A DNA stretch of 64,000 nt from Bacteroidaceae bacterium (GTDB lineage Bacteria > Bacteroidota > Bacteroidia > Bacteroidales > Bacteroidaceae), in the NCBI GenBank assembly GCA_017651315.1, contig JAGCDE010000031.1:1-64000 (forward strand), in the 5' to 3' direction. The notes under the pieces are model-generated. The model worked only from the letters and a program-made list of their open reading frames with translations. It was not told where the DNA came from and ran no database searches. The translations under genes and the position numbers were made by a program. Shown piece by piece: positions 1 to 64,000 of the stretch (the stretch's first letter is position 1; each line of letters opens with the position of its first letter).

Positions 1-360
1 CATGTTCTGGCTGTCGAAGCGTCCGTCGAAATGGTCCTTCCGCTGGTTTTTGCGGACGCTACGACACGGAATCGGGCCTACAGCATGTTCTGGCTGTCGA
101 AGCGTCCGTCGAAATGGCCATTCCGCTGTTTTTTCCGGACACTACGACACGAAATCAGGCCTACAGCGTATTCTGGCTGTCGAAGCGTCCGTTGAAATGG
201 CCCTTCCGCTGGTTTTTGCGGACACTACGACACGGAATCGGGCCTACAGCATGTTCTGGCTGTCCAAGCGTCCGGGGAAATGGCTCTTTCGCTGGTTTTT
301 GCGGACGCTACGACACGAAATCGGCCTTACAGCATGTTCTGGCGGTCGAAGCGTCCGGTG
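1..360. repeat. 83-bp tandem repeat array, about 4.3 copies
   Basis: Four full 83-bp units start at 1, 84, 167 and 250, and a partial fifth runs from 333 to about 360. Each begins CATGTTCTGGCTGTCGAAGC (third copy CGTATTC...) and ends near ACGACACGGAATCGGGCCTACAG. Copies differ by scattered substitutions and have no indels. Because 83 is not a multiple of three, successive copies fall in different frames, so the open frame across it is not a conserved protein. The array may extend left of the window. Function unknown. Confidence 0.9.
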
Positions 361-434
361 CAAAACAGATTCTCAAAACAGTTCTGAATACATGCTCAAA
401 ACAGTTCTGAATGCATGCTCAAAACAGTTCTGGA
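361..434. repeat. 23-bp short tandem repeat (CAAAACAGTTCTGAATRCATGCT)
   Basis: Directly after the 83-bp array there is a partial unit at 361-373, then copies starting at 374, 397 and 420, each beginning CAAAACAGTTCTG, with a 23-bp period. The copies at 374 and 397 differ by one base (ATAC versus ATGC). This sits about 70 bp upstream of the first gene. It could be regulatory or simply slipped-strand expansion; nothing in the sequence decides. Confidence 0.8.
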
Positions 435-501
435 TATATTCATACACATTATTTAACTACACATTATTACAAGGAATCCGATATTTGAGTATGTTTGCAT
501 T

Positions 502-1575
502 ATGAAAGAGACTAACCGTTCTGGGATTTCCCAAATAACCGTCTGTGCGTGCTCTTCACGTAATTTCATAGATAAATCATTCGTGGCAGTGATTGCGGCC
601 AAAGCTGTCAAGGCTGGTGTCAAGGTACGTCTTGTGGCCGATTTGTGCAAACTTGTCGGAGAATCGGACAGCAAACTTGTCGGAGAATCGGACAGCAGGC
701 TTGTCGGAGAATCGGACAGCAGGCTTGTCGGGGAATCGGACAGCGGACTTTCCGGGATTGCCGGCGGGGTTGTCGCAGCCTGTCATCCGCGGGCTGTAAG
801 GAGCCTTTTTTCCGGTATGGGGCTGGAGCCTGCATCAATATGCAATTTGCGTACCCGTGAGGATATTTTCAGCGGTATTGAACCTGACGATGCCGAGGTG
901 GAACTCTGGAAAGCCAGGATCATGGCACTGCCTTCATGTTACGGCACAGACGCCTGGTTCCCCACTATTGACAAGACCATCTGCGCCGAGTGCGGCAAAT
1001 GCCTTGATTTCTGTCCGTTCGGAGTATATAGCATGGTGAATGACAGAGTGAAGGTGACAAGCCCCGCACGATGCAAGAACAACTGCCCGGCCTGTGCCAG
1101 GACCTGTCCAGCCGGCGCAATCATCTTCCCCAAGCATGATACCGGCCCCATAAACGGCGGACCCGGGGAGATACAATCTGTATCATACGTATTTTCCGCA
1201 GCAGGAGCAGCAAAAGCTGCTGGAGTCGCCAGAACAGCACGAACCTACGGAACACCAGGAACCAACGGAACACCAGGAACCAACGGAACACCAGGAACCA
1301 ACGGAACACCAGGAACCAACGGAACACCAGGAACCAATGGAACACCAGGAACCAACGGAACACCAGGAACCAACGGAACACCAGGAACCGACGGAACACC
1401 AGGAACCAACGGAACATCAGAAGCCAATGGAACATCAGGAACCGACGGAACACCAGGAAGTTCCGTGCTGTATGCTGATGCTTTGCGCCGCCGTCTTCAG
1501 GAGAGACGCGCCAGCGGAATACGGTTCCTGAATCATGGGGAAAGGACCGGCGAACAGGAAAAAACCGATAAATGA
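502..1575 (+). CDS. HdrA-N-like polyferredoxin with two in-frame tandem repeats
   Basis: 357 aa. The N-terminal ~125 residues resemble the N-terminus of heterodisulfide reductase HdrA-type proteins (VCACSS near the start, then GVVAACHPRAV and ICNLRTREDI), which is inference from motif shape. A bacterial ferredoxin domain follows (~residues 150-215) with two cysteine clusters, CAECGKCLDFCP and CKNNCPACARTCP, suited to two 4Fe-4S centres. An 8-residue LVGESDS repeat (four copies) interrupts the N-domain and a TPGTNG repeat (12 units) sits near the C-terminus. No signal peptide, so probably cytoplasmic. The stop overlaps the start of the radical SAM gene (ATGA), implying co-translation. A TATGTTTG box at 490-497 resembles a Bacteroidota -7 element but would leave almost no leader. 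Likely an electron carrier; partner unknown. Confidence 0.75.
   Translation: MKETNRSGISQITVCACSSRNFIDKSFVAVIAAKAVKAGVKVRLVADLCKLVGESDSKLVGESDSRLVGESDSRLVGESDSGLSGIAGGVVAACHPRAVRSLFSGMGLEPASICNLRTREDIFSGIEPDDAEVELWKARIMALPSCYGTDAWFPTIDKTICAECGKCLDFCPFGVYSMVNDRVKVTSPARCKNNCPACARTCPAGAIIFPKHDTGPINGGPGEIQSVSYVFSAAGAAKAAGVARTARTYGTPGTNGTPGTNGTPGTNGTPGTNGTPGTNGTPGTNGTPGTNGTPGTDGTPGTNGTSEANGTSGTDGTPGSSVLYADALRRRLQERRASGIRFLNHGERTGEQEKTDK
649..744 (+). repeat. 24-bp in-frame tandem repeat (LVGESDS), 4 copies
   Basis: Four near-identical 24-bp units starting at 649, 673, 697 and 721 encode K/R-LVGESDS. The unit is a multiple of three and the reading frame is kept. It lies inside the HdrA-N-like domain of the polyferredoxin gene, where a repeat insertion is unexpected. 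High identity between copies suggests recent expansion. Confidence 0.9.
1249..1464 (+). repeat. 18-bp in-frame tandem repeat (GTPGTN), 12 units
   Basis: Twelve 18-bp units (GGAACACCAGGAACCAAC type) encode GTPGTN, with GTPGTD, GTSEAN, GTSGTD and GTPGSS variants towards the 3' end. The low-complexity segment follows the ferredoxin domain and resembles a flexible Gly/Thr/Pro linker or collagen-like tail. Several units are identical at DNA level, so copy number may vary between strains. Confidence 0.9.
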
Positions 1576-2807
1576 TTCTCCATCACGACATGAGCCTTAC
1601 CTGTTACACATCAGTCTTCAAAGCCATCTTCCGCATAATGCGCGGAAGTTCACTGAGACTGCTATGGATATTCTTCAGGAACTTCCTGTTGAGGAACGTA
1701 AGCAACATGCGCCGTTTCAAGCGCCGTCTCAGGAAAGGCAAGCCCTTCTTCCCTGCATTCATGATGATTTCCGTTACCGAGACATGTAATCTGGCCTGTT
1801 CCGGCTGTTGGGTCTCCCGAGGCGGCCGCAAGAGCCTCAGCAAGGAGCAGATTGACGGTATCATCAACCAAAGCAAGAGCCAGGGCAGCTATTTCTTCGG
1901 AATATTAGGAGGTGAACCGCTGCTCTATGACGGGCTTATCGACATACTGGCGGCACACCGCGACTGTTACTTCCAGGTCTTCACCAACGCCACGCTGATA
2001 ACCCCTGAGATAGCATCGGCTATGGCCAGGGCTGGCAACATCACCCCGCTGGTAAGCATCGAGGGGCTGCATGACGAGAGTGACCGTCGCCGTGGGCGTA
2101 CCGATGTGTTTGACCGAACCATGCGCGGAGTTCAGGCCTGCCGCGATGCAAAACTCATATTCGGAGCCGCCGCAAGCATCTGCAAGAGCAATTTCCATGA
2201 ACTGGTAACCCGCCGCCATCTCGAGGATCTGGCCGGACTGGGAGCCGCGTTCATGTGGTATTATATCTACCGGCCGGTAGGTGCCGACCCCCACCCCGAG
2301 AACGCATTGGACAGGAACGAGGTTCAGGAGCTGCGCCGTTTCATAGTGGAGCAGCGCTGTAACGCGCCTCTGTTCATAATTGACACCTATTGGGGTGCCG
2401 ATGGCAAGGCCATGTGCCCGGGTGCCACCGGCATGAGCCATCATATTTCGCCGTCAGGGGCCGTCGAGTTCTGCCCGCCTCTCCAGATGGCATGTGAACA
2501 TCTCACCACCGATGCAGGAAATCTGGTGAACGTGTTCAACAACTCGGAGTTCCTGGACGGGCTGCGAAAATTCACGGCACAGACCAGCCGCGGCTGCGTG
2601 TTGCTTGAGGACCCTGAACATCTGGCTGAGTTCCTGCGCACCCATGATGCCGTGGAGACCACATCACGCGCCACATTCATGAAGGAGCTCGAAGCCATGA
2701 CTCCCCATGCGGGACATGACATGCGTGATGATGCCATCCCAGAGAAGAATCCTCTCTACCGATGGCTGCAAAAGAACTATTTCTTCGGATTCGGAGCATA
2801 CGGATAA
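1572..2807 (+). CDS. radical SAM (SPASM-like) protein
   Basis: 411 aa. The radical SAM cluster motif CxxxCxxC is present as CNLACSGC (C72, C76, C79), followed by the GGEPLL SAM-binding motif ('ILGGEPLLYDG'). The C-terminal half carries more cysteines (CPGATG, FCPPLQMAC and a later C), consistent with an auxiliary Fe-S region of SPASM type. The first ~60 residues are basic and hydrophobic and may associate with the membrane. The family makes 5'-deoxyadenosyl radicals for C-H activation. The start overlaps the upstream ferredoxin gene by 4 bp, making that ferredoxin a candidate reductant. Given the polyprenyl synthase and cyclases downstream, a lipid or isoprenoid substrate is plausible but unproven; peptide modification is an alternative. 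Confidence 0.8.
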   Translation: MILHHDMSLTCYTSVFKAIFRIMRGSSLRLLWIFFRNFLLRNVSNMRRFKRRLRKGKPFFPAFMMISVTETCNLACSGCWVSRGGRKSLSKEQIDGIINQSKSQGSYFFGILGGEPLLYDGLIDILAAHRDCYFQVFTNATLITPEIASAMARAGNITPLVSIEGLHDESDRRRGRTDVFDRTMRGVQACRDAKLIFGAAASICKSNFHELVTRRHLEDLAGLGAAFMWYYIYRPVGADPHPENALDRNEVQELRRFIVEQRCNAPLFIIDTYWGADGKAMCPGATGMSHHISPSGAVEFCPPLQMACEHLTTDAGNLVNVFNNSEFLDGLRKFTAQTSRGCVLLEDPEHLAEFLRTHDAVETTSRATFMKELEAMTPHAGHDMRDDAIPEKNPLYRWLQKNYFFGFGAYG

Positions 2808-3136
2808 GAATCTGTTTAAATATGTTCCTTGAAGTTGATTATTGGCTGTTTTAAGCTATGCTTGAATAATGGAGGTCCATTTTGACTGAGGAACGTTTTC
2901 GATAAGCCAGACGGACAGAGGGAGTTCACTCACTCTGTCGTGGCGGGAAAAGGTGGAATGGAATTCAACGTTTTCGGTAAGCCAGACGGACAGAGGGAGT
3001 TCACTCACTCTGTCGTGGCGAGAAAAGGTGGAATGAAATTCAACGATGAAGACAGAGGGGAAATATAGAGCGAACCGAGAGAAGAAAAAGAACCTCTTTT
3101 TTATTCCGAGGTGAAGCCTATATTCAAACAGATTCT
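2807..3136. mobile_element. MITE-like element with terminal inverted repeats
   Basis: The ~380-bp gap between the radical SAM and prenyl synthase genes is almost filled by a sequence bounded by inverted repeats: AGAATCTGTTTAAATATG at 2807-2824 and CTATATTCAAACAGATTCT at 3118-3136. It has no open frame of note. Inside are two tandem 75-bp copies. The left end overlaps the last base of the upstream TAA stop. No clear target-site duplication was found. This is consistent with a non-autonomous element inserted in the operon, but a structured regulatory region is possible. Confidence 0.55.
2892..3041. repeat. 75-bp direct tandem duplication
   Basis: Two 75-bp copies, 2892-2966 and 2967-3041, each start AACGTTTTCGRTAAGCCAG; a few bases of a third copy follow. 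Each copy contains a small inverted repeat (CAGAGGGAGT / ACTCACTCTG) able to form a hairpin. It lies within the MITE-like element. Confidence 0.85.
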
Positions 3137-3185
3137 AAAAGAGGCGGTAAGAAATTTATGAAAACAAAACAGACTGAATTCTAAG

Positions 3186-4652
3186 ATGGACAATACGATA
3201 AGGATTATACCCGACTCTCTGCAGGAGCGCACCCGACTGCGTCATCTGATTGTGGAGTTTGCGGCAGGAGAAAGGCTCTCGCCTCCACTTTCAATCCCCA
3301 CGCTGGAGCGGCTGGCAGACGGATTCATAGCACAGAACCGCATAGACGGCAGACTGCGTGACTGGATTATGGTGGAACTGCATAACTGCGCATGGAGGGA
3401 GACTTTCAGCTCTATTCCTCCTGAACGCCGGCTGCTGCTCCTTCCCAAATGTCTGAGCGATTCGGCACGCTGCACTGCCAGTATTGATGACCTCGGACTG
3501 CTCTGCAACCGCTGCGGACGCTGCAATATCCTCAACCTGCAGGAGTATGCCGACAAGTCAGGAATGCTCAGTCTGGTAGCCGAAGGCTTCACGCAAGTCA
3601 TAGAGCTTATCCGCAACAATGTGGTGGATGCAGTCATAGGGGTGAGTTGTCTGGATTCACTTGAAAAAGCGTTCCCTCTGCTGATTGACAATGCCGTTCC
3701 CGGCATAGCAGTATCGCTGAACCGTGACGGCTGCCATGATACCGACGTAGATGCGGATTATGTAAAGGAGCTTATGGGCAGCAGCGGCCCGGCTGCAGCA
3801 CCGTTGCTGCGGTACGACACAATATTCGATGAGGTAAAGAGCTGGTTTACCCCGGAAAACATCGCCTCCATGTTCACATCCGGCACGGACCTCTCCACCA
3901 AAGCCGCCCTGGACTGGATATGCTCTGACGGCAAACGCTGGCGTCCGTTCCTTCTGACTGCGGTTTACAGCGCACTTACCGGCAATTCCGTATTTCCGGA
4001 GACAGTACGGATGGCTGCGGTGGCTGTGGAGTGTTTCCACAAGGCCTCACTCGTTCATGATGACATTCAGGACCATGACTCCGAGCGTTACGGCCGCCCT
4101 ACGGTCAATGCCCTCTACGGTGATGAACTGGCCATAAACATCGGTGACCTGCTTCTCGGGGAGGGCTACCGCCTGCTGGCCCGTACCGGCATTCCCGAAG
4201 TGCTGCAGGCAGTAGCCGACGCCCATATACTACTCTGCCGCGGACAGGGTACTGAGTTGGAATGGAAAGAGGGAACGCCCGTCACGATGGAGGAAGTTAC
4301 CGGCATCTTCAGGAATAAGACTGTCCCGGCCTTTGAGGTCGCCCTGAAGCTCGGACTCATCTGCGCCGGAGGGGATGAGGCTACGGCCGCAATACTTCAT
4401 GATTTCTCCGAGTCACTCGGTATAGCCTACCAGATCAACGATGACCTTGATGATTCAATGGACCCATCGGTTCCGTCGGCACTGTCGGCAATGCGTCACA
4501 GCCATCCCGGAATGAGCGAAGAGGAAATAAGGGAGAGCCTTTCCCTGCAGTCCCGCAGCTACAGGGACAAGGCATTGGAGGCTGTTGAACGCAGCGGAAG
4601 TCCGGAACTGAAGCGCCTGCTCTTTCAGATAACAGGAAAGATTCTCAAATGA
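3186..4652 (+). CDS. DUF116-polyprenyl synthase fusion
   Basis: 488 aa, two domains. Residues ~60-200 match the DUF116 pattern: PKCL, ARC, LCNRCGRCNI (C89, C96, C107, C110, C113), then VVDAVIGVSCLDSLEKAF and DGCHDTDVD; a metal or Fe-S role is likely but not established. From ~residue 220 it is a trans-isoprenyl diphosphate synthase with FARM D292-D-I-Q-D296 and SARM D419-D-L-D-D423. The residue five before FARM is alanine, as in long-chain synthases and unlike the aromatic residue of farnesyl synthases, so a long product is inferred. It should condense IPP onto allylic diphosphates. The stop overlaps the next start (ATGA). Fusion of the two domains suggests DUF116 acts on or controls prenyl chain synthesis. 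Confidence 0.88.
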   Translation: MDNTIRIIPDSLQERTRLRHLIVEFAAGERLSPPLSIPTLERLADGFIAQNRIDGRLRDWIMVELHNCAWRETFSSIPPERRLLLLPKCLSDSARCTASIDDLGLLCNRCGRCNILNLQEYADKSGMLSLVAEGFTQVIELIRNNVVDAVIGVSCLDSLEKAFPLLIDNAVPGIAVSLNRDGCHDTDVDADYVKELMGSSGPAAAPLLRYDTIFDEVKSWFTPENIASMFTSGTDLSTKAALDWICSDGKRWRPFLLTAVYSALTGNSVFPETVRMAAVAVECFHKASLVHDDIQDHDSERYGRPTVNALYGDELAINIGDLLLGEGYRLLARTGIPEVLQAVADAHILLCRGQGTELEWKEGTPVTMEEVTGIFRNKTVPAFEVALKLGLICAGGDEATAAILHDFSESLGIAYQINDDLDDSMDPSVPSALSAMRHSHPGMSEEEIRESLSLQSRSYRDKALEAVERSGSPELKRLLFQITGKILK

Positions 4653-5374
4653 AAATGAAACGACATCTGACATACGCTCTTTTCAAGGCATTGGAGAAAG
4701 GCTCGTCAAGCCTCAGTCCCGATGCACGGAGAGCCGTATGCCATTATGTCCGCTCAAAGACCCCTGACGGCTGCCGTTTCGTGAACCGTGCGGATAAACC
4801 CGACCTCTACTACACGATGTTCGGATGGGCGGTATCATTCGTGCTGGGAATCAGGGTCAGGATATCCGGCAGGCGCAGGCTGTTACGCCAGACCGACCCC
4901 GAGACACTTGATGAGATGCATCATACCGCATACATGATGCTCAGTCAGCTGCACCGCCTCATGATGCTGCCGAAAGGCGCGGGACTCCCACTCCTTCGGA
5001 TAATGTCACCCGACACCGCTTTGATAAGTTTCCTGAACGGCTACCGGGGACACGGAAGCGGCGGCGGCACCAATGCGGCGGCGATATCCCTGCTATTTGA
5101 CAATGATGAGAACGCCGCTGAACGCCTCAAAAGGATGCAGGACCCGTCAGGCGGATTCCTTTCCAACAGCGGAGCCGCGATTCCCGACATGCTGAGCACC
5201 GCAGCCGCGCTGTTTTCACTCAAGCTCTCCGGAATCGAGCCACCCTACAGTCCGCTGGATTTCATCGAAGCCCACTGGCAGGATGACGGCGGATTCACAG
5301 ACAACCTGTTAGACGGAGCATCAGATATAGAATACATGTTTTACGGACTTCTATCCCTTGGCTCAGCCAACTGA
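4649..5374 (+). CDS. short prenyltransferase/cyclase-like alpha-alpha toroid protein
   Basis: 241 aa, no signal peptide. The C-terminal half has two prenyltransferase/squalene-cyclase type repeats, QDPSGGFLSNSGAAIPDMLS and HWQDDGGFTDNLLDGASD, as in protein prenyltransferase beta subunits and terpene cyclases. There is no DxDD motif and it is about half the length of a complete squalene-hopene cyclase. It overlaps the prenyl synthase gene by 4 bp, and the next, full-length cyclase-like protein begins 4 nt after its stop. It may supply one lobe of a two-subunit enzyme with that neighbour, or bind a prenylated substrate. Function unproven. Confidence 0.7.
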   Translation: MKMKRHLTYALFKALEKGSSSLSPDARRAVCHYVRSKTPDGCRFVNRADKPDLYYTMFGWAVSFVLGIRVRISGRRRLLRQTDPETLDEMHHTAYMMLSQLHRLMMLPKGAGLPLLRIMSPDTALISFLNGYRGHGSGGGTNAAAISLLFDNDENAAERLKRMQDPSGGFLSNSGAAIPDMLSTAAALFSLKLSGIEPPYSPLDFIEAHWQDDGGFTDNLLDGASDIEYMFYGLLSLGSAN

Positions 5375-5378
5375 AGAT

Positions 5379-7097
5379 ATGCAGGATGAAACACTTACCA
5401 CCCGGCAGAAGACTGGCCTTTTGATAGAGGACATCCGGTCCCGCCTGCTCTCCATGCGCCGCAGTGACGGCATGTGGGAGGGATTCCTCTCCAGCAGCGC
5501 CATATCCACATCGGTATCGGTATTTGCGCTGAGCCTTATAGACAGGGATAAATACTCCGCTCTGATAAGCAACGGCATAAAGTGGTTAGAGAGCACCATG
5601 AAACCCGACGGCTCATGGGGAGACAGTCCGGAAAGCCCGTCAAACATGACCGCCACCCTGCTCTCCTACACCGCACTCTACCATACCGGCCATGTACCGG
5701 CAGTGACAAAGGAGCATATTCTCAACACATTGGGTTGGGACACTGAACAGAAACTTATTGACGGCATATCGGCCTATTACGGCAAGGACCTGACATTCTC
5801 GGTCCCCATACTCACCATGTGCGCACTGGCCGGAGTCCTGAGCAGCTGGAAGAGCATCACCCCCTTCCCGTTTGAGCTTGCCACACTGCCCCAGAGTACG
5901 TTCCGGTTCCTCAACCTTCCGGTGGTGAGCTACGCCATCCCGGCGCTCATCGCCATAGGAATCCTGCAGAACCGTAAGCGCCGCACGCTGATGCGTCCTT
6001 TCCGCGAGCTGTTCACCGCCAAGGCCATGAGGGTCCTCACCCGGCTTCAGCCCGATGACGGGGGATTCTTAGAGGCGGCTCCGCTCACGGCTTTCGTAAG
6101 CATGTGCCTTGCCGAGGGAGGTTTCCGTGACCATCAGGTAACCCGGTCATGCGCCCGTTTCCTGGAAGAGACCGTGCGCGAGGACGGTTCCTGGCCCATT
6201 GACACCAACCTGACAGGATGGGTAACATCGCTTGCAGCCAAGGCCTTGGGTTCAGACCTTGAGGACCGGCAGCAGCTGGCCGATATAATCTGCCGCAACG
6301 CCACGACCCATGTCCATCCCTTTACCGGTGCCGCTGCCGGCGGATGGGGCTGGAGTAACCTTTCCGGCTCGGTACCCGACGGCGATGACACATCAGGTGC
6401 GCTCGTAGCGCTGCACGTGCTTACTGACGGCAAATACCGCCCCGAAATAGGAGCCGGGATAGAGTGGCTCATTGGCCTTCAGAACAATGACGGCGGCATG
6501 CCCACCTTCTGCAAGGGCTGGGGCAGACTGCCGTTCGACCGCAGCACCCCCGATATCACCGCCCATGCCATTCTGGCCATGAGCCTTTGGAATGATAGCC
6601 TTCCCGATGAGATAAAGAGGCGCTGCTCACGCAGTCTGGACCGTATGATAAGATGGATGGAAAAGGAGCAGGGCGGCGACGGCAACTGGAACCCGCTCTG
6701 GTTCGGCGACCAGGATGCTCCCGATGAACATAACCTGGTCTATGGAGCAGCCACGCTGGCCGATTACCTTATGTCCAGCGGCAATGAGCGTGCCCGCAGA
6801 CTGGCCGAACGCAGCATCCGTTACCTCTTAGAGAGCCAGAACCCTGACGGCGGCTGGGGCGGTCAGGCAGGTGTGGAGTCCAAGGTTACGCTCACGGCCA
6901 GGGCAATCGGTGCGTTAAGTTTCTGTAAATCACAATCAGAAGAGCAGATTTCGCGGGGAATTGATTATCTTTATGCCCTGTTTGAGGAAAACCGGCTTTA
7001 CAGGCGTGAACCCATAGGACTCTATTTCTCGCGTCTTTGGTATTCTGAAGACCTGTACAACCTTACATTTATGCTTACAGCACTCAAGAGACTATGA
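5379..7097 (+). CDS. squalene-hopene-cyclase family class II terpene cyclase-like protein
   Basis: 572 aa from ATG 5379 (a TTG at 5358 in the same frame is less likely). Six or more QW-like repeats are visible (DGSWGDS, DDGGFLEA, DGSWPIDTNLTGW, NNDGGMP, GGDGNW, NPDGGWGGQ). Residues ~322-343 read GWGWSNLSGSVPDGDDTSG, aligning by eye with the catalytic region of squalene-hopene cyclases (GW-F....PDVDDTA). The general-acid motif is D334-G-D-D337. Class II cyclases protonate a polyprene or its epoxide to start cyclisation. Two hydrophobic stretches (~residues 148-200) could insert in the membrane. Its place after the polyprenyl synthase suggests it acts on that product. No squalene synthase (HpnCDE/SQS) is nearby, so the substrate is probably not squalene unless supplied from elsewhere. 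Confidence 0.78.
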   Translation: MQDETLTTRQKTGLLIEDIRSRLLSMRRSDGMWEGFLSSSAISTSVSVFALSLIDRDKYSALISNGIKWLESTMKPDGSWGDSPESPSNMTATLLSYTALYHTGHVPAVTKEHILNTLGWDTEQKLIDGISAYYGKDLTFSVPILTMCALAGVLSSWKSITPFPFELATLPQSTFRFLNLPVVSYAIPALIAIGILQNRKRRTLMRPFRELFTAKAMRVLTRLQPDDGGFLEAAPLTAFVSMCLAEGGFRDHQVTRSCARFLEETVREDGSWPIDTNLTGWVTSLAAKALGSDLEDRQQLADIICRNATTHVHPFTGAAAGGWGWSNLSGSVPDGDDTSGALVALHVLTDGKYRPEIGAGIEWLIGLQNNDGGMPTFCKGWGRLPFDRSTPDITAHAILAMSLWNDSLPDEIKRRCSRSLDRMIRWMEKEQGGDGNWNPLWFGDQDAPDEHNLVYGAATLADYLMSSGNERARRLAERSIRYLLESQNPDGGWGGQAGVESKVTLTARAIGALSFCKSQSEEQISRGIDYLYALFEENRLYRREPIGLYFSRLWYSEDLYNLTFMLTALKRL

Positions 7098-8518
7098 AAA
7101 AACTTACCCTGATAACCGTCCTTGCGGCAGTCGTATATACAGCTGTCCTGGTCGTGTGGCATCTGCATGACCCGGGAAAGCGTTTCGGCACCTTTGAGCC
7201 CGGAGCCGACAACCGTCCTGAAGGTACTGCCCGCAAGGCCGATGACGTGATGATAGGCGAATTCTTCATGAAATATGATGCCGCCGCTCCCGACGGACTG
7301 ACCGGCAGCTGGACCGGATTCCGCGGTTCAAAGAAAGACAATATCTGCATAACCGGCACTACGCTGAAGCTCCCCCAGGGCGATTTCCCTGAACTCTGGT
7401 CACAGCCTACGGGCGAAGGCCATGCCGCTCCCGTGATTTGGAACGGCCGGGTCTATGTGCTGGACTACAACGAGCAGCTCTCATCCGATGCCCTGCGCTG
7501 CTTCAACCTGCTTACCGGTGAGGAGCTTTGGCGCCGCTGGTACCGCGTGCCCATGAAGCGCAACCACGGATTCTCCCGCACCATTCCAGCCGTTCATGAC
7601 GGCAAGGTGGTCTCAATAGGGCCCGAAGGTCATGTGATGTGCTGCGATGCCCTGACAGGCGATATGCTCTGGAACATGGACATGAAGAAACTCTACTCGT
7701 CGGAGATACCCTTCTGGTACACCGGACAGTGCCCTTACATAACCCCCGACGGTGAACTTGTCCTGGCTCCCGCAGGACCCGAAGTGCTGCTGACAGGCAT
7801 TGATGTCAGGACCGGCACTGTGCTCTGGAGCACCCCCAACACCATCGGGTTCAAGATGTCCCACTCATCGGTCATGCCCATGACCTTAGGCGGCAAGCCG
7901 ACTTTGGTTTATGCAGGTGTGGGCGGAGTGTGCGGAGTGTCCGCATCGGGCACGGACAAGGGCACCCTGCTATGGTATGAGGACAAATGGCAGCCCTCCG
8001 TGCTGGCCCCCTCACCGCTTCAGCTGAGCGACAACCGCATATTCCTCGTGGCCGGTTACGGAGCCGGAGGAGCCCTGCTGCAGGTAGATCGCAACGGCAG
8101 CAGCTGGACAGCCACAGTGCTGGAGCAGTATAAGGCCGACCGCGGTCTGAGCAGCGAGCAGCAGACCCCTATCCTGTATAACGGGATGATAATAACCATA
8201 ATTCCCAAGGACGGCGGCGGAATGCGCGAACGGCTCTCCATCTATTCACCCCGCGACCTGCACCGCTCCCTGTGGAACTCGGCATCCGACGAGCGTTTCG
8301 GACTGGGTCCGTACATGATAATCGACGACCGGCTGTTTGCCTTCAAGGAGAACGGCGAGCTGTTCGTATATCAGCTGGAACAGTCATCAATGAAGCTGCT
8401 CCGCCGCCAGCAGATAATAGAGGACGGAGCCGATGCATGGGGCCCGATGGCATACGCCGACGGCATGCTGCTGGTACGTGACGCAAATTCAGTGAGATGC
8501 CTCAGAATATCAGAATAA
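7094..8518 (+). CDS. membrane-anchored PQQ-like beta-propeller protein
   Basis: 474 aa. The N-terminus MKKLTLITVLAAVVYTAVLV is an uncleaved anchor or signal peptide. The rest has tryptophan-docking repeats of the PQQ/BamB-like fold: GEELWRRWY, GDMLWNMDM, GTVLWSTPN, GTLLWYEDK, and LYCFN/ALRCFN-type strands. The early 'WTGFRGS' is the 'W-FRG' signature shared with two other propellers in this run. Family members are either quinoprotein dehydrogenases or scaffolds. The Ca/PQQ-ligating residues of alcohol dehydrogenases were not recognised, so a structural or electron-transfer-partner role is more likely. ATGA overlap with the cyclase gene. Confidence 0.75.
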   Translation: MKKLTLITVLAAVVYTAVLVVWHLHDPGKRFGTFEPGADNRPEGTARKADDVMIGEFFMKYDAAAPDGLTGSWTGFRGSKKDNICITGTTLKLPQGDFPELWSQPTGEGHAAPVIWNGRVYVLDYNEQLSSDALRCFNLLTGEELWRRWYRVPMKRNHGFSRTIPAVHDGKVVSIGPEGHVMCCDALTGDMLWNMDMKKLYSSEIPFWYTGQCPYITPDGELVLAPAGPEVLLTGIDVRTGTVLWSTPNTIGFKMSHSSVMPMTLGGKPTLVYAGVGGVCGVSASGTDKGTLLWYEDKWQPSVLAPSPLQLSDNRIFLVAGYGAGGALLQVDRNGSSWTATVLEQYKADRGLSSEQQTPILYNGMIITIIPKDGGGMRERLSIYSPRDLHRSLWNSASDERFGLGPYMIIDDRLFAFKENGELFVYQLEQSSMKLLRRQQIIEDGADAWGPMAYADGMLLVRDANSVRCLRISE

Positions 8519-8552
8519 CAGAATAACAGAATGACCACAGACACTGACCGAT

Positions 8553-9584
8553 ATGGAAGACAACGATAACAAGAAGATGACCCGGCGCGGGTTCCTGAAA
8601 GCCGGAGGCTCCGCGCTGATAGGGATTGCCGTAGCCGGTTTTGCGGGGCGCAGCGTCTGGAAGATGCTCACTGACCCCGATGCCCTGTTCTACGGCCATG
8701 GTGCGGACTCCGCGAAGAAGCGGCCTGCCACAGGCGAGACCGTCTCACCCTACCGCATGACAGGTGCGTTTGAGGTCCCCGACATGATTTCCGGAATGGA
8801 GGTGATGCCCGACGGCCATATCGTCATAGCCATGCCCGGCTCGGTATGCATCTATTCGGCATCAGGCTCATTGACGGAAAACTTTGCCGTCCGCAGTGAC
8901 GTGAGGGATTTAGCGGTATATCGTGACCGTATCTATCTGCTTTATGCCGACCGCATAGAGATTTACGGCAAGCACGGCGAGGAGCTGGGCGGATGGCAGG
9001 CATGCAGCGAGGATGCCGACTACTGCTCGTTCACCGTTTTCTCCGGCGGTGTGTTCGTGACCGATGCCGGCGCCAAGAATATATGCAAGTACAATCTTGA
9101 CGGCACCCTGGTACGGTTCATAAACAGCCCCAAGGGTTTTGTGGTACCCAGCTACTCATTCGGAATAACCAATATAGGAGGAAAGGTGTTCTGCTCCAAC
9201 CCCGGACGGCACGTAGTGGAGCAGTATGATGCCGACGGCAGTTTCATAGCATCCTTCGGAGAATCCGGTGCCGGAGCCGGCCAGTTCTGCGGCTGCTGCA
9301 ACCCGGTGCAGCTTACCGGCAACAACGCCGGTGAACTGCTCACCAGCGAGAAAGGCATACCCCGCATAAGCTGCTACAGTCTCAACGGCAGTTTCCGCAG
9401 CATACTGCTTGACACGGCGGCATTGGGAGGCGGGCACGAGGCTTACGACATGAGGGTTTTCTCCGACCGTCTGATAGTGGGCGGACGCAGACGCGTTTCA
9501 ATCTTCCAGTATGATGACCGCAGGGCCGCCCAGACCCTGTGCGGCAGCTGCACCGCACCATGTCCCATGAAAGTAACCGCATGA
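8553..9584 (+). CDS. Tat-exported NHL-like beta-propeller with C-terminal Cys cluster
   Basis: 343 aa. A twin-arginine signal starts TRRGFLKAGG (residues ~10-20) with a hydrophobic stretch behind it, indicating folded export, probably anchored. The body has NHL/YVTN-like blades (ISGMEVMPDGHIVIAMPG, DLAVYRDRIYLLYADRIEIYG, FVTDAGAKNICKYNLDG, GAGAGQFCGCCNP). The last 20 residues contain CGSCTAPCP, a possible metal or Fe-S binding cluster, and CGCC lies mid-protein. Tat export fits cofactor loading in the cytoplasm. It overlaps the next ferredoxin gene (ATGA), which suggests they form an extracytoplasmic redox pair. Confidence 0.72.
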   Translation: MEDNDNKKMTRRGFLKAGGSALIGIAVAGFAGRSVWKMLTDPDALFYGHGADSAKKRPATGETVSPYRMTGAFEVPDMISGMEVMPDGHIVIAMPGSVCIYSASGSLTENFAVRSDVRDLAVYRDRIYLLYADRIEIYGKHGEELGGWQACSEDADYCSFTVFSGGVFVTDAGAKNICKYNLDGTLVRFINSPKGFVVPSYSFGITNIGGKVFCSNPGRHVVEQYDADGSFIASFGESGAGAGQFCGCCNPVQLTGNNAGELLTSEKGIPRISCYSLNGSFRSILLDTAALGGGHEAYDMRVFSDRLIVGGRRRVSIFQYDDRRAAQTLCGSCTAPCPMKVTA

Positions 9585-10168
9585 CTATGGATAAGAAAAA
9601 AGAGAAAGGACTGAGCAGCCCCATGGAGCGCAGGGAGTTCCTGCGCAAGTGCGGCACCCTGATTGCCGGCGGCAGCCTGGCGGCTATTGGTGGCGTGCTG
9701 GGAAGCCGTGCCAAAGCAGCCGGAGGTGACACAATGTGGCAGATAGATCCCGAGCTCTGCATCCGATGCGGACGCTGCCAGACGGAGTGCGTCCTGCCCG
9801 TATCGGCCGTAAAGTGTTTCCACGCCAATCAGGTGTGCGGTTACTGCGACCTTTGCGGAGGCTACTACCGTGCCAACGTGAAGGAGCTGAACACCGCGGC
9901 CGAGAACATGCTCTGCCCCACCGGAGCCATAACCCGCAAGTTCGTGGAGGAGCCCTATTTCGAGTACACCATAAACGAGGACCTCTGCAACGGCTGCGGC
10001 AAATGCGTGAACGGCTGTTCATCGTTCGGCAACGGCTCCCTGTTTCTGCAGATACAGCAGGAGCTCTGCCTTAACTGCAATGAATGTTCCATCTCAAAGG
10101 TATGCGTATCGAACGCCATCCAGCGCGTTCCGGTAAGCAGTGCCTATAAACTCAAGGACAAGGCATGA
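9581..10168 (+). CDS. Tat-exported multi-cluster 4Fe-4S ferredoxin
   Basis: 195 aa from ATG 9581, which overlaps the upstream stop; an upstream GTG at 9539 is possible but unlikely. Twin-arginine signal ERREFLRKCG, then a hydrophobic stretch ending around GSRAKAAGG. It carries several 4Fe-4S motifs: CIRCGRCQTECVLP, CGYCDLCGGYY, CNGCGKCVNGCS and CLNCNECSISKVC, resembling NapG/HybA-type periplasmic ferredoxins. Likely role: electron carrier on the outer face of the cytoplasmic membrane next to the NapH-like protein encoded downstream (4-bp overlap). Confidence 0.83.
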   Translation: MTMDKKKEKGLSSPMERREFLRKCGTLIAGGSLAAIGGVLGSRAKAAGGDTMWQIDPELCIRCGRCQTECVLPVSAVKCFHANQVCGYCDLCGGYYRANVKELNTAAENMLCPTGAITRKFVEEPYFEYTINEDLCNGCGKCVNGCSSFGNGSLFLQIQQELCLNCNECSISKVCVSNAIQRVPVSSAYKLKDKA

Positions 10169-11418
10169 ATAAATTCCTGATTGCCCGGTTCCCCAAGCCT
10201 GACTTCACGTCCGGCTACCAGTATCCCGAGATAATCCACGGACTGCCATACGAGACATTCTGGTCATGGATGGATGTTGCCGTGCTCATCATCATGCTCA
10301 GCATTGCCGCATGGGCAGTACATAAGCGACGCAGCCGCAGCGTGCTGTTTACGGAGAGCATCATTTCCGTGCTGTACTTCGGATTCTTCAGGAGCGGATG
10401 CGTATGCAGCGTAGGTTCCATCCAGAACGTGGTGCTGGCCCTGAATGACAGCAGCTACAACCTGCCGCTGGCCGTGCTGCTGCTGTTCCTTATACCTCTT
10501 GTATCCGCCCTCTTCTTCGGCCGCGTGTTCTGCGCCGGAGTATGCCCCATGGGTGCGCTCCAGGAGATTGTGAATGTGCGCAGCTTCAGGCTGAGCCGCG
10601 CCGTCACCAACGCATTAGGATTCATCCCCTGGATATATCTGGCATTTGCCATCATGTATGCAGCTACCCGAAGCCAGTTCATCATTTGCCGTTTTGACCC
10701 TTTCATCGGGATTTTCCGCATGGGCGGCGACATTGGCATGATAGTTTTCGGAGTGATCCTGCTGCTTTTGTCGGTATTCATGGGACGTCCGTTCTGCCAG
10801 TTCCTCTGCCCCTACGGAGCACTTATGGGACTGGTTAGCCGCGTATCGGTCCGCAGGGTCGAGGTCACGGCCAAGGAGTGCATAAACTGCACCCTGTGCC
10901 ACAACGCCTGCCCGGTGGATGCCATACGCCCGCCCCACGCCAACCGCCCGGAAGAGACACGCATGACGGGTGTCAGGCGCATCCTGCTCTATTTCGTGAT
11001 GCTGCCGCTGCTGACCGTAGGCGGCGCCCTGCTCATGCAGAGCCGCAGCGAGGTCCTGGCCGGAGCCGACAAGGACGTGCGCCTGATGCGCATGCTTGAG
11101 GCCTACGATGCCGCCCCCGATGAGGGTATGACCCCCGAGGTGGAGGCATTCTATGAGATGGGCCGTTCAATCGATGAACTCTCCGAAAGGGTGGATGCCA
11201 CCCTGCTCAGTTTCCGCCACTGGTCACTGATAGCCGGAGGTATGATAGGACTGGCACTCGGATGCCGTCTGATACGCCTCTCCGTAAAGCGAACCCGCAA
11301 GACATACGAGATTGAACCTGCCGCCTGCGTGGCCTGCGGCAAGTGTTTCAACTACTGCCCGCAGAACAAGTCAAAGATAAACACCGATAAGATAAAATAT
11401 GAACCGCAAAATCTATAG
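10165..11418 (+). CDS. NapH/NosR-like membrane polyferredoxin
   Basis: 417 aa. About six hydrophobic segments. Two CxxxCP motifs, GRVFCAGVCPMGAL and GRPFCQFLCPYGAL, are the hallmark of the NapH/NosR/RdxA family and face the cytoplasm or bind electrons near the membrane. A ferredoxin motif CINCTLCHNACPVDAI follows, and the C-terminus has another, CVACGKCFNYCP. An extra FRSGCVCSVGS segment lies near residue ~80. These proteins pass electrons between the quinone pool or cytoplasmic donors and periplasmic ferredoxins. It probably bridges the NuoEF/NuoG-like proteins and the Tat ferredoxin of this operon. Its last 20 bp overlap the next gene. Confidence 0.85.
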   Translation: MNKFLIARFPKPDFTSGYQYPEIIHGLPYETFWSWMDVAVLIIMLSIAAWAVHKRRSRSVLFTESIISVLYFGFFRSGCVCSVGSIQNVVLALNDSSYNLPLAVLLLFLIPLVSALFFGRVFCAGVCPMGALQEIVNVRSFRLSRAVTNALGFIPWIYLAFAIMYAATRSQFIICRFDPFIGIFRMGGDIGMIVFGVILLLLSVFMGRPFCQFLCPYGALMGLVSRVSVRRVEVTAKECINCTLCHNACPVDAIRPPHANRPEETRMTGVRRILLYFVMLPLLTVGGALLMQSRSEVLAGADKDVRLMRMLEAYDAAPDEGMTPEVEAFYEMGRSIDELSERVDATLLSFRHWSLIAGGMIGLALGCRLIRLSVKRTRKTYEIEPAACVACGKCFNYCPQNKSKINTDKIKYEPQNL

Positions 11419-13297
11419 GAACCTGGCCGTAGTGACGGCTGTGTTCGCTCTGGCTCTGGCAGTCATGCTCACCGTGAGCCGGGTGCAGATGAGGCGTACC
11501 TCACCGCTCCAGTCACAGGTCATGGAGACCCTGAAGGAGCTCTATGAGAGTAATCCCGACAATGAGGAGCTCGGGCAGGAGATACGTCAGTTAGACCTGC
11601 TCTCCCGCCGCGCCTATTTCACGCAGGAGAGCCAGCTCAAGAGCGGAATATGGATTCTCTGCATAATGGGAGCCATACTTGCATTCTGTCTGCGCATGTA
11701 TTACAAGGACACCATGAACCTGCCGGCCAAGGAGCTGGATGCCATAGACGAGTGGATAAGCAAGAGCCGCTCCCGCCGCTACCTTAACTGGGGAGTAGCG
11801 GCACTGATAGCTGTGACACTGCTCATAGGAGTGTTCAGCTCCGACCGTTTCAAAGCCCTCTTCCACTCTACCCGCCCCGATGAACAGATAGCAGAAGAAC
11901 AAGCTGATGAAGTGGATGAACCCGCAAATGACTATGAAGAGTACTATGCCCAAGCCACAGCCCCGGAGCCAGAACCCGAATCTGAACCGCAGCCGGAGTC
12001 ACAGCCTGCAACAGAGCCTGCACCTTCCCAGGCACCGGTTACAGAAAGCGCTCCCGAGACAGAGCAGCCCAAGCCTGAGGCCGGAACGGCACCGGAACCG
12101 GCCAACACCAATGCCCAACAGCCAACAGCCGACACCCAACAGGCAACAGCCAAAACCGCCCCATGGCCCTCATTCCGAGGCCCCAACGCCAGCGCCCGCT
12201 CATCGGTCCGCGGCATCCCCACCGCCTGGAACCTCTCATCGGGCCAGAACATAGCATGGAAGGCCCAGGTGCCCAAGCAGGGTTATAACTCTCCCGTCAT
12301 ACACTCAGGCAGCATTTTCCTTACCGGAGCCGATGAGGAGGCCCGTGAACTCTACTGCTTTGACCTGGCGAGCGGTCAGCTGCGCTGGACGGCAAAGGCC
12401 GACGGCATTGCCGGATCGCCCTCCACCATGCCGAATGTCAACGAAGACACCGGACTGGCGGCATCGACCGTGGCCACCAACGGCGAGCAGGTCTGCGCCA
12501 TATTCGCCACGGGTGACCTGCTCTGCACCGACATGGAGGGCAAGCGTCTGTGGGCAAAGAACTTAGGCGTTCCCGACAACCATTACGGATTTGCATCATC
12601 ACTCATCATAAGCGGCAACCGGCTCATAGTACAGTATGACAACAATGACAAGGCACAGCTTATCTGTATAGATACCCGCAACGGCAACCAGCTCTGGGCC
12701 AAGACCCGTAAGGACAGGATAGCATGGAGTTCGCCTATCATTACCCAGGCCGCGGGACAGCAGGCGGTCATAGTGATGGGCAATCCCGCCATAACCGCCT
12801 ACAGCCTGAGCAACGGTACCGAACTGTGGAGAGTGGAGTGCATGAGCGGCGAGGTGGGCGCCAGCCCCTGCGCATCGGACGGGATAGTCTTCGGAGCCAG
12901 CGAGTACGCCACCGTGGCTGCCATAGACAGCAAGGACGGTACGGTGCTCTGGGAGTCCGATGAGTGCATGCCCGAGTGCTCCAGCCCTGTGGCAACCAAG
13001 GATATGCTCTATGTGGCCACCAGTTACGGAGCCGTCTGCGCATACAATGCCTCCAACGGCGAGGTGGTCAAACAGCATGAGCTGGACACCCCGTTCTACT
13101 CATCGCCCGTGATTGCCGACGGTAAGATATGGCTCTTCAGCAACAGCGGAAAATGCTATATCTTCTCCACCGGTGCCGGATTTGACCTTATCACCAGTTT
13201 TGAGACAGGCGAGCAGACATTCGCAACCCCCGCATTCACCGATGGAATGATGGTGGTCCGCAGTGAGAAGAGTCTGTACGTGGTAAAAAAGAGTTGA
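11399..13297 (+). CDS. membrane-anchored PQQ-like propeller with Pro/Glu linker
   Basis: 632 aa in three parts: three predicted membrane segments in the first ~170 residues (around 8-25, 80-98 and 130-147); an acidic Pro/Glu/Gln/Ala-rich linker (~residues 175-250); and a PQQ-like beta-propeller beginning PWPSFRGPNASARS. Blades show the GQLRWTAK, GKRLWAKN, GNQLWAKT, GTELWRVE and GTVLWESD docking motifs. The linker would let the propeller reach through the periplasm. The two TMs between residues 80 and 147 make it a true membrane protein rather than merely secreted. Likely scaffold or electron-acceptor component; enzymatic activity cannot be claimed. Confidence 0.75.
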   Translation: MNRKIYRNLAVVTAVFALALAVMLTVSRVQMRRTSPLQSQVMETLKELYESNPDNEELGQEIRQLDLLSRRAYFTQESQLKSGIWILCIMGAILAFCLRMYYKDTMNLPAKELDAIDEWISKSRSRRYLNWGVAALIAVTLLIGVFSSDRFKALFHSTRPDEQIAEEQADEVDEPANDYEEYYAQATAPEPEPESEPQPESQPATEPAPSQAPVTESAPETEQPKPEAGTAPEPANTNAQQPTADTQQATAKTAPWPSFRGPNASARSSVRGIPTAWNLSSGQNIAWKAQVPKQGYNSPVIHSGSIFLTGADEEARELYCFDLASGQLRWTAKADGIAGSPSTMPNVNEDTGLAASTVATNGEQVCAIFATGDLLCTDMEGKRLWAKNLGVPDNHYGFASSLIISGNRLIVQYDNNDKAQLICIDTRNGNQLWAKTRKDRIAWSSPIITQAAGQQAVIVMGNPAITAYSLSNGTELWRVECMSGEVGASPCASDGIVFGASEYATVAAIDSKDGTVLWESDECMPECSSPVATKDMLYVATSYGAVCAYNASNGEVVKQHELDTPFYSSPVIADGKIWLFSNSGKCYIFSTGAGFDLITSFETGEQTFATPAFTDGMMVVRSEKSLYVVKKS

Positions 13298-13302
13298 CTG
13301 TA

Positions 13303-15705
13303 ATGGCTTGCGAAGACTGTAACATACACTCCCCCGAGGATGCCCGCCAGGCCACCGTTCGCCGCACCGATGCCATCATAGACCGCATCGGCCGTGAGCG
13401 GCGTCATATCATACCCCTGCTTCAGGCCCTGCAGGACGAGTTCAGCTATCTGCCGTCCGAAGCGCTGGAGCGTGTCTATGAGCGTACTGAGATAGACCGG
13501 GCCCAGATGATAAGCGTGGCCACCTTCTATGCGCAGTTCCGCATGATTCCATACGGACGCCATACCATCAAGGTGTGCTGCGGAACGGCCTGCCACGTAA
13601 AGGGAGCCAACACCGTCTATGACGCTTTCAAAAGGGAGCTTGGCATAGGCGATGACACCATAACCACCGCCGACCGCGAGTATTCCATAGAGAAGATAGC
13701 CTGCTTAGGCTGCTGTGCGCTGGCTCCGGTGGTCCAGATTGACAATAAGATTTACGGGCATGTGCAGCCGGGACGTGTGGATGCCGTGCTTGAGGAGTTT
13801 GAACGTGACTCTGCAGAGCAGCAGAAGGCCGCCATAGAGCGTGCCAACCGCCAGCCCCTTGGTGAGGTCCGTTTCGGTATGGAGAATTGCTGCCAGGCCA
13901 GCGGCACAGCCCAGATAAAGGAGGCTGTGGAGCAGGCCTGCCGGGAGCTTGGCATAGACGTGGATATCAAACCGGTATCATGCGTTGGAGCCTGCAATCA
14001 GGTGCCGCTCATAGACGTAGCCATGCCCGACGGCTCCATAACCCGCTACCCCAACATACGCCCCGATCAGGTAAAGGAGATACTGCTGCACCATTTCCGC
14101 CCCGCATCGGCACTGCGCCGTCTCAGGAACGCCCTGCTCAATCAGGTAGATAATTTCCATACAGACCAGACTTGGGACAACATACTCTACCTGAGCGAGA
14201 AACAGCGTACCCAGAGTATAAACACCTTCCTTGACGGCCAGAAACGCATCTCGACCGAAGGATACGGACTCATGAACCCGCTCGACATTGACGAGTACAT
14301 ACGCCGTGGCGGATTTGACGCCCTTAAGAAAGTCCTCAAGACTGACCGCAGCGAGGTTATAAACGAGGTGCTGGCCAGCGGCATCCGTGGCCGAGGAGGC
14401 GGCGGATTCCCGTCAGGCCGTAAATGGAGCCTGGTGGCCGGTCAGCCCGATACCGTACGGTATGTGATATGCAACGGCGATGAGGGCGATCCGGGTGCAT
14501 TCATGGACCGCATACTGCTGGAGTCATATCCGCTGCGTGTAATTGAGGGACTGGTAATCGCGGCATACGCCGTAGGAGCACAAAATGGTATTCTCTATAT
14601 CCGTGCCGAATACCCGCAGGCAGTAATCCGTGTACGCCGCGCCTTGGAGATGTGCCGTCAGAAAGGACTGATAGGAGAGAATGTCTTAGGAAGCGGATTC
14701 TCCATCGGGATAAGCCTCTTTGAGGGAGCCGGTGCTTTTGTTTGCGGTGAGGAGACCGCACTTATAGCTTCTATCGAGGGCAAGCGCGGATTCCCCCATC
14801 TTCGTCCGCCTTATCCTGCCGAGAAGGGTCTCTTCGGCCACCCCACCCTCATAAACAATGTGGAGACTCTGAGTCAGATTCCGTTCATCATAAGGAACGG
14901 GGCACGGGCTTACGCATCGGTGGGAACCGAAGGGAGCAAGGGCACAAAAGTGTTCGCCCTGGCCGGCAAGGTACGCCACGGCGGACTGATTGAGGTGCCC
15001 ATGGGAACCACCCTGCGTGATATAGTCGAGAAGATTGGCGGAGGCGTGGAGAAGGGTGAGCAGCTCAAGGCAGTACAGACCGGTGGCCCGTCGGGCGGCT
15101 GCATACCTGCAAGCCTGTGTGACACCCCTGTCGATTTCGACGCCCTGAACCGTATGGGGGCCATCATGGGCTCCGGCGGTCTGGTAGTACTGAGCGAAAG
15201 CGACTGCATGGTCGATGTGGCCCGCTATTTCCTGAACTTCATCTCGGGCGAGAGTTGCGGCAAATGCACATTCTGCCGCGTAGGTGCCCGCCGTATGCTG
15301 GACCTCTTAGACAAGATTACCGCCGGCAAGGCTGAGATGGCCGATATAGACCGGCTTGAGGAACTTGCCCTGAGCGTCAAGAAAGCCGCTCTGTGCGGAC
15401 TGGGCAAGACCGCCCCCAACCCCGTGCTCTCCACCCTGCAGCATTTCCGCCATGAATATGAGGAGCATGTGAACGGAATATGCCGCACCGGCTCCTGCAA
15501 GCAGATGGTGAAACTGACCGTTACCGATGACTGCATAGGCTGCACCAAGTGCGCCCGCTGCTGTCCGGCCGACGCCATCCCCTTCGAACCATATAAGATA
15601 CACACCATAGACACAGAGAAATGCACTCTGTGCGGACTGTGTATAGATGAATGTGACTTCAATGCCATCAAGTATGAGAATAAGCGTAAACAACCAGCCG
15701 TTTGA
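13303..15705 (+). CDS. NuoE-NuoF fusion (HydC/HydB-like NADH:acceptor oxidoreductase)
   Basis: 800 aa from ATG 13303 (a TTG at 13294 overlapping the upstream stop is the alternative). Domain order: NuoE/HydC-like thioredoxin fold with 2Fe-2S ligands (CCGTACHVKG and CLGCC, ~1-165); a second 2Fe-2S thioredoxin-like domain (CCQASG, SCVGACN, ~175-265); NuoF core with FMN/NADH-binding GRGGGGFPSGRKW (~360) and CNGDEGDPGAFMDR; the N3-type 4Fe-4S motif SCGKCTFCRVG (~650); and two C-terminal 4Fe-4S motifs, CIGCTKCARCCP and CTLCGLCIDEC (~743-790). This is the architecture of HydB-type bifurcating subunits with HydC fused in front. It should oxidise or reduce NAD(H). No complex I membrane subunits and no H-cluster subunit are nearby. 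Confidence 0.9.
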   Translation: MACEDCNIHSPEDARQATVRRTDAIIDRIGRERRHIIPLLQALQDEFSYLPSEALERVYERTEIDRAQMISVATFYAQFRMIPYGRHTIKVCCGTACHVKGANTVYDAFKRELGIGDDTITTADREYSIEKIACLGCCALAPVVQIDNKIYGHVQPGRVDAVLEEFERDSAEQQKAAIERANRQPLGEVRFGMENCCQASGTAQIKEAVEQACRELGIDVDIKPVSCVGACNQVPLIDVAMPDGSITRYPNIRPDQVKEILLHHFRPASALRRLRNALLNQVDNFHTDQTWDNILYLSEKQRTQSINTFLDGQKRISTEGYGLMNPLDIDEYIRRGGFDALKKVLKTDRSEVINEVLASGIRGRGGGGFPSGRKWSLVAGQPDTVRYVICNGDEGDPGAFMDRILLESYPLRVIEGLVIAAYAVGAQNGILYIRAEYPQAVIRVRRALEMCRQKGLIGENVLGSGFSIGISLFEGAGAFVCGEETALIASIEGKRGFPHLRPPYPAEKGLFGHPTLINNVETLSQIPFIIRNGARAYASVGTEGSKGTKVFALAGKVRHGGLIEVPMGTTLRDIVEKIGGGVEKGEQLKAVQTGGPSGGCIPASLCDTPVDFDALNRMGAIMGSGGLVVLSESDCMVDVARYFLNFISGESCGKCTFCRVGARRMLDLLDKITAGKAEMADIDRLEELALSVKKAALCGLGKTAPNPVLSTLQHFRHEYEEHVNGICRTGSCKQMVKLTVTDDCIGCTKCARCCPADAIPFEPYKIHTIDTEKCTLCGLCIDECDFNAIKYENKRKQPAV

Positions 15706-16630
15706 AGTGTCGGGCAACAAAACTCTTATCGAGGAGCTGCGTGCCGCCGGTATTGAAGTGCCGTCACTCTGCTATGCGGGTGGGCATGAACATCATGCGT
15801 CATGCATGGTCTGCATGGTCAAGGACGTCCGTACCGGCCAGATGCTGCCCTCCTGCTCCACCATGCCGCGTGATGGTATGGAGATTGAGACCGACAGCCC
15901 CGAGGTCAAGGAGCTGCGCCGCATGTCGATAGAACTGCTCCTGAGTGACCATCGCGCCGACTGCGAGGCCCCCTGCACCCTGGTCTGCCCCAAAGGCATT
16001 GACGCCGCCCAGGTGATATGGTATTATGACAACGGCATGAAAGCCGAGGCAAAGGCCCTGCTTGACGGCCGCGACTGCCGAGACTGCGCCAGGACCCCCT
16101 GCATGAAAGCCTGCCGCCGCGGAACGGTTGACAACAGCGTTGACATAAAAGGAATCATCGACAATCTGGCAGCCGACGACTCAATTCCCACCGCTAATGC
16201 CGTTTCCATGGCCGATACCGGCAAGGAAACCTTCAACAGCCGGATTGGTCGGTTTACAGATATGGAAAAGAGCCTGATGCGGCAGCAATATACTCAGCAT
16301 TCACACTGCCTTCACTGCGCCTGCAACGGACGTGACAAATGCCGCCTGCGCCGCTTATCTACCGAAGCCGGCATCAAGGCCACCCGCTACGGAGTGTCAT
16401 CGGAACTGCCGTTCAAGCAGGAGACTCAGGTCAAAGGCCGTCTGTGGTTTGACCCGGCCAAATGCATCCGCTGCGGACTCTGCGTCTATAACACCACCGA
16501 CGGTTTCACATTCCGGTACCGCGGCTACCGCATGCAGGTGATAATCCCCGATGAAAGCAGGGATAACGTGACCGAGGAGATTGTACAGCTCTGCCCCACC
16601 GGAGCGCTCTATATAAGCAAGGAGAAATGA
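15674..16630 (+). CDS. NuoG N-terminus/HydA-N-like 2Fe-2S and 4Fe-4S protein
   Basis: 318 aa from ATG 15674; an in-frame ATG at 15647 lies deeper in the upstream gene. The N-terminal 2Fe-2S domain (~1-75) has LCYAGGHEHHASCMVCMV and SCSTMP. Next come H-x-C type and extra clusters (HRADCEAPCTLVCPKG and CRDCARTPCMKACRRG), similar to the N-terminal arms of NuoG, formate dehydrogenase and GltD-like proteins. HCLHCACNGRDKC and a C-terminal CIRCGLCVYNT plus LCPTGALY complete a ferredoxin wire. There is no molybdopterin or H-cluster domain. It would pass electrons from the NuoEF-like protein, whose gene it overlaps by 32 bp, to another partner such as the NapH-like protein. Confidence 0.82.
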   Translation: MRISVNNQPFEVSGNKTLIEELRAAGIEVPSLCYAGGHEHHASCMVCMVKDVRTGQMLPSCSTMPRDGMEIETDSPEVKELRRMSIELLLSDHRADCEAPCTLVCPKGIDAAQVIWYYDNGMKAEAKALLDGRDCRDCARTPCMKACRRGTVDNSVDIKGIIDNLAADDSIPTANAVSMADTGKETFNSRIGRFTDMEKSLMRQQYTQHSHCLHCACNGRDKCRLRRLSTEAGIKATRYGVSSELPFKQETQVKGRLWFDPAKCIRCGLCVYNTTDGFTFRYRGYRMQVIIPDESRDNVTEEIVQLCPTGALYISKEK

Positions 16631-17790
16631 AATCAGGGACTCCGCTCATATTATCGGTATTTACAGCCATGATGCTTATCACCGGCTGCAGGAACGGTAC
16701 GGGCGGAACCGGCAGAGAGCGGGCATCGGACTGGACCATGTTCCGTGGGGAGCCGTCACTGAGCGGCTATACGGACCGCCGTCTGCCGTCGGACCCGGTA
16801 CTGCTGTGGGAGTACAGGCATGGCGTGAGGACCGTGGCATCGGCCATAGTATATAAGGATGTAACCTATTTCTGCGACAAGCACGGGCTCCTGACAGGCA
16901 TAGACCGCGACGGGCAGGAGGTGTCGCGCATAGACCTGGATGCGCCTATGGAGGCATCGTTCATGGTGCTGGACTCGGTGCTCTATTTCGGGATGATAGA
17001 CGGCGATGTCCGTGCCGTATCGCTGGCCGACGGCAGCCTGCTCTGGTCCTATCAGACCGAAGGACAGATAAACGCCGCCCCCGCACTTACCACAGTAAAA
17101 GGGCACCGCTATCTGCTGGCCGGCAGCTATGACAACAACATGTACACAATAGATGCCGAAACGGGAGCACTGGCCGGCTCGGCATCGACCGGATACTACA
17201 TAAACGGAGCAGCTGCCGTTTGGAAAGAGTATGCCCTGTTCGGCGGTTGTGACTCCTGGCTCCGTATGGTTAATTCAGCCACCGGCGTAGTAGCCGACTC
17301 AGTCCAGCTGGATGCCTACATACCGTCATCGCCCGCCATAGTCGATGACATGGCCTACGTGGCCGATTACAGCGGCAATGTTTATGAAATCAGCCTTAAC
17401 GGAGGCCGGTTCAGTTCATGCCGCAAGCTGCGCACCGCCGCCGATGATGAGGGTGCCATGCTCTCCATGCCGGCCGTAGGCCGAAAATACATCTATGTGC
17501 TGGCCGATGAACGCTACATACAATGTATAGACCGCAGGGACGGAACTCTGATCTGGCAGCAGACACTCAAGAGCGAATCGGGCGAAAGCTCCCCGCTTAT
17601 ATGCCGCGACCGCGTGATAGCCTCCACCAAGAGCGGTATAATTACAATCTACGATGCCGGAACCGGTGAGCGTCTCTGGGAGTACGAGACAGGCGAGCAG
17701 ATAATCTCCACCCCCGCCCCCCTCTCCGACCGCTTCATGATAATGACCGCCCGGGGCACCCTGCTCTGTTTCGGCAACAGGCAGGAATAA
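16627..17790 (+). CDS. PQQ-like beta-propeller lipoprotein
   Basis: 387 aa. Lipoprotein signal ending in lipobox ITGC (Cys ~21). The mature part starts DWTMFRGEPSLSGY, sharing the 'W-FRG' opening with the other propellers of the run, then repeated blades (GSLLWSYQ, GTLIWQQT, GERLWEYE). It overlaps the NuoG-like gene by 4 bp and is the last gene of the run. As a lipoprotein it would sit in the outer face of the inner membrane or in the outer membrane. Similar to BamB in fold only; the partner is probably one of the exported redox proteins encoded upstream. Confidence 0.75.
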   Translation: MKSGTPLILSVFTAMMLITGCRNGTGGTGRERASDWTMFRGEPSLSGYTDRRLPSDPVLLWEYRHGVRTVASAIVYKDVTYFCDKHGLLTGIDRDGQEVSRIDLDAPMEASFMVLDSVLYFGMIDGDVRAVSLADGSLLWSYQTEGQINAAPALTTVKGHRYLLAGSYDNNMYTIDAETGALAGSASTGYYINGAAAVWKEYALFGGCDSWLRMVNSATGVVADSVQLDAYIPSSPAIVDDMAYVADYSGNVYEISLNGGRFSSCRKLRTAADDEGAMLSMPAVGRKYIYVLADERYIQCIDRRDGTLIWQQTLKSESGESSPLICRDRVIASTKSGIITIYDAGTGERLWEYETGEQIISTPAPLSDRFMIMTARGTLLCFGNRQE

Positions 17791-17808
17791 GAATCTGCCT
17801 TGTGAGGT

Positions 17809-17839
17809 TTTGATTATACGCCTAATAATTGTAACTTCG
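17809..17839 (+). promoter_or_regulatory. Bacteroidota-type promoter for the AAA-ATPase-like gene
   Basis: TTTG at 17809-17812, 19-nt spacer, then TAACTTCG at 17832-17839, one mismatch from TAnnTTTG. It leads into the ATG at 17870. Confidence 0.5.
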
Positions 17840-17869
17840 CAGTATTGAGTAATTATCAACAGTCTGGCT

Positions 17870-19423
17870 ATGGCAGCAAAGAAGTATCCTATTGGAATCC
17901 AGAGTTTTGAGAAACTCCGTGAAGAGGGTTATGTCTATATAGACAAGACAGACTTGGTTTATGACCTTACCTGTCAGGGATCCGTGATTTTTCTGAGCCG
18001 TCCGCGCAGGTTTGGCAAGAGCCTGCTTGTATCTACTCTGGAAGCCTATTTCCAGGGACGCAAGGAACTGTTCAAGGGTCTTGCCATAGAGAAGCTTGAG
18101 CAGGACTGGGTAAGCTATCCCGTCATACATTTAGACATGAGCGGAAAGACATACCTTAATGCCTATTCCCTGACCGCTCACCTCAACAGTCTCCTTGAAC
18201 CATACGAGTCAAGATATGGCATAAACAAGCAGGACCGTGAGCCGGACGAGCGATTCCTTAATCTGATACGTACCATCTGTGAGCAGACCGGCCGCAAGGT
18301 TGCCGTACTGATAGACGAGTACGATAAGCCCGTTCTTGAAGCCATAGGCAACGAGGAGCTTGCCGACCAATACCGCCGCCGTCTCAAGGGATTCTACGGA
18401 GTACTTAAATCCGCCGACCCGTACCTTAAGTTCGTGCTGCTGACCGGTGTAACCAAGTTCTCCCAGGTAAGCGTGTTCAGTGACCTTAACCAGCTGCGTG
18501 ACATAAGCATGCTGCCGCAGTATGACACCATCTGCGGAATAACCGAAGAAGAGCTTGAAGCTAACTTCCAGGAGGATATAGCTGCGCTGGCTGAGACAGA
18601 GCAGCGCTCATACCCCGAGATGCTTGAATTCCTGCGCCGCAAGTATGACGGCTACCACTTCAGTGAGGCTATGCACGGAGTCTATAACCCGTTCAGCATA
18701 CTGAACGTACTCAATGACAAACTGTGCCGTGACTATTGGTTCCAGACCGGTACCCCCACCTACCTGATGGAACTCCTCCGCCGCTCCAGTTATGACATAA
18801 CCAATCTGGAGGGAGTCAAGCTTGCAGCAGGCAGTTTTGCCGACTACCGCGCCAACACCGAGATGCCCATCCCTATGATTTACCAGTCCGGTTACCTGAC
18901 CATAAAGGGTTATGACCGCGAGCGTGACAAATACACCCTGGGCTATCCCAACGGAGAGGTAAAGAACGGCTTCCTTAACTTTATAGCCCCGGCCTATATC
19001 CCGCCAGTAATCAAGACCGATTTCTCAATAGACGGATTCCTGGATGACATAGAGGTAGGTGATGTGGATGCCTTCATGACCCGCCTGCAGTCCCTGATAG
19101 CCTCCATGAACTATGAGCTGTTTGACAAGAACCTGAAGGAGAAATACTTCCAGACCATATTCTACCTTGTATTCAGCCTTATAGGAGCAGTGGTGCGCAG
19201 TGAGGTGCACACCTCAAGCGGCAGCATAGATGCCGTGGTGGAGACCAAGACTAATATCTACCTGTTTGAGTTCAAGATGGACCGCACTCCAGAAGAAGCT
19301 TTGAAGCAGATAGAAGACAAGCGTTACGCTGACCGCTACCAGAGCGACAGCCGTCCAGTGACCCGCATAGGAGCATCGTTCAGCAGTACCACCCATCGGC
19401 TTGAAAGATGGATAGTCAGTTAA
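17870..19423 (+). CDS. AAA-ATPase-like / PD-(D/E)XK nuclease family protein
   Basis: 517 aa, typical length for this family, which is abundant and multi-copy in Bacteroidales. The N-terminus PIGIQSFEKLREEGYVYIDKT is the family signature. The degenerate P-loop RPRRFGKSLLVST, Walker B-like VAVLIDEYDKPVLEA and sensor-like VLLTGVTKFSQVSVFSDLN are visible. The C-terminal PD-(D/E)XK-like core includes SGSIDAVVETKTNIYLFEFK, with D and E-x-K residues. Its function is not firmly known; links with defence or mobile DNA are proposed. It has its own promoter and is unlikely to belong to the redox operon. Confidence 0.88.
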   Translation: MAAKKYPIGIQSFEKLREEGYVYIDKTDLVYDLTCQGSVIFLSRPRRFGKSLLVSTLEAYFQGRKELFKGLAIEKLEQDWVSYPVIHLDMSGKTYLNAYSLTAHLNSLLEPYESRYGINKQDREPDERFLNLIRTICEQTGRKVAVLIDEYDKPVLEAIGNEELADQYRRRLKGFYGVLKSADPYLKFVLLTGVTKFSQVSVFSDLNQLRDISMLPQYDTICGITEEELEANFQEDIAALAETEQRSYPEMLEFLRRKYDGYHFSEAMHGVYNPFSILNVLNDKLCRDYWFQTGTPTYLMELLRRSSYDITNLEGVKLAAGSFADYRANTEMPIPMIYQSGYLTIKGYDRERDKYTLGYPNGEVKNGFLNFIAPAYIPPVIKTDFSIDGFLDDIEVGDVDAFMTRLQSLIASMNYELFDKNLKEKYFQTIFYLVFSLIGAVVRSEVHTSSGSIDAVVETKTNIYLFEFKMDRTPEEALKQIEDKRYADRYQSDSRPVTRIGASFSSTTHRLERWIVS

Positions 19424-19537
19424 CCGGCACCATGATGCCAGGATTCATGAATTTGGAATGAAGCCTCCTGCTTATCTCTGTAATATTTGCCCTTGCAGGA
19501 TGCAAGCGTAGCAAACTTTTCTTTCATTTTTTCACTT

Positions 19538-19616
19538 CCAGCCGCAGGGCGGCCTGATGCTGCATGGGTGGCTTTGGCATTGCCACCCCGCCTGCATCAG
19601 GCCACCCTGCGGCTGA
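19538..19616. repeat. nested palindrome, possible bidirectional terminator
   Basis: Outer arms CAGCCGCAGGGCGGCCTGAT (from 19539) and ATCAGGCCACCCTGCGGCTG (to 19615) pair with a single mismatch. An inner hairpin GGGTGGC...GCCACCC sits in the loop. It lies between two convergent genes (17870-19423 plus strand, 19648-20724 minus strand). It is longer than a normal intrinsic terminator and could be a REP-type element. The rest of 19424-19647 shows nothing else recognisable. Confidence 0.7.
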
Positions 19617-19647
19617 ATGCTTGCCAGTTGGGGAAACAGGACAAATC

Positions 19648-20724
19648 CTACGGGAAAACAGGCCGCACAGATAGACCGCCGTAGCGGTAGTAGCCGCTCG
19701 CGTCGTGATAGTCGGAATCGAAGCCGAGGTCCCACGCGAGGTACGGGTAGTCCGTATAGAGAGAACCGGACCAGTAGTAGCCGCTGGAACCAGCGTCGAA
19801 CAGACTCGTATCGTCGCGGCACCCGGCAGCGGGCAAGAATATGGAACGGTCGGTGTAACCGGGTATTTCACTGGTAACTCTGTAACCGCCAACTCCGTTA
19901 AGGGTGGTCCACTCCCATGTACATTTATCTAACAATTCGTCAAACTCTTCATAGGTGGGCATGCGCCAGCTACCGCCCCATTTCTGACTGGCTACGTCAT
20001 CACTCAGTTCAAGAGTGCTCCTGTTGTCAACGATACCTCTGTCACTTTGTGTGTTATACTTACTTAATTTTACGTTGTCCCAACTGTTACCGCTGGTACG
20101 GAAACGGTAGTTCTCCACTGTGTAGCTGCTCTTTGTACTGGTCTCGCCCCAGGCGTAGTAGTCACCGTAGGCACTGGGTGATGAGGCACCGACATTGCAG
20201 GTAGCCCATTTTACACTCAAGCCCAAATCTACCCACTCATGACCGTTTTCAGTGCCGGATGACGGTTGGGATGTCTGTACACGTTTACCACCTCTCGGGA
20301 TTAAAAGGAAGACAATCACTCCAACCAGAACGGCAATTACTGCATAAGGCCATTTGGGAAAGCCGTTTCCTTTAGGAGTTGGAGGTGGTAGAGGAACAGG
20401 TTTTTCCTCCGGCTCAGGTTTATGCTTTTGTTCCTGTTCAGGATTATGCGTATGCTCCGGCTCCTTGTGGGGAACAGGATTTTCCGGTACTACTATGGTT
20501 TGCTCACCTCTACCGTCCGCTGTAGGTTTATGATTGGATGCCTTTTCCCTGAGAGAATCTGAGAGATACTGTTCCATCCTACTCAGGTTAATACCTATCA
20601 CTACTTTGAGATTACCGGTCAGCATGATATTGGTATAATTGCCGTCGGCTTCAAAAAAAACGATACGGGATATGTCTATGCGGTCAAACTCGTCGCGTGT
20701 GTTGAAATAGAGATAATCGTTCAT
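19648..20724 (-). CDS. half-LytTR / transmembrane / FISUMP-like protein
   Basis: 358 aa. Residues 1-61 resemble the first half of a LytTR DNA-binding domain (LYFNTRDEFDRIDISRIVFF, EADGNYTNIML, INLSRMEQYL), but the usual following 'F-R-H-R-S...N' half is absent. A charged Pro/Glu/His-rich linker is followed by a membrane helix (PYAVIAVLVGVIVFLLI, ~125-141). The outer part (~165-358) begins EWVDLGLSVKWATCNVGA and resembles the Fibrobacter succinogenes major paralogous (FISUMP) domain common in Bacteroidales surface proteins. Topology would put the LytTR fragment in the cytoplasm and the FISUMP domain outside, suggesting a sensor or a decayed regulator. Function unknown. Confidence 0.65.
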   Translation of the reverse strand: MNDYLYFNTRDEFDRIDISRIVFFEADGNYTNIMLTGNLKVVIGINLSRMEQYLSDSLREKASNHKPTADGRGEQTIVVPENPVPHKEPEHTHNPEQEQKHKPEPEEKPVPLPPPTPKGNGFPKWPYAVIAVLVGVIVFLLIPRGGKRVQTSQPSSGTENGHEWVDLGLSVKWATCNVGASSPSAYGDYYAWGETSTKSSYTVENYRFRTSGNSWDNVKLSKYNTQSDRGIVDNRSTLELSDDVASQKWGGSWRMPTYEEFDELLDKCTWEWTTLNGVGGYRVTSEIPGYTDRSIFLPAAGCRDDTSLFDAGSSGYYWSGSLYTDYPYLAWDLGFDSDYHDASGYYRYGGLSVRPVFP

Positions 20725-20963
20725 AAGTTCCCATGTAAAATCATCAATTGCAAACTTAATTAAAAAAATGATAACCTGATTTGATTATGCGGTATTATCG
20801 GATTCCGTCACTACCACACCGTATGGAGGCTATGCTTTATACATGTCGCCAAAAAAGCGCAACTGTGTAGTTAAGTAGCGTTAAGAATAACAAAGATAAT
20901 ACATTATCTCACATAAAAAGGGTACCTTTACACCCTGATAAAAAACGGTAAGCAGGGCGTTGT
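20725..20963. other. AT-rich divergent intergenic region
   Basis: About 240 bp separate two divergent genes. It is AT-rich and must hold both promoters. TACCTTTA near 20922 is one base off the -7 consensus for the ABC transporter operon. No RNA gene or repeat was recognised. Confidence 0.4.
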
Positions 20964-21632
20964 ATGGGATTCATAGAACTTAAAGGGATAACCAAGAGCT
21001 TTCATGACGGCAGTGGCAGCCGCAAGGTGCTGGACGGTCTGGACCTGAGCCTGGAGAAAGGTGATTTTGTGGCTGTGACAGGCGTATCGGGTGCAGGCAA
21101 GACCACCCTTCTGAATATTCTGGGCACTCTGTCAACTCCCGATGAGGGCAGTTACTTCATAGACGGTACTGATGTCCTGGCACCGGGTACGGACCTGTTG
21201 CGCCTGCGCAACCGCCGCATAGGATTCGTGTTCCAGGACCACCGGCTGCTGCCACAGTTCACTGTGATGCAGAATATACTCCTGCCGGCACTTGCCGACA
21301 GTGACTCCGCCAGGCCGGCCGATATTGAGTGGGCCAGGCAGTTGGTCCGCATAATGGGAATCGGGAACCTGACAACCCAACAGCCGGAGACACTTTCCGG
21401 CGGCGAGAAGAGCCGTGCTGCCATCTGCCGTGCCCTTGTAATGAAACCGGACCTGCTGCTGGCCGACGAGCCAACCGGCCAACTGGATTCAGGCCATGCC
21501 CGTGAGGTGGCGGAGCTGCTGGCCCGCGTAAACCACGAATTAGGCACAACCATTGTTCTGGTGACTCATTCCGATGCCCTGGCCCGCAGCGCATCACGTA
21601 TCTGTCAGCTTAAAGAGGGAAAACTGATATGA
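20964..21632 (+). CDS. ABC transporter ATPase, LolD/MacB type
   Basis: 222 aa, the normal size for this class. Walker A GVSGAGKT (~38-45), signature LSGGE (~142), Walker B LLLADEP, Q-loop FVFQDHRLLP and H-loop VTHSD are all present, so it should be active. It overlaps by 4 bp the FtsX-like permease that it must energise. This subclass drives lipoprotein release, efflux or mechanotransmission rather than bulk import. Together with the PQQ-like protein encoded after the permease it forms a three-gene operon. Confidence 0.92.
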   Translation: MGFIELKGITKSFHDGSGSRKVLDGLDLSLEKGDFVAVTGVSGAGKTTLLNILGTLSTPDEGSYFIDGTDVLAPGTDLLRLRNRRIGFVFQDHRLLPQFTVMQNILLPALADSDSARPADIEWARQLVRIMGIGNLTTQQPETLSGGEKSRAAICRALVMKPDLLLADEPTGQLDSGHAREVAELLARVNHELGTTIVLVTHSDALARSASRICQLKEGKLI

Positions 21633-24607
21633 ACACAAACCGGCAGAGCCGCCGCCATTACCGCCGTTTCTACAGACTGGCAGCCGCAGCAGTCATTGTG
21701 ATGACAGCCGTGGTTACCGGCAGCCTGATTCTTGGCGACTCTGTAAGGGGTACTCTTGTGGATAGGGTCCAGGAGCGATTAGGTTCCGCAAGGACCGTGA
21801 TTACATCGGGTACGGGATTCATGAGCCGGGATATAATGAATGAGACTCTGCTCAGGGATGCCCGCTGCTACCTTATCACCGAGGGATTCATATCGGACTA
21901 TGGAAGCATGATTCCGGTTATGGTCTGGGGGACCGATGACGGCTCTCTGAAGGATGGCGAGGCTCTGGTTAACAAACCGCTTGCCGACCGGTTGAGCAGT
22001 ACCGGTACCGTGGTTCTGCATCTGCCCTCCAACAACCTGGTGCCATCGGGCTCACTCTTTGTGTCACAGGCATATACAGGCACCCTGAGACTTTCGGTCA
22101 AAGGCATAAAGAACGTACAGGATGGCGGCAACATGCTGCTGCGAAACGAACAGATACGGCCGCTGAACATATTCGTAAACCGCGGTGAACTGGCCGGAAT
22201 CATGGAGCTGGATGACAGGATCAACCTCATAATGTCCGATAATGAGATTACAGATGAGCAGTTCGCCGCAATCTGGACCCCCGCTTACTCCGGCATAACC
22301 CAGCAGGGCGATACGGTTACAACTGACCGCGTGTTCATGCCCGCCGCCATAACCGCCGCCCTGCAGCCGCAGTCCCGCTATCTGGCATATTTTGTAAACA
22401 GCATCGGCTCCATTCCCTACTCCTTTGTCACCGCCACAGACGGTCTTAAGGATAATGAGGTGGTGTTGAGTGACTATGCGGCAGACCTGCTGCATGCCGC
22501 TCCGGGCGACGAGGTGAGCATGGAGTATTTCATAGTGAAAGGGCTCAAACAGCTGGAGACACGCTCACATACATTCCGCGTGAGCCGGATAGCACCCCTG
22601 GGCGAGTTTGAGCAGAACCCGCTGCTGACAGCCAGTTTCCCCGGCCTGAGCAATGTGGAGCGCTGCACGGACTGGGACAGCGACCTGCCCATAGACATGA
22701 ACCTGATAACCGATGCCGATGAGGATTACTGGACGCTTCACCGCCAGACCCCGAAAGCCATTGTCTCCTACGATGCCATAAAGGATGACTGGGCAGGAAG
22801 CATAGGTGATGCGACAGCCGTCACCACTATCCTCAAGGCCGATGAGGTCCTGACCCCTGAGAACGCCGGAATAACCGTAGCCCGCCCGCGTGAAGCGGCC
22901 ATACTGGCAGCCCGCACCGGAACCGATTTCTCATCGCTGTTCCTTGGGTTGGGATTCTTCATCATACTCTCGGCCATCCTGCTGATGGTAAGCCCCATAG
23001 CAGGGATGCTCCGCCTGCGCTCTCCTGAGACAGCACTCTACTCCACTCTCGGATACAGCACCAGGAAGGTTCTCCGTATATTGTCCCGTGAGTCAATGCC
23101 GGTAATAGTGGCGTCAACCTTCATAGGTGTGGCGGCGGGATTCCTATATGCATTCATATCCCTCAGGCTGCTCTCCGGAGCATGGAGCGGTGCCACCCGG
23201 ACTCAGGATTTCGGGCTGCATTGCAGCAGCCTGACACTTGTCACAGGATGGGCCTCATCACTTGTAATCTGCATCGCAGTCCTGTTCATGACTATCCGCA
23301 GGGCAGTCAAAGGCTCTGCCCGCTCCCCGAAAAGCGCGAAGTCTGCCGGAAGCCGGCTTACGGCAACTGTAGCCCTTGTTGCGGCCACAATTGCAGCCAT
23401 CACACTTAACTTTTTGTGGTTTAGGAGTATAATAATATTCGTAATATGCGGAGTAATGTGGATTGTGGCAGCCGGAATGGCAGGTAAGGAATTCATAAAC
23501 CGTAAGTCACTCTCACTTGGTGATGACGGTTTCTCACGCACCGGAATGTTCTGGTGCGCCCTCCGGGACGGCCTTCCACGCCATCGGATAGCCTACTGGA
23601 CCCTCGCTGCCGGCGTGTTCACGGTATTTGCGGTAGGACTGAACCGCCCGGATTTCAACCGATCACAGTCTGTTTCCACAGGAGGATTCAACCTCTACAT
23701 GGACTGCCGCATTCCTGTACAGTATGACCTTAACGAGCCGGGAGTAAGACGGCGCATGGCACTACAGGAGCTACCGGCAGAGAGCCGTTTCCTCCAGCTC
23801 CTGAGACACAGCGCCGATGAAGCCGGCTGTCTGAACCTGAACCGTGTCACAACCCCTTCAGTCATAGGTATGGAGCGTGAGGCCATGCATCTGTTCGGCA
23901 TAGATCCGGCTCTCACCGACAGGCATGACAATGATGTGGTACCGGTCATGATTGACAGCGAAGCGTTGCTATGGAGCCTTATGATGAAGGTGGGCGACAC
24001 CATTACCTACCGTACTGATGACGGCCGCCCTGTCAATGCGGTCATAGCAGGAACCTATCCTACCGGGATATTCCACGGGTATGCCGTAATGGAACAGGAG
24101 GCTTTCCGCAGCCTGTGGCCCCTTGAGACCGGCAGCAGCATTGTCCTGTCACAGTGTGATGATGCCGATATGCTCTCGATTGCACTTAGTGACTACGGAC
24201 CTGACATCACAACGACAAAGGAGAGACTTGAAAAATTCTTTGAAGTAACCGATACATATCTCAATATATTCTTATCTTTGGGCGGCCTTGGACTCCTGTT
24301 AGGCATAGCGGCTCTTGTTATCGTGATACGGAACGACCTCAGTTCCCGCTCTGCAGAGATAGGGATGTTCTCAGCCTTGGGATTCAGCCGCAGTGATATA
24401 TCGGCAATACTCCGGCGTGACAACACCGCAGTACCTCTGTTCGCTGTCGTCACGGGTGCCACAGGCTCCCTGATAAGCATAAGTGCCAATGCAGGAGGTG
24501 CAGGAAGCGGGACACTGCTCACAGCACTGTTCTTCTTCATGTTGTTCCTCATATTTACAGTTATATTGACAAACAGAATAATAAACCAAACATTATCTGA
24601 AAGATGA
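21629..24607 (+). CDS. FtsX/MacB-type ABC transporter permease, large
   Basis: 992 aa, about twice a LolC/MacB permease, consistent with the duplicated architecture of large FtsX-type permeases. The N-terminal TM (~13-33) precedes a long extracytoplasmic domain starting GDSVRGTLVDRVQERLG. A TM cluster (~435-560) contains the FtsX-like stretch SPETALYSTLGYSTRKVLRI. Further TMs (~585-625) come before a second soluble domain, and the C-terminal FtsX domain (~880-990) includes RSAEIGMFSALGFSRSDISA. Probably moves a lipoprotein or hydrophobic substrate, or acts as a mechanical transducer. 4-bp overlaps on both sides. Confidence 0.87.
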   Translation: MNTNRQSRRHYRRFYRLAAAAVIVMTAVVTGSLILGDSVRGTLVDRVQERLGSARTVITSGTGFMSRDIMNETLLRDARCYLITEGFISDYGSMIPVMVWGTDDGSLKDGEALVNKPLADRLSSTGTVVLHLPSNNLVPSGSLFVSQAYTGTLRLSVKGIKNVQDGGNMLLRNEQIRPLNIFVNRGELAGIMELDDRINLIMSDNEITDEQFAAIWTPAYSGITQQGDTVTTDRVFMPAAITAALQPQSRYLAYFVNSIGSIPYSFVTATDGLKDNEVVLSDYAADLLHAAPGDEVSMEYFIVKGLKQLETRSHTFRVSRIAPLGEFEQNPLLTASFPGLSNVERCTDWDSDLPIDMNLITDADEDYWTLHRQTPKAIVSYDAIKDDWAGSIGDATAVTTILKADEVLTPENAGITVARPREAAILAARTGTDFSSLFLGLGFFIILSAILLMVSPIAGMLRLRSPETALYSTLGYSTRKVLRILSRESMPVIVASTFIGVAAGFLYAFISLRLLSGAWSGATRTQDFGLHCSSLTLVTGWASSLVICIAVLFMTIRRAVKGSARSPKSAKSAGSRLTATVALVAATIAAITLNFLWFRSIIIFVICGVMWIVAAGMAGKEFINRKSLSLGDDGFSRTGMFWCALRDGLPRHRIAYWTLAAGVFTVFAVGLNRPDFNRSQSVSTGGFNLYMDCRIPVQYDLNEPGVRRRMALQELPAESRFLQLLRHSADEAGCLNLNRVTTPSVIGMEREAMHLFGIDPALTDRHDNDVVPVMIDSEALLWSLMMKVGDTITYRTDDGRPVNAVIAGTYPTGIFHGYAVMEQEAFRSLWPLETGSSIVLSQCDDADMLSIALSDYGPDITTTKERLEKFFEVTDTYLNIFLSLGGLGLLLGIAALVIVIRNDLSSRSAEIGMFSALGFSRSDISAILRRDNTAVPLFAVVTGATGSLISISANAGGAGSGTLLTALFFFMLFLIFTVILTNRIINQTLSER

Positions 24608-25869
24608 AAAGACAATTACTTGTTTCGCTTGCTGTCATATCAGCATGTGTGTGTGCATCGGCCCAAAGCCCCAACGGATGGCGCGGCCCTGAGAACAACG
24701 GTTCCTACCCAGACAAAGGACTACTCAGCAAATGGCCTGACGCAGGCCCCCAGATGATTTTTGAGACTACCGATGCCGGTAAGGGCTACTCCAGTCCCCA
24801 GGTGGTAGATGACCGTATATACATAACCGGACTCAACGATCAGGAGAACAAGGAACAGCTGAGCTGCTATTCCCTTGACGGCAAGAAGCTCTGGACAGTT
24901 GAATACGGCAGCCCGTGGCGCCAGTCTTATCCCGAGGCACGCACCACTCCCACCTACTCCGACGGCAAACTGTACGTAATAAGCGGTATGGGTGAGATTG
25001 CCTGCATCAACGCCAAGGACGGAAAGATAGTATGGACGGTTGACGGCGGTCAGAAATACCAGCGCCAGACAGGCAACTGGGGTACCAGCGAGTGCCCTCT
25101 GGTATATGACAACAAGGTTATCTATACCCCTTGCGGTAATCAGACAACCATCGTGGCCCTGAACAAGGAGACCGGTGAGGAGATATGGAAGAGCCGTGCC
25201 CTGAACGAGAAAAGCGGATATGTATCGCCCATCCTGATTACCTATAAAGGCAAGCGCCAGATCATAGGTTCCACAAACAAGACCGCTTTCGGTGCCGACC
25301 CCGAGACCGGTGAGATTATGTGGACATTCGACAACTGGGGTCCCAACTTCTACGGCGGCGGAGGCGGACGCAATGACAATATCGCCCCCAACTCAGCCCT
25401 CTATAAGGACGGCCGTATATTCTTCAGCCACGGCTATGACATAAACGGTTTCCAGCTCCAGCTGGCCGATGACCTGAAGAGCGTGAAGCTGACATGGCGC
25501 ACCGATGTGCTTGACACCCATCACGGCGGTTACGTCCTGGTGAACGGTTACATTTACGGTTCGAACTGGGTGAACAACAATGCCGGCAACTGGTGCTGCT
25601 TAGACTGGAACACCGGTGAACTCAAATATGAGACAGCATGGTCCGGCAAGGGCAAGGGTTCCATCATAACCGCCGATGGCAAACTGCTCCTCTATGACGA
25701 GCGCCGCGGTACCGTTGGCCTGGCCACCCCGAATCCGGCCAAGTTTGAGGTGACCAGCGAGTTCCGTATCGCCAAGGGCAGCGGTCCCTATTGGGCGCAT
25801 CCCACCATCAATAACGGGAACCTCTATATCCGTCACGGTGAGGCCCTTTACGCATACAAGCTCAAGTAA
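24604..25869 (+). CDS. secreted PQQ-like beta-propeller protein
   Basis: 421 aa with a cleavable signal peptide (MKRQLLVSLAVISACVCASA-Q). The mature start NGWRGPENNGSYPDKGLL matches the 'W-RGP-N' opening of the propellers in the 7-17 kb redox operon. Blade motifs include GKKLWTVE, GKIVWTVD, GEEIWKSR and GEIMWTFD. Coupled by a 4-bp overlap to the ABC permease. It may be a periplasmic partner of that transporter or part of the same wider system as the upstream redox operon. No catalytic residues were recognised. Confidence 0.8.
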   Translation: MKRQLLVSLAVISACVCASAQSPNGWRGPENNGSYPDKGLLSKWPDAGPQMIFETTDAGKGYSSPQVVDDRIYITGLNDQENKEQLSCYSLDGKKLWTVEYGSPWRQSYPEARTTPTYSDGKLYVISGMGEIACINAKDGKIVWTVDGGQKYQRQTGNWGTSECPLVYDNKVIYTPCGNQTTIVALNKETGEEIWKSRALNEKSGYVSPILITYKGKRQIIGSTNKTAFGADPETGEIMWTFDNWGPNFYGGGGGRNDNIAPNSALYKDGRIFFSHGYDINGFQLQLADDLKSVKLTWRTDVLDTHHGGYVLVNGYIYGSNWVNNNAGNWCCLDWNTGELKYETAWSGKGKGSIITADGKLLLYDERRGTVGLATPNPAKFEVTSEFRIAKGSGPYWAHPTINNGNLYIRHGEALYAYKLK

Positions 25870-25890
25870 CCCTCCTTCAGCTGTATCCGG

Positions 25891-25919
25891 AGTGTCCCGT
25901 ACCGATAGTGCGGGACACT
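25891..25919 (+). terminator. stem-loop after the ABC/PQQ-like operon
   Basis: AGTGTCCCG (25891-25899) pairs with CGGGACACT (25911-25919) around an 11-nt loop, 22 bp past the stop codon. The following T tract is weak (TTCGTCT). Confidence 0.6.
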
Positions 25920-25948
25920 TCGTCTATACCGGGAATCTGTCCGGGTTG

Positions 25949-25979
25949 TTGCAGAATAGGCGGATTTATTGTAAGTTTG
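25949..25979 (+). promoter_or_regulatory. Bacteroidota-type promoter for the channel-CobW-GT4 operon
   Basis: TTG at 25949-25951, 20-nt spacer, TAAGTTTG at 25972-25979 (exact TAnnTTTG). It predicts a short leader before the ATG at 25996. Confidence 0.7.
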
Positions 25980-25995
25980 TAGAAATAATTTATTA

Positions 25996-26814
25996 ATGGA
26001 TAAGAGAGGTTTTCTTGGAGAGTTTCTCGGAACGTTCGTACTGGTGTTATTCGGATGTTCGTGTGTTGCGTGTGCCGTCCTGTTCGGTGAGTATGTAAGT
26101 ATATTTCAGGTGGGACTGACCTGGGGTATAGCCGTTACGCTGGCTGTATATCTTACCCGCTACCTCTCATGCGCGCACCTGAATCCCGCCGTTTCAGTCG
26201 CAATGGTGGTTGCAGGACGCATGAAAGCCCGGAAACTGCCGCTCTATCTGCTGGCACAGATGCTTGGAGCGATACTGGCGGGTTTTGTGCTGTACGGGCT
26301 GTTTTCAGGTTCCATTGCCAACTATGAAGCCCTGCACGGGATAACCCGCGGAACAGCGGCCAGCATTGACACTGCCCGCATGTTCGGTGAATTCTATCCC
26401 AATCCGGGCGACAGTGTGGCAGTTGCGTCACTGCCTCTGGCTATGGCAGCCGAAGGGTTCGGCACATTCCTGCTGGCTCTCTTCATATTCTGTCTTACCG
26501 AGGGCTGCAACGTAGGCCGCCCTACAGAACCGCTCCAGCCGCTATTCATCGGCCTTACGGTAGCCTCCATCATCTTCTTTGTTGCCCCTCTCACTCAGGC
26601 AGGACTCAATCCGGCCCGTGACCTTGGGCCCAGGATTGTGGCCATGATATGCGGATGGGGACGCGCCGCCCTGCCGGACCAGGCGGGAGGCTGGTTCTGG
26701 GTATATGTGCTGGCCCCCGTTATCGGCAGCTCACTGGCCGCCCTGTCCTTTAAATATGTGATAGAGCCCGTAATGACACGAAAAGAGAATAACAATTGTG
26801 AATGCAATAAATAG
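25996..26814 (+). CDS. MIP-family channel, aquaglyceroporin-like
   Basis: 272 aa with six hydrophobic segments. Both NPA boxes are intact: HLNPAVS (~58-64) and LNPARD (~202-207). The aspartate after the second NPAR is the marker of glycerol facilitators rather than strict water channels. It should allow passive passage of glycerol or other small uncharged solutes across the inner membrane. No glpK or glpD lies beside it; instead a CobW GTPase gene starts 6 nt after its stop, so the role here is unclear. Confidence 0.88.
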   Translation: MDKRGFLGEFLGTFVLVLFGCSCVACAVLFGEYVSIFQVGLTWGIAVTLAVYLTRYLSCAHLNPAVSVAMVVAGRMKARKLPLYLLAQMLGAILAGFVLYGLFSGSIANYEALHGITRGTAASIDTARMFGEFYPNPGDSVAVASLPLAMAAEGFGTFLLALFIFCLTEGCNVGRPTEPLQPLFIGLTVASIIFFVAPLTQAGLNPARDLGPRIVAMICGWGRAALPDQAGGWFWVYVLAPVIGSSLAALSFKYVIEPVMTRKENNNCECNK

Positions 26815-26820
26815 AGTGAT

Positions 26821-27915
26821 ATGAACAAGACAAGACTTATACTGACCGGAGGCTTCTTAGGTGCAGGCAAGACTACTCTGATATGGAGTGTTGCCCTTAA
26901 ACTGATAAAACAGGGCAAACGTGTGGGACTGATTACCAATGACCAGGCTCCGGAACTTGTGGACAGCCGTCTGCTGGCCCAGTCCGGACTTTCGGTAGCT
27001 GAGGTGGCAGGAAGCTGTTTCTGCTGTAACTTCAATGGTTTCACCGGTGCTATCCATGATATAAACAGCAAGATTCAGGCCGATGTCATACTGGCCGAAC
27101 CGGTGGGCAGCTGCGCCGACCTGTCGGCCACTATCATACAGCCGCTCAAGAAATTCCATTCAACAGATGTACTGGTATCGCCATTCACAGTACTGGCAGA
27201 CCCCGAACGGCTTGGTTCCATACTTAAAGGCGGTAACGGCGGATTGCATGATGATGCCGCCTACATCTACGTCAAGCAGCTTGAGGAGGCCGATGTGATA
27301 CTTATCACCAAGACCGACACCCTTACAGCAGACAGCCTGGCAAATCTCCAACAGGAAACAGAGCGCAGGTTCAGGAACGCCACTGTGATGACCGCCAGCG
27401 CCAATGCCGACAAGGGCATAGACGAATGGATTGAATACGTATCAAGCCGCACCGAATCTGGCCGTCAGCTGCTTGACATAGACTATGACCGTTACGCCCA
27501 CGGTGAGGCCGTACTGGGATGGCTTAACGGCACGGTCAACCTGCACGGCAGCGATGCTGACTGGGATGCCCTGCTGGCGGACCTGATGAACGGTCTCAAG
27601 AGCCGTCTCACGGCCGAGAACCTGCGCACAGGCCATGTCAAGATCATTGCCGAGAACGGCAAGAAGTATGCCGTAGGAAACCTCACGGGCTCAGACTGCA
27701 CACTGACACTTCGCAGCAGTGCCGGCCGCAGCGACGACCTGCATCTGATAATCAACGCGAGGGTGGAATGCACACCGGAGTATCTGGACCGTCTGGTCCG
27801 TGACGAACTGGTAAAGGCTGTAGGCGGCCGTTACACCGATGAGGTTACGGCATGGCGCTATCTGCAACCCGGACGCCCCAACCCCACCCACCGTTTCAGC
27901 AAGACTGTAAAGTGA
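26821..27915 (+). CDS. CobW/COG0523-family GTPase (metal chaperone-like)
   Basis: 364 aa. Walker A GGFLGAGKTT (~10-19), the metal-binding CxCC motif GSCFCCNF (~61-68) characteristic of COG0523, and a GTP-specificity-type TKTD motif (~160) are present. The C-terminal half is diverged from the canonical CobW_C domain. The family hands Zn, Co or Fe-related metals to client enzymes, or senses shortage. With several Fe-S and possibly metal-dependent proteins encoded in this window a client is easy to imagine, but none is indicated. No Zur-like site was recognised upstream. Confidence 0.85.
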   Translation: MNKTRLILTGGFLGAGKTTLIWSVALKLIKQGKRVGLITNDQAPELVDSRLLAQSGLSVAEVAGSCFCCNFNGFTGAIHDINSKIQADVILAEPVGSCADLSATIIQPLKKFHSTDVLVSPFTVLADPERLGSILKGGNGGLHDDAAYIYVKQLEEADVILITKTDTLTADSLANLQQETERRFRNATVMTASANADKGIDEWIEYVSSRTESGRQLLDIDYDRYAHGEAVLGWLNGTVNLHGSDADWDALLADLMNGLKSRLTAENLRTGHVKIIAENGKKYAVGNLTGSDCTLTLRSSAGRSDDLHLIINARVECTPEYLDRLVRDELVKAVGGRYTDEVTAWRYLQPGRPNPTHRFSKTVK

Positions 27916-29186
27916 AGATACTGTTCATCACCCCCGGATCGGGCGACGGTTACTATTGCGGCAACTGTTTTCGTGACAACCTGCAGGCGCAGGCTCTGCA
28001 CCGTGCCGGCCATGATGTCACCATCATGCCGCTATACCTGCCGCTTAACCATATAGGCTCACTCCAGGGAAACTCCCCCATATTCTTTCCGGCCACATCG
28101 TTCTATGTTGACCAGAAACTTAAAGGCCGGGCTCCCCGCTGGCTTAGCCGCCTGCTGAGCGCCCGCCCGCTGCTGGGTATGGCCTCATCACTATCCGGCA
28201 CCACCAGCGCAGACGGTATGGAGGGGATGACCCTGAGTATGATTGAGGGTGATGACCCCGCATTCCTGAAAGGTTGCGCAGAGCTTGTGGATTACGTTCT
28301 TGAGGAGAAACCGGATGTGATACAGCTCTCCTCCACCCTAATCATCGGGATAGCCCGGGAACTGAAGAAAACGGCGGATATCCCCATAGTCTGCTCCATC
28401 CAGGATGAGGAGGTGTGGCTTGACGGACTGGAGCCGCAGTATGCCGACAGGGCCTGGAAAAGCATCACGGATTATTCCCGATATGTAGATAAGTTCATAA
28501 CCACCAGCCGCTATTATGCCGATATAGCCGCCCGACGCATGCCCGGCCTTCCCCAGCCCGAAATCATCTATCCGGGCATAGAAATAGAGCGTTACAGCAC
28601 AGATTCCTGGCCCAAGGATCCTACGATAGGATTCTTCTACCGCATGAACTCCTTAGACGGACTGGACATTCTGGCCGATGCGTTCGTGCTGCTCAAGGAA
28701 CGCGGCACTATACCCGGCCTCAAACTCCGCATAGGAGGCGGATACATGAGCCCTGACAAACGCTTCATGCGCAAGGTGCGCCGCACCCTGAAACCCTACA
28801 GCGATGATGCTATAATCGAGGAGGAATACAGTTGGAAACGTCATCCCGGGTTCTATCGGGACATAACCGTACTCTCTAACCCATTAAGATTCAATGAAGG
28901 TGTAGGCCTGTATCTTTGTGAGGCCTTTGCAGCAGGCCGTCCTGCAGTCGAGCCTGCCACAGGGTCCTTCCCTGAAATAATGGACGGTGCCGGACTCACC
29001 TACAGCCCCAACACACCTGCCGCCTTAGCCGATGCCCTGGAGCACATACTTACCGACAGACAGCTTTTTGACCGGACCTCCGCCCGGGCTATTGAAATAA
29101 GCCGCACACGTTATTCATCAGCCATCACCGCCACCGCTCTGACCACCCTCTACACTTCCTTGCTGAATCAGAATGTGAAACAGTGA
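27912..29186 (+). CDS. GT4-type glycosyltransferase
   Basis: 424 aa from GTG 27912, which overlaps the CobW stop (GTGA) and gives VKILFITPGSGDGYYCGNCF, a canonical GT-B N-terminus; an in-frame ATG at 27852 would lie well inside the upstream gene. The C-terminal donor-binding region has NEGVGLYLCEAFAAGRPAV, matching the E-x7-E type motif of GT4 enzymes. It probably moves a sugar from a nucleotide donor to a lipid or polysaccharide acceptor. Its operon partners, a channel and a CobW protein, do not reveal the acceptor. Confidence 0.83.
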   Translation: MKILFITPGSGDGYYCGNCFRDNLQAQALHRAGHDVTIMPLYLPLNHIGSLQGNSPIFFPATSFYVDQKLKGRAPRWLSRLLSARPLLGMASSLSGTTSADGMEGMTLSMIEGDDPAFLKGCAELVDYVLEEKPDVIQLSSTLIIGIARELKKTADIPIVCSIQDEEVWLDGLEPQYADRAWKSITDYSRYVDKFITTSRYYADIAARRMPGLPQPEIIYPGIEIERYSTDSWPKDPTIGFFYRMNSLDGLDILADAFVLLKERGTIPGLKLRIGGGYMSPDKRFMRKVRRTLKPYSDDAIIEEEYSWKRHPGFYRDITVLSNPLRFNEGVGLYLCEAFAAGRPAVEPATGSFPEIMDGAGLTYSPNTPAALADALEHILTDRQLFDRTSARAIEISRTRYSSAITATALTTLYTSLLNQNVKQ

Positions 29187-29261
29187 ATCAAGATAGTGAT
29201 AGAGCGCGGCAAGAACATACATGAGCGCAAGGTTGACATTGCCGCCATTATACTTTTTTAC

Positions 29262-29269
29262 TATTTTTG
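29262..29269 (+). promoter_or_regulatory. -7 box (TATTTTTG) upstream of mrp
   Basis: TATTTTTG fits TAnnTTTG and lies 8 nt before the ATG at 29278, predicting an almost leaderless mRNA. A TTG at 29233-29235 is 26 nt away, longer than usual, so the -33 assignment is weak. Confidence 0.45.
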
Positions 29270-29277
29270 CAGCTACT

Positions 29278-30378
29278 ATGGCACTATATCCAAATCTTAT
29301 CAAGGAGGCCTTGCAGACGGTGCGATATCCGGGTACAGGCAAGGATATCATCTCTATGGAGATGCTTGAGGACGATATCCGCATTGACGGCAGCTCAGTA
29401 TCGTTCTCACTCATTTTTGAGAAACCCACCGATCCGTTCATCAAGTCAATAGTAAAGTCGGCCGAGACAGCCGTAAAGCTCAAAGCCGGCCAGGACACCG
29501 TGGTTACGGTAAATGTCAAGACACGTCAGGCACCCCGTCCAGAAGGCCCCCAGCTGTTACCCGATGTCAAGAACATCATAGCGGTAGCGTCGGGCAAGGG
29601 AGGTGTAGGCAAGTCAACCGTAGCCGCAAACCTGGCTGTGGCTCTGGCCGGCATCGGCTATAAGGTAGGTCTTCTGGATGCCGATATTTTCGGTCCCTCT
29701 ATGCCCAAGATGTTCAACACCGAGGGTGCCCGCCCGTATGCCGTGGACAAGGACGGCCGCGACCTGATAGTTCCCATTGAGCAGTATGGAATCAAGTTGC
29801 TCTCAATAGGTTACTTTGTTGACCCCGGGCAGGCCGTGCTGTGGCGTGGCGCCATGGCCAGCAATGCTCTCAAACAGCTCATAGCCGATGCCGACTGGGG
29901 TGAGCTGGACTATTTCATCATAGACATGCCTCCCGGCACAAGCGACATACACCTGACCCTGGTCCAGACTCTTGGCTTAACAGGTGCCGTGGTGGTAAGC
30001 ACCCCGCAGGAGGTGGCACTGGCCGATGCCCGTAAGGGTATAGATATGTTCCGCAATGAGAAGGTGAACGTACCTGTTCTGGGGCTTGTGGAGAACATGG
30101 CCTGGTTCACACCCGCAGAACTCCCCCAAAACAAATACTACCTGTTTGGCAAGGATGGCTGCAAGCGTCTGGCCGAAGAGCTCAAGGTTCCTCTTCTGGG
30201 ACAGATCCCAATTGTACAGAGCATCTGCGAAGGCGGTGACAGCGGCCTGCCCGCGGCACTCAACCCCGACACCATGACCGGCATGGCGTTCCGCGACCTG
30301 GCGCAGGCAGTAGCCATCGCTACCGATGCCCGCAACCACCAGCTGCCGCCGACCTCAGCGGTTTCAACGGGAAATTAA
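29278..30378 (+). CDS. mrp: Mrp/NBP35-family Fe-S cluster carrier ATPase
   Basis: 366 aa from ATG 29278 (MALYPNLIKEALQTV); the longer upstream frame is rejected because the promoter box falls inside it. An N-terminal MIP18/DUF59-like domain (~1-85) is followed by the deviant Walker A ASGKGGVGKST (~102-112) and the DMPPGTSDIHL motif. The canonical C-terminal CxxC of NBP35/ApbC is not seen: the region reads KDGCKRLAEEL with one Cys, as in many Bacteroidota Mrp proteins. Role: binding and delivery of Fe-S clusters, fitting a genome region rich in ferredoxins, though the gene is a general housekeeping one. Confidence 0.92.
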   Translation: MALYPNLIKEALQTVRYPGTGKDIISMEMLEDDIRIDGSSVSFSLIFEKPTDPFIKSIVKSAETAVKLKAGQDTVVTVNVKTRQAPRPEGPQLLPDVKNIIAVASGKGGVGKSTVAANLAVALAGIGYKVGLLDADIFGPSMPKMFNTEGARPYAVDKDGRDLIVPIEQYGIKLLSIGYFVDPGQAVLWRGAMASNALKQLIADADWGELDYFIIDMPPGTSDIHLTLVQTLGLTGAVVVSTPQEVALADARKGIDMFRNEKVNVPVLGLVENMAWFTPAELPQNKYYLFGKDGCKRLAEELKVPLLGQIPIVQSICEGGDSGLPAALNPDTMTGMAFRDLAQAVAIATDARNHQLPPTSAVSTGN

Positions 30379-30467
30379 GGATCTGTTTTGCAATCCTGCG
30401 GGAGTCCCCCTCCTTTGGCACTCCCTCCCGTTTCATGGAATCCCGCCTGCCGGCCTCCGGACCGGAT

Positions 30468-30509
30468 AATACAGAACCCTGACGCGTTTTGCAGTCAGGG
30501 TTCTGTATT
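30468..30509. terminator. bidirectional intrinsic terminator between mrp and cysK
   Basis: A perfect 16-bp inverted repeat, AATACAGAACCCTGAC (30468-30483) and GTCAGGGTTCTGTATT (30494-30509), with a 10-nt loop. It lies between two convergent genes and could stop transcription from both sides. Confidence 0.85.
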
Positions 30510-30530
30510 AGGATGGAAACAGCTGCTATT

Positions 30531-31472
30531 CTATTCAGCTGAAAACAGAGCGGTAGAAAGATATCTTTCACCGGTGTCGGGCAGAAGGACGAATACGTTC
30601 TTGCCGGCAAACTCCGGACGTGAGGCAACTACGCTGGCAGCATATGCGGCGGCACCGCTTGAAATACCTACCAGCAATCCCTCCTCTTTGGCCAGGGCGC
30701 GTGCGGTCTCGAATGCATCCTCATTCTGTACGGGAAGAATCTCATCAACCACGCTGCTGTCATAGTTCTTGGGGACGAATCCTGCGCCGATACCCTGAAT
30801 CTTATGCGGACCGCTGGGGTTACCGCTCAGCACGGCCGATGATGCCGGCTCGACAGCAATGACTTTTGCACCCGGGAACACCTCCTTGATGGCCTTGCCT
30901 GCGCCGCTCAGCGTTCCGCCCGTGCCAACGCCTGCCACGAAAGCATCGATAGTGATTCCAGCCTCCTTAGCATCGGCTATAAGCTCGGGACCTGTGGTTG
31001 CGTAGTGCTTCTCAGGGTTACTGGGGTTATTGAACTGCTGTAGGATTACTGCGCCGGGAATGGAATCACGCAACTCCTCAGCCTTGGCGATTGCACCCTT
31101 CATGCCATTGGCTCCGGGTGTAAGAACTATCTCGGTTCCGTATGCTGCGGCCAGTTTGCGGCGCTCGATTGACATGGTGTCGGGCATGGTAAGGATAACC
31201 TTGTATCCCTTAACCGTACCGACCAATGAGAGGCCTACTCCTGTATTGCCCGATGTAGGCTCGATGATTGTACCGCCCTGCTTGAGAATACCCTTCTTCT
31301 CGGCATCCTCGATCATAGCCAGGGCTATACGGTCCTTGACCGATCCGCCCGGGTTGAAGAACTCAACCTTGGCTATGATATTTCCCTTAATACTGCGTTT
31401 GGCAGTGAATTTGCTGATTCTGACAGTCGGAGTCTTTCCGATAAGTTCAGTGATTGTGTTGTAGATTGCCAT
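30531..31472 (-). CDS. cysK: O-acetylserine sulfhydrylase (cysteine synthase A)
   Basis: 313 aa, the standard length. PLP-lysine motif NPGGSVKDRIAL (~38-49), substrate loop PTSGNTG (~68-74) and the phosphate-binding GVGTGGTLSG (~175-184) are all intact. It makes cysteine from O-acetylserine and sulfide in the cytoplasm. A single-gene unit with its own promoter (31513-31543) and a shared terminator with mrp. Confidence 0.97.
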   Translation of the reverse strand: MAIYNTITELIGKTPTVRISKFTAKRSIKGNIIAKVEFFNPGGSVKDRIALAMIEDAEKKGILKQGGTIIEPTSGNTGVGLSLVGTVKGYKVILTMPDTMSIERRKLAAAYGTEIVLTPGANGMKGAIAKAEELRDSIPGAVILQQFNNPSNPEKHYATTGPELIADAKEAGITIDAFVAGVGTGGTLSGAGKAIKEVFPGAKVIAVEPASSAVLSGNPSGPHKIQGIGAGFVPKNYDSSVVDEILPVQNEDAFETARALAKEEGLLVGISSGAAAYAASVVASRPEFAGKNVFVLLPDTGERYLSTALFSAE

Positions 31473-31512
31473 AGTTGTATGTATTTGTTGTTGTCATTTC
31501 CTGTTTCCGCTG

Positions 31513-31543
31513 CAAAGTTATGCTCGCCCGAAACAGTCAACAA
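31513..31543 (-). promoter_or_regulatory. Bacteroidota-type promoter of cysK
   Basis: On the minus strand, TTG (complement of 31541-31543), 20-nt spacer, TAACTTTG (complement of 31513-31520), an exact TAnnTTTG. It predicts a leader of about 35 nt before the ATG at 31472. Confidence 0.75.
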
Positions 31544-31608
31544 GAAAAACCCAAAATCAAGAAAACCATTCTAATTATCACCCAAATAGCAGTAAAGTTT
31601 TCCCAGCG

Positions 31609-31895
31609 GACACACAATAGGAATGTTTCGGGGTATCAGTATCAAAACTATCAGTTTGCAGTAGCAGAACTTTCAGTTTGGGGAGCATTACCGGAAGGCG
31701 TAAGCGGAGAACCCACGGAAGATCCCGTTAAGAACGGCACTTGTCCGCGCCCCGTTAAGCGCCGCAGGCGATTAAAAGGGGTAAGTTTGCCGTTTAGGGT
31801 CTGGAGGGGTTCGGAGTAGCCTGGAGGTGTTGTCTCCCCAAACTGAAAGTTCTGCGGTGTTTCAGATAATGATACCCCGAAACATCTCTATTGTA
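31609..31895. repeat. ~290-bp imperfect palindromic element
   Basis: Both ends are inverted copies in two blocks. Outer block: ACAATAGGAATGTTTCGGGG plus TATCA on the left (31611-31636) against TGATACCCCGAAACATCTCTATTGT on the right (31869-31894). Inner block: CAGAACTTTCAGTTTGGGGAG (31667-31687 area) against its exact complement near 31834-31854. The ~145-bp core has no open frame but contains an exact TAAGTTTG box at 31782-31789. The right end abuts the trmB stop codon. Candidates: MITE, structured RNA, or oversized terminator; not decidable here. Confidence 0.75.
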
Positions 31896-32654
31896 TTACT
31901 TTCCTACTTGCAGAGTGCTCCGCTTAGTCCGCCCGTAACTTCTATAATCGTCCAGTTCTATTTCAATGTCCGGTTCTGAGAGTTCCCCATCAGCCGGCAG
32001 GTTAAAGACTATGTACTTGATGCTCTTGCCCCGCTCAAGCCATTGCTCCTCATAGTGGGTCCTGATGGACAGGATATGGTCCGCATCGCCGCTGGCATAA
32101 AGGTCATCGGTACGGAACTCCACCGGCAGGCGGTTATGGTCCACCATCGCGCACGTATATGTAAAAAGGAAGTTACTGTCTGTCTTGAGATGGATCCTGC
32201 CGCCGGGCTTGAGAATACGGCGGTAACGTTCCATGAAGTAAGTCGATGTAAGACGCTTGGTGGCCTTTTTCATCTGCGGATCCGGGAAAGTAATCCATAT
32301 CTCACTCACCTCACCGGGAGCAAAGAACCGGTCAATAAGTTCAATCACCGTGCGCAGGAAAGCCACGTTATTCATGCCAGCCTCAAGTGACTGCTTAGCC
32401 CCCGTCCACATACGTGCCCCCTTTATGTCAACACCGATGAAATTCCTGTCGGGGAACAGAGCGGCCAGACCTACGGTATATTCACCGTGTCCGCAGCCCA
32501 ACTCCAGAACTATCGGCCCGTCATTATGAAAGAAGGAGCTGTTCCAGCAGCCCCTCATTTCAAACGGGACATCCTCACGGAACGAGCCGGCAGGCTCGAA
32601 CACGTGCGGATAGGTCCGCATATCGGCAAACTTGGCCAGTTTACCCTTACCCAT
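31896..32654 (-). CDS. trmB: tRNA (guanine-N7-)-methyltransferase
   Basis: 252 aa. SAM-binding motif [16 protein letters not shown] (~49-64) and the TrmB signature [17 protein letters not shown] (~122-138) are clear. It methylates G46 in the variable loop of tRNAs. The gene starts 1 nt after the ilvE stop (TGATATG), so the two are translationally coupled. The length is normal for Bacteroidota. Confidence 0.95.
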
Positions 32655-32655
32655 A

Positions 32656-33675
32656 TCAGAGATCCAGAACGGTTACCCAGCCGTGGACATCGGGAGCGTC
32701 GCCATACTGGATGGCGCGCAGCTGATGATACAGGCCTGTAAGCACGGGACCTGGCTTGCCGTCACCGATAACGTAAGACTTGCCAAGCTCAATGTCATCG
32801 ATGCGTGAGATAGGTGATATAACGGCAGCAGTACCGCATGCACCGGCTTCGCTCATCTCGTTGAGCTCCTCAAGAGGCACCGGACGGCACTCGACAGTCA
32901 TGCCGTTGTCCTTAGCAAGCTGCTGCAGGCTCTTGTTGGTGATGGAGGGCAGGATTGACTCCGATTTTGGAGTGATGTAGCTGTTGCCCTTGATGCCGAT
33001 GAAGTTGGCGGCACCGCACTCATCGATGTATTTCTTCTCCTTGGCGTCCAGATAGAACTCGCTACCGTAACCCTTCTCATGGGCGATATTGTGTGCGTAC
33101 AGACTGGCGGCATAGTTACCGCCCACCTTGTACTTACCCATGCCGAGAGGAGCCGAACGGTCGTATGAACGTACCAGAGCGTAAGCATTGGCAGCGAAAC
33201 CACCTTTGAAATAGGGGCCTACAGGCATAACGAATATCAGGAACAGATACTCCTTGGCCGGCTTTACGCCAATCTCAGCACCTGTACCCACCAGCAACGG
33301 GCGGATATAGAGTGACGCACCGCTCTCGTATGGAGGAATGAACTCCCTGTTGAGTTCGACAACACTCTTTACCATCCTGCAGAATGTCTCGGTAGGAAGT
33401 TCGGGCATCATCGTAGCGCGGCAGGTACTCTGCATACGCTCGGCATTGGCTTCCATGCGGAAAATACGGACCTTACCGTCCTTACCACGGAAAGCCTTCA
33501 GCCCCTCAAAGGCCTCCTGACCGTAGTGCAGGCAGGTTGCGGCAATGTGCATAGGTACATACTCGGAGTCAGATTCCTCTATCTCACCCCATTTTCCGTC
33601 TTTATACCAGATTCTCAGGTTCCGGTTGGTCTTCATGTAACCGAATGAGAGATTTGACCAGTCAAGTTCCTTCAT
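32656..33675 (-). CDS. ilvE: branched-chain amino acid aminotransferase
   Basis: 339 aa from ATG 33675 ([17 protein letters not shown]); the extra 18 residues of the longer frame are hydrophobic junk. Fold-type IV PLP enzyme: the Schiff-base lysine is in [11 protein letters not shown], and the C-terminal [23 protein letters not shown] motif is typical of the class. It interconverts Leu, Ile and Val with their keto acids. In an operon with trmB. Confidence 0.96.
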
Positions 33676-33750
33676 AGCAGTATTGTGTTTAATCTGTCGC
33701 GAAATTACAAAAAAAGATGCCAGCCACACATTTTACAAGGCCAAATAAAC

Positions 33751-33758
33751 TAAATTTG
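33751..33758 (+). promoter_or_regulatory. -7 box (TAAATTTG) of the DUF5715 gene
   Basis: TAAATTTG is an exact TAnnTTTG 8 nt before the ATG at 33766; with the usual 6-8 nt to the transcription start the message would be leaderless or nearly so. Confidence 0.55.
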
Positions 33759-33765
33759 CGGTAAT

Positions 33766-34932
33766 ATGGAAAATAAGGATATTGAGACAGGTGCACCGAT
33801 GCAGGAAAGCACCAGCGAGAGATTCTTGAAGAACATCAGGATTATACGTTTTATCCTGCTGTCAACCGTTCTCTATATCATCACGGATACCATCGGCCGA
33901 TGGTTCCTTCCCGATGACATACGCGTACCCGGTATCTATCTTGCGCTTATCTGGGTCTTGTGTCTGATTACCGGAGCGTTCCAGTTCTACGTATGGAGGA
34001 AGCTTGAAGTCAAATGGGTGAAATGGGCTGTCCTGGCTGGCTATCTGATCCTGTTTCCGGTAGTTCTCGCGCTTTGCCGTTTCTATCGCAGCGAAAGCCC
34101 GGGACTCATCGGTTACAGGATTTCCGTAACCTTCATGCCGGCTTTCGGATTCCTGATAGTCTCGCTTACTGCCGGTTTCATAAGATGGTACGGCAACATG
34201 ATAAAACGGGTTTTTCATCTGGAATCCATAAACAACATAGTGTTTTTCCTGTTCATGCTCATTCCCGTGGCTCTTATAATCCTGCTTTTCATCGGCGGAT
34301 ACAAACTGTCGGGGGTTATGTCACAAAAGGGCGATGAAATAGAGCAACGGATCACGGAAGGAGAAGTGAATCCGAACAAAGACCACCGCGAACCGGTAAG
34401 GCAGTATGACAGGATTTTCAATGACATCAATGACACACAGTTGAAGGCGGCAAAAAAAAACGGCCTCAGGAAATCCATAACCATTGAAGAGGCGGAGTCA
34501 AGCCCCGAGCTTGTAAAGATTAACTCTGACGGATCCTATGCGATAGACAAGTTGACGCACTCCATCCCATATCTTGTCCCGAAAGCGGCCAGACTGCTCG
34601 AAGACATGGGCAAGGCTTTCCAGGATTCCATGTTCAACCGCGGATACAGCCGGCATCACAGGTTTACCGTGACCAGCGTTCTCAGGACTGACGATCATGT
34701 AAGGCAGCTCCGAAAGACAAATGTCAACTCCACCGAACAGTCCTGCCACTGTTACGGAACCACCTTCGACATATCATACTACACTTTCCAGACTCCCCTG
34801 GCAGGTACTGTCGCATCGGTTGAAAAGATGCGTCAGGTACTCATGCAGGTGGCATACGACATGCGCAGGCAGAACCGCTGCTATGTCAAATACGAGAAAC
34901 AGCAGCCCTGCCTGCACATTACGGTACGCTGA
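33766..34932 (+). CDS. DUF5715-family membrane protein with M15-like metal motif
   Basis: 388 aa. Four or five TM segments in the first ~190 residues (around 28-46, 64-80, 92-108, 127-145, 160-185). The outer or soluble C-terminal domain carries HHRFTVTSVLRTDDHVRQLRK and SCHCYGTTFDISY: the latter fits the S-x-H-x-x-G-x-x-x-D pattern of M15/VanY D,D-carboxypeptidases. A catalytic or peptidoglycan-binding role is therefore plausible, by inference. It ends 12 bp from the convergent Mfa2-like gene, with no room for a separate terminator. Confidence 0.75.
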   Translation: MENKDIETGAPMQESTSERFLKNIRIIRFILLSTVLYIITDTIGRWFLPDDIRVPGIYLALIWVLCLITGAFQFYVWRKLEVKWVKWAVLAGYLILFPVVLALCRFYRSESPGLIGYRISVTFMPAFGFLIVSLTAGFIRWYGNMIKRVFHLESINNIVFFLFMLIPVALIILLFIGGYKLSGVMSQKGDEIEQRITEGEVNPNKDHREPVRQYDRIFNDINDTQLKAAKKNGLRKSITIEEAESSPELVKINSDGSYAIDKLTHSIPYLVPKAARLLEDMGKAFQDSMFNRGYSRHHRFTVTSVLRTDDHVRQLRKTNVNSTEQSCHCYGTTFDISYYTFQTPLAGTVASVEKMRQVLMQVAYDMRRQNRCYVKYEKQQPCLHITVR

Positions 34933-34944
34933 CCTGAATCCCGC

Positions 34945-35922
34945 CTATTCGTTCAGCGGGATATCGTCAGTTCCCGCCCAGTCCTCCTCGACATCAAGAC
35001 CTTGGAAAGCCAGTGTGGTGTATTCCATTATCCCCCCTTCAAAATATTCCCCTGTACAGCATGTTATACGGTTACGGGTTACCGGGACATTCTCTATCAC
35101 CCTGCTCTTGACTGTATTTCCTGACACATCCAATGCCTCGATGGTCATTTTCAGCATTGAAGGCTGTCTCTGTCCATCCTTATCCTCGAATCTGGGGATG
35201 GTATATACCTCATACCTCTTCTGCCCCGTACTGATGGCAATGGTCTCAGTCTGGTTACTCTTTACGGTACCCTCACCTGTAAACGGATTAACCGCGGCAC
35301 TTCCACCGTAATACTTGAACCTCATTTCCGCCACCCCCTCCGGTACGGATTCATCCGTCAGGACAAGCCGGAACATAGCTGTTACACGTTCCAGGCTGAC
35401 TTCCACGACTCCTGTCTGGGATGTAACCTCGACCTCGGAGCTCCAGCAGAACACATCGGTTGTCTTTAGTCCCGCGGTATTGTTGAATGTAATACTGTTC
35501 GGGTCAGTCATGGTCGGATTCTTGTCTCCACTGTGTGCGATGACTACAATACGGTGCATTCCGACAGTAAGTTCAGTCGATACCGTCCCGAACGACTCTT
35601 CACCCGCCTCCTGGTTAATCTGGATTTTCTCCACCTTGTCGCCGGTATCCGTGTAGATTGCGAAGTTCAACCTGGAACATATCTCGCCTACGTTGACTTT
35701 AGCCCTTGTCAATGTCCCTGCGAAATCGGCCTGACTGACCGATCCCACACTGATGGTAAGCGGGACCTTTCCGTCATCGGGCTTGAAGGGTTGGTGACTA
35801 CGGTCGCTGCAGGAAAGCATGGTCAGCGGCAATGCAAGCATTGCGGATAATACTGAAAAACTGATGAACCGTGCGGCCCTCTTCAGGGTTGAAGGCCAAG
35901 ACCCTTTCTGGTACTTTTCCAT
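34945..35922 (-). CDS. Mfa2/FimB-like fimbrillin-family lipoprotein
   Basis: 325 aa. A basic N-terminus and hydrophobic core end in the lipobox LTMLSC (Cys ~38). The body is beta-rich with the pattern of Bacteroidales fimbrial anchor or fimbrillin proteins (LNFAIYTDTGDKVEKI, TVGMHRIVVIAHSGD, LERVTAMFRLVL, CCTGEYFEGG). Such proteins anchor or cap surface pili. No fimbrial major subunit gene is adjacent, so it is an orphan. Other lipoprotein families with this two-domain fold cannot be excluded. Confidence 0.65.
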   Translation of the reverse strand: MEKYQKGSWPSTLKRAARFISFSVLSAMLALPLTMLSCSDRSHQPFKPDDGKVPLTISVGSVSQADFAGTLTRAKVNVGEICSRLNFAIYTDTGDKVEKIQINQEAGEESFGTVSTELTVGMHRIVVIAHSGDKNPTMTDPNSITFNNTAGLKTTDVFCWSSEVEVTSQTGVVEVSLERVTAMFRLVLTDESVPEGVAEMRFKYYGGSAAVNPFTGEGTVKSNQTETIAISTGQKRYEVYTIPRFEDKDGQRQPSMLKMTIEALDVSGNTVKSRVIENVPVTRNRITCCTGEYFEGGIMEYTTLAFQGLDVEEDWAGTDDIPLNE

Positions 35923-35950
35923 AGTAAATAATTAATTAGGTTGATATTAG

Positions 35951-35987
35951 AAAAAACATAACGGAGAACCACACGTCCCCCGTTATG
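35951..35987 (-). terminator. intrinsic terminator downstream of the GH43 gene
   Basis: On the minus strand, CATAACGG...CCGTTATG arms (complement of 35980-35987 and 35957-35964) are followed by a T run (complement of AAAAAA at 35951-35956). About 80 bp after the GH43 stop. Confidence 0.75.
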
Positions 35988-36064
35988 AATTTACTGTGTC
36001 AGTCAAATGCACCGCAAGTTTAGCGGTATTTTCCTATTTCTGCAACTGTTTCAGGAAAAAACAA

Positions 36065-37516
36065 TCAATATTGACGGAAATTCCACTTGCAGTTAACATC
36101 GTTGAAGTCGAACTTGCCGAGTGATGCGTTCGAGTCACCGACTGAGATAAGGCAAACCTTCTCATTGGTGCCGGGAACTGCCTTGGGGCAGATACGGTAT
36201 GTACCGTCGATAAGCTGATCAATGCTCCAGAGCTGCTCAGGTGCACCTGTGAACTCAGGAACTGTGGTGAGCTCCTTGCCGGCAGTCGCAGCCAGGGCAC
36301 GGTTGGTTCCAGCAATGACAATCTTGTAGTACGGAGTACCCAGAGTACCCTCATCCATAGCTACAAGCTCCCACTTCTGGTTGGGGCGGAACTGATAGTC
36401 AATAACGCGGACATCAATGTTACCCTTAGGCCAGTTGCCGATAACGTCCTCCAGCTTCTGGAAAGGAACAACAGTGTTGGGCTGGTTTCCGCCACCACCG
36501 CCGAATCCCATTCCACGGCCGCCGCCAAGACGCACGTACTCGGTAGCTATCTCAAGAGCATAACCTCTACGCTCTGACTCAATCTCATAAACACCAGGCT
36601 TTACGTTGTAACCAGCCTCAGGCCAGCCGTTACGCCAAACGATAGGCAGGATAGCCAATGTGCTGCGACCACTCTGATAGTAGTCTGCCTCCCAGTGGAA
36701 TGACATCTTCTGAACACCCTCTTCAATGATGTAGCGGCCGAAGTGACCTGCGCCGGTGTAACCGTCACGGGCACCGATGACCATCTTACCACCACCCTCA
36801 ATCATATCACGGCCGACATTGTCAATGAACGGACCTGTGGGGCTCTTTGAACGGCCGCAAACAATGTTGTAAGTTGAGTTAACGCCATCGCAGCATGTTC
36901 CATGAGTACCCAGCAGATAGTACCAGCCATCCTCATAGATCATGGTTGTAGCCTCGCAGTCAACAGCGATGTTGATATCCTCTGCCAGAGTATCAAGACG
37001 GGCACCTGTTGCAGGATCAAGCTCAGTCATGCGAATGAATCCGAAATATGTGCCGAAGGTTACGAACAGACGTCCTTCAGGAGTCATGATAAGACCAGCG
37101 TCAATGGCATCGGCATCCTCATCAACAAGTGAATGTGCAACTTCAATCTGCTCTGTCCATTCATAGTCAGGAGAGTTGGGATCAAGAGTCTTGTTGAACA
37201 TGGTACGGATTGTACCTGCATGGCCACCTCCCAGACCACCGCCTGTAGAGCTGTGTGCGCAAAGATAACGGTCACCTATCTTTATCATATCAGGGGCAGC
37301 ACCTACCTGAATACGTGCACCGCCTGTGCCTGACCAAACCCAACCATCACTTGAAACCAGCGGTGAACCGCCTGTACCCCAAGTGTAGTATTTACCGTCA
37401 CACTCCATGATTGTGGCAGGATCGTGAATGAAAGGAGCACCGATCTGAGCCATTACAGTTTCAGACATTGAGACTGAAACGAGGGCTACCAAGCCCATCT
37501 GAAATATCTTTTTCAT
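36065..37516 (-). CDS. GH43 family glycosidase with C-terminal lectin-like domain
   Basis: 483 aa with a signal peptide (MKKIFQMGLVALVSVSMSET). A five-bladed propeller signature opens with HDPATIMECDGKYYTWGTG; the base Asp is in HDP, the pKa-modulating Asp in DAIDAGLIM and the acid Glu in DCEATTMIY. The C-terminal ~150 residues (QKWELV, EQLWSID, CKWNFRQY) look like a ricin-type beta-trefoil. An arabinofuranosidase, arabinanase or xylosidase on arabinoxylan is likely, given the nearby esterases and xylanase. It starts 16 nt after the upstream lipoprotein gene, in one operon. A Gly-rich insert (RGMGFGGGGGN) sits between the domains. Confidence 0.85.
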   Translation of the reverse strand: MKKIFQMGLVALVSVSMSETVMAQIGAPFIHDPATIMECDGKYYTWGTGGSPLVSSDGWVWSGTGGARIQVGAAPDMIKIGDRYLCAHSSTGGGLGGGHAGTIRTMFNKTLDPNSPDYEWTEQIEVAHSLVDEDADAIDAGLIMTPEGRLFVTFGTYFGFIRMTELDPATGARLDTLAEDINIAVDCEATTMIYEDGWYYLLGTHGTCCDGVNSTYNIVCGRSKSPTGPFIDNVGRDMIEGGGKMVIGARDGYTGAGHFGRYIIEEGVQKMSFHWEADYYQSGRSTLAILPIVWRNGWPEAGYNVKPGVYEIESERRGYALEIATEYVRLGGGRGMGFGGGGGNQPNTVVPFQKLEDVIGNWPKGNIDVRVIDYQFRPNQKWELVAMDEGTLGTPYYKIVIAGTNRALAATAGKELTTVPEFTGAPEQLWSIDQLIDGTYRICPKAVPGTNEKVCLISVGDSNASLGKFDFNDVNCKWNFRQY

Positions 37517-37532
37517 AATCTGATCCTATTAA

Positions 37533-38561
37533 TTAGTTGTTAGTGATGGTGATGTTCTTAACTATAGAGCCGTCCTCATTGTAGAAACGCATGCACATAT
37601 CGCTCATACCAGGACCGTTGATAACAGCGGCACGTACCAGGTTCTTACCCTTCTTGAGGGTGATGCGCTTTGACATACCGTCATCAGCAACCATACGGCG
37701 GTCAGCCTGAAGTGTCAGGACCTTTTCACCGTTAACCCACCATATTGAAGCGGCGTTTGATCCGGCAGCAAGACGTACGACCATATCCTGCTCACAGTTG
37801 ATCACTGTGAAAGCATTGAAGATAAGACCATAACGCTTCTGACCGTTAGTAAGACCAGTTGCAAAACGGATCAGTTTGATGTTGAACAGCTTACTGTCAA
37901 CAGAGTGCCATGTAAGGGTATCCTTTACAGTTGCAGGAGCTGCTGCTGCGGGAGCACCGCCACCCATCATGCCGCCGCCAAAGCCACCGAATCCGCCCAT
38001 GGGAGCACCACCCTGAGGAGCACCACCCTGAGGACGAGCCTGACCACCCTGGGGAGCACCCTGCGGGCGAGCCTGACCTGCACCTGGGGCACCAGCACCG
38101 GGAGCGCCCTGAGGACGTGCCTGGCCTGCACCGGGAGCACCCTGTGGAGCACCGCCACCGAATCCGCCACCGAATCCGCCACGGCCGCTTGCACGAGGAG
38201 CTTCAGTCTCTACTATTACCTGGTCACCGGTCTTGGGTAGAGACTTGATATCTGCTGTGAACTGACCCTTGAAATACTCCTTGGTCAACTCAGCCAGAAT
38301 ATAACTGTCTGTAAATACCGTGTTGCTACCGTTAGGCTTGTTGATAGGCTCAATGATAGTCCAACGACGGATAAATCCCTTTTCATCGGGCTTAGCCGGA
38401 GCGGCATCTGCCTTAATCTCTGTAAAATACTGGTCGAACGCAACGTTCCTGTTGGCATAACGCTGCGAATCGATCTTTGAACTGGAACCGGTGCCGGAAC
38501 TGCAACCAACCAGGAAGGCTGCCATTCCCACCGCCAGGATTAATTTGAATTGTCTGTTCAT
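37533..38561 (-). CDS. lipoprotein with Gly/Pro/Gln-rich central repeats
   Basis: 342 aa from ATG 38561 (a TTG four codons upstream is the longer alternative). Signal peptide with lipobox FLVGC. Residues ~40-130 (KGFIRRWTIIEPINKPN) form one folded part. A low-complexity region (~135-205) repeats APGAGQARPQG and GGAPQGGA units. The C-terminal ~130 residues, with IWWVNGEKVLTL and LKKGKNLVRAAV, resemble the jelly-roll add-on of Bacteroidales esterases and glycosidases. No catalytic motif recognised. It is probably a surface or periplasmic carbohydrate-binding accessory, co-transcribed with GH43. Confidence 0.65.
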   Translation of the reverse strand: MNRQFKLILAVGMAAFLVGCSSGTGSSSKIDSQRYANRNVAFDQYFTEIKADAAPAKPDEKGFIRRWTIIEPINKPNGSNTVFTDSYILAELTKEYFKGQFTADIKSLPKTGDQVIVETEAPRASGRGGFGGGFGGGAPQGAPGAGQARPQGAPGAGAPGAGQARPQGAPQGGQARPQGGAPQGGAPMGGFGGFGGGMMGGGAPAAAAPATVKDTLTWHSVDSKLFNIKLIRFATGLTNGQKRYGLIFNAFTVINCEQDMVVRLAAGSNAASIWWVNGEKVLTLQADRRMVADDGMSKRITLKKGKNLVRAAVINGPGMSDMCMRFYNEDGSIVKNITITNN

Positions 38562-38670
38562 AATAGAACTCAAAAGTTGGTTTATAAATAAAGTTTGAAT
38601 TGTTTTGACATTTGACCCGCTAATTTACAACATTAAAACGATTTTTAAGTATATTAATGTCAAAAAACAA

Positions 38671-38701
38671 CCTTGGCCGGTCAATAAATTGCCGGCCAAG
38701 G
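38671..38701 (-). terminator. intrinsic terminator of the first CE1-type esterase gene
   Basis: CCTTGGCCGG (38671-38680) and CCGGCCAAGG (38692-38701) form a perfect stem extended by CAAT/ATTG in the loop. On the minus strand it is followed by TTGTTTTTTG. 22 bp after the stop of the 38724 gene. Confidence 0.88.
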
Positions 38702-38723
38702 TAAAAGGAAGTCTGCTAAAGGA

Positions 38724-40040
<1,317 letters not shown>

Positions 40041-40089
40041 TTAATTATAGGTTAATGTTATATTTATGTGTACTTGAATTGTTTTCAGA

Positions 40090-40122
40090 CCGTACAGGAG
40101 AGGATTGCCCCTCTCCTGAACG
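40090..40122 (-). terminator. stem-loop after the second CE1-type esterase gene
   Basis: CCGTACAGGAGAGG and CCTCTCCTGAACGG pair around a short loop just past the stop of the 40131 gene. The T tract on the minus strand is poor. Confidence 0.6.
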
Positions 40123-40130
40123 GAACAGGT

Positions 40131-41420
40131 TTATTTGAAAATAAGCTGAGCGAACTGATAAAGGCTGCGACGCCATGTGTGCCACTCGTGTGCAGTACCC
40201 TCGGAGATGTAACCGGTAGCGTTAATTCCAATCTTCTTGAGGTTCTCGGCAGCCTCCATGACTCCCATGTTCTCCTTGCTGCCGCAGCTCATGAAGAGGA
40301 CCTTGTTGGTCTTGGCATAACCCTCGGCATTCTCAATATCCTGGGCACTTATGGTGCCGCCGCTGAACATGCCTACGTATGCGAATGTTGTAGGATTGGC
40401 AAGAGTGACTGAACGTGTGGTCATACCGCCCATGGACAGGCCGGCCATGGCACGATGCTGAGGATCCGCAATAACGCGATAGTTCTTCTCAACCATCGGG
40501 ATGATATCCTTGATCAGCACATCCTGGAATGCGCCACCCATCATGAAACCGCCGCCAAAGCCGCCCATACGACGCTGACCGCCCTGACCCTGAGGAGCCT
40601 GGCCGCCCTGTGGACGCTGACCCTGCGGAGCCTGGCCCGCCTGGGGAGCACCCTGTGTGAGAGGACGCTGGCCTCCTGCGGCACCCCCGACGGGAGCTGC
40701 GTTCTGCTGACCTGCGGGACGTGCAGCGTCAAGACAGTCAATCACCACGATGAAGGGAACAGCCTTTCCATCGGCAATCAGGTTATCCATGACCTGACCT
40801 GTATGACCCTGTTCTGCCCAACCGTGTTCGTTCTCACCCATTCCGTGCATCAGATAGAGGACCGGGAACTTCTTGGTGGTGTTGGTGTAGTATTCATGAG
40901 GGAAATAGATGTAGCAATGACGCATGGCCTCTGTCACGGTTGACCAGTAGAACACCTCGTTCATGCTTCCCTGGGGTACATTCTTCACCTTCCAGAAGTC
41001 CTGGTCACCCGACGGGACCTCGATTCCGCTTCCCCAGCGGCTTGCGCCATAATAGTACAGGCTTCCGGGATCGGGCACGCTGGCACCGTCGATATTGAGC
41101 TGATAGTAGTGGAATCCCTCATCCTGGGGAGCCGATGTACCGGTCCAGACACCACGCTCGTCCTTGGTCATGGAATAAATGGTGCCGGAAATGTCAAGAC
41201 CTACCGAAGTGGCGTTAGGTGCCGATATCTGGGCACGGACCATACGCTGTGAATTGACCATGGGATACTGGTGTCCGCTCTGATTGTTGGGTGCGGGCTT
41301 GAAATCCTCGACAACGTTCTCGGTTACCGAAGGTACGGTGGGGTTTCCACGGCCGCCACCGAACTGGGCTGACGCTGACAATGTTGCAAGCGCCATGAGT
41401 GAAAGGATAATCTTCTTCAT
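40131..41420 (-). CDS. CE1-type (feruloyl/acetyl) esterase paralogue
   Basis: 429 aa; signal peptide MKKIILSLMALATLSASA. Same architecture as the neighbouring esterase: N-terminal E-set domain, hydrolase with VLYLMHGMGENEHGW, nucleophile [11 protein letters not shown], and C-terminal [15 protein letters not shown]. The interrupting low-complexity stretch here is shorter and reads GQAPQGQRPQGG. The pair probably arose by duplication and may differ in leaving group or side-chain preference. The upstream region has a -7 box at 41511-41518. Confidence 0.85.
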   Translation of the reverse strand: MKKIILSLMALATLSASAQFGGGRGNPTVPSVTENVVEDFKPAPNNQSGHQYPMVNSQRMVRAQISAPNATSVGLDISGTIYSMTKDERGVWTGTSAPQDEGFHYYQLNIDGASVPDPGSLYYYGASRWGSGIEVPSGDQDFWKVKNVPQGSMNEVFYWSTVTEAMRHCYIYFPHEYYTNTTKKFPVLYLMHGMGENEHGWAEQGHTGQVMDNLIADGKAVPFIVVIDCLDAARPAGQQNAAPVGGAAGGQRPLTQGAPQAGQAPQGQRPQGGQAPQGQGGQRRMGGFGGGFMMGGAFQDVLIKDIIPMVEKNYRVIADPQHRAMAGLSMGGMTTRSVTLANPTTFAYVGMFSGGTISAQDIENAEGYAKTNKVLFMSCGSKENMGVMEAAENLKKIGINATGYISEGTAHEWHTWRRSLYQFAQLIFK

Positions 41421-41510
41421 TTCTTATTCAGTTGATTTGGTTATAATCATATTGGAATTAGAATATGTTTTAATTTGTCTCCAAAATTTCCTATAGTCAT
41501 CTTCATGAAA

Positions 41511-41544
41511 CAAATTTAAACAGATTCTTATACCGAATGGCAAA
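41511..41544 (-). promoter_or_regulatory. Bacteroidota-type promoter of the 40131 esterase
   Basis: Minus strand TTTG (complement of 41541-41544), 22-nt spacer, TAAATTTG (complement of 41511-41518). Predicted leader about 85 nt. The spacer and the downstream TTTCATGAAGATG segment are nearly repeated upstream of the GH3 gene. Confidence 0.6.
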
Positions 41545-41600
41545 TATAGGATAAAAAAGAAATAAAAACAATCCGAGACAGAGTTTTGAATAATCAATTT

Positions 41601-42638
41601 TTACTTTCCGCACTCTTCCAGAAGGTCATCGAGCGATTTGCGGTCGGCAGGATAGAACTTCACGACAGGGGCGACCGTCATCCTGGCACTCTTGCCCAAC
41701 CTTCCTTCAAGGCTCTTGAACTCAGTGTATTGAGACAAATAGCGCTCCTTGTCAGGCTCACTCAGAGGCATATCCATACCGGCCTCCCTCATCATGAAAC
41801 GGCTTTTGGCGGCCACCGACAGTTCCACGTAAAGCTGCACATAACAGATGACATCGAAAAACACCTCGGGGGGAAAGTTATCCTTGACCGACATGAGGAA
41901 CCTGCCGGTTTTCGTATCGCCGAGCTGACCATCCTTTATCGACATGAGCAGGCTGACCTGTTTGTCCAGGCCACGGTCAAGCCACCGGTGAATCATGTCA
42001 CCGTCATACTGATATATCCAGATGAGAAGCAGCGCCAACGCGCCGAACACTGTCACGAACTGTATGATAGGATTCGCATGGAAACTGTTATGGAGGATAT
42101 GAAGTGCCGGAGAGACTATCAGAAGGAATGCCGCCATGACCTTGTCACCCGTCTTTACCGCCAGTCCGGACCTGATTCTCTCGGACAATCTCACGCCGAA
42201 CATCAAGCCTACCGAAATGATGGCGCTGCAGCCCATGTGGACAAGCGCCACCTCCAGGCCCCGGAACAGCACCGTCCCGATTCCCAACGATTCACCCAAA
42301 ATAAGGTAGAACAGATTCTCCAGGATAGAGAAACCGCCACCCACGGCAGCTCCGCAGATCACGCTGTCAATGAAGAACACCGTCTTCTTCCGGCTCGCGA
42401 GGAATAAAAGGGGTATTGCCTTGACCGCCTCTTCCAACAGAGGATTCACGTAATCCGAGACACTGTCGGGCAATATCCTTCCCGTAATTGTGAACAGACC
42501 GAAACAGACAAGCGCGGCAGCTATACCGCACAAGACAAGCAGGAGCAGGTTCTTCACGCTTACAAGCGAGAAGCTGTCCAGCCGATACACCACAAAAATG
42601 TATATGGCAACAGGCAACAGGGCGGCTACTACAGACAT
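41601..42638 (-). CDS. PrsW-like intramembrane protease family protein
   Basis: 345 aa with about eight hydrophobic segments in the first ~230 residues. The PrsW motifs are visible: EEAVKAIPLLFL (EExxK), FSILENLFYLI (ExxN-type) and VHMGCSAII (H). The C-terminal ~110 residues are soluble. PrsW cleaves anti-sigma factors in Bacillus; the substrate here is unknown. Its start overlaps the stop of the metallopeptidase/propeller gene by 1 nt, so it is the last gene of a three-gene operon. Confidence 0.8.
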   Translation of the reverse strand: MSVVAALLPVAIYIFVVYRLDSFSLVSVKNLLLLVLCGIAAALVCFGLFTITGRILPDSVSDYVNPLLEEAVKAIPLLFLASRKKTVFFIDSVICGAAVGGGFSILENLFYLILGESLGIGTVLFRGLEVALVHMGCSAIISVGLMFGVRLSERIRSGLAVKTGDKVMAAFLLIVSPALHILHNSFHANPIIQFVTVFGALALLLIWIYQYDGDMIHRWLDRGLDKQVSLLMSIKDGQLGDTKTGRFLMSVKDNFPPEVFFDVICYVQLYVELSVAAKSRFMMREAGMDMPLSEPDKERYLSQYTEFKSLEGRLGKSARMTVAPVVKFYPADRKSLDDLLEECGK

Positions 42639-45600
42639 TACAGCAGTTTTAAGGAAACCATAAGCTCATTCCCACTGCGCCCGCCATGCAGGAAACCGTC
42701 CGGTGCGAAAAGATGACCGTATCCGACAGAAAGCGTGGTCTTGAGATAGTTCAGGAACACCAGTTCAGTGGTCAACTGTACACCGGCACTGTAAAACAGA
42801 TCCTGCCTGTTCCCGGGATTCCAGGTGGAGAGAGTCGTACCGAAAAGAGAGCATTGAGTCCAGGTGGGATAGAAGAACAACGCTCCGAAATTATTCAGCC
42901 TGAGCGGTTTCAGGTTAAGTTCAGCGGTTGCTTTCGCGAACGAATGTGCAGGTATGGCATCAATGTCGATACCCGGCATGGCATTCACCGTCCTGTACTG
43001 GAAAGAATTCCTGTAATCCAGGCGGTTGTTCCTGAAGCCACCGAAATATGAGTTGCCGAAAGTGGACTCAGCATCACCGAAAGAGTGGCCCGCAGCCGTG
43101 CGCAACCAGAGGGATGTATTCCTTATGACAGGAAGAAGCACTCCGAAATCGGCCGTCCCTTCAACCGACGGATAGAATTTGCCGCCGGCCAGATATCCGT
43201 ATCCCTGCAAACCCATCGAACAACCCTGCTCCTTCATTACGGAGCCCAGTGAACCTCTCAGTTTTGAGAACTTTCCATAAACCGATACTGTCTGCATTGA
43301 TTTCACCCCCTCGTCAACATCTATCTCCTGATACAGAGGCAGTACATCCATATCGCCATAAGTACCTACAGAAAAGCCCCATGAACGATCATAAGGAAGG
43401 ACCATCGAGTTGATATGGTCATAAGCAAGAGTTGCCATGTACCCTTTCCGGCTTGTACGCACAGGTCCTGCCAGATCATAGAAATCCGTATGGTTCCACG
43501 CTGCGGTCAAAGTCCAGAAATAATACTTCCACTGAAGGTCCAGATGGAACTGGTTCTTAAGGTCGTTGCTGCTCCACGGCGATACTCCCACTCCCATCTT
43601 CAGGCTGCTCAAACCTACAGGGTCATTGAACATAAGCCTGTAGCCAAGCACGGGTGTGACATTGTTCCAGGCCTTCCTGTCCGTGAAACCGGTGATGTCA
43701 GGATATGCGCCTGCAAACTTCATCTCCTTGAAGACATTATAAGGCACGATACTGTCATAGACCTCACCGAATGCAATCTCACGAAGCGGAGTCTTGAGCA
43801 GTCCCACCGACTCCAGCTTCTCAGGATCCCTTTCATAAGCTTTCTGGCCGAAAAGGACAATGGCATTGGCATCCTTCACCACCTTGCGGTCAAGGGCGAC
43901 AGGTCTCATGCCGTCACGCTCGAACTCCAAGGCAATAAGCTTGCCGGGAGCAGTCTCAAGCGGAGCGAACAGTCCGATGTCAGTGTTGGTGAGCATCTCC
44001 ATTTCATGGGTTCCGATATTTACCTGCCACAGATTGGAGACACCTGTATAGTATGAACTGCCTATCAGATAACGGTCATCGAGCGAGAAACGGAACTGCC
44101 CCAGATTGGTATCGTCCCATGAGACCAGTTCTTCAGGCTTGAAAAGCGCCATAGCCAGATCTTCAGTCCGGAACAACAGCAGTTTATGCTCACCGTTATC
44201 GCCCTGGGTGGTAACTGACAACATCTTTCCGTCATGGCTGACGTCAATGTCAAACACGCTTACACCAAAAGGGAACGCATAGATAATCTCAGGATTCTCA
44301 ATATCCCTGTCATATCTTACAATGGATTGGGTACCGGCATTGGAGAAAAGGCCATACAGGCAGTCGGTGGCATTGTCATAGACAATATTGTTGACACGCT
44401 GGAACTTCAGTTTCTTTGTGACACGCTTTTTCTTGAGGTCATAGACAACCAGTCCCCTCATCTTGGAATTGTTGGAAGTATAAATCAACCTCTTTGAGTT
44501 TATGTCCAATGCCACAAAAGCCGGATTATACAGCTGGACGCCGTAGAAATCAACGACCTTTCTCTGCTTACGGGTCTTAAGGTCCAGTTCAGTAATATGG
44601 GCGAAACCGCCCGGGGCATTCATTGCGGCATACGCCTTACCGGTACCGGGATCATAGACAAACGGAGACACCGAGCCCAACGGTTCGTCTGTAAGGTTTT
44701 CGGTTTCAGTCAAAGGATATTCCCTGACGGCAGCGAGGTTCTCTTTCTGGTACTTGACCTCCTCTTCCCTCCAGTCATCCCAGACTTTTCTGAGAGGTAC
44801 ACCATATACATTCCTGAACTGGTTACCGAAATAGGTCTTGCTGTCAGCAGTCCTGTTGTAGAATCGGATCAGTTTATCATATCCGTATTCCGATGCTAAA
44901 TAATTAACGAACCTTGTTCCGTAAAGATAAGCGTTTGCACCTACCTGAAAATCCATGGTAGTGCCTTCAGTCTCAAGACCCACGACAGAGAACAGTTTGT
45001 CATCACCATCCACGATACTGCGGAAATACATCTCGTCATACCCGCCAAGCGCACGTCCCACTCCTCCGCCGAGCCATGTCTCCATGAAACAGGCAATGCC
45101 CTCATGATACCAACGAGGGGCATACCAGCGTGGAACGCTGAGATAACTCCATAGAGCCGATATGGGATGAGTGTTCTCTGTGCCTACCTTCATGCCGAAA
45201 AAACGGCGCCACCGGAGATCCTGTAAGTTGTACTTGTCACCCATCACGATATGAGTGTACTCATGACAGAACAGCTGACGGTACCGCTCACCTGACGGAC
45301 CTATGTAATAGGACATGGAAAGCGGAGCCATTCCTATCTGGATCATAGAATGGGGCAATGGAGTGGCACCTCCGTTACCGTCATCCTCCCAATCGGTAAA
45401 CAGCATCAACGGCGGCTCAGGCACAAACAGGGAATCCGTTGTCCATATTTGACGATGAAGCGCCTTTCCATTCTGGAACATACGCATCATGTGAGGAATA
45501 TACCGGGAGAGGTTCTTGTCAAAGAACACCATCCTGCCCTCATCAGTCCTGTACTGATAATAGGTCTGTCCCGCCGACACAGCAGGACAGCCCATCAATA

Positions 45601-45640
45601 CCGCCAGAGCGATAACACGTATGCTGACTATTTTTTTCAC
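42638..45640 (-). CDS. secreted metallopeptidase/TolB-like propeller/beta-barrel protein
   Basis: 1000 aa. Start GTG 45640 overlaps the upstream stop (GTGA); signal peptide KKIVSIRVIALAVLMGCPAVSA. Residues ~120-160 have the zinc motif HEYTH within LFCHEYTHIVMGD, as in MA-clan peptidases. The middle (~330-620) has TolB/WD40-like propeller blades (VYDPGTGKAYAAMNAP, LIYTSNNSKMRGLVVYDL). The C-terminal ~330 residues alternate hydrophobic and polar strands ending VSLKLL, like a surface-antigen-type outer-membrane barrel. A whole outer-membrane protease with a recognition propeller is the best reading; substrate unknown. Confidence 0.75.
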   Translation of the reverse strand: MKKIVSIRVIALAVLMGCPAVSAGQTYYQYRTDEGRMVFFDKNLSRYIPHMMRMFQNGKALHRQIWTTDSLFVPEPPLMLFTDWEDDGNGGATPLPHSMIQIGMAPLSMSYYIGPSGERYRQLFCHEYTHIVMGDKYNLQDLRWRRFFGMKVGTENTHPISALWSYLSVPRWYAPRWYHEGIACFMETWLGGGVGRALGGYDEMYFRSIVDGDDKLFSVVGLETEGTTMDFQVGANAYLYGTRFVNYLASEYGYDKLIRFYNRTADSKTYFGNQFRNVYGVPLRKVWDDWREEEVKYQKENLAAVREYPLTETENLTDEPLGSVSPFVYDPGTGKAYAAMNAPGGFAHITELDLKTRKQRKVVDFYGVQLYNPAFVALDINSKRLIYTSNNSKMRGLVVYDLKKKRVTKKLKFQRVNNIVYDNATDCLYGLFSNAGTQSIVRYDRDIENPEIIYAFPFGVSVFDIDVSHDGKMLSVTTQGDNGEHKLLLFRTEDLAMALFKPEELVSWDDTNLGQFRFSLDDRYLIGSSYYTGVSNLWQVNIGTHEMEMLTNTDIGLFAPLETAPGKLIALEFERDGMRPVALDRKVVKDANAIVLFGQKAYERDPEKLESVGLLKTPLREIAFGEVYDSIVPYNVFKEMKFAGAYPDITGFTDRKAWNNVTPVLGYRLMFNDPVGLSSLKMGVGVSPWSSNDLKNQFHLDLQWKYYFWTLTAAWNHTDFYDLAGPVRTSRKGYMATLAYDHINSMVLPYDRSWGFSVGTYGDMDVLPLYQEIDVDEGVKSMQTVSVYGKFSKLRGSLGSVMKEQGCSMGLQGYGYLAGGKFYPSVEGTADFGVLLPVIRNTSLWLRTAAGHSFGDAESTFGNSYFGGFRNNRLDYRNSFQYRTVNAMPGIDIDAIPAHSFAKATAELNLKPLRLNNFGALFFYPTWTQCSLFGTTLSTWNPGNRQDLFYSAGVQLTTELVFLNYLKTTLSVGYGHLFAPDGFLHGGRSGNELMVSLKLL

Positions 45641-47052
45641 CTTTCCTGAAGTCCTCCACTGTTGGCCATTCCCGGATTAGCCATCAATTCTATAGTATTT
45701 CTGATAATAACCGGTGTATTGCCCAAAGAAGGTGTATTTGAGACAGCATCAACATTTGCCTCTTTTGCAAGAATTATTGAATTTCCGAAAGAACTAATCA
45801 GCAACGGAGTGTTGCTCAGACCTGGGATATTGTTTAAACCCGGGATATTGTTCAGACTCGGGGTGTTGTTCAGACCAGGAGTGTTGTTCAGACCAGGAGT
45901 GTTGTTCAAGCCAGGGGTGTTGTTCAGACCAGGAGTGTTGTTCAGACCAGGGGTGTTGTTCAGACCAGGGGTGTTGTTCAGACCAGGGGTGTTGTTCAGA
46001 CCAGGAGTGTTGTTCAGACCAGGAGTGTTGTTCAGACCAGGAGTGTTGTTCAGACCAGGGGTGTTGTTCAGACCAGGGGTGTTGTTCAGACCAGGAGTGT
46101 TGTTCAGACCAGGAGTGTTGTTCAGACCAGGGGTGTTGTTCAGACCAGGGGTGTTGTTCAGACCAGGAGTGTTGTTCAGACCAGGAGTGTTGTTCAGACC
46201 AGGGGCATTGTTCAGACCAGGGGCATTGTTCAGACCAGGGGCATTGTTCAGACCAGGGGCATTGTTCAGACCAGGGGCATTCTGGTAGAGATTATTATTC
46301 AATCCCAAAAGACCGAAAGTATTGGAAGCCCCGGTTATTATCAATTGCTGGCTTGAACCGAACTGTCTCAAAGCAGCAACACTCTCATCGGCAGATAGCT
46401 GATAACCCTTCTTGTCAAGCTCTTCCTTGCCCTTGGTATCCTGGTTCAGAAGGGCAGTCATCCGCTGATACTCCAGCCACTGGTCACGGACAAGCTTGAG
46501 TCCGTCATCGGCAGAAGACTTCCTGAGATAGTTGTCGGCCGTCTCAATAAACCTGTCGGCCAGGCTGTTCTGTTTCTGAAGGGTGGTATAAGCCAATGCC
46601 GCGTTATTCGTATTCTGTGTAAGATCCCCCCTGTTCTCACCACCCAAAGCCGCGTTAAGGTCATTAGCAGCCGTTTCCATCGACGAACAGACATTGCTCA
46701 CCATAGGCTTGACACTCTTCATATCCTTGAGAACTGCATCAAAATCCTTGATTCCGCCAGCTACCTGAGCCGACATATCCACAAGGGCATCAAATTGCTG
46801 GGCACGTGACTGCATCACCACATAGGCAACAACAATATTGTTCCTGTATTCCTCATCGTTAAGAAGCAGTTCCTGCATATTGTCTGTCCCTTCCTCTATA
46901 GTCTTACGTGAGAACCTGGAAGATTTGGCAATGTCACCGCTGGTCTGGTCACTGTCAACAGGCCAGTTGAAATAACGTTGTGCAATAAAGCCGCCCAAGC
47001 ACAACACACATACTACAATCACGGCTACAGTGATGTTCTTTTTCTTCTTCAT
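45637..47052 (-). CDS. membrane-anchored protein with ~26 copies of a TPGLNN repeat
   Basis: 471 aa. One N-terminal TM (TVAVIVVCVLCLGGFIA, ~8-24), then a mostly helical domain (~50-240) of unknown family, then ~26 tandem hexapeptides: five APGLNN, about 18 TPGLNN, and TPSLNN/IPGLNN variants. A short unique C-terminus follows. It would hang outside the cytoplasmic membrane. First gene of an operon with the metallopeptidase/barrel protein and the PrsW-like protein (4-bp overlap). The repeat resembles a flexible stalk; a signalling or cell-envelope function is possible but nothing is recognised. Confidence 0.7.
   Translation of the reverse strand: MKKKKNITVAVIVVCVLCLGGFIAQRYFNWPVDSDQTSGDIAKSSRFSRKTIEEGTDNMQELLLNDEEYRNNIVVAYVVMQSRAQQFDALVDMSAQVAGGIKDFDAVLKDMKSVKPMVSNVCSSMETAANDLNAALGGENRGDLTQNTNNAALAYTTLQKQNSLADRFIETADNYLRKSSADDGLKLVRDQWLEYQRMTALLNQDTKGKEELDKKGYQLSADESVAALRQFGSSQQLIITGASNTFGLLGLNNNLYQNAPGLNNAPGLNNAPGLNNAPGLNNAPGLNNTPGLNNTPGLNNTPGLNNTPGLNNTPGLNNTPGLNNTPGLNNTPGLNNTPGLNNTPGLNNTPGLNNTPGLNNTPGLNNTPGLNNTPGLNNTPGLNNTPGLNNTPGLNNTPSLNNIPGLNNIPGLSNTPLLISSFGNSIILAKEANVDAVSNTPSLGNTPVIIRNTIELMANPGMANSGGLQER
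45822..46284 (-). repeat. 18-bp in-frame tandem repeat (T/A-PGLNN), about 26 units
   Basis: The plus strand reads GTGTTGTTCAGACCAGGR repeatedly, with GGCATTGTTCAGACCAGG at the high-coordinate end. The frame is kept throughout. Only two or three third-position variants alternate, so the array is young or homogenised by slippage or recombination, and length polymorphism is expected. Confidence 0.92.
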
Positions 47053-47140
47053 ATCTTTAGTTTTTTTAATTTGCCGCTAATTTGAAGTTGTAAAGTTAAA
47101 CCTTTTTTAAACAGGTTGTTTTGCAAATGCCAAAAAAGTA

Positions 47141-47182
47141 TAAAAAAATCGGGCATGACCCTTTTTTGTGGTGATGCCCGAT
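47141..47182 (-). terminator. intrinsic terminator of the GH10 xylanase gene
   Basis: Minus strand: ATCGGGCAT ... ATGCCCGAT stem (47148-47156 and 47174-47182) followed by TTTTTTTATA. About 40 bp past the stop. Confidence 0.9.
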
Positions 47183-47223
47183 GTATGACTATACAATTTT
47201 TATCTGCTTGCCTTAGAATCTGT

Positions 47224-48375
47224 TTACTTCTGGAAATTCTTCTGGGCAAGGGCGGCCTTTGCGTCCGGAGCCTTGTTGGCGGCCTTTTTCTTTGATTTCT
47301 TTGCAGCCTTCTTGTCTGCCTTGGCGGGCTTGAAGTCACGAATCATGTAATATGTATCCTTGGGGTTCGCATCCCTGTCGAACAGCAGGGGATAGTTGGA
47401 AACGCCTACCCATGAGTCTGCGTCAGTGACATTCCAGAAGGTGACGACATCAATCACATCGGCATGACGGCGCAGGATTTCGAAGAAACCGGTGTATTTG
47501 TCATTGAACATCTGACGTTTCTCCGGGGTCAGTTCCTCACCCTGACGGTTCATGTTCAGCTGACCGCCCATCTCTCGGTTGAGACGGATGTCAAGTTCGG
47601 TGAACTGTATGTGATCCACAATCTCCGAATACTTCTCAATGGCAGTCTCGATGTCCTCAAGCGAAGGTTCATAAACATTGAAGTGTCCCTGCATGCCGAT
47701 TCCGTCGATAGGAACGCCGGCAGCCTTCATCTCCTTGACCATGTTGTAGATCTTGTCGCGCTTGGCGGGAACCGCAGCATTGTAGTCATTGTAGAACAGC
47801 AGTGCATCGGGATCGGCCTCACGGGCAAATTCAAACGCCTTACGGATGAACTCGTCTCCACCTGCAATCTGCTTCCACTGTGAATTGCGCAGAGGATCTG
47901 TACCGCCATCGGAAATAGCCTCATTCACTACGTCCCAGCAATAGACGATGTCCTTGTAACGCTGCATTACAGTTGTGATGTGGGTCTTCATCCTTGCATA
48001 AAGCTCCTCTTTGGTAGCCTGGCCACCATTAGCACCCTCAAACATCCAGCGACCCACCTGGCTGTGCCATGCAAGACAGTGGCCACGCAGCTTGATACCG
48101 TTCTGACGGCAGAAATCGGCGATTGCATCAGCGTTCCGGAAGTTCCACTGGCCTTCCTGGGGCTGTACTGACTGAGGCTTGAAATCGTTCTCGGCTGTGA
48201 TACTGTTGTAGTTGTTCTTAATGATAGCCACATGCTTCTCATTGCCCAGGTTTCTCATGTTGACGGCAACGCCGACCGAGAAATAGTCTTTGTAAGCATC
48301 CTTCAGGCCCTGGGCCTGTGCACATACGCCCATGGCAAGTGCCATTGCGCATAATGAAGTCTTGAAAAATCTCAT
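47224..48375 (-). CDS. GH10 endo-1,4-beta-xylanase with Lys/Ala-rich tail
   Basis: 383 aa; signal peptide MRFFKTSLCAMALAMGVCAQA. Complete GH10 barrel: HCLAWHSQ (substrate-binding His), acid/base Glu in WDVVNEAI and nucleophile Glu in QFTELDIRL; also FWNVTDADSW. The last ~30 residues (AKADKKAAKKSKKKAANK...) form a strongly basic, histone-like tail not usual in GH10 enzymes. It cuts xylan backbones in the periplasm or outside. Monocistronic with a strong terminator; the CE1 esterases and GH43 upstream in the window would process its products. Confidence 0.95.
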   Translation of the reverse strand: MRFFKTSLCAMALAMGVCAQAQGLKDAYKDYFSVGVAVNMRNLGNEKHVAIIKNNYNSITAENDFKPQSVQPQEGQWNFRNADAIADFCRQNGIKLRGHCLAWHSQVGRWMFEGANGGQATKEELYARMKTHITTVMQRYKDIVYCWDVVNEAISDGGTDPLRNSQWKQIAGGDEFIRKAFEFAREADPDALLFYNDYNAAVPAKRDKIYNMVKEMKAAGVPIDGIGMQGHFNVYEPSLEDIETAIEKYSEIVDHIQFTELDIRLNREMGGQLNMNRQGEELTPEKRQMFNDKYTGFFEILRRHADVIDVVTFWNVTDADSWVGVSNYPLLFDRDANPKDTYYMIRDFKPAKADKKAAKKSKKKAANKAPDAKAALAQKNFQK

Positions 48376-48591
48376 TTTTTTATCGAATTAGTTAGTATGA
48401 ACCGACTTCCTGGTCCAGGCTCACGGCCTCCACCTCCACCCGGACATTGCAAACTTACATAAAATCTGCCGATTTTACACCCGCCAGAATAAAAAACTTT
48501 TTATAGAGGGAATATAGTCACATTTAAGAATCTGATTTGACCTGTTCCGTGAAAATCAGAATCCCATACCGTCAAAAAAACGCAGTCAGAG

Positions 48592-49401
48592 TCACTTCAG
48601 CTCTGCGGCGTATGCCCGGGCTTTCGGCAACAGTTTCTCAAGATGCTTTATACGGTTGACGTCACTTGGATGCGTACTGAGCTCTTCGGGAATCTGCTGT
48701 TTGTCCGATTCCGCCATCTTTTTCCAGAGCAGCGGGGCCTGGTTGATGTCATATCCTGCGATAGCCATGATGTAGAGTCCTATCTCATCAGCCTCATACT
48801 CGTGCTTGCGGGAATAGGGAAGCAGGTAGCCGTACTGGCTGCCGACGGCGAATGCGGTCTCGAAGAGCGCCCGGCCGTTCTCCGATGTCTTCTGCTCGAT
48901 AATCTGTCCTGTGACGGCTCCAACCAGATTGGTCAGTGTCTGCTGTGTCATACGCTCGTTGCCATGACGGGCAATGGCATGTCCCATCTCATGGGCCATG
49001 ACTACGGCAACCATGTCGGGGGTGCTCAGTACAGGCATTATGCCTTCATAGAACACCACCTTGCCGTCGGGAAGACAGAATGCGTTGACCTGCTTGCTGC
49101 GGACCAGGTAATACTCCCATTTTATCCCGTTCAGCACATTGGTCTGGCCCTTGGCGAGAAGATACTTGTTCAGGGCGGACTCAAGTCGCCTTCCCACCTC
49201 CCTGACCATCGCGGTCTGCACCATGTTCGTGGAGGGCGCCGCCGTTGACATGAACTCGTAGTAGGACTGGGCGGAGAGGGATGAAATCTCATTGTCGGAA
49301 TACAGCAGCATCCTGTTACGGCCGGTAAAGACCACAGTGCTGCAGGAGATGACCGCCGCTACGACGGACAGGAAAAAAACGAGGCTGAGGAATTTCTTCA
49401 T
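48592..49401 (-). CDS. M48-family metallopeptidase lipoprotein
   Basis: 269 aa. Lipobox AAVISC (Cys ~20). The zinc site VMAHEMGHAIARHG (HExxH) and the third-ligand region HEYEADEIGLYIMA are intact, matching BepA/LoiP-like periplasmic proteases that check outer-membrane proteins. The start overlaps the xseB stop by 4 bp, so it is co-expressed with exonuclease VII, a chance or lineage-typical pairing. Confidence 0.92.
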   Translation of the reverse strand: MKKFLSLVFFLSVVAAVISCSTVVFTGRNRMLLYSDNEISSLSAQSYYEFMSTAAPSTNMVQTAMVREVGRRLESALNKYLLAKGQTNVLNGIKWEYYLVRSKQVNAFCLPDGKVVFYEGIMPVLSTPDMVAVVMAHEMGHAIARHGNERMTQQTLTNLVGAVTGQIIEQKTSENGRALFETAFAVGSQYGYLLPYSRKHEYEADEIGLYIMAIAGYDINQAPLLWKKMAESDKQQIPEELSTHPSDVNRIKHLEKLLPKARAYAAELK

Positions 49402-49601
49402 GACGGCAATTCTTCGGTTCCAAGAATCTTATTTATCTCCTCATCGGTCTTGTAGAGCTTGTCCTTGCAGAACTTTATCAGATCGCGTGCCTCTTTCAGA
49501 CTGTCGCCTATCTGGTCTATGTCCAGCTTGTTCCCTTCTATGCCGGAAACTATCTCCTCAAGGCGTTTCATCGCATCTTCGTATTTCTCGATTTTTTTCA
49601 T
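49398..49601 (-). CDS. xseB: exodeoxyribonuclease VII small subunit
   Basis: 67 aa, normal for XseB. It has the family pattern YEDAMKRLEEIVSGIEGNKLDIDQIGDSLKEARDLIKFC. It binds XseA and is needed for exonuclease VII activity on single-stranded DNA. It begins 18 nt after the xseA stop. Confidence 0.93.
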   Translation of the reverse strand: MKKIEKYEDAMKRLEEIVSGIEGNKLDIDQIGDSLKEARDLIKFCKDKLYKTDEEINKILGTEELPS

Positions 49602-49619
49602 CTTACCGGTATTTGTAAA

Positions 49620-50849
49620 TTAAATGATCTCACTCTCAACACTCCCGTCCGCGAATACAGTCGTGAGGCGGTCACCCTTCCTGAGGTCCGATGCACTCCT
49701 GACCGCACGGCCGTTCTGTTTAGTCAGGGAATAGCCCCGCTTCAAGATGACTGAAGGGTCAGCCGCGGCAAGGGTCTTGTCAATAATTTCCAGTTTGTGC
49801 GTCCGAGCCGTCAGCACATTGCGCACTCCGTTGACTGACCTTAGCCAGATTGTCTCCAGAATCTGCTCCTGCCTTGCCTTGAGTACCGCGAACAGGGAGG
49901 GCAGTTTCTGTGACAGCCGCTCTATCCTCACCTTCTCGGAATTCATCCTTTCACTGATTGCATCACTCATCCTGCGGGTCAGATCCTCCAGTTCCGATGC
50001 AGTGTCAAACACCTTGCCTATGATGAACTCGGCGGCGGCGGTAGGAGTCTTGACCTTGGTGTGGGCCACCACATCGGCCACCGTATCGTCCCGCTCATGT
50101 CCTATTCCGGTAATCACGGGCAGCGGGAAGTTGGCTATGTTGACTGCCAGACCGTATGAGTCAAAGCAACTCAGTTCACTCACGGCACCGCCGCCCCTTA
50201 TTATTACCACCACGTCAAATTCATCCCTGCGTTCCGCCACAGCATCCATTGCCGATATCACACTGCGCTCCACATCATCGCCCTGCATAGCGGCAGCGAA
50301 CAGCTCTACGTAGAATCGGAATCCATAGATATTTTTGGCCAACTGGTCACGGAAATCGCCCCAACCGGCAGCGGTGGCCGACGATATTACTGCAATCCTG
50401 TTGGGCAGAGCCGGTATCTCAAGTTCCTTATTGAGTCTTATGACCCCGTCTTTTTCCAACAGCTCCAGTATCTCCCTGCGACGGCGGGCCATATCGCCCA
50501 AGGTGTATGCGGGATCAATGTCCTGCACCACTAATGAGTAGCCATATACCTCATGGAAAGTGACGGTCACCTGAAGCAGGACCTTCATTCCCACCTTGAG
50601 CGTCTCGCCTGTCTGGTCCTCGAAACCGGTTTTCAGCCTAAGCCATGTGCCGCGCCAGATATTGGCTTTGGCCTTGGCCAAAAAATTACGGCCGGCAGCA
50701 TCCTTCTGCACCAGCTCCAAATAGCAGTGCCCCTGACTTGAGGGACTGATGCTGCTGATCTCCGCCTGCACCCAATAGGCATCGGGCATCACGGACTGGA
50801 GCGTGCTCCTCACGAGTCTGTTGAGGTCAAGCAGTGTCAAATTATCCAT
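49620..50849 (-). CDS. xseA: exodeoxyribonuclease VII large subunit
   Basis: 409 aa from ATG 50849 (MDNLTLLDLNRLVRST); the 8-residue upstream extension is not needed. N-terminal OB fold (WVQAEISSISPSSQGHCYLEL), then the catalytic core with VIRGGGAVSELSCFD, PVITGIGHERDDTVAD and VVAHTKVKTPTAAAE, all hallmark motifs. It degrades ssDNA from both ends. First gene of xseA-xseB-M48. Confidence 0.96.
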   Translation of the reverse strand: MDNLTLLDLNRLVRSTLQSVMPDAYWVQAEISSISPSSQGHCYLELVQKDAAGRNFLAKAKANIWRGTWLRLKTGFEDQTGETLKVGMKVLLQVTVTFHEVYGYSLVVQDIDPAYTLGDMARRRREILELLEKDGVIRLNKELEIPALPNRIAVISSATAAGWGDFRDQLAKNIYGFRFYVELFAAAMQGDDVERSVISAMDAVAERRDEFDVVVIIRGGGAVSELSCFDSYGLAVNIANFPLPVITGIGHERDDTVADVVAHTKVKTPTAAAEFIIGKVFDTASELEDLTRRMSDAISERMNSEKVRIERLSQKLPSLFAVLKARQEQILETIWLRSVNGVRNVLTARTHKLEIIDKTLAAADPSVILKRGYSLTKQNGRAVRSASDLRKGDRLTTVFADGSVESEII

Positions 50850-50953
50850 TCTTGCAGCAACTAACGGGTACAAACTTAATCAAAAAATCCGATACAGTTA
50901 CACTATTCATAAAGATAGGAGACACTTTTGATGTCCATAAAAAAGGAATAAGA

Positions 50954-50986
50954 TTGTTCGCATCTCAGATATTTTTGATACATTTG
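50954..50986 (+). promoter_or_regulatory. Bacteroidota-type promoter of the NapH/NapG-like fusion gene
   Basis: TTG at 50954-50956, 22-nt spacer, TACATTTG at 50979-50986 (exact TAnnTTTG). It supports the ATG at 51008 and excludes the longer upstream start. Confidence 0.65.
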
Positions 50987-51007
50987 CATATCTTGAAAAA
51001 ACCGAAT

Positions 51008-52483
51008 ATGTTACGCAAAATCAGAATCGCATCTGCATTCCTGTTTTTTACAGGTATCACACTGCTGTTTATCGGAATCGGCCACAACTGGTGGGGATGG
51101 ATGGCAAAGCTGCAGTTCCTGCCGTCGCTGCTGGCCCTCAATTTCGCGGTAATTGCAGGGATTATCCTGCTTACACTTCTGGCAGGCAGGTTCTATTGTT
51201 CGGTCATCTGCCCTCTCGGCATTTACCAGGACATAGTAATTTGGATTCGCCGCACTTTGGGAAAAACGCTTCAGAAACGCCAGGCGGCCAGGCTTAAGCA
51301 TTTGAAGGAACAAGGGTCTGCAGAGAAACCGGCCGTCCGGCAATACGTCAAGAGGTTCGGTTACCTCAAAGAGCACAAAGCGGTAAGATATACCGTGCTG
51401 GCACTCTCAATAGTTTCGATAGTGGTAACCGGCCAGATGCTCATTGCACTGATAGCTCCGTACAGTGCCTACGGCCGTATGGTACGTACTTTCGTGGCGC
51501 TTGGCAACGGTTCAGTAACCGCTCCGCTTCTGATAACCGGTCTGCTCACCTTCATTATAATATCGGTGTCCGCATGGATGTGGGGACGTGAATACTGCAA
51601 CACCATTTGTCCTGTAGGGACGTTACTCAGCTTTTTCAGCCGGTTCAGCCTGTTCCGTCCCGTTATAGATGAAGGCAAGTGCACGGGTTGCGGCAAGTGC
51701 GCCCGCGGCTGCAAAGCCTCATGCATAGACTTCAAGGAACACAGGATAGACTACAGCCGCTGCGTAGATTGTTTTGACTGTATCGGAACCTGCGGGGAAA
51801 ATGCATTGCAGTTCAGGAACATACGCAAAAGGGCAGCCGAGGAGCAAGTAGCCGCAGAGCCCGTGGATAAGGGCCGTCGGGCATTCCTGGTTACAACAGC
51901 GGTTGTTGCGGCAGGTGCCGCCGCCAATGCGCAGGACCACATGCACGGCGGTCTGGCCGAAGTCATTGACAAAAAGGCTCCGGAACGCACCGGACGGATT
52001 GTTCCTCCCGGTGCCGGCAGTGTCAAGTCTTTCTATGACCACTGCACCGCCTGCCAGCTTTGCGTAAGTGCCTGCAGGAACGGTGTGCTGCATCCTTCAT
52101 CGGATCTCGGACATCTCCTTCAGCCTTACATGAGCTATGAAAACGGTTACTGCCGTCCGGAATGTAATGCCTGCAGCCAAGTCTGCCCTGCCGGTGCCAT
52201 CAAGCCGGTAAGTGTGGAACAGAAACAGGCCATCCGTATAGGTGTGGCACACGTGAACCTTGATCTCTGCCTGCCTGCTACAGGTAAAGACAGCTGCGGG
52301 AACTGCGCCTACCACTGCCCTTCAGGCGCAATCCGTATGGTACGCCAGCAGGGTTCACGCAATCAGATACCGACAGTTGCCGAGGACCGTTGCATAGGTT
52401 GCGGAGCATGTGAGAACCTTTGTCCCTCACGCCCCATAAGTGCCATAACAGTAAACGGATTATCCATTCACCACAACGCTTGA
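51008..52483 (+). CDS. NapH-NapG-like fusion, membrane polyferredoxin with internal Tat-like segment
   Basis: 491 aa from ATG 51008. The first ~220 residues have about four TMs and the paired CxxxCP motifs FYCSVICPLGIY and EYCNTICPVGTL of the NapH family. Ferredoxin motifs CTGCGKCARGCKASC and CVDCFDCIGTC follow. Then comes a twin-arginine-like segment (GRRAFLVTTAVVAAGAAANA, ~297-316), and beyond it CTACQLCVSACRNG, CNACSQVCPAGAI, CGNCAYHCPSGAI and CIGCGACENLCP. It looks like NapH joined to an exported NapG-type ferredoxin, carrying electrons across the membrane. A Tat-type aldo/keto reductase gene follows after 4 nt and is the likely partner. Confidence 0.87.
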   Translation: MLRKIRIASAFLFFTGITLLFIGIGHNWWGWMAKLQFLPSLLALNFAVIAGIILLTLLAGRFYCSVICPLGIYQDIVIWIRRTLGKTLQKRQAARLKHLKEQGSAEKPAVRQYVKRFGYLKEHKAVRYTVLALSIVSIVVTGQMLIALIAPYSAYGRMVRTFVALGNGSVTAPLLITGLLTFIIISVSAWMWGREYCNTICPVGTLLSFFSRFSLFRPVIDEGKCTGCGKCARGCKASCIDFKEHRIDYSRCVDCFDCIGTCGENALQFRNIRKRAAEEQVAAEPVDKGRRAFLVTTAVVAAGAAANAQDHMHGGLAEVIDKKAPERTGRIVPPGAGSVKSFYDHCTACQLCVSACRNGVLHPSSDLGHLLQPYMSYENGYCRPECNACSQVCPAGAIKPVSVEQKQAIRIGVAHVNLDLCLPATGKDSCGNCAYHCPSGAIRMVRQQGSRNQIPTVAEDRCIGCGACENLCPSRPISAITVNGLSIHHNA

Positions 52484-52487
52484 TACT

Positions 52488-53822
52488 ATGGACAGAAGAG
52501 ATTTCATAAAATATATGGGAGCAGGCGCTGCCGCAGTAGCCTTGGATTCCTGCACCCCTGATGCCGCCAAGACACGCAAGGCATCGACATCAAACAAGGA
52601 CCTTCACGGCAAGATGCTTCAGAACTATCCCGGCACAGGTGTGCTGGGCTATGGATGCATGCGCTGGCCTCAGAAGCGCAACGAGCAGGGCCGGAATGTG
52701 ATAGACCAGGATGAGGTTAACCGTCTGGTTGACTTTGCATTGGAGCATGGCGTGAACTATTTCGACACATCTCCGGTATATCTTGGGGGTGACAGTGAGC
52801 GCGCCACCGCCGAAGCGTTGAACCGCCACCCTCGCGAGAAATGGTTCCTGGCCACAAAATTGTCGGTGTTCGGCAATTCCACCTTTGAGGGCTGCCAGGC
52901 TATGTACCGTAAATCCCTTGAAATATTCAAGACTGACTACATAGACTACTATCTGCTTCACTCCATACAGGACGGCAATGATTTCCGCAGCCGTTTTGAG
53001 AATACAGGTATAATGGAGTTCCTGCTTAAGGAGCGTGAGGACGGTCATATCCGCAAGCTGGGATTCTCATTCCACGGATATAAGGAAGGGTTTGACGAGA
53101 TGATGGCACTGCATGACAAGTACCACTGGGATTTTGTCCAGATCCAGATGAACTATGTGGATTGGGAGCATCCCAACGGCCGTAACACCCGAGCCGATTA
53201 TCTCTATCCCGAACTTGACAAGCGTGAAATACCCATCGTCATCATGGAGCCGCTACGTGGCGGAGCCTTGTCGGACGTACCGGCCCAGATTGCAGACCAG
53301 CTCAAGGAGCGTGAGCCGGAGCGTTCAATCGCATCATGGGCTTTCCGATATGTCGGCAGTTTCCCGCGTGTACTCTGCGCCTTGAGCGGCATGACCTACA
53401 TGGAGCACCTGCAGGACAATCTGGAGACATTCCTCGACTTCCAGCCGCTGGATGACAGTGAGAAAAAGCTGCTGCTTGACATCGCCACCCAGATGGAAGA
53501 CTATCCCCTGGTCAAGTGTACCGCCTGCAACTACTGCATGCCCTGCCCCTACGGCATCAACATTCCGGGCATATTCAAGTTCTACAACGACAACATCACC
53601 GCCGGCACTTACGTAAAGAGCAAGGAGCAGGCAGGTTACGCCCGTGCCCGCCGCAAGTACCTGCTGGCCTATAACGAGGCTATCCCGACCGTCCGTCAGG
53701 CCGATCACTGCATTGCATGCCGACGCTGTGAGAGGGAGTGCCCGCAGAACATACGTATTCCGGACGAACTCCGACGCATAGACCGTTACATTGAGAGCCT
53801 CAAACGGGAGACCCTGGAGTAA
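52488..53822 (+). CDS. Tat-signal aldo/keto reductase with C-terminal 4Fe-4S motifs
   Basis: 444 aa. N-terminus MDRRDFIKYMGAGAAAVALDSC combines a twin-arginine signal with a lipobox-like Cys. The aldo/keto reductase barrel includes GVNYFDTSPVYLGGDSE (catalytic Asp/Tyr) and LATKLSVFG, with DYYLLHSI. The C-terminal ~80 residues have CTACNYCMPCPYGI and CIACRRCERECPQNI, the usual twin 4Fe-4S tail of this AKR subfamily. It is probably exported and fed electrons by the NapH/NapG-like fusion; substrate unknown. Confidence 0.88.
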   Translation: MDRRDFIKYMGAGAAAVALDSCTPDAAKTRKASTSNKDLHGKMLQNYPGTGVLGYGCMRWPQKRNEQGRNVIDQDEVNRLVDFALEHGVNYFDTSPVYLGGDSERATAEALNRHPREKWFLATKLSVFGNSTFEGCQAMYRKSLEIFKTDYIDYYLLHSIQDGNDFRSRFENTGIMEFLLKEREDGHIRKLGFSFHGYKEGFDEMMALHDKYHWDFVQIQMNYVDWEHPNGRNTRADYLYPELDKREIPIVIMEPLRGGALSDVPAQIADQLKEREPERSIASWAFRYVGSFPRVLCALSGMTYMEHLQDNLETFLDFQPLDDSEKKLLLDIATQMEDYPLVKCTACNYCMPCPYGINIPGIFKFYNDNITAGTYVKSKEQAGYARARRKYLLAYNEAIPTVRQADHCIACRRCERECPQNIRIPDELRRIDRYIESLKRETLE

Positions 53823-53875
53823 CAGACCGGATAACCCGGAATCAGGTCACACTGACCCTTATCCGAACCGGAATG

Positions 53876-53907
53876 AACCGGCCTACAGGATTACCTGAAG
53901 GCCGGTT
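53876..53907. terminator. bidirectional intrinsic terminator
   Basis: AACCGGCCTACAGG (53876-53889) pairs with CCTGAAGGCCGGTT (53894-53907) around ATTA with one A-A mismatch. It lies between convergent genes (AKR and PCMD lipoprotein). Confidence 0.85.
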
Positions 53908-53913
53908 TACTGT

Positions 53914-54759
53914 TCAATATGTGAATCTGAATTCGTCCAGGTAGAGGGTGCTGCCGTCACCGCCGGTGAAAAAATCTCCCAGTGCGCTTGATGATGCCAC
54001 TATCACAAGATACTTCGGAGTCCGTCCGTTACGGTATTCTATGTTGACGGAGAACTTCTCGTAACCGGACATGGTATGGTCAAACGTCACTTTTGCATAG
54101 CCGATTATGGCTGGATCATTGTCTGTATCCACGAACGATGACAGCGCCGGGTCAACCGTGAACTGTTCCGTCCAGTCACACAGTATCACGAAGACATGAC
54201 CGTTGTCCGTCTCTCCCAGCCTGTTTTCATACGGTGGCTGCACATTGCTGATTGCCGCAGGCCGGTAGCAGGCGTAGCCTTCCATCGCTATAGGCCTCAA
54301 GGTGAACGGCACCCCCCACTTGAGTGACGCGTTCATTCTGGAAATGCTGATATTACCCATCTGGCCGGTAAACAGACAGCCTGATGCCAGCTTCTTTGAA
54401 ATCAAGGCATTCACCATCTGTGTCTGAAGTTTTACCGCTGCCTTGCCCGGACCGGCGACAGCCACGAAGCTCCTCTCCGGAACACATGTAGCCTTGCCAA
54501 GGAAAGCTGTAGTTGAGTTGGGCGACGCCCAGACGCGTTTCTCCGCATCGGAAGCATCGGAGGCATAGCAGGACTCATTGGAACCATCCCTGCTCCAGGA
54601 ATCAAAACTCATATTGTAGAGCTGACCGTCCGCAGTCGTTATCGGTGACTCCATGTCGTCTGACAGACCCTGATTCCTCACCTTATATATATCGTTCTCC
54701 CATTCGCTGCAAGCGGACAGGACAGACACGGACAGTAATAACACAGGAAATGGCCTCAT
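53914..54759 (-). CDS. PCMD-domain lipoprotein
   Basis: 281 aa from ATG 54759; the upstream TTG is rejected. Lipobox SVLSAC. It fits the putative carbohydrate metabolism domain family of Bacteroidota (NMSFDSWSRDG, WASPNSTTAFLG, SGCLFTGQMG, CYRPAAISNV, C-terminal LYLDEFRFTY). Binding to polysaccharide or to a surface assembly is the usual suggestion; the reaction is unknown. It begins 1 nt after the stop of the beta-barrel gene, in an operon headed by GH3. Confidence 0.83.
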   Translation of the reverse strand: MRPFPVLLLSVSVLSACSEWENDIYKVRNQGLSDDMESPITTADGQLYNMSFDSWSRDGSNESCYASDASDAEKRVWASPNSTTAFLGKATCVPERSFVAVAGPGKAAVKLQTQMVNALISKKLASGCLFTGQMGNISISRMNASLKWGVPFTLRPIAMEGYACYRPAAISNVQPPYENRLGETDNGHVFVILCDWTEQFTVDPALSSFVDTDNDPAIIGYAKVTFDHTMSGYEKFSVNIEYRNGRTPKYLVIVASSSALGDFFTGGDGSTLYLDEFRFTY

Positions 54760-54760
54760 A

Positions 54761-55492
54761 TCAGAAATGATAGGCAAGCCCCATCCTCAGTCCTGTCAGA
54801 TTGGGCTTGAATTTTAGGAATGTGCGTGACAAAGTTCCGTCGGTCGTCGTCCCGTCCTGTATCTGCCGGCGGAAGCCGCCTTCAAGCAAGGGCAGTGCCA
54901 CCTCGAATGAAATATTCCGTGTAGCAAACAGACTGACTCCGGGATAGAATCCTGCCGAGACTTTCCACACGTCATCATAATCACCCTCCTTGCCGTTGGA
55001 GGTCAGTCTGTAGTTCTTGAAATAGCCCACCGAGCCTGACAACCTTCCCTCAAAGAACAATGCGACTATACTGCCGTCAAAAAGAGGCAGATATCTCCTG
55101 CATGTCAGGGCTCCGTCAAACGCCTGACTTGAGACATGCCTGTCCGGAATCTCTATCCCGGCCAATTCAGTGCTGTCCATTGAAATCCTCGTATCGGAAT
55201 AGCCCAAACTGAACCCAATGGACAAGTTATCCTTCACGAACCGTGCACCCTGTATGTCAACATCAGCCTTGCGGACATATCCGTCAAGCCCCTGGATGAC
55301 ACCAAGCAGGTCGAACCCGTTCCTGCCCGAAGCCTCCCAGGAGTCGAGCCCGAACGACAGGCCTGCTGAGACAGTCCCTTTCCCTATGAATACCGCCTGG
55401 TCATTGCACATGCCCCGCTCCTGTGCACATATACCGGTGCCGATGGAAAGCAGTGCAAATACAAGAAACGGTTTGCAATACCGGAAACTCAT
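54761..55492 (-). CDS. outer-membrane beta-barrel protein, unknown family
   Basis: 243 aa from ATG 55492 with signal peptide MSFRYCKPFLVFALLSIGTG; the TTG at 55516 is the alternative. Alternating amphipathic strands (GTVSAGLSFGLDSWEAS, LSIGFSLGYSDTRI, IVALFFEGRLSGSVGYF) and terminal LRMGLAYHF with a C-terminal aromatic are typical of small 8-10-strand barrels. It starts 20 nt after the GH3 stop. Possibly an outer-membrane partner of the PCMD lipoprotein. Confidence 0.72.
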   Translation of the reverse strand: MSFRYCKPFLVFALLSIGTGICAQERGMCNDQAVFIGKGTVSAGLSFGLDSWEASGRNGFDLLGVIQGLDGYVRKADVDIQGARFVKDNLSIGFSLGYSDTRISMDSTELAGIEIPDRHVSSQAFDGALTCRRYLPLFDGSIVALFFEGRLSGSVGYFKNYRLTSNGKEGDYDDVWKVSAGFYPGVSLFATRNISFEVALPLLEGGFRRQIQDGTTTDGTLSRTFLKFKPNLTGLRMGLAYHF

Positions 55493-55512
55493 ACAAAAAC
55501 GCTCATTAAAAC

Positions 55513-57885
55513 TCAATTTGACACCGAACTCTCAGAGAAATAATATTCCCTGAGCGGCTTGCTCACAGGCGCCCCGTTAATCGTCACAGTCTCCTGAAGC
55601 CTGATATCGGCCGAAGAACTTCCCACCTTCACAATATACCTGCCGGGTACGATGTTCCACTGACGCTGACCGTCGTTGCTGTAGAAACCGAACTGCTCCG
55701 TATATAACTTCACATGCACAGTCTTGCTCTCCCCTGGTTTCAATGACACCCTTGCAAATCCCTGCAACTGGATAGGACGGATATTCTGCCCGTCGGTTGC
55801 AGGCGACACATATATCTGAGCCACCTCATCGGCAGCCGCGTCACCTGTGTTCTTTACTGAAAAAGAGACAGTGAGGGACTCATCCGCAGTATTGGCATTT
55901 TCCGCCACGATATTGCCGTATTCAAACGTAGTGTAGCTCAATCCATAGCCAAACGGCCACTGGACGCGCGGATCCTGTTCTACGGAACGGTTGTAGCATA
56001 TCGGTTCATAAAGCTCTGTATTGGGATAGCTCACAGAAAGCCTGGCCGATGGCGAAACATTACCGTACAGGATGTCAGCCACAGCGTGGCCTCCCTCCTC
56101 GCCCGGGTACCAGGCCTGGATGACTGCCGCACAGCGCTCTGCCAGTCCGGACACCACCTGTGCCCGTCCGCCGAACATGACCAGTACCACAGGCTTGCCG
56201 GTCCTGATAAGTTCCTCCACATACTGTTCCTGACTGCCAGGCAGACGCAACCCCATGCGGTCACGGTTCTCTCCGCACAGCATCACGTTCTCACCCATGG
56301 CGGCTATGATGACATCGGCCTGACCGGCCATGCGCAGTGCCTCTCTCCTGTCGGCCACCTCACCCGATTGTACCATACGGTGCAGGATATACCAGTCCCA
56401 CGCACGCTCATCGCCGTCCTCGCGGTATTTGGTCTCCAGCTCCTCGGTCCAGTCACAGCCGCGTGAGTACATTATGTTCATCCCGTTTGGCTTGCGGTTG
56501 TTCATGCCCTCCAGCAGTTTCACTATATGAGGCTGATCCTTGTCGGCAATGTCCTCCACCCTCTTCCAGAAATAGGACATGGCGGGATAGGTATAGTCAC
56601 CGCACATGGCCCAGATGGAATTGGCGTTGGGACCTGTCACCAGTATGTTCCTGACATCCTTAAGCGGCAGCACACCGTTGTTCTCCAGCAGGACAACAGA
56701 CTGTGATGCAATATCGTATGCCGTACGGCGCTCCTCGGGGGTATCAAGTATTATCTTTTCCTTGCTGTAGAGATACGGATTCTCATCAAACAGACCGGAG
56801 CGGTATTTCTGGCGCAGCACATCCTTTACCGCACGCTCAAACGCCTCAGGCCTGGCCAGGCCCTTGTCAAGAGCCTCCTGAAGATTCCTGTAGTCGCTAC
56901 CTTCGGGAAAATCCACATCGTTCCCGTTATTGATTGCCTCGGCTGCCTTTTCGGCAGAGTTCCGCAGGCCCGGTATCTGGCCGATGGCGGTATAATCACT
57001 GACCACCATACCGTCAAAACCTAAATAATCACGCAGTATATCATTCAGTATCTCACCGTTTGCCACACAGTTTGTTCCGTGAACGGCATGATAACCGGGC
57101 ATTACGGTTCTGCCGCCAGCAAGACGAATTATGGTCTCATGCGGCAGCAGTATCTCCTCCATCAGCTCCTTTTCAGGAGCATCGCCGCCTCCGCCGTAAC
57201 CCAGATAGTGTTTCGAACAGGCTCCCACCCCCTTCCTGAGGTCCCCCTGCTGCAGGCCGCGCACAAACGCCGTACCCATCACCGCACTCAGATACCCGTC
57301 CTCACCGTAAGACTCCTCCAGACGGTTGAAACCGGGTGTACGGCATACATCTACCATAGGTGAGAGTGCCAGGATACCTCCCATCCTGCGCATCAGCCTG
57401 CCGGTCTGGACGGTCTTGAGCTCAGCCAGTTCAGGATTGAATGAACCGGCCTGTCCTATCTGCTGGGGATATACCGTTGCACCCAGGGTGTTTACACCCG
57501 ACAGCACCTCCTCATGGAAAAGCGCCGGTATGCCGTTAGGGGTGTTATGCATGAGCCAGTCCTGCAATGCCGCCACACGGTCACGCAGGTCATTGGGGTC
57601 ACGGGGCTGCTGCAGGGCAAACTGCGAGAAGTGTCCTATACCGTATGGGATAAGCCTGCGGCACTGTGCCGTATCCAGCTTTCCCTGTGCGTCAAAGAGT
57701 ACGTCCATATACATGCTCCTCAACTGCGAAATCCGCTCCTCCTGCGACATCCTGGCGTATAGCCTGTCAACCTGCCTTTCCAAATCACTTCCTTTGCTGC
57801 AATCCATCATCAATAACACGAATAAACATGTAACAACTGTTTTACCGGCCAGAGCCAGCCCTCTTCTTTGCATATCTTTGGTCAT
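55513..57885 (-). CDS. GH3 family beta-glycosidase, lipoprotein
   Basis: 790 aa, normal for GH3 with a fibronectin-III-like C-terminus. Lipobox LLMMDC (Cys ~29). Substrate-binding KHYLGYGGGGDAPE, nucleophile Asp in GMVVSDYTAIGQ, and the second-domain motif GENRDRMGLRLPGSQ are present, as are FGYGLSYTTFEY and the FnIII tail. A beta-glucosidase or beta-xylosidase; the xylan genes elsewhere in the window make xylosidase plausible. Head of the GH3-OMP-PCMD operon. Confidence 0.93.
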   Translation of the reverse strand: MTKDMQRRGLALAGKTVVTCLFVLLMMDCSKGSDLERQVDRLYARMSQEERISQLRSMYMDVLFDAQGKLDTAQCRRLIPYGIGHFSQFALQQPRDPNDLRDRVAALQDWLMHNTPNGIPALFHEEVLSGVNTLGATVYPQQIGQAGSFNPELAELKTVQTGRLMRRMGGILALSPMVDVCRTPGFNRLEESYGEDGYLSAVMGTAFVRGLQQGDLRKGVGACSKHYLGYGGGGDAPEKELMEEILLPHETIIRLAGGRTVMPGYHAVHGTNCVANGEILNDILRDYLGFDGMVVSDYTAIGQIPGLRNSAEKAAEAINNGNDVDFPEGSDYRNLQEALDKGLARPEAFERAVKDVLRQKYRSGLFDENPYLYSKEKIILDTPEERRTAYDIASQSVVLLENNGVLPLKDVRNILVTGPNANSIWAMCGDYTYPAMSYFWKRVEDIADKDQPHIVKLLEGMNNRKPNGMNIMYSRGCDWTEELETKYREDGDERAWDWYILHRMVQSGEVADRREALRMAGQADVIIAAMGENVMLCGENRDRMGLRLPGSQEQYVEELIRTGKPVVLVMFGGRAQVVSGLAERCAAVIQAWYPGEEGGHAVADILYGNVSPSARLSVSYPNTELYEPICYNRSVEQDPRVQWPFGYGLSYTTFEYGNIVAENANTADESLTVSFSVKNTGDAAADEVAQIYVSPATDGQNIRPIQLQGFARVSLKPGESKTVHVKLYTEQFGFYSNDGQRQWNIVPGRYIVKVGSSSADIRLQETVTINGAPVSKPLREYYFSESSVSN

Positions 57886-57934
57886 TTGTTATGTTATTTT
57901 CCCCGTTCAACAGTCAGGTAACATCTTCACGGAA

Positions 57935-57942
57935 CAAATTTA
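57935..57942 (-). promoter_or_regulatory. -7 box (TAAATTTG) of the GH3 operon
   Basis: Complement of 57935-57942 is TAAATTTG. The 30-bp context CATCTTCACGGAACAAATTTAAAAAGATTC nearly repeats the one upstream of the 40131 esterase. No clear -33 box. Confidence 0.5.
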
Positions 57943-57973
57943 AAAAGATTCCCGCTATAAATGAACTGTCCTC

Positions 57974-58004
57974 TTTGAGTTTGTATCCAGAATGACTACT
58001 TTTG
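57974..58004 (+). promoter_or_regulatory. Bacteroidota-type promoter of the hydrolase-MATE operon
   Basis: TTTG at 57974-57977, 19-nt spacer, TACTTTTG at 57997-58004 (exact TAnnTTTG). Leader of about 68 nt before ATG 58079. Confidence 0.7.
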
Positions 58005-58078
58005 CCCTGTAGAGTCAGTCACAGTTTCTGTGAAGTGATTCCTGACAATCAAATACAGTAAAAACGTAAAGTTCAGTT

Positions 58079-58987
58079 ATGATGTACAATAACTCTCCTT
58101 CCCACGCATTTTCCGGCAAGAGAGGACGGGTATCCCCATTCCGTTCCCATTTACTCGCCGTGTTCATGACAGCAATGCTGCTTACAGCCTCAACGGCATC
58201 CGCCCAGAACCGCAGGACGCAGATCACATACGTTACAGAACGGAACATACCGTATCGTGAGGCCGATGCCGGTGAATATGCCCGTGAACGCTGCCTGCTG
58301 GACTTCTATCATCCGGAGAACATACAGGACTATCCTACAGTAATATGGTTCCATGGAGGAGGTATCGAGGGAGGGAACAAGGAGATTCCCGCGGAGCTTC
58401 AGAACAGCGGAATGGGTGTGGTCGGGGTCGGTTACCGTCTGCTGCCCAAGGCTACAGTCAAGGAGGCCATCGACGATGCGGCCGCTGCCGTTGCCTGGGC
58501 TTTCCGCGAGATTGAAAAACGCGGAGGAAACACCAAAAAGATATTTCTGGCAGGTCACTCCGCCGGAGGTTACCTTATCGACATGATAGTCCTTGACAAG
58601 CATTACTTAGAGAAATACGGGGTCGATGCCGACAAGATAGCAGGCGTGTTCCCCTACAGCGCACAGGTGATCACACACTATAACGTGCGGAAACAGACCG
58701 GCGTAGGTCCATTGCAGCCACGCATCGACGATACCGCTCCGCTGTTTTTCGTCCGCAAGCTGCCCATGCCCATGCTGGTACTTTCCGGAGACCGCGAACT
58801 GGAACTGTACGGACGTTATGAGGAACAGGCATATTTCTGGCGTATGATGAAGCTGAACGGCTGTGAACAGATTTATCTGTACGAGTTCGACGGTCATGAC
58901 CACAACAACATGCCAGGTCCCGCACACACCGTAACCAAACGTTTCATCCGCGCCATATCAGACGGACGTCCTCTTCCGGAACGCTAA
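58079..58987 (+). CDS. alpha/beta-hydrolase (carboxylesterase, HSL/GDXG-like), secreted
   Basis: 302 aa. A hydrophobic signal region (~22-42, FMTAMLLTASTASAQN) lies behind a basic N-terminus. Oxyanion-hole motif WFHGGGIEGG (~90-99), nucleophile GHSAGGYL (~161-168), and C-terminal FDGHDHNNMPG with the His are present. It is likely a periplasmic esterase removing acyl groups from sugars. It precedes a MATE transporter gene by 13 bp on the same strand, but their functional link is unclear. Confidence 0.83.
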   Translation: MMYNNSPSHAFSGKRGRVSPFRSHLLAVFMTAMLLTASTASAQNRRTQITYVTERNIPYREADAGEYARERCLLDFYHPENIQDYPTVIWFHGGGIEGGNKEIPAELQNSGMGVVGVGYRLLPKATVKEAIDDAAAAVAWAFREIEKRGGNTKKIFLAGHSAGGYLIDMIVLDKHYLEKYGVDADKIAGVFPYSAQVITHYNVRKQTGVGPLQPRIDDTAPLFFVRKLPMPMLVLSGDRELELYGRYEEQAYFWRMMKLNGCEQIYLYEFDGHDHNNMPGPAHTVTKRFIRAISDGRPLPER

Positions 58988-59000
58988 TCGGGACATTGTG

Positions 59001-60350
59001 ATGAGTGAACTGAAGACACCCCGTGAACTCGGCACGGAAAAAATAGGGATACTGCTTATCAGATACGCTGTACCGGCCATGATAGCCATGCTGGCGTCAT
59101 CGCTCTACAACATTGTTGACCGTGCATTCATCGGCCACGGAGTCGGACCGATGGCTCTGTCCGGCCTTGCAGTCACCTTCCCTCTCATGAACCTCTCGGC
59201 CGCCCTGGGTTCCATGGTCGGTGTAGGTTCCGGAACCATGATCTCCATCAAGCTCGGACAGAAAGACAACGAGAGCGCACAGACCCTGCTTGGGAACTCC
59301 GTCACGCTGAATGTCCTTATCGGAATCATTTTCGGAGCTCTTGCACTGATATTCATCAACCCGATACTCAGGCTCTTCGGAGCGACCGATGTAACCATAG
59401 GCTATGCCCGCGAGTACATGACCATCATACTTGCAGGCAATGCCTTCACTCATCTCTATCTTGGGATCAACTGCATACTCCGTGCGGCCGGTCACCCCAA
59501 TAAGGCTATGATAGCCACCATCGGAACCGTGCTTCTCAACACATTCCTGGACTACCTTTTCATAATGGTGTTCCATTGGGGAATAAAGGGAGCCGCCATC
59601 GCCACGGTCATATCACAGGTGCTGGCGTTCACCTGGCAGTGCATCCAGCTGTCTGACAAAAGCGAGCTCATACACCTTCAGCGCGGCACATACCGCCTGC
59701 ACGGCGACCTCGTCAGGAATATGCTGACTATCGGTCTTTCACCATGCCTCATGAACGCGGCCGCCTGCTTTGTGGTATTGCTCATAAACCGCGGCCTTCT
59801 CAAATACGGAAGCGATGTGGCAATCGGGGCTTACAGCATCATCAACAGCATCGGATTCATGATTGTAATGATGGTCATGGGGTTCAACCAGGCTATGCAG
59901 CCTATAGCCGGATATAACTACGGGGCACGTCAGTTCAGCCGTGTCCTGAAGGTGCTTTATCTGACCATGTTCTTCGGCACCTGTGTCACCACTCTCGGAT
60001 TTGCAATAGCCGAGTTTATGCCCGATCTATGCATACGCATATTCACCAATGACCCTGAGCTCACCGGCATTGCCCGTAACGGAATGAGAATCAATTTCAT
60101 CGTATTCCCGCTGATAGGTTCGCAGATGGTGATAGGGAACTTTTTCCAGAGCATAGGGATGCCGGGGAAATCAATACTGATGTCACTTTCCCGCCAATTG
60201 CTGCTACTCATCCCGTTCCTTATTATCCTGCCCCGGTTCTACGGAATCAACGGAATATGGTACAGCCTGCCGGCATCGGACATCCTCTCTGTAATCCTGG
60301 GATTCTCCCTGCTGTTTCCACAAGTAAGAAAACTCAAAAGAATGACATGA
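59001..60350 (+). CDS. MATE-family multidrug/toxin efflux transporter
   Basis: 449 aa from ATG 59001 (a GTG immediately upstream is possible), with 12 hydrophobic segments. Family features: PAMIAMLASSLYNIVDRAFIG, GINCILRAAGHPNKAM, GFNQAMQPIAGYNYGA. It is an Na+ or H+ coupled exporter of cationic organic compounds. The cytidylate kinase-like gene starts 1 nt after its stop. Confidence 0.92.
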   Translation: MSELKTPRELGTEKIGILLIRYAVPAMIAMLASSLYNIVDRAFIGHGVGPMALSGLAVTFPLMNLSAALGSMVGVGSGTMISIKLGQKDNESAQTLLGNSVTLNVLIGIIFGALALIFINPILRLFGATDVTIGYAREYMTIILAGNAFTHLYLGINCILRAAGHPNKAMIATIGTVLLNTFLDYLFIMVFHWGIKGAAIATVISQVLAFTWQCIQLSDKSELIHLQRGTYRLHGDLVRNMLTIGLSPCLMNAAACFVVLLINRGLLKYGSDVAIGAYSIINSIGFMIVMMVMGFNQAMQPIAGYNYGARQFSRVLKVLYLTMFFGTCVTTLGFAIAEFMPDLCIRIFTNDPELTGIARNGMRINFIVFPLIGSQMVIGNFFQSIGMPGKSILMSLSRQLLLLIPFLIILPRFYGINGIWYSLPASDILSVILGFSLLFPQVRKLKRMT

Positions 60351-60351
60351 C

Positions 60352-60975
60352 ATGGACAACCACTACTGTATATGCATAGGCCGCAAATTCTGCAGCGGCG
60401 GCCGCAATATAGCCGCCATAGTAGCCGACAGGCTTGGCATCAAGGTTTACGACCGTGATCTCCTGAAAAAGGCTTCCCAGGAAACCGGTTTCAGCGAAGA
60501 GTTTTTTGACAAGGCCGATGAGGAGAAGACACGCAAAGGTCTGCGTTCCATATTCATGAACCATCTGACAGGCAGCGGACTTTCAAGCAACTATCTGAGC
60601 AACGAGTCCATATTCAATATGCAGAGTGACGCCATCAGGAAGATTCACGGGCAGGAGGACTGCGTGTTCATAGGACGGTGCGCCGACTACGTGCTGCGCG
60701 ACAGCGACCGTCTGCTGAACGTATTCATCGCCGCCGGAACAAATGACCGTGTGAACCGTATCTGCCGCCATGCCGGTGAAGGCATGACACCATCGAAGGC
60801 TCTCTCGCTGATTGAGGACATAGACCGCAAACGCGCCTCATATTACAACTACTTCACCGGCCGCATCTGGGGTGACCCCGCCAATTATGACATCTGCCTG
60901 AACAGCTCTGTCCTTGGTTATGACAAATGCGCCGGAATAATATCGGCTCTTGCAAAGGAAAGGTTTGGAATATGA
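60352..60975 (+). CDS. cytidylate kinase-like family protein
   Basis: 207 aa. The modified P-loop CIGRKFCSGGRNIA (~5-18), VYDRDLLKKASQETGF and CVFIGRCADYVL match the cytidylate_kin2 family, which is distinct from the housekeeping Cmk. Such proteins are predicted nucleotide or nucleoside kinases with an unproven substrate. Overlaps the phosphodiesterase gene by 4 bp. Confidence 0.85.
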   Translation: MDNHYCICIGRKFCSGGRNIAAIVADRLGIKVYDRDLLKKASQETGFSEEFFDKADEEKTRKGLRSIFMNHLTGSGLSSNYLSNESIFNMQSDAIRKIHGQEDCVFIGRCADYVLRDSDRLLNVFIAAGTNDRVNRICRHAGEGMTPSKALSLIEDIDRKRASYYNYFTGRIWGDPANYDICLNSSVLGYDKCAGIISALAKERFGI

Positions 60976-61475
60976 AGAAGATCGGCATTATATCCGATAC
61001 CCACAGTTACTGGGATGACCGTTACGCCACCTTTTTCGACGGATGCGACGAGATATGGCATGCCGGAGACGCCGGCTCCGCCGAAATACTTGAACGCCTC
61101 TCCAGGATTGCCACCCTCCGTGCCGTGTATGGCAATTGCGACGGTCAGGACGTGCGTCGCTTCACGACAGAGACCTACCGTTTCAGGGTTGAGGAGGCGG
61201 ACATCATGCTCAAACACATAGGCGGTTCTCCCGACCATTACGACCACTCCGTCAGGGAACAGCTGGCAGCAGAGACACCCGACCTTTTCGTCTGCGGTCA
61301 TTCGCACATCCTCAAGGTGATGCATGACCGCAAGCTGAACATGCTATTCATCAATCCCGGGGCGGCAGGACTCCAGGGCTGGCAGAAAGTACGTACAATG
61401 GTCCGCATGGAGATAGACGGCCGGCAGTTCAGGAACCTTGAGGTTTATGAGATAAAGCGGGACAACGGTTTCTGA
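60972..61475 (+). CDS. YfcE/MJ0936-type metallophosphoesterase
   Basis: 167 aa from ATG 60972, which overlaps the upstream stop; the 15-residue longer form is rejected. The calcineurin-like metal motifs are present: GIISDTHSYWDD (D-x-H), HAGDAGS, GNCDG, HIGG and CGHSHI. It hydrolyses phosphodiesters with two metals. Last gene of the operon. Confidence 0.92.
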   Translation: MKKIGIISDTHSYWDDRYATFFDGCDEIWHAGDAGSAEILERLSRIATLRAVYGNCDGQDVRRFTTETYRFRVEEADIMLKHIGGSPDHYDHSVREQLAAETPDLFVCGHSHILKVMHDRKLNMLFINPGAAGLQGWQKVRTMVRMEIDGRQFRNLEVYEIKRDNGF

Positions 61476-61596
61476 GTCAAAGCTGAGAGTCAGACCGGAA
61501 AGTTTCCCTTCATAAAAAAAAAGCTGTTGGATTAAACTTTTGGGATTTTCGGATATCTTAATGATGCAAACAAAGAACAATCTAAATAACAAGAAA

Positions 61597-62118
61597 ATGA
61601 AGAAAGCATTATTTGCAGTTGCAGCTCTTCTCATATCGACAATGAGCTTTGCACAGGGATTCGGCGGCGGTTTCGGCGGCGGCCAGGGTATGAACATGAA
61701 TCCGGAGGATATGGCCAAGCGTCAGGCTGACCGTCTGAAGGAGCAGCTCACACTGACACAGGTTCAGTATGACTCAATCTACAACGTGTACCTTGCCAGC
61801 AGCAAGGAGCAGGCAAAACGCCGTGAACAAATGCAGAACGGAGGCCAGCAGCCTCAAGGTGACATGCAGGCCATGATGGAGCAGATGCAGAAACAGCGTC
61901 AGGCTCAGGATGCCAAGATCAAGTCTTTCCTGACAGATGCACAGAAGAAGACATACGATGAGCTCCAGGAGCAGCGTCGTCAGCGTCAGGGTCAGGGTGG
62001 CTTCGGTGGCGGCGGCTTCGGCGGTGGCCAGGGTGCACCTCAGGGCGGCTTCGGCGGTGGCAGGCCTCAGGGCGGCCAAGGTGGTCCCCAGGGAGGAGGC
62101 AGACCCAGAAACAACTGA
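61597..62118 (+). CDS. DUF4890-like secreted Gly/Gln-rich protein
   Basis: 173 aa from ATG 61597, giving signal peptide MKKALFAVAALLISTMSFAQ. A Gly-rich stretch is followed by a helical domain (MAKRQADRLKEQLTLTQVQY ... FLTDAQKKTYDELQEQR) like the LTxxQ/Spy-type repeats of DUF4890. The C-terminal GGFGGG/APQGG low-complexity tail matches linkers in the esterase cluster. Spy-like proteins are periplasmic chaperones or metal sensors; that role is only inferred. Followed by a strong terminator. Confidence 0.78.
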   Translation: MKKALFAVAALLISTMSFAQGFGGGFGGGQGMNMNPEDMAKRQADRLKEQLTLTQVQYDSIYNVYLASSKEQAKRREQMQNGGQQPQGDMQAMMEQMQKQRQAQDAKIKSFLTDAQKKTYDELQEQRRQRQGQGGFGGGGFGGGQGAPQGGFGGGRPQGGQGGPQGGGRPRNN

Positions 62119-62139
62119 TTTTCCCGCAATGATCCGAGA

Positions 62140-62165
62140 AAGGCTGTCCAGAGGGCAGCCTTTTT
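62140..62165 (+). terminator. intrinsic terminator of the DUF4890 gene
   Basis: AAGGCTGTCC (62140-62149) pairs with GGGCAGCCTT (62153-62162), one mismatch near the loop, followed by TTTTT. Confidence 0.88.
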
Positions 62166-62216
62166 CATATCATGACTTTTTGCATCGCTATCAGCTGTCA
62201 AATGGCCGAAAAGCAG

Positions 62217-62224
62217 TAACTTTG
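62217..62224 (+). promoter_or_regulatory. -7 box (TAACTTTG) of rmlB
   Basis: Exact TAnnTTTG 21 nt before ATG 62246; no clear -33 TTG at the right distance. It supports the short start of rmlB. Confidence 0.5.
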
Positions 62225-62245
62225 CGAATCAAAAACAAGATCAAG

Positions 62246-63385
62246 ATGAAGACATATCTCGTTACCGGTGCCGCCGGGTTCATCGGCGCAAATTTTATCA
62301 AGTACATTCTTTCACGTCACGACGATGTGAAAGTGGTGGTTCTGGACCTTCTCACCTACGCAGGTAATCTGGGTACGATAATGAAGGACATTGACAACGA
62401 ACGTTGCTTTTTCGTAAAAGGCGACATCTGCGACCGTGAACTTGCCGACGACCTCTTCAAGGAGTACAATTTTGACTATGTGGTGAATTTCGCAGCTGAA
62501 AGCCATGTTGACCGAAGCATCGAGAATCCCCAGCTCTTCCTGATGACCAACATCCTGGGAACACAGAACCTTCTCGATGCCGCCCGCCGCGCATGGGTCA
62601 CAGGCAAGGACAGCTCCGGCTATCCCGTCTGGCGTGAAGGAGTCCGCTACCATCAGGTCTCCACCGATGAGGTTTATGGCAGTCTCGGAGCCGAGGGATA
62701 TTTCACCGAGCAGACACCGCTCTGCCCCCACAGTCCATACAGCGCCTCCAAGACAAGCGCCGACATGTTCGTGATGGCCTATCATGACACATACCACATG
62801 CCGGTGACAATAACGCGTTGCAGCAACAACTACGGCCCCTACCATTTCCCCGAGAAACTTATTCCACTCATCATAAAGAACATTCTCGAAGGCCGCAAAC
62901 TTCCCGTTTATGGCGACGGAAGCAACGTGCGTGACTGGCTATATGTCGAGGATCACTGCAAAGCCATCGACCTGGTGATACGCAAGGGACGCGAGGGTCA
63001 GGTATATAACGTGGGAGGCCACAACGAAATGAAGAACATAGACATCGTCAAGCTGACCATCAGCACCATCCGACGCCTCATGACTGAGAATCCTGAATAC
63101 CGTAAGGTGCTCAAGAAGAAAGAGATGCTTCCCGATGGCGGAATCAGCATCGACTGGATTAACGAGGATCTGATCACATTCGTCAAGGACCGCCTGGGCC
63201 ATGACCAGCGATATGCCATCGACCCCTCCAAGATTACTGCGGAGCTGGGCTGGTATCCTGAGACACGTTTCGCTGACGGCATAGTCAAGACCATAGAGTG
63301 GTACCTCAACAATCAGGATTGGGTAAATGACGTGACCAGCGGAGACTATCAGAAATATTACGAACGCATGTACTCCGGACGTTGA
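62246..63385 (+). CDS. rmlB: dTDP-glucose 4,6-dehydratase
   Basis: 379 aa from ATG 62246 (MKTYLVTGAAGFIGANF); a much longer open frame upstream overlaps the DUF4890 gene and the terminator and is rejected. Rossmann GAAGFIG, catalytic STDEVYGSL, and YSASKTSAD (Y-x3-K), plus CSNNYGPYHFPEKLIP, are diagnostic of RmlB/RfbB. It forms dTDP-4-keto-6-deoxyglucose for rhamnose or other deoxysugars of surface glycans. The other rml genes are not in the window. Confidence 0.94.
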   Translation: MKTYLVTGAAGFIGANFIKYILSRHDDVKVVVLDLLTYAGNLGTIMKDIDNERCFFVKGDICDRELADDLFKEYNFDYVVNFAAESHVDRSIENPQLFLMTNILGTQNLLDAARRAWVTGKDSSGYPVWREGVRYHQVSTDEVYGSLGAEGYFTEQTPLCPHSPYSASKTSADMFVMAYHDTYHMPVTITRCSNNYGPYHFPEKLIPLIIKNILEGRKLPVYGDGSNVRDWLYVEDHCKAIDLVIRKGREGQVYNVGGHNEMKNIDIVKLTISTIRRLMTENPEYRKVLKKKEMLPDGGISIDWINEDLITFVKDRLGHDQRYAIDPSKITAELGWYPETRFADGIVKTIEWYLNNQDWVNDVTSGDYQKYYERMYSGR

Positions 63386-63423
63386 GCCGGACCATCAGGA
63401 CCTGATATCCCTTACAGGACGTT

Positions 63424-64000
63424 TCATGCCACCGCGCAGCCTATGAGAATCATGAGCTGCGCGGTCAGTATTCTCAGGAACATGGTAAGGGGATACACCG
63501 TGGAATATGCCACAGCCGGTGCATCATGACCGGTCTGGTTGTTAGCAAATGCCAGTGCCGGAGGGTTAGTGCTTGCACCTGCCACAAGACCTATTATGGT
63601 AAAATAGTTCATCCCATACCGTTTACGGGCAACCAATGCCGTTATGAACACAGGAATTACAGTAATCAGAAGACCTGAGAACATGTAGGTCAATCCATCG
63701 CCCGAAGTCAGAGTCTCCACGAAACTTGCACCTGACCTTATACCTACGCTGGCGAGGAACAAGGATATACCTACCTCACGAAGCATCATGCTGGCGCTTG
63801 CCTTGGTGTAGGTAACCAGCCCCATCTTGTAACCGAAACGGCTGATCAGTATGGCCACTATGAGCGGTCCCCCTGCAAGACCCAGTTTCATGGGAGTGGG
63901 AATACCCGGAATGCTGAAAGGAATGCACCCGAAGAGCACGCCTGCCATTATACCTATGAAAAGGGTGGCCAGATTGGGGGCATCCAACCGTTTGAGCTCG
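63424..64000 (-). CDS. AspT/YidE-type transporter, C-terminal part (cut by window edge)
   Basis: The frame is open to base 64000, so the gene starts outside the window. The visible ~190 residues ([20 protein letters not shown] ... MILIGCAVA) have five or six TMs and the motifs [15 protein letters not shown] and [13 protein letters not shown] of the aspartate:alanine exchanger/YidE duplication family. The substrate is unknown in most Bacteroidota members. Convergent with rmlB at a distance of 38 bp. Confidence 0.85.

What the first reader, a model, noticed from the sequence alone, without database searches (positions are those of the whole stretch)
502..17790. A ~17-kb co-translated run joining isoprenoid synthesis/cyclisation with an NADH-linked transmembrane ferredoxin chain
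Thirteen same-strand genes, nearly all with ATGA overlaps, combine a radical SAM protein, a DUF116-prenyl synthase, two toroid cyclase-like proteins, four propellers, NuoEF and NuoG-like proteins, a NapH-like protein and a Tat ferredoxin. Seen: order, overlaps, motifs. Known: NuoEF handles NAD(H), NapH-type proteins move electrons across the membrane, class II cyclases act on polyprenes. Inference: a redox system that uses or modifies a cyclised isoprenoid, perhaps a novel membrane electron carrier or a redox-processed lipid. I know of no described system with this set.
Basis: partly seen in the sequence, partly recalled or inferred. Interest (0 to 1): 0.88.

Follow-up and report, generated by a model that had tools for sequence, protein, structure and literature searches.

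The report
Cyclic-isoprenoid factory with membrane electron chain
In a Bacteroidales genome, two conserved gene sets that other bacteria carry separately or together lie side by side in one run: one is predicted to build a ring-shaped isoprenoid lipid and the other is predicted to carry electrons from NADH across the membrane, so together they would likely make and use an as yet unknown lipid.

Summary
The 13 genes exist as described, but the thing is larger and is two modules. Module A (502-7097, plus MIP-CobW at 25996-27915): iron-sulphur protein, radical SAM, DUF116-prenyl synthase, a toroid nearest to Rab geranylgeranyltransferase beta, and a DxDD cyclase. Module B (7094-17790, plus ABC-FtsX and a glycosyltransferase): propellers, Tat ferredoxin, NapH-like protein, and 'NuoEF', really a fused electron-bifurcating (Bfu-type) core with a BfuA-like partner. 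Of 35 Bacteroidota loci with enough flank, 33 keep nine genes of A+B in one order. The modules are separable: A without B in 47 of 58, B without A in 11 of 22 planctomycete genomes; B without A in 23 of 32 genomes of the window's order. Yet they co-occur above expectation and lie together on three separate branches of the NapH-like tree. Elsewhere A often carries a lipoyl-carrier protein and CobW. Best reading: A makes a cyclised, radical-modified polyprenyl lipid; B drives electrons to the periplasmic side, where that lipid is reduced or used. Product and acceptor are unknown. Eight paper searches listed no such system.

The parts
502..1575 (+). Module A: iron-sulphur protein; N-terminal CxC...DLC...ACxPRAV domain, then two [4Fe-4S] ferredoxin motifs, then a collagen-like tail
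   Evidence: Pfam Fer4_6 and Collagen; eight ferredoxin Cys in 80 of 80 aligned; N-terminal Cys pattern
1572..2807 (+). Module A: radical SAM protein with further C-terminal Cys
   Evidence: PF04055 E 2.7e-20; C72, C76, C79, C282, C301, C342 in 66 of 66 aligned
3186..4652 (+). Module A: DUF116 fused to (E)-polyprenyl diphosphate synthase
   Evidence: PF01976 and PF00348 above cut-off; seven Cys and both Asp motifs kept in 92 sequences
4649..5374 (+). Module A: small alpha-toroid, nearest to Rab geranylgeranyltransferase beta
5358..7097 (+). Module A: class II (DxDD) terpene cyclase-like protein; TTG start
   Evidence: PF13243/PF13249; PDxDDT in 73 of 73 aligned
7094..8518 (+). Module B: PQQ-type beta-propeller with N-terminal hydrophobic stretch (PQQa)
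   Evidence: PF13360; stretch 1-25
8553..9584 (+). Module B: NHL-like propeller, Tat-type start in the window, with an adjacent Cys pair (C248, C249)
   Evidence: Cys pair in 60 of 60 aligned; Tat match below cut-off, RRGFLK by eye; scytonemin-type NHL match
9581..10168 (+). Module B: Tat-exported ferredoxin, NapG-like in place and type
   Evidence: Fer4 above cut-off; twin Arg in 64 and 63 of 64; start ATG at 9581 or 9587
10165..11418 (+). Module B: NapH-like membrane iron-sulphur protein
   Evidence: PF12801; Cys motifs kept in 64-65 of 65 aligned; five hydrophobic stretches
11399..13297 (+). Module B: PQQ-type propeller with N-terminal membrane helices (PQQb)
   Evidence: PF13360; three hydrophobic stretches
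13294..15705 (+). Module B: fused BfuC-BfuB (HydC-HydB-type) NADH/FMN/Fe-S electron-bifurcating core; TTG start
   Evidence: PF01257, PF01512, PF10531, PF10589, Fer4; nearest solved relatives bifurcating enzymes; B2-cluster His and two Cys in 15 of 15 full-length rows
15647..16630 (+). Module B: BfuA/NuoG-like iron-sulphur protein, short form (327 aa)
   Evidence: PF13510 above cut-off; forms of 517-562 aa in 10 of 15 rows
16627..17790 (+). Module B: PQQ-type propeller, lipoprotein-like signal (PQQc)
   Evidence: PF13360; signal ending LITGC read by eye
20964..21632 (+). Module B: ABC transporter ATPase
   Evidence: PF00005; neighbour of B genes in 5 of 10 loci of other phyla
21629..24607 (+). 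Module B: large FtsX-type permease
   Evidence: PF02687; with the ABC gene in the same loci
24604..25869 (+). PQQ-type propeller (PQQd)
   Evidence: PF13360; copies near the block in many loci
25996..26814 (+). Module A accessory: MIP-family (aquaporin-type) channel
   Evidence: PF00230; in 8 of 60 Bacteroidota loci and in L074 beside the module
26821..27915 (+). Module A: CobW-type GTPase
   Evidence: PF02492; same strand in 9 of 20 module A loci of other phyla
27852..29186 (+). Module B: glycosyltransferase (group 1 type)
   Evidence: PF13692; next to ABC-FtsX or PQQc in 4 of 10 loci of other phyla and in G287

Best explanation
The run is two conserved gene modules side by side: module A is predicted to make a cyclised isoprenoid lipid from a polyprenyl diphosphate, and module B is predicted to move electrons from NADH (with ferredoxin) through a membrane iron-sulphur pair to the periplasm, where that lipid would likely be their substrate or carrier. 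Steps inferred: (1) the DUF116-prenyl synthase makes a polyprenyl diphosphate, likely longer than C20 (Ala at position -5 of the first Asp motif); (2) the DxDD protein protonates and cyclises its far end; (3) the RabGGTase-beta-like toroid binds the prenyl diphosphate and passes it on; (4) the radical SAM protein (a second radical SAM type in some planctomycete-type loci), fed by the module's own ferredoxin, forms a bond on the isoprenoid; outside Bacteroidota a lipoyl-carrier protein, CobW and sometimes a cysteine desulphurase help, which suggests a sulphur or metal step; (5) the Bfu-type core takes electrons from NADH and ferredoxin and sends them by its BfuA-like partner to the NapH-like protein and the Tat ferredoxin; (6) the NHL propeller with its adjacent Cys pair is the likely periplasmic site; (7) ABC-FtsX and the glycosyltransferase export or decorate the product. 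Shown: genes, order, motifs, recurrence, co-occurrence. Not shown: product, acceptor, coupling.
For: Order kept in 33 of 35 Bacteroidota loci with enough flank. DxDD in 73 of 73, both Asp motifs of the synthase (first D of the second motif 89 of 92, the others 92 of 92), seven DUF116 Cys in 92 of 92. No squalene/phytoene synthase in the window's genome (PF00494 0 of 1, found in 7 of 14 controls; genome 83% complete), so the cyclase substrate is likely the module's own prenyl diphosphate. Bfu core by domains, nearest structures and the B2 His (family definition in PMC9304861, first parts of sections 4 and 6). A and B co-occur: 9 of 10 A genomes have B in the order sample against 23 of 188 without A (p 2e-7), 11 of 58 against 11 of 186 in planctomycetes (p 0.0045; 0.014 if the partial hit G436 is dropped). 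On the NapH-like tree the Bacteroidales joined clusters are one group (100/100) and the joined clusters G205 and G287 branch elsewhere; G479 is a further joined case, too short for the tree.
Against: A lives without B in 47 of 58 planctomycete genomes and, as far as these incomplete genomes tell, in 10 of the 21 genomes behind L073-L095, so making the lipid does not need B. B lives without A in 23 of 32 order-level and 11 of 22 planctomycete genomes. G009 kept B and lost A. The separate joined branches could also be remnants of one old arrangement that broke up often. The window's genome has a UbiA-type gene, so a quinone is probably made too and need not be replaced. The Fisher tests ignore relatedness. 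No gene in the block is an obvious redox head-group maker or terminal reductase.
Confidence: 0.5

Rival explanations
1. Two unrelated modules share one operon in Bacteroidales: A makes a structural lipid, B is a general NADH-to-periplasm electron line that serves other clients; their neighbourhood carries no function. (This overlaps with the next rival; the odds are not exclusive.)
For: Each module occurs without the other in many genomes; G009 retains B after loss of A.
Against: A and B lie together on three separate branches of the NapH-like tree (Bacteroidales group, G205, G287), with G479 as a fourth, unplaced case; 9 of 10 A genomes in the order sample have B; four-base overlap at the A-B junction in the window.
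Confidence: 0.3
2. A makes a hopanoid-like membrane-ordering lipid from a prenyl diphosphate instead of squalene, with the radical SAM protein adding a head as HpnH does; B only supplies reducing power for saturation of double bonds.
For: DxDD cyclase and radical SAM neighbours as in hopanoid clusters (the comparison is recalled); A without B in many genomes; a glycosyltransferase and exporter in B.
Against: The radical SAM protein scores 44 bits on the HpnH model (cut-off 225) and higher on heme and peptide maturase models, all below their cut-offs; lipoyl carrier, CobW and cysteine desulphurase in module A of other phyla are not hopanoid genes (recalled).
Confidence: 0.3
3. The RabGGTase-beta-like toroid attaches the cyclised isoprenoid to cysteines of proteins (bacterial protein prenylation), for example of the module's own Cys-bearing propellers.
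Against: The His of the DPFHT stretch, a zinc ligand in that enzyme (recalled), aligns with a Tyr that is invariant in 81 of 81; no alpha-subunit family among the matches of the block's proteins.
Confidence: 0.08

Closest known systems
Bfu family of electron-bifurcating enzymes (HydABC, StnABC and kin; PMC9304861)
   Same: Fused BfuC-BfuB domains, FMN/NADH site, C-terminal ferredoxin pair, B2 His and Cys; BfuA-like neighbour
   Different: Neighbours are a NapH-like membrane protein, a Tat ferredoxin and propellers; no hydrogenase, formate dehydrogenase or complex-I partner gene seen in the block. That paper leaves 17 BfuB clades without a function; whether this is one of them I could not test
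Squalene-hopene cyclase and drimenyl diphosphate synthase (class II cyclases)
   Same: Two-domain toroid, DxDD motif; nearest solved relatives (the second name)
   Different: 69.9 bits on the hopene cyclase model (cut-off 431); no squalene synthase found in the genome; companion synthase fused to DUF116
NapGH quinol dehydrogenase
   Same: Tat ferredoxin next to a polytopic iron-sulphur membrane protein
   Different: Far below the NapH/MauN and NapG model cut-offs (62.3 of 213; 16.6 of 269); stands beside a Bfu core; extra C-terminal [4Fe-4S] motif
Protein prenyltransferase beta subunits (Rab GGTase)
   Same: Fold and nearest profile of the small toroid
   Different: Zinc His (recalled) replaced by invariant Tyr; bacterial, 241 aa here
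Hopanoid radical SAM HpnH
   Same: Radical SAM protein beside a cyclase (recalled for HpnH)
   Different: 44.2 bits against a cut-off of 225

Membership tests
Bfu electron-bifurcating family | BfuB and BfuC domains (NADH/FMN, SLBB, NADH_4Fe-4S, ferredoxin; NuoE type) as listed in PMC9304861 | tested here: met
   PF01512, PF10531, PF10589, PF00037 and PF01257 above cut-off in one protein (matching of InterPro to Pfam numbers recalled)
Bfu electron-bifurcating family | B2-cluster His absent from non-bifurcating homologues, with its Cys ligands | tested here: met
   H725, C730, C735 in 15 of 15 rows of 700-950 aa (46 rows with the window; 31 cut or too short); aligned with solved bifurcating subunits
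Bfu electron-bifurcating family | BfuA partner with 2Fe-2S and 4Fe-4S domains | tested here: met
   PF13510 (48.3 bits, cut-off 22.8) and PF13459 (22.9, cut-off 22.4) in 15647-16630
Bfu electron-bifurcating family | Measured bifurcation between NAD(H), ferredoxin and a third substrate | not testable with these tools
   needs purified protein
Class II (DxDD) terpene cyclase | DxDD protonation motif in a two-domain toroid | tested here: met
   PDxDDT in 73 of 73 aligned; PF13249 and PF13243 above cut-off
Squalene-hopene cyclase | NCBIfam equivalog score | tested here: not met
   69.9 of 431 bits
Squalene-hopene cyclase | Squalene supply in the genome | tested here: inconclusive
   no PF00494 found, but the genome is 83% complete
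(E)-polyprenyl diphosphate synthase | Two Asp-rich motifs | tested here: met
   D292, D293, D296, D420, D423 in 92 of 92, D419 in 89 of 92
Protein prenyltransferase beta subunit | Toroid fold | tested here: met
Protein prenyltransferase beta subunit | Catalytic zinc ligands (His of DPFHT; role recalled) | tested here: not met
   aligned residue is Tyr55, 81 of 81
NapH / NapG | NCBIfam model scores | tested here: not met
   NapH/MauN subfamily 62.3 of 213; NapG 16.6 of 269
NapGH-like pair | Tat signal on the ferredoxin, Cys motifs in a polytopic membrane partner | tested here: met
   twin Arg 64/64 and 63/64; Cys motifs 64-65 of 65; hydrophobic stretches
HpnH adenosyl-hopene transferase | NCBIfam equivalog score | tested here: not met
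   44.2 of 225 bits
HdrA N-terminal domain (for DUF116 and for the start of the first gene) | Shared fold or profile | tested here: inconclusive

The most novel reading that the evidence does not exclude
Module A makes a cyclised polyprenyl redox cofactor, a membrane electron carrier that is neither a quinone nor methanophenazine, and module B is its dedicated Bfu-driven reductase that hands electrons to the cell surface.
Probability: 0.17. Interest if true: 0.95.

Novelty: categorically new. Interest (0 to 1): 0.75.

Why it matters
Many bacteria (58 of 244 sampled planctomycete genomes, four of these hits partial; 10 of 198 sampled genomes of the window's order; and Acidobacteria, Verrucomicrobia and Armatimonadetes records) keep genes for what looks like an undescribed cyclic isoprenoid. 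In Bacteroidales, many of them from rumen and gut samples by their record titles, these genes sit in one run with a bifurcating-type NADH line to the periplasm. If the product is a redox lipid it would add a class of membrane electron carrier; if it is a structural lipid it would be a candidate for orphan cyclic lipids in anoxic settings. Records not marked as metagenome-assembled exist (Parabacteroides distasonis, Mangrovibacterium marinum, Carboxylicivirga linearis, Plebeiobacterium marinum), so it is testable in culture.

Tried and rejected
Squalene as substrate: judged less likely, no squalene/phytoene synthase found in the own genome, with the limit that the genome is 83% complete. Complex-I origin of 'NuoEF': rejected. 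One indivisible 13-gene system: rejected. Quinone replacement: not supported, a UbiA-type gene is present. Lipoyl carrier in the Bacteroidales version: no match in the 60 Bacteroidota loci; the own genome has a single GcvH-type hit, 26% identical. Relation of DUF116 to the first gene's N-terminus: profile comparison finds none (hhalign probability 1.4%). HdrA-N resemblance of that N-terminus: seen by eye against a recalled motif; profile search of solved structures lists no HdrA. DUF116 fold: no Foldseek match at E 0.001. My label 'B12rSAM' in scripts: a radical SAM protein by Pfam, no cobalamin domain found, so the label is not used here. Internal promoters/terminators: counts like shuffles.

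Literature: eight searches of the held library; the lists shown (capped at 10 of 49 and at 20 of 24) held no paper on such a system as far as titles and abstract starts tell. Read: PMC9304861, abstract, found passages and the first parts of sections 4 and 6; PMC11406978, one term search without a hit; the rest only as listings. Most papers of subscription journals and preprints are not held.

Dropped rows. Aligned of found (window row counted): synthase 92 of 93, cyclase 73 of 79, toroid 81 of 87, radical SAM 66 of 79, iron-sulphur protein 80 of 83, Tat ferredoxin 64 of 69, NapH-like 65 of 71, NHL 60 of 69, Bfu core 15 of 46, all by length. The GcvH-like count of 10 has L079 twice. L036, L071 and L144 were left out of the NapH tree as cut pieces. 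L083 counts as Bacteroidota but is among the 21. L013 and L051 are the same contig stretch, L027 and L028 look like near-copies, and L035/L043 and L040/L055 are pairs from one organism each, so rows are not all independent. In the order-level samples 90% completeness was asked for; G000 (83%) stayed in.

Full report
WHAT IS THERE. The window is the first 64,000 of 68,183 bases of contig C27 of a genome of 2.69 Mb, 83% complete. I place it in Bacteroidales because its congener G030 carries the same 9,706-base contig as the record titled uncultured Bacteroidaceae bacterium (L016), and G059 of the same order carries a contig of a record titled Bacteroidales bacterium (L051). Nine or ten of twelve junctions overlap, six or seven by four bases, depending on the start of the Tat ferredoxin; the junction between the radical SAM gene and the prenyl synthase is a 378-base gap that holds a 40-base repeat twice, at 2906 and 2981. 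After 17790 come an AAA-ATPase/PDDEXK_9 gene and a minus-strand gene, and then ABC ATPase, FtsX permease, a PQQ-type protein, MIP, CobW, a glycosyltransferase and a Mrp/NUBPL-type gene to 30378.

RECURRENCE. Among the 60, the iron-sulphur gene is on the same strand in 55, radical SAM in 58, the small toroid in 57, the cyclase in 52, PQQa in 44, NHL in 40, Tat ferredoxin and NapH-like in 39, PQQb in 33, the Bfu core in 25, many contigs or stretches ending inside the block. Of the 35 with at least 2.2 kb before and 9 kb after the synthase, 33 have nine genes (iron-sulphur protein to NapH-like) in one order; L025 and L035 do not. Of the 20 in other phyla, 11 have 4 kb on both sides; 4 show iron-sulphur protein, radical SAM, synthase, toroid, cyclase in this strict order, and 7 lack or move one or more. 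Five of the 20 carry another radical SAM protein (PF04055) within the stretch.

TWO MODULES. In 21 genomes behind loci L073-L095 I looked for the NapH-like protein: 11 have it over nearly its full length at 39-43% identity, one has a weak hit only, nine have none. I fetched the surroundings in ten of the eleven. In a sample of 198 genomes of the order, A is in 10, B (NapH-like) in 32, both in 9 (Fisher p 2e-7). Of nine B-only loci, seven show the full row from a PQQ protein to PQQc, L116 shows four genes of it and L113 only the NapH-like one by this search. In 244 genomes of the planctomycete phylum A is in 58 (four of these hits partial: G284, G334, G436, G446), B in 22, both in 11 (p 0.0045; 0.014 without G436). 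In the genus (37 genomes) the cyclase is in 2 and the NapH-like protein in 3. The third, G009, begins to match the window at 6960, 138 bases before the end of the cyclase gene, with ordinary chromosomal genes upstream: A lost, B kept, unless the assembly is at fault.

JOINING. A and B are contiguous in G205 (order level), and in planctomycetes G287 (FtsX-ABC-GT-PQQc-BfuA-Bfu-PQQb-NapH-ferredoxin-NHL-PQQa-cyclase-toroid-synthase-radical SAM, read backwards, the Bacteroidales order) and G479 (another order inside A). In a tree of 58 NapH-like proteins, the 21 joined Bacteroidales rows form one group with support 100/100, and G205 and G287 lie apart from it and from each other. G479 was too short to be placed. 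Repeated joining is the simplest reading; one old joined state broken up many times is not excluded.

MODULE B CHEMISTRY. The 803-aa protein has NuoE-type, FMN/NADH, SLBB, 4Fe-4S and C-terminal ferredoxin domains. Its nearest solved relatives are bifurcating-enzyme subunits (NfnB, HydB and kin), then formate dehydrogenase and complex-I subunits. The His and two Cys that mark the B2 cluster of the Bfu family (PMC9304861) are kept in 15 of 15 full-length members and align with the solved ones. The NapH-like protein has five hydrophobic stretches and kept cysteine motifs. The ferredoxin carries a twin-arginine start (64/64 and 63/64); the NHL protein has one in the window, but in the alignment the two Arg are kept in only 42 and 28 of 60. 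The NHL protein has an adjacent Cys pair in 60 of 60. I take this as the best candidate for a periplasmic acceptor site; nothing tests it yet.

HOW IT LIKELY WORKS. Inferred chain: polyprenyl diphosphate (DUF116-synthase), cyclisation (DxDD), hand-over (toroid), radical modification (radical SAM with its ferredoxin), then export or decoration (ABC-FtsX, glycosyltransferase), with NADH and ferredoxin electrons brought by the Bfu core through the NapH-like protein and the Tat ferredoxin to the periplasmic face. That the lipid meets the electrons is the least certain step; the joining and co-occurrence of A and B is the argument for it, their frequent separation the argument against.

NOVELTY. 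The parts belong to known families; the assembled system has no described counterpart in what the eight searches of the held library listed. The Bfu paper that I read in part leaves 17 BfuB clades without a function; whether this core is one of them I could not test.

Noticed in passing
window 1249-1420: The first iron-sulphur protein has a collagen-like GTPGTN repeat tail (Pfam Collagen) and four LVGESDS repeats near 646-750; of 11 relatives printed at the end, ten are 212-269 aa long (357 here).
   Followed up: partly
window 2-505: Start of the contig is a tandem of near-identical units that reads as repetitive open frames in two frames.
   Followed up: no
window 2906-3020: Two copies of a 40-base repeat in the 378-base gap between the radical SAM gene and the synthase.
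   Followed up: no
window 17870-20724: An AAA-ATPase/PDDEXK_9 gene and a minus-strand gene with a weak Lcl_C match stand between PQQc and ABC, which are adjacent in the relative G059 (L014): a probable insertion.
   Followed up: partly
L164 15532: In congener G009 the match to the window starts inside the last 138 bases of the cyclase gene: module A is gone, B stays.
   Followed up: yes
window 8553-9584: NHL-like protein has an adjacent Cys pair (CGCCNP stretch) in 60 of 60 aligned relatives and, in the window's group, a Cys-rich C-terminus.
   Followed up: partly
window 15647-16630: The BfuA-like protein is short here (327 aa) and 517-562 aa in 10 of 15 aligned rows.
   Followed up: no
L024, L034, L038, L041, L053 and others, upstream of module A: A sensor kinase-like gene (cluster in 15 loci) and a LytTR-type-looking regulator gene (cluster in 17 loci) precede module A in Bacteroidota loci (type read by eye).
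   Followed up: no
L084, L085, L087, L092, L128, L138: A different radical SAM protein stands just before the synthase or cyclase, where the usual one is elsewhere; in L073 it lies about 10 kb away.
   Followed up: partly
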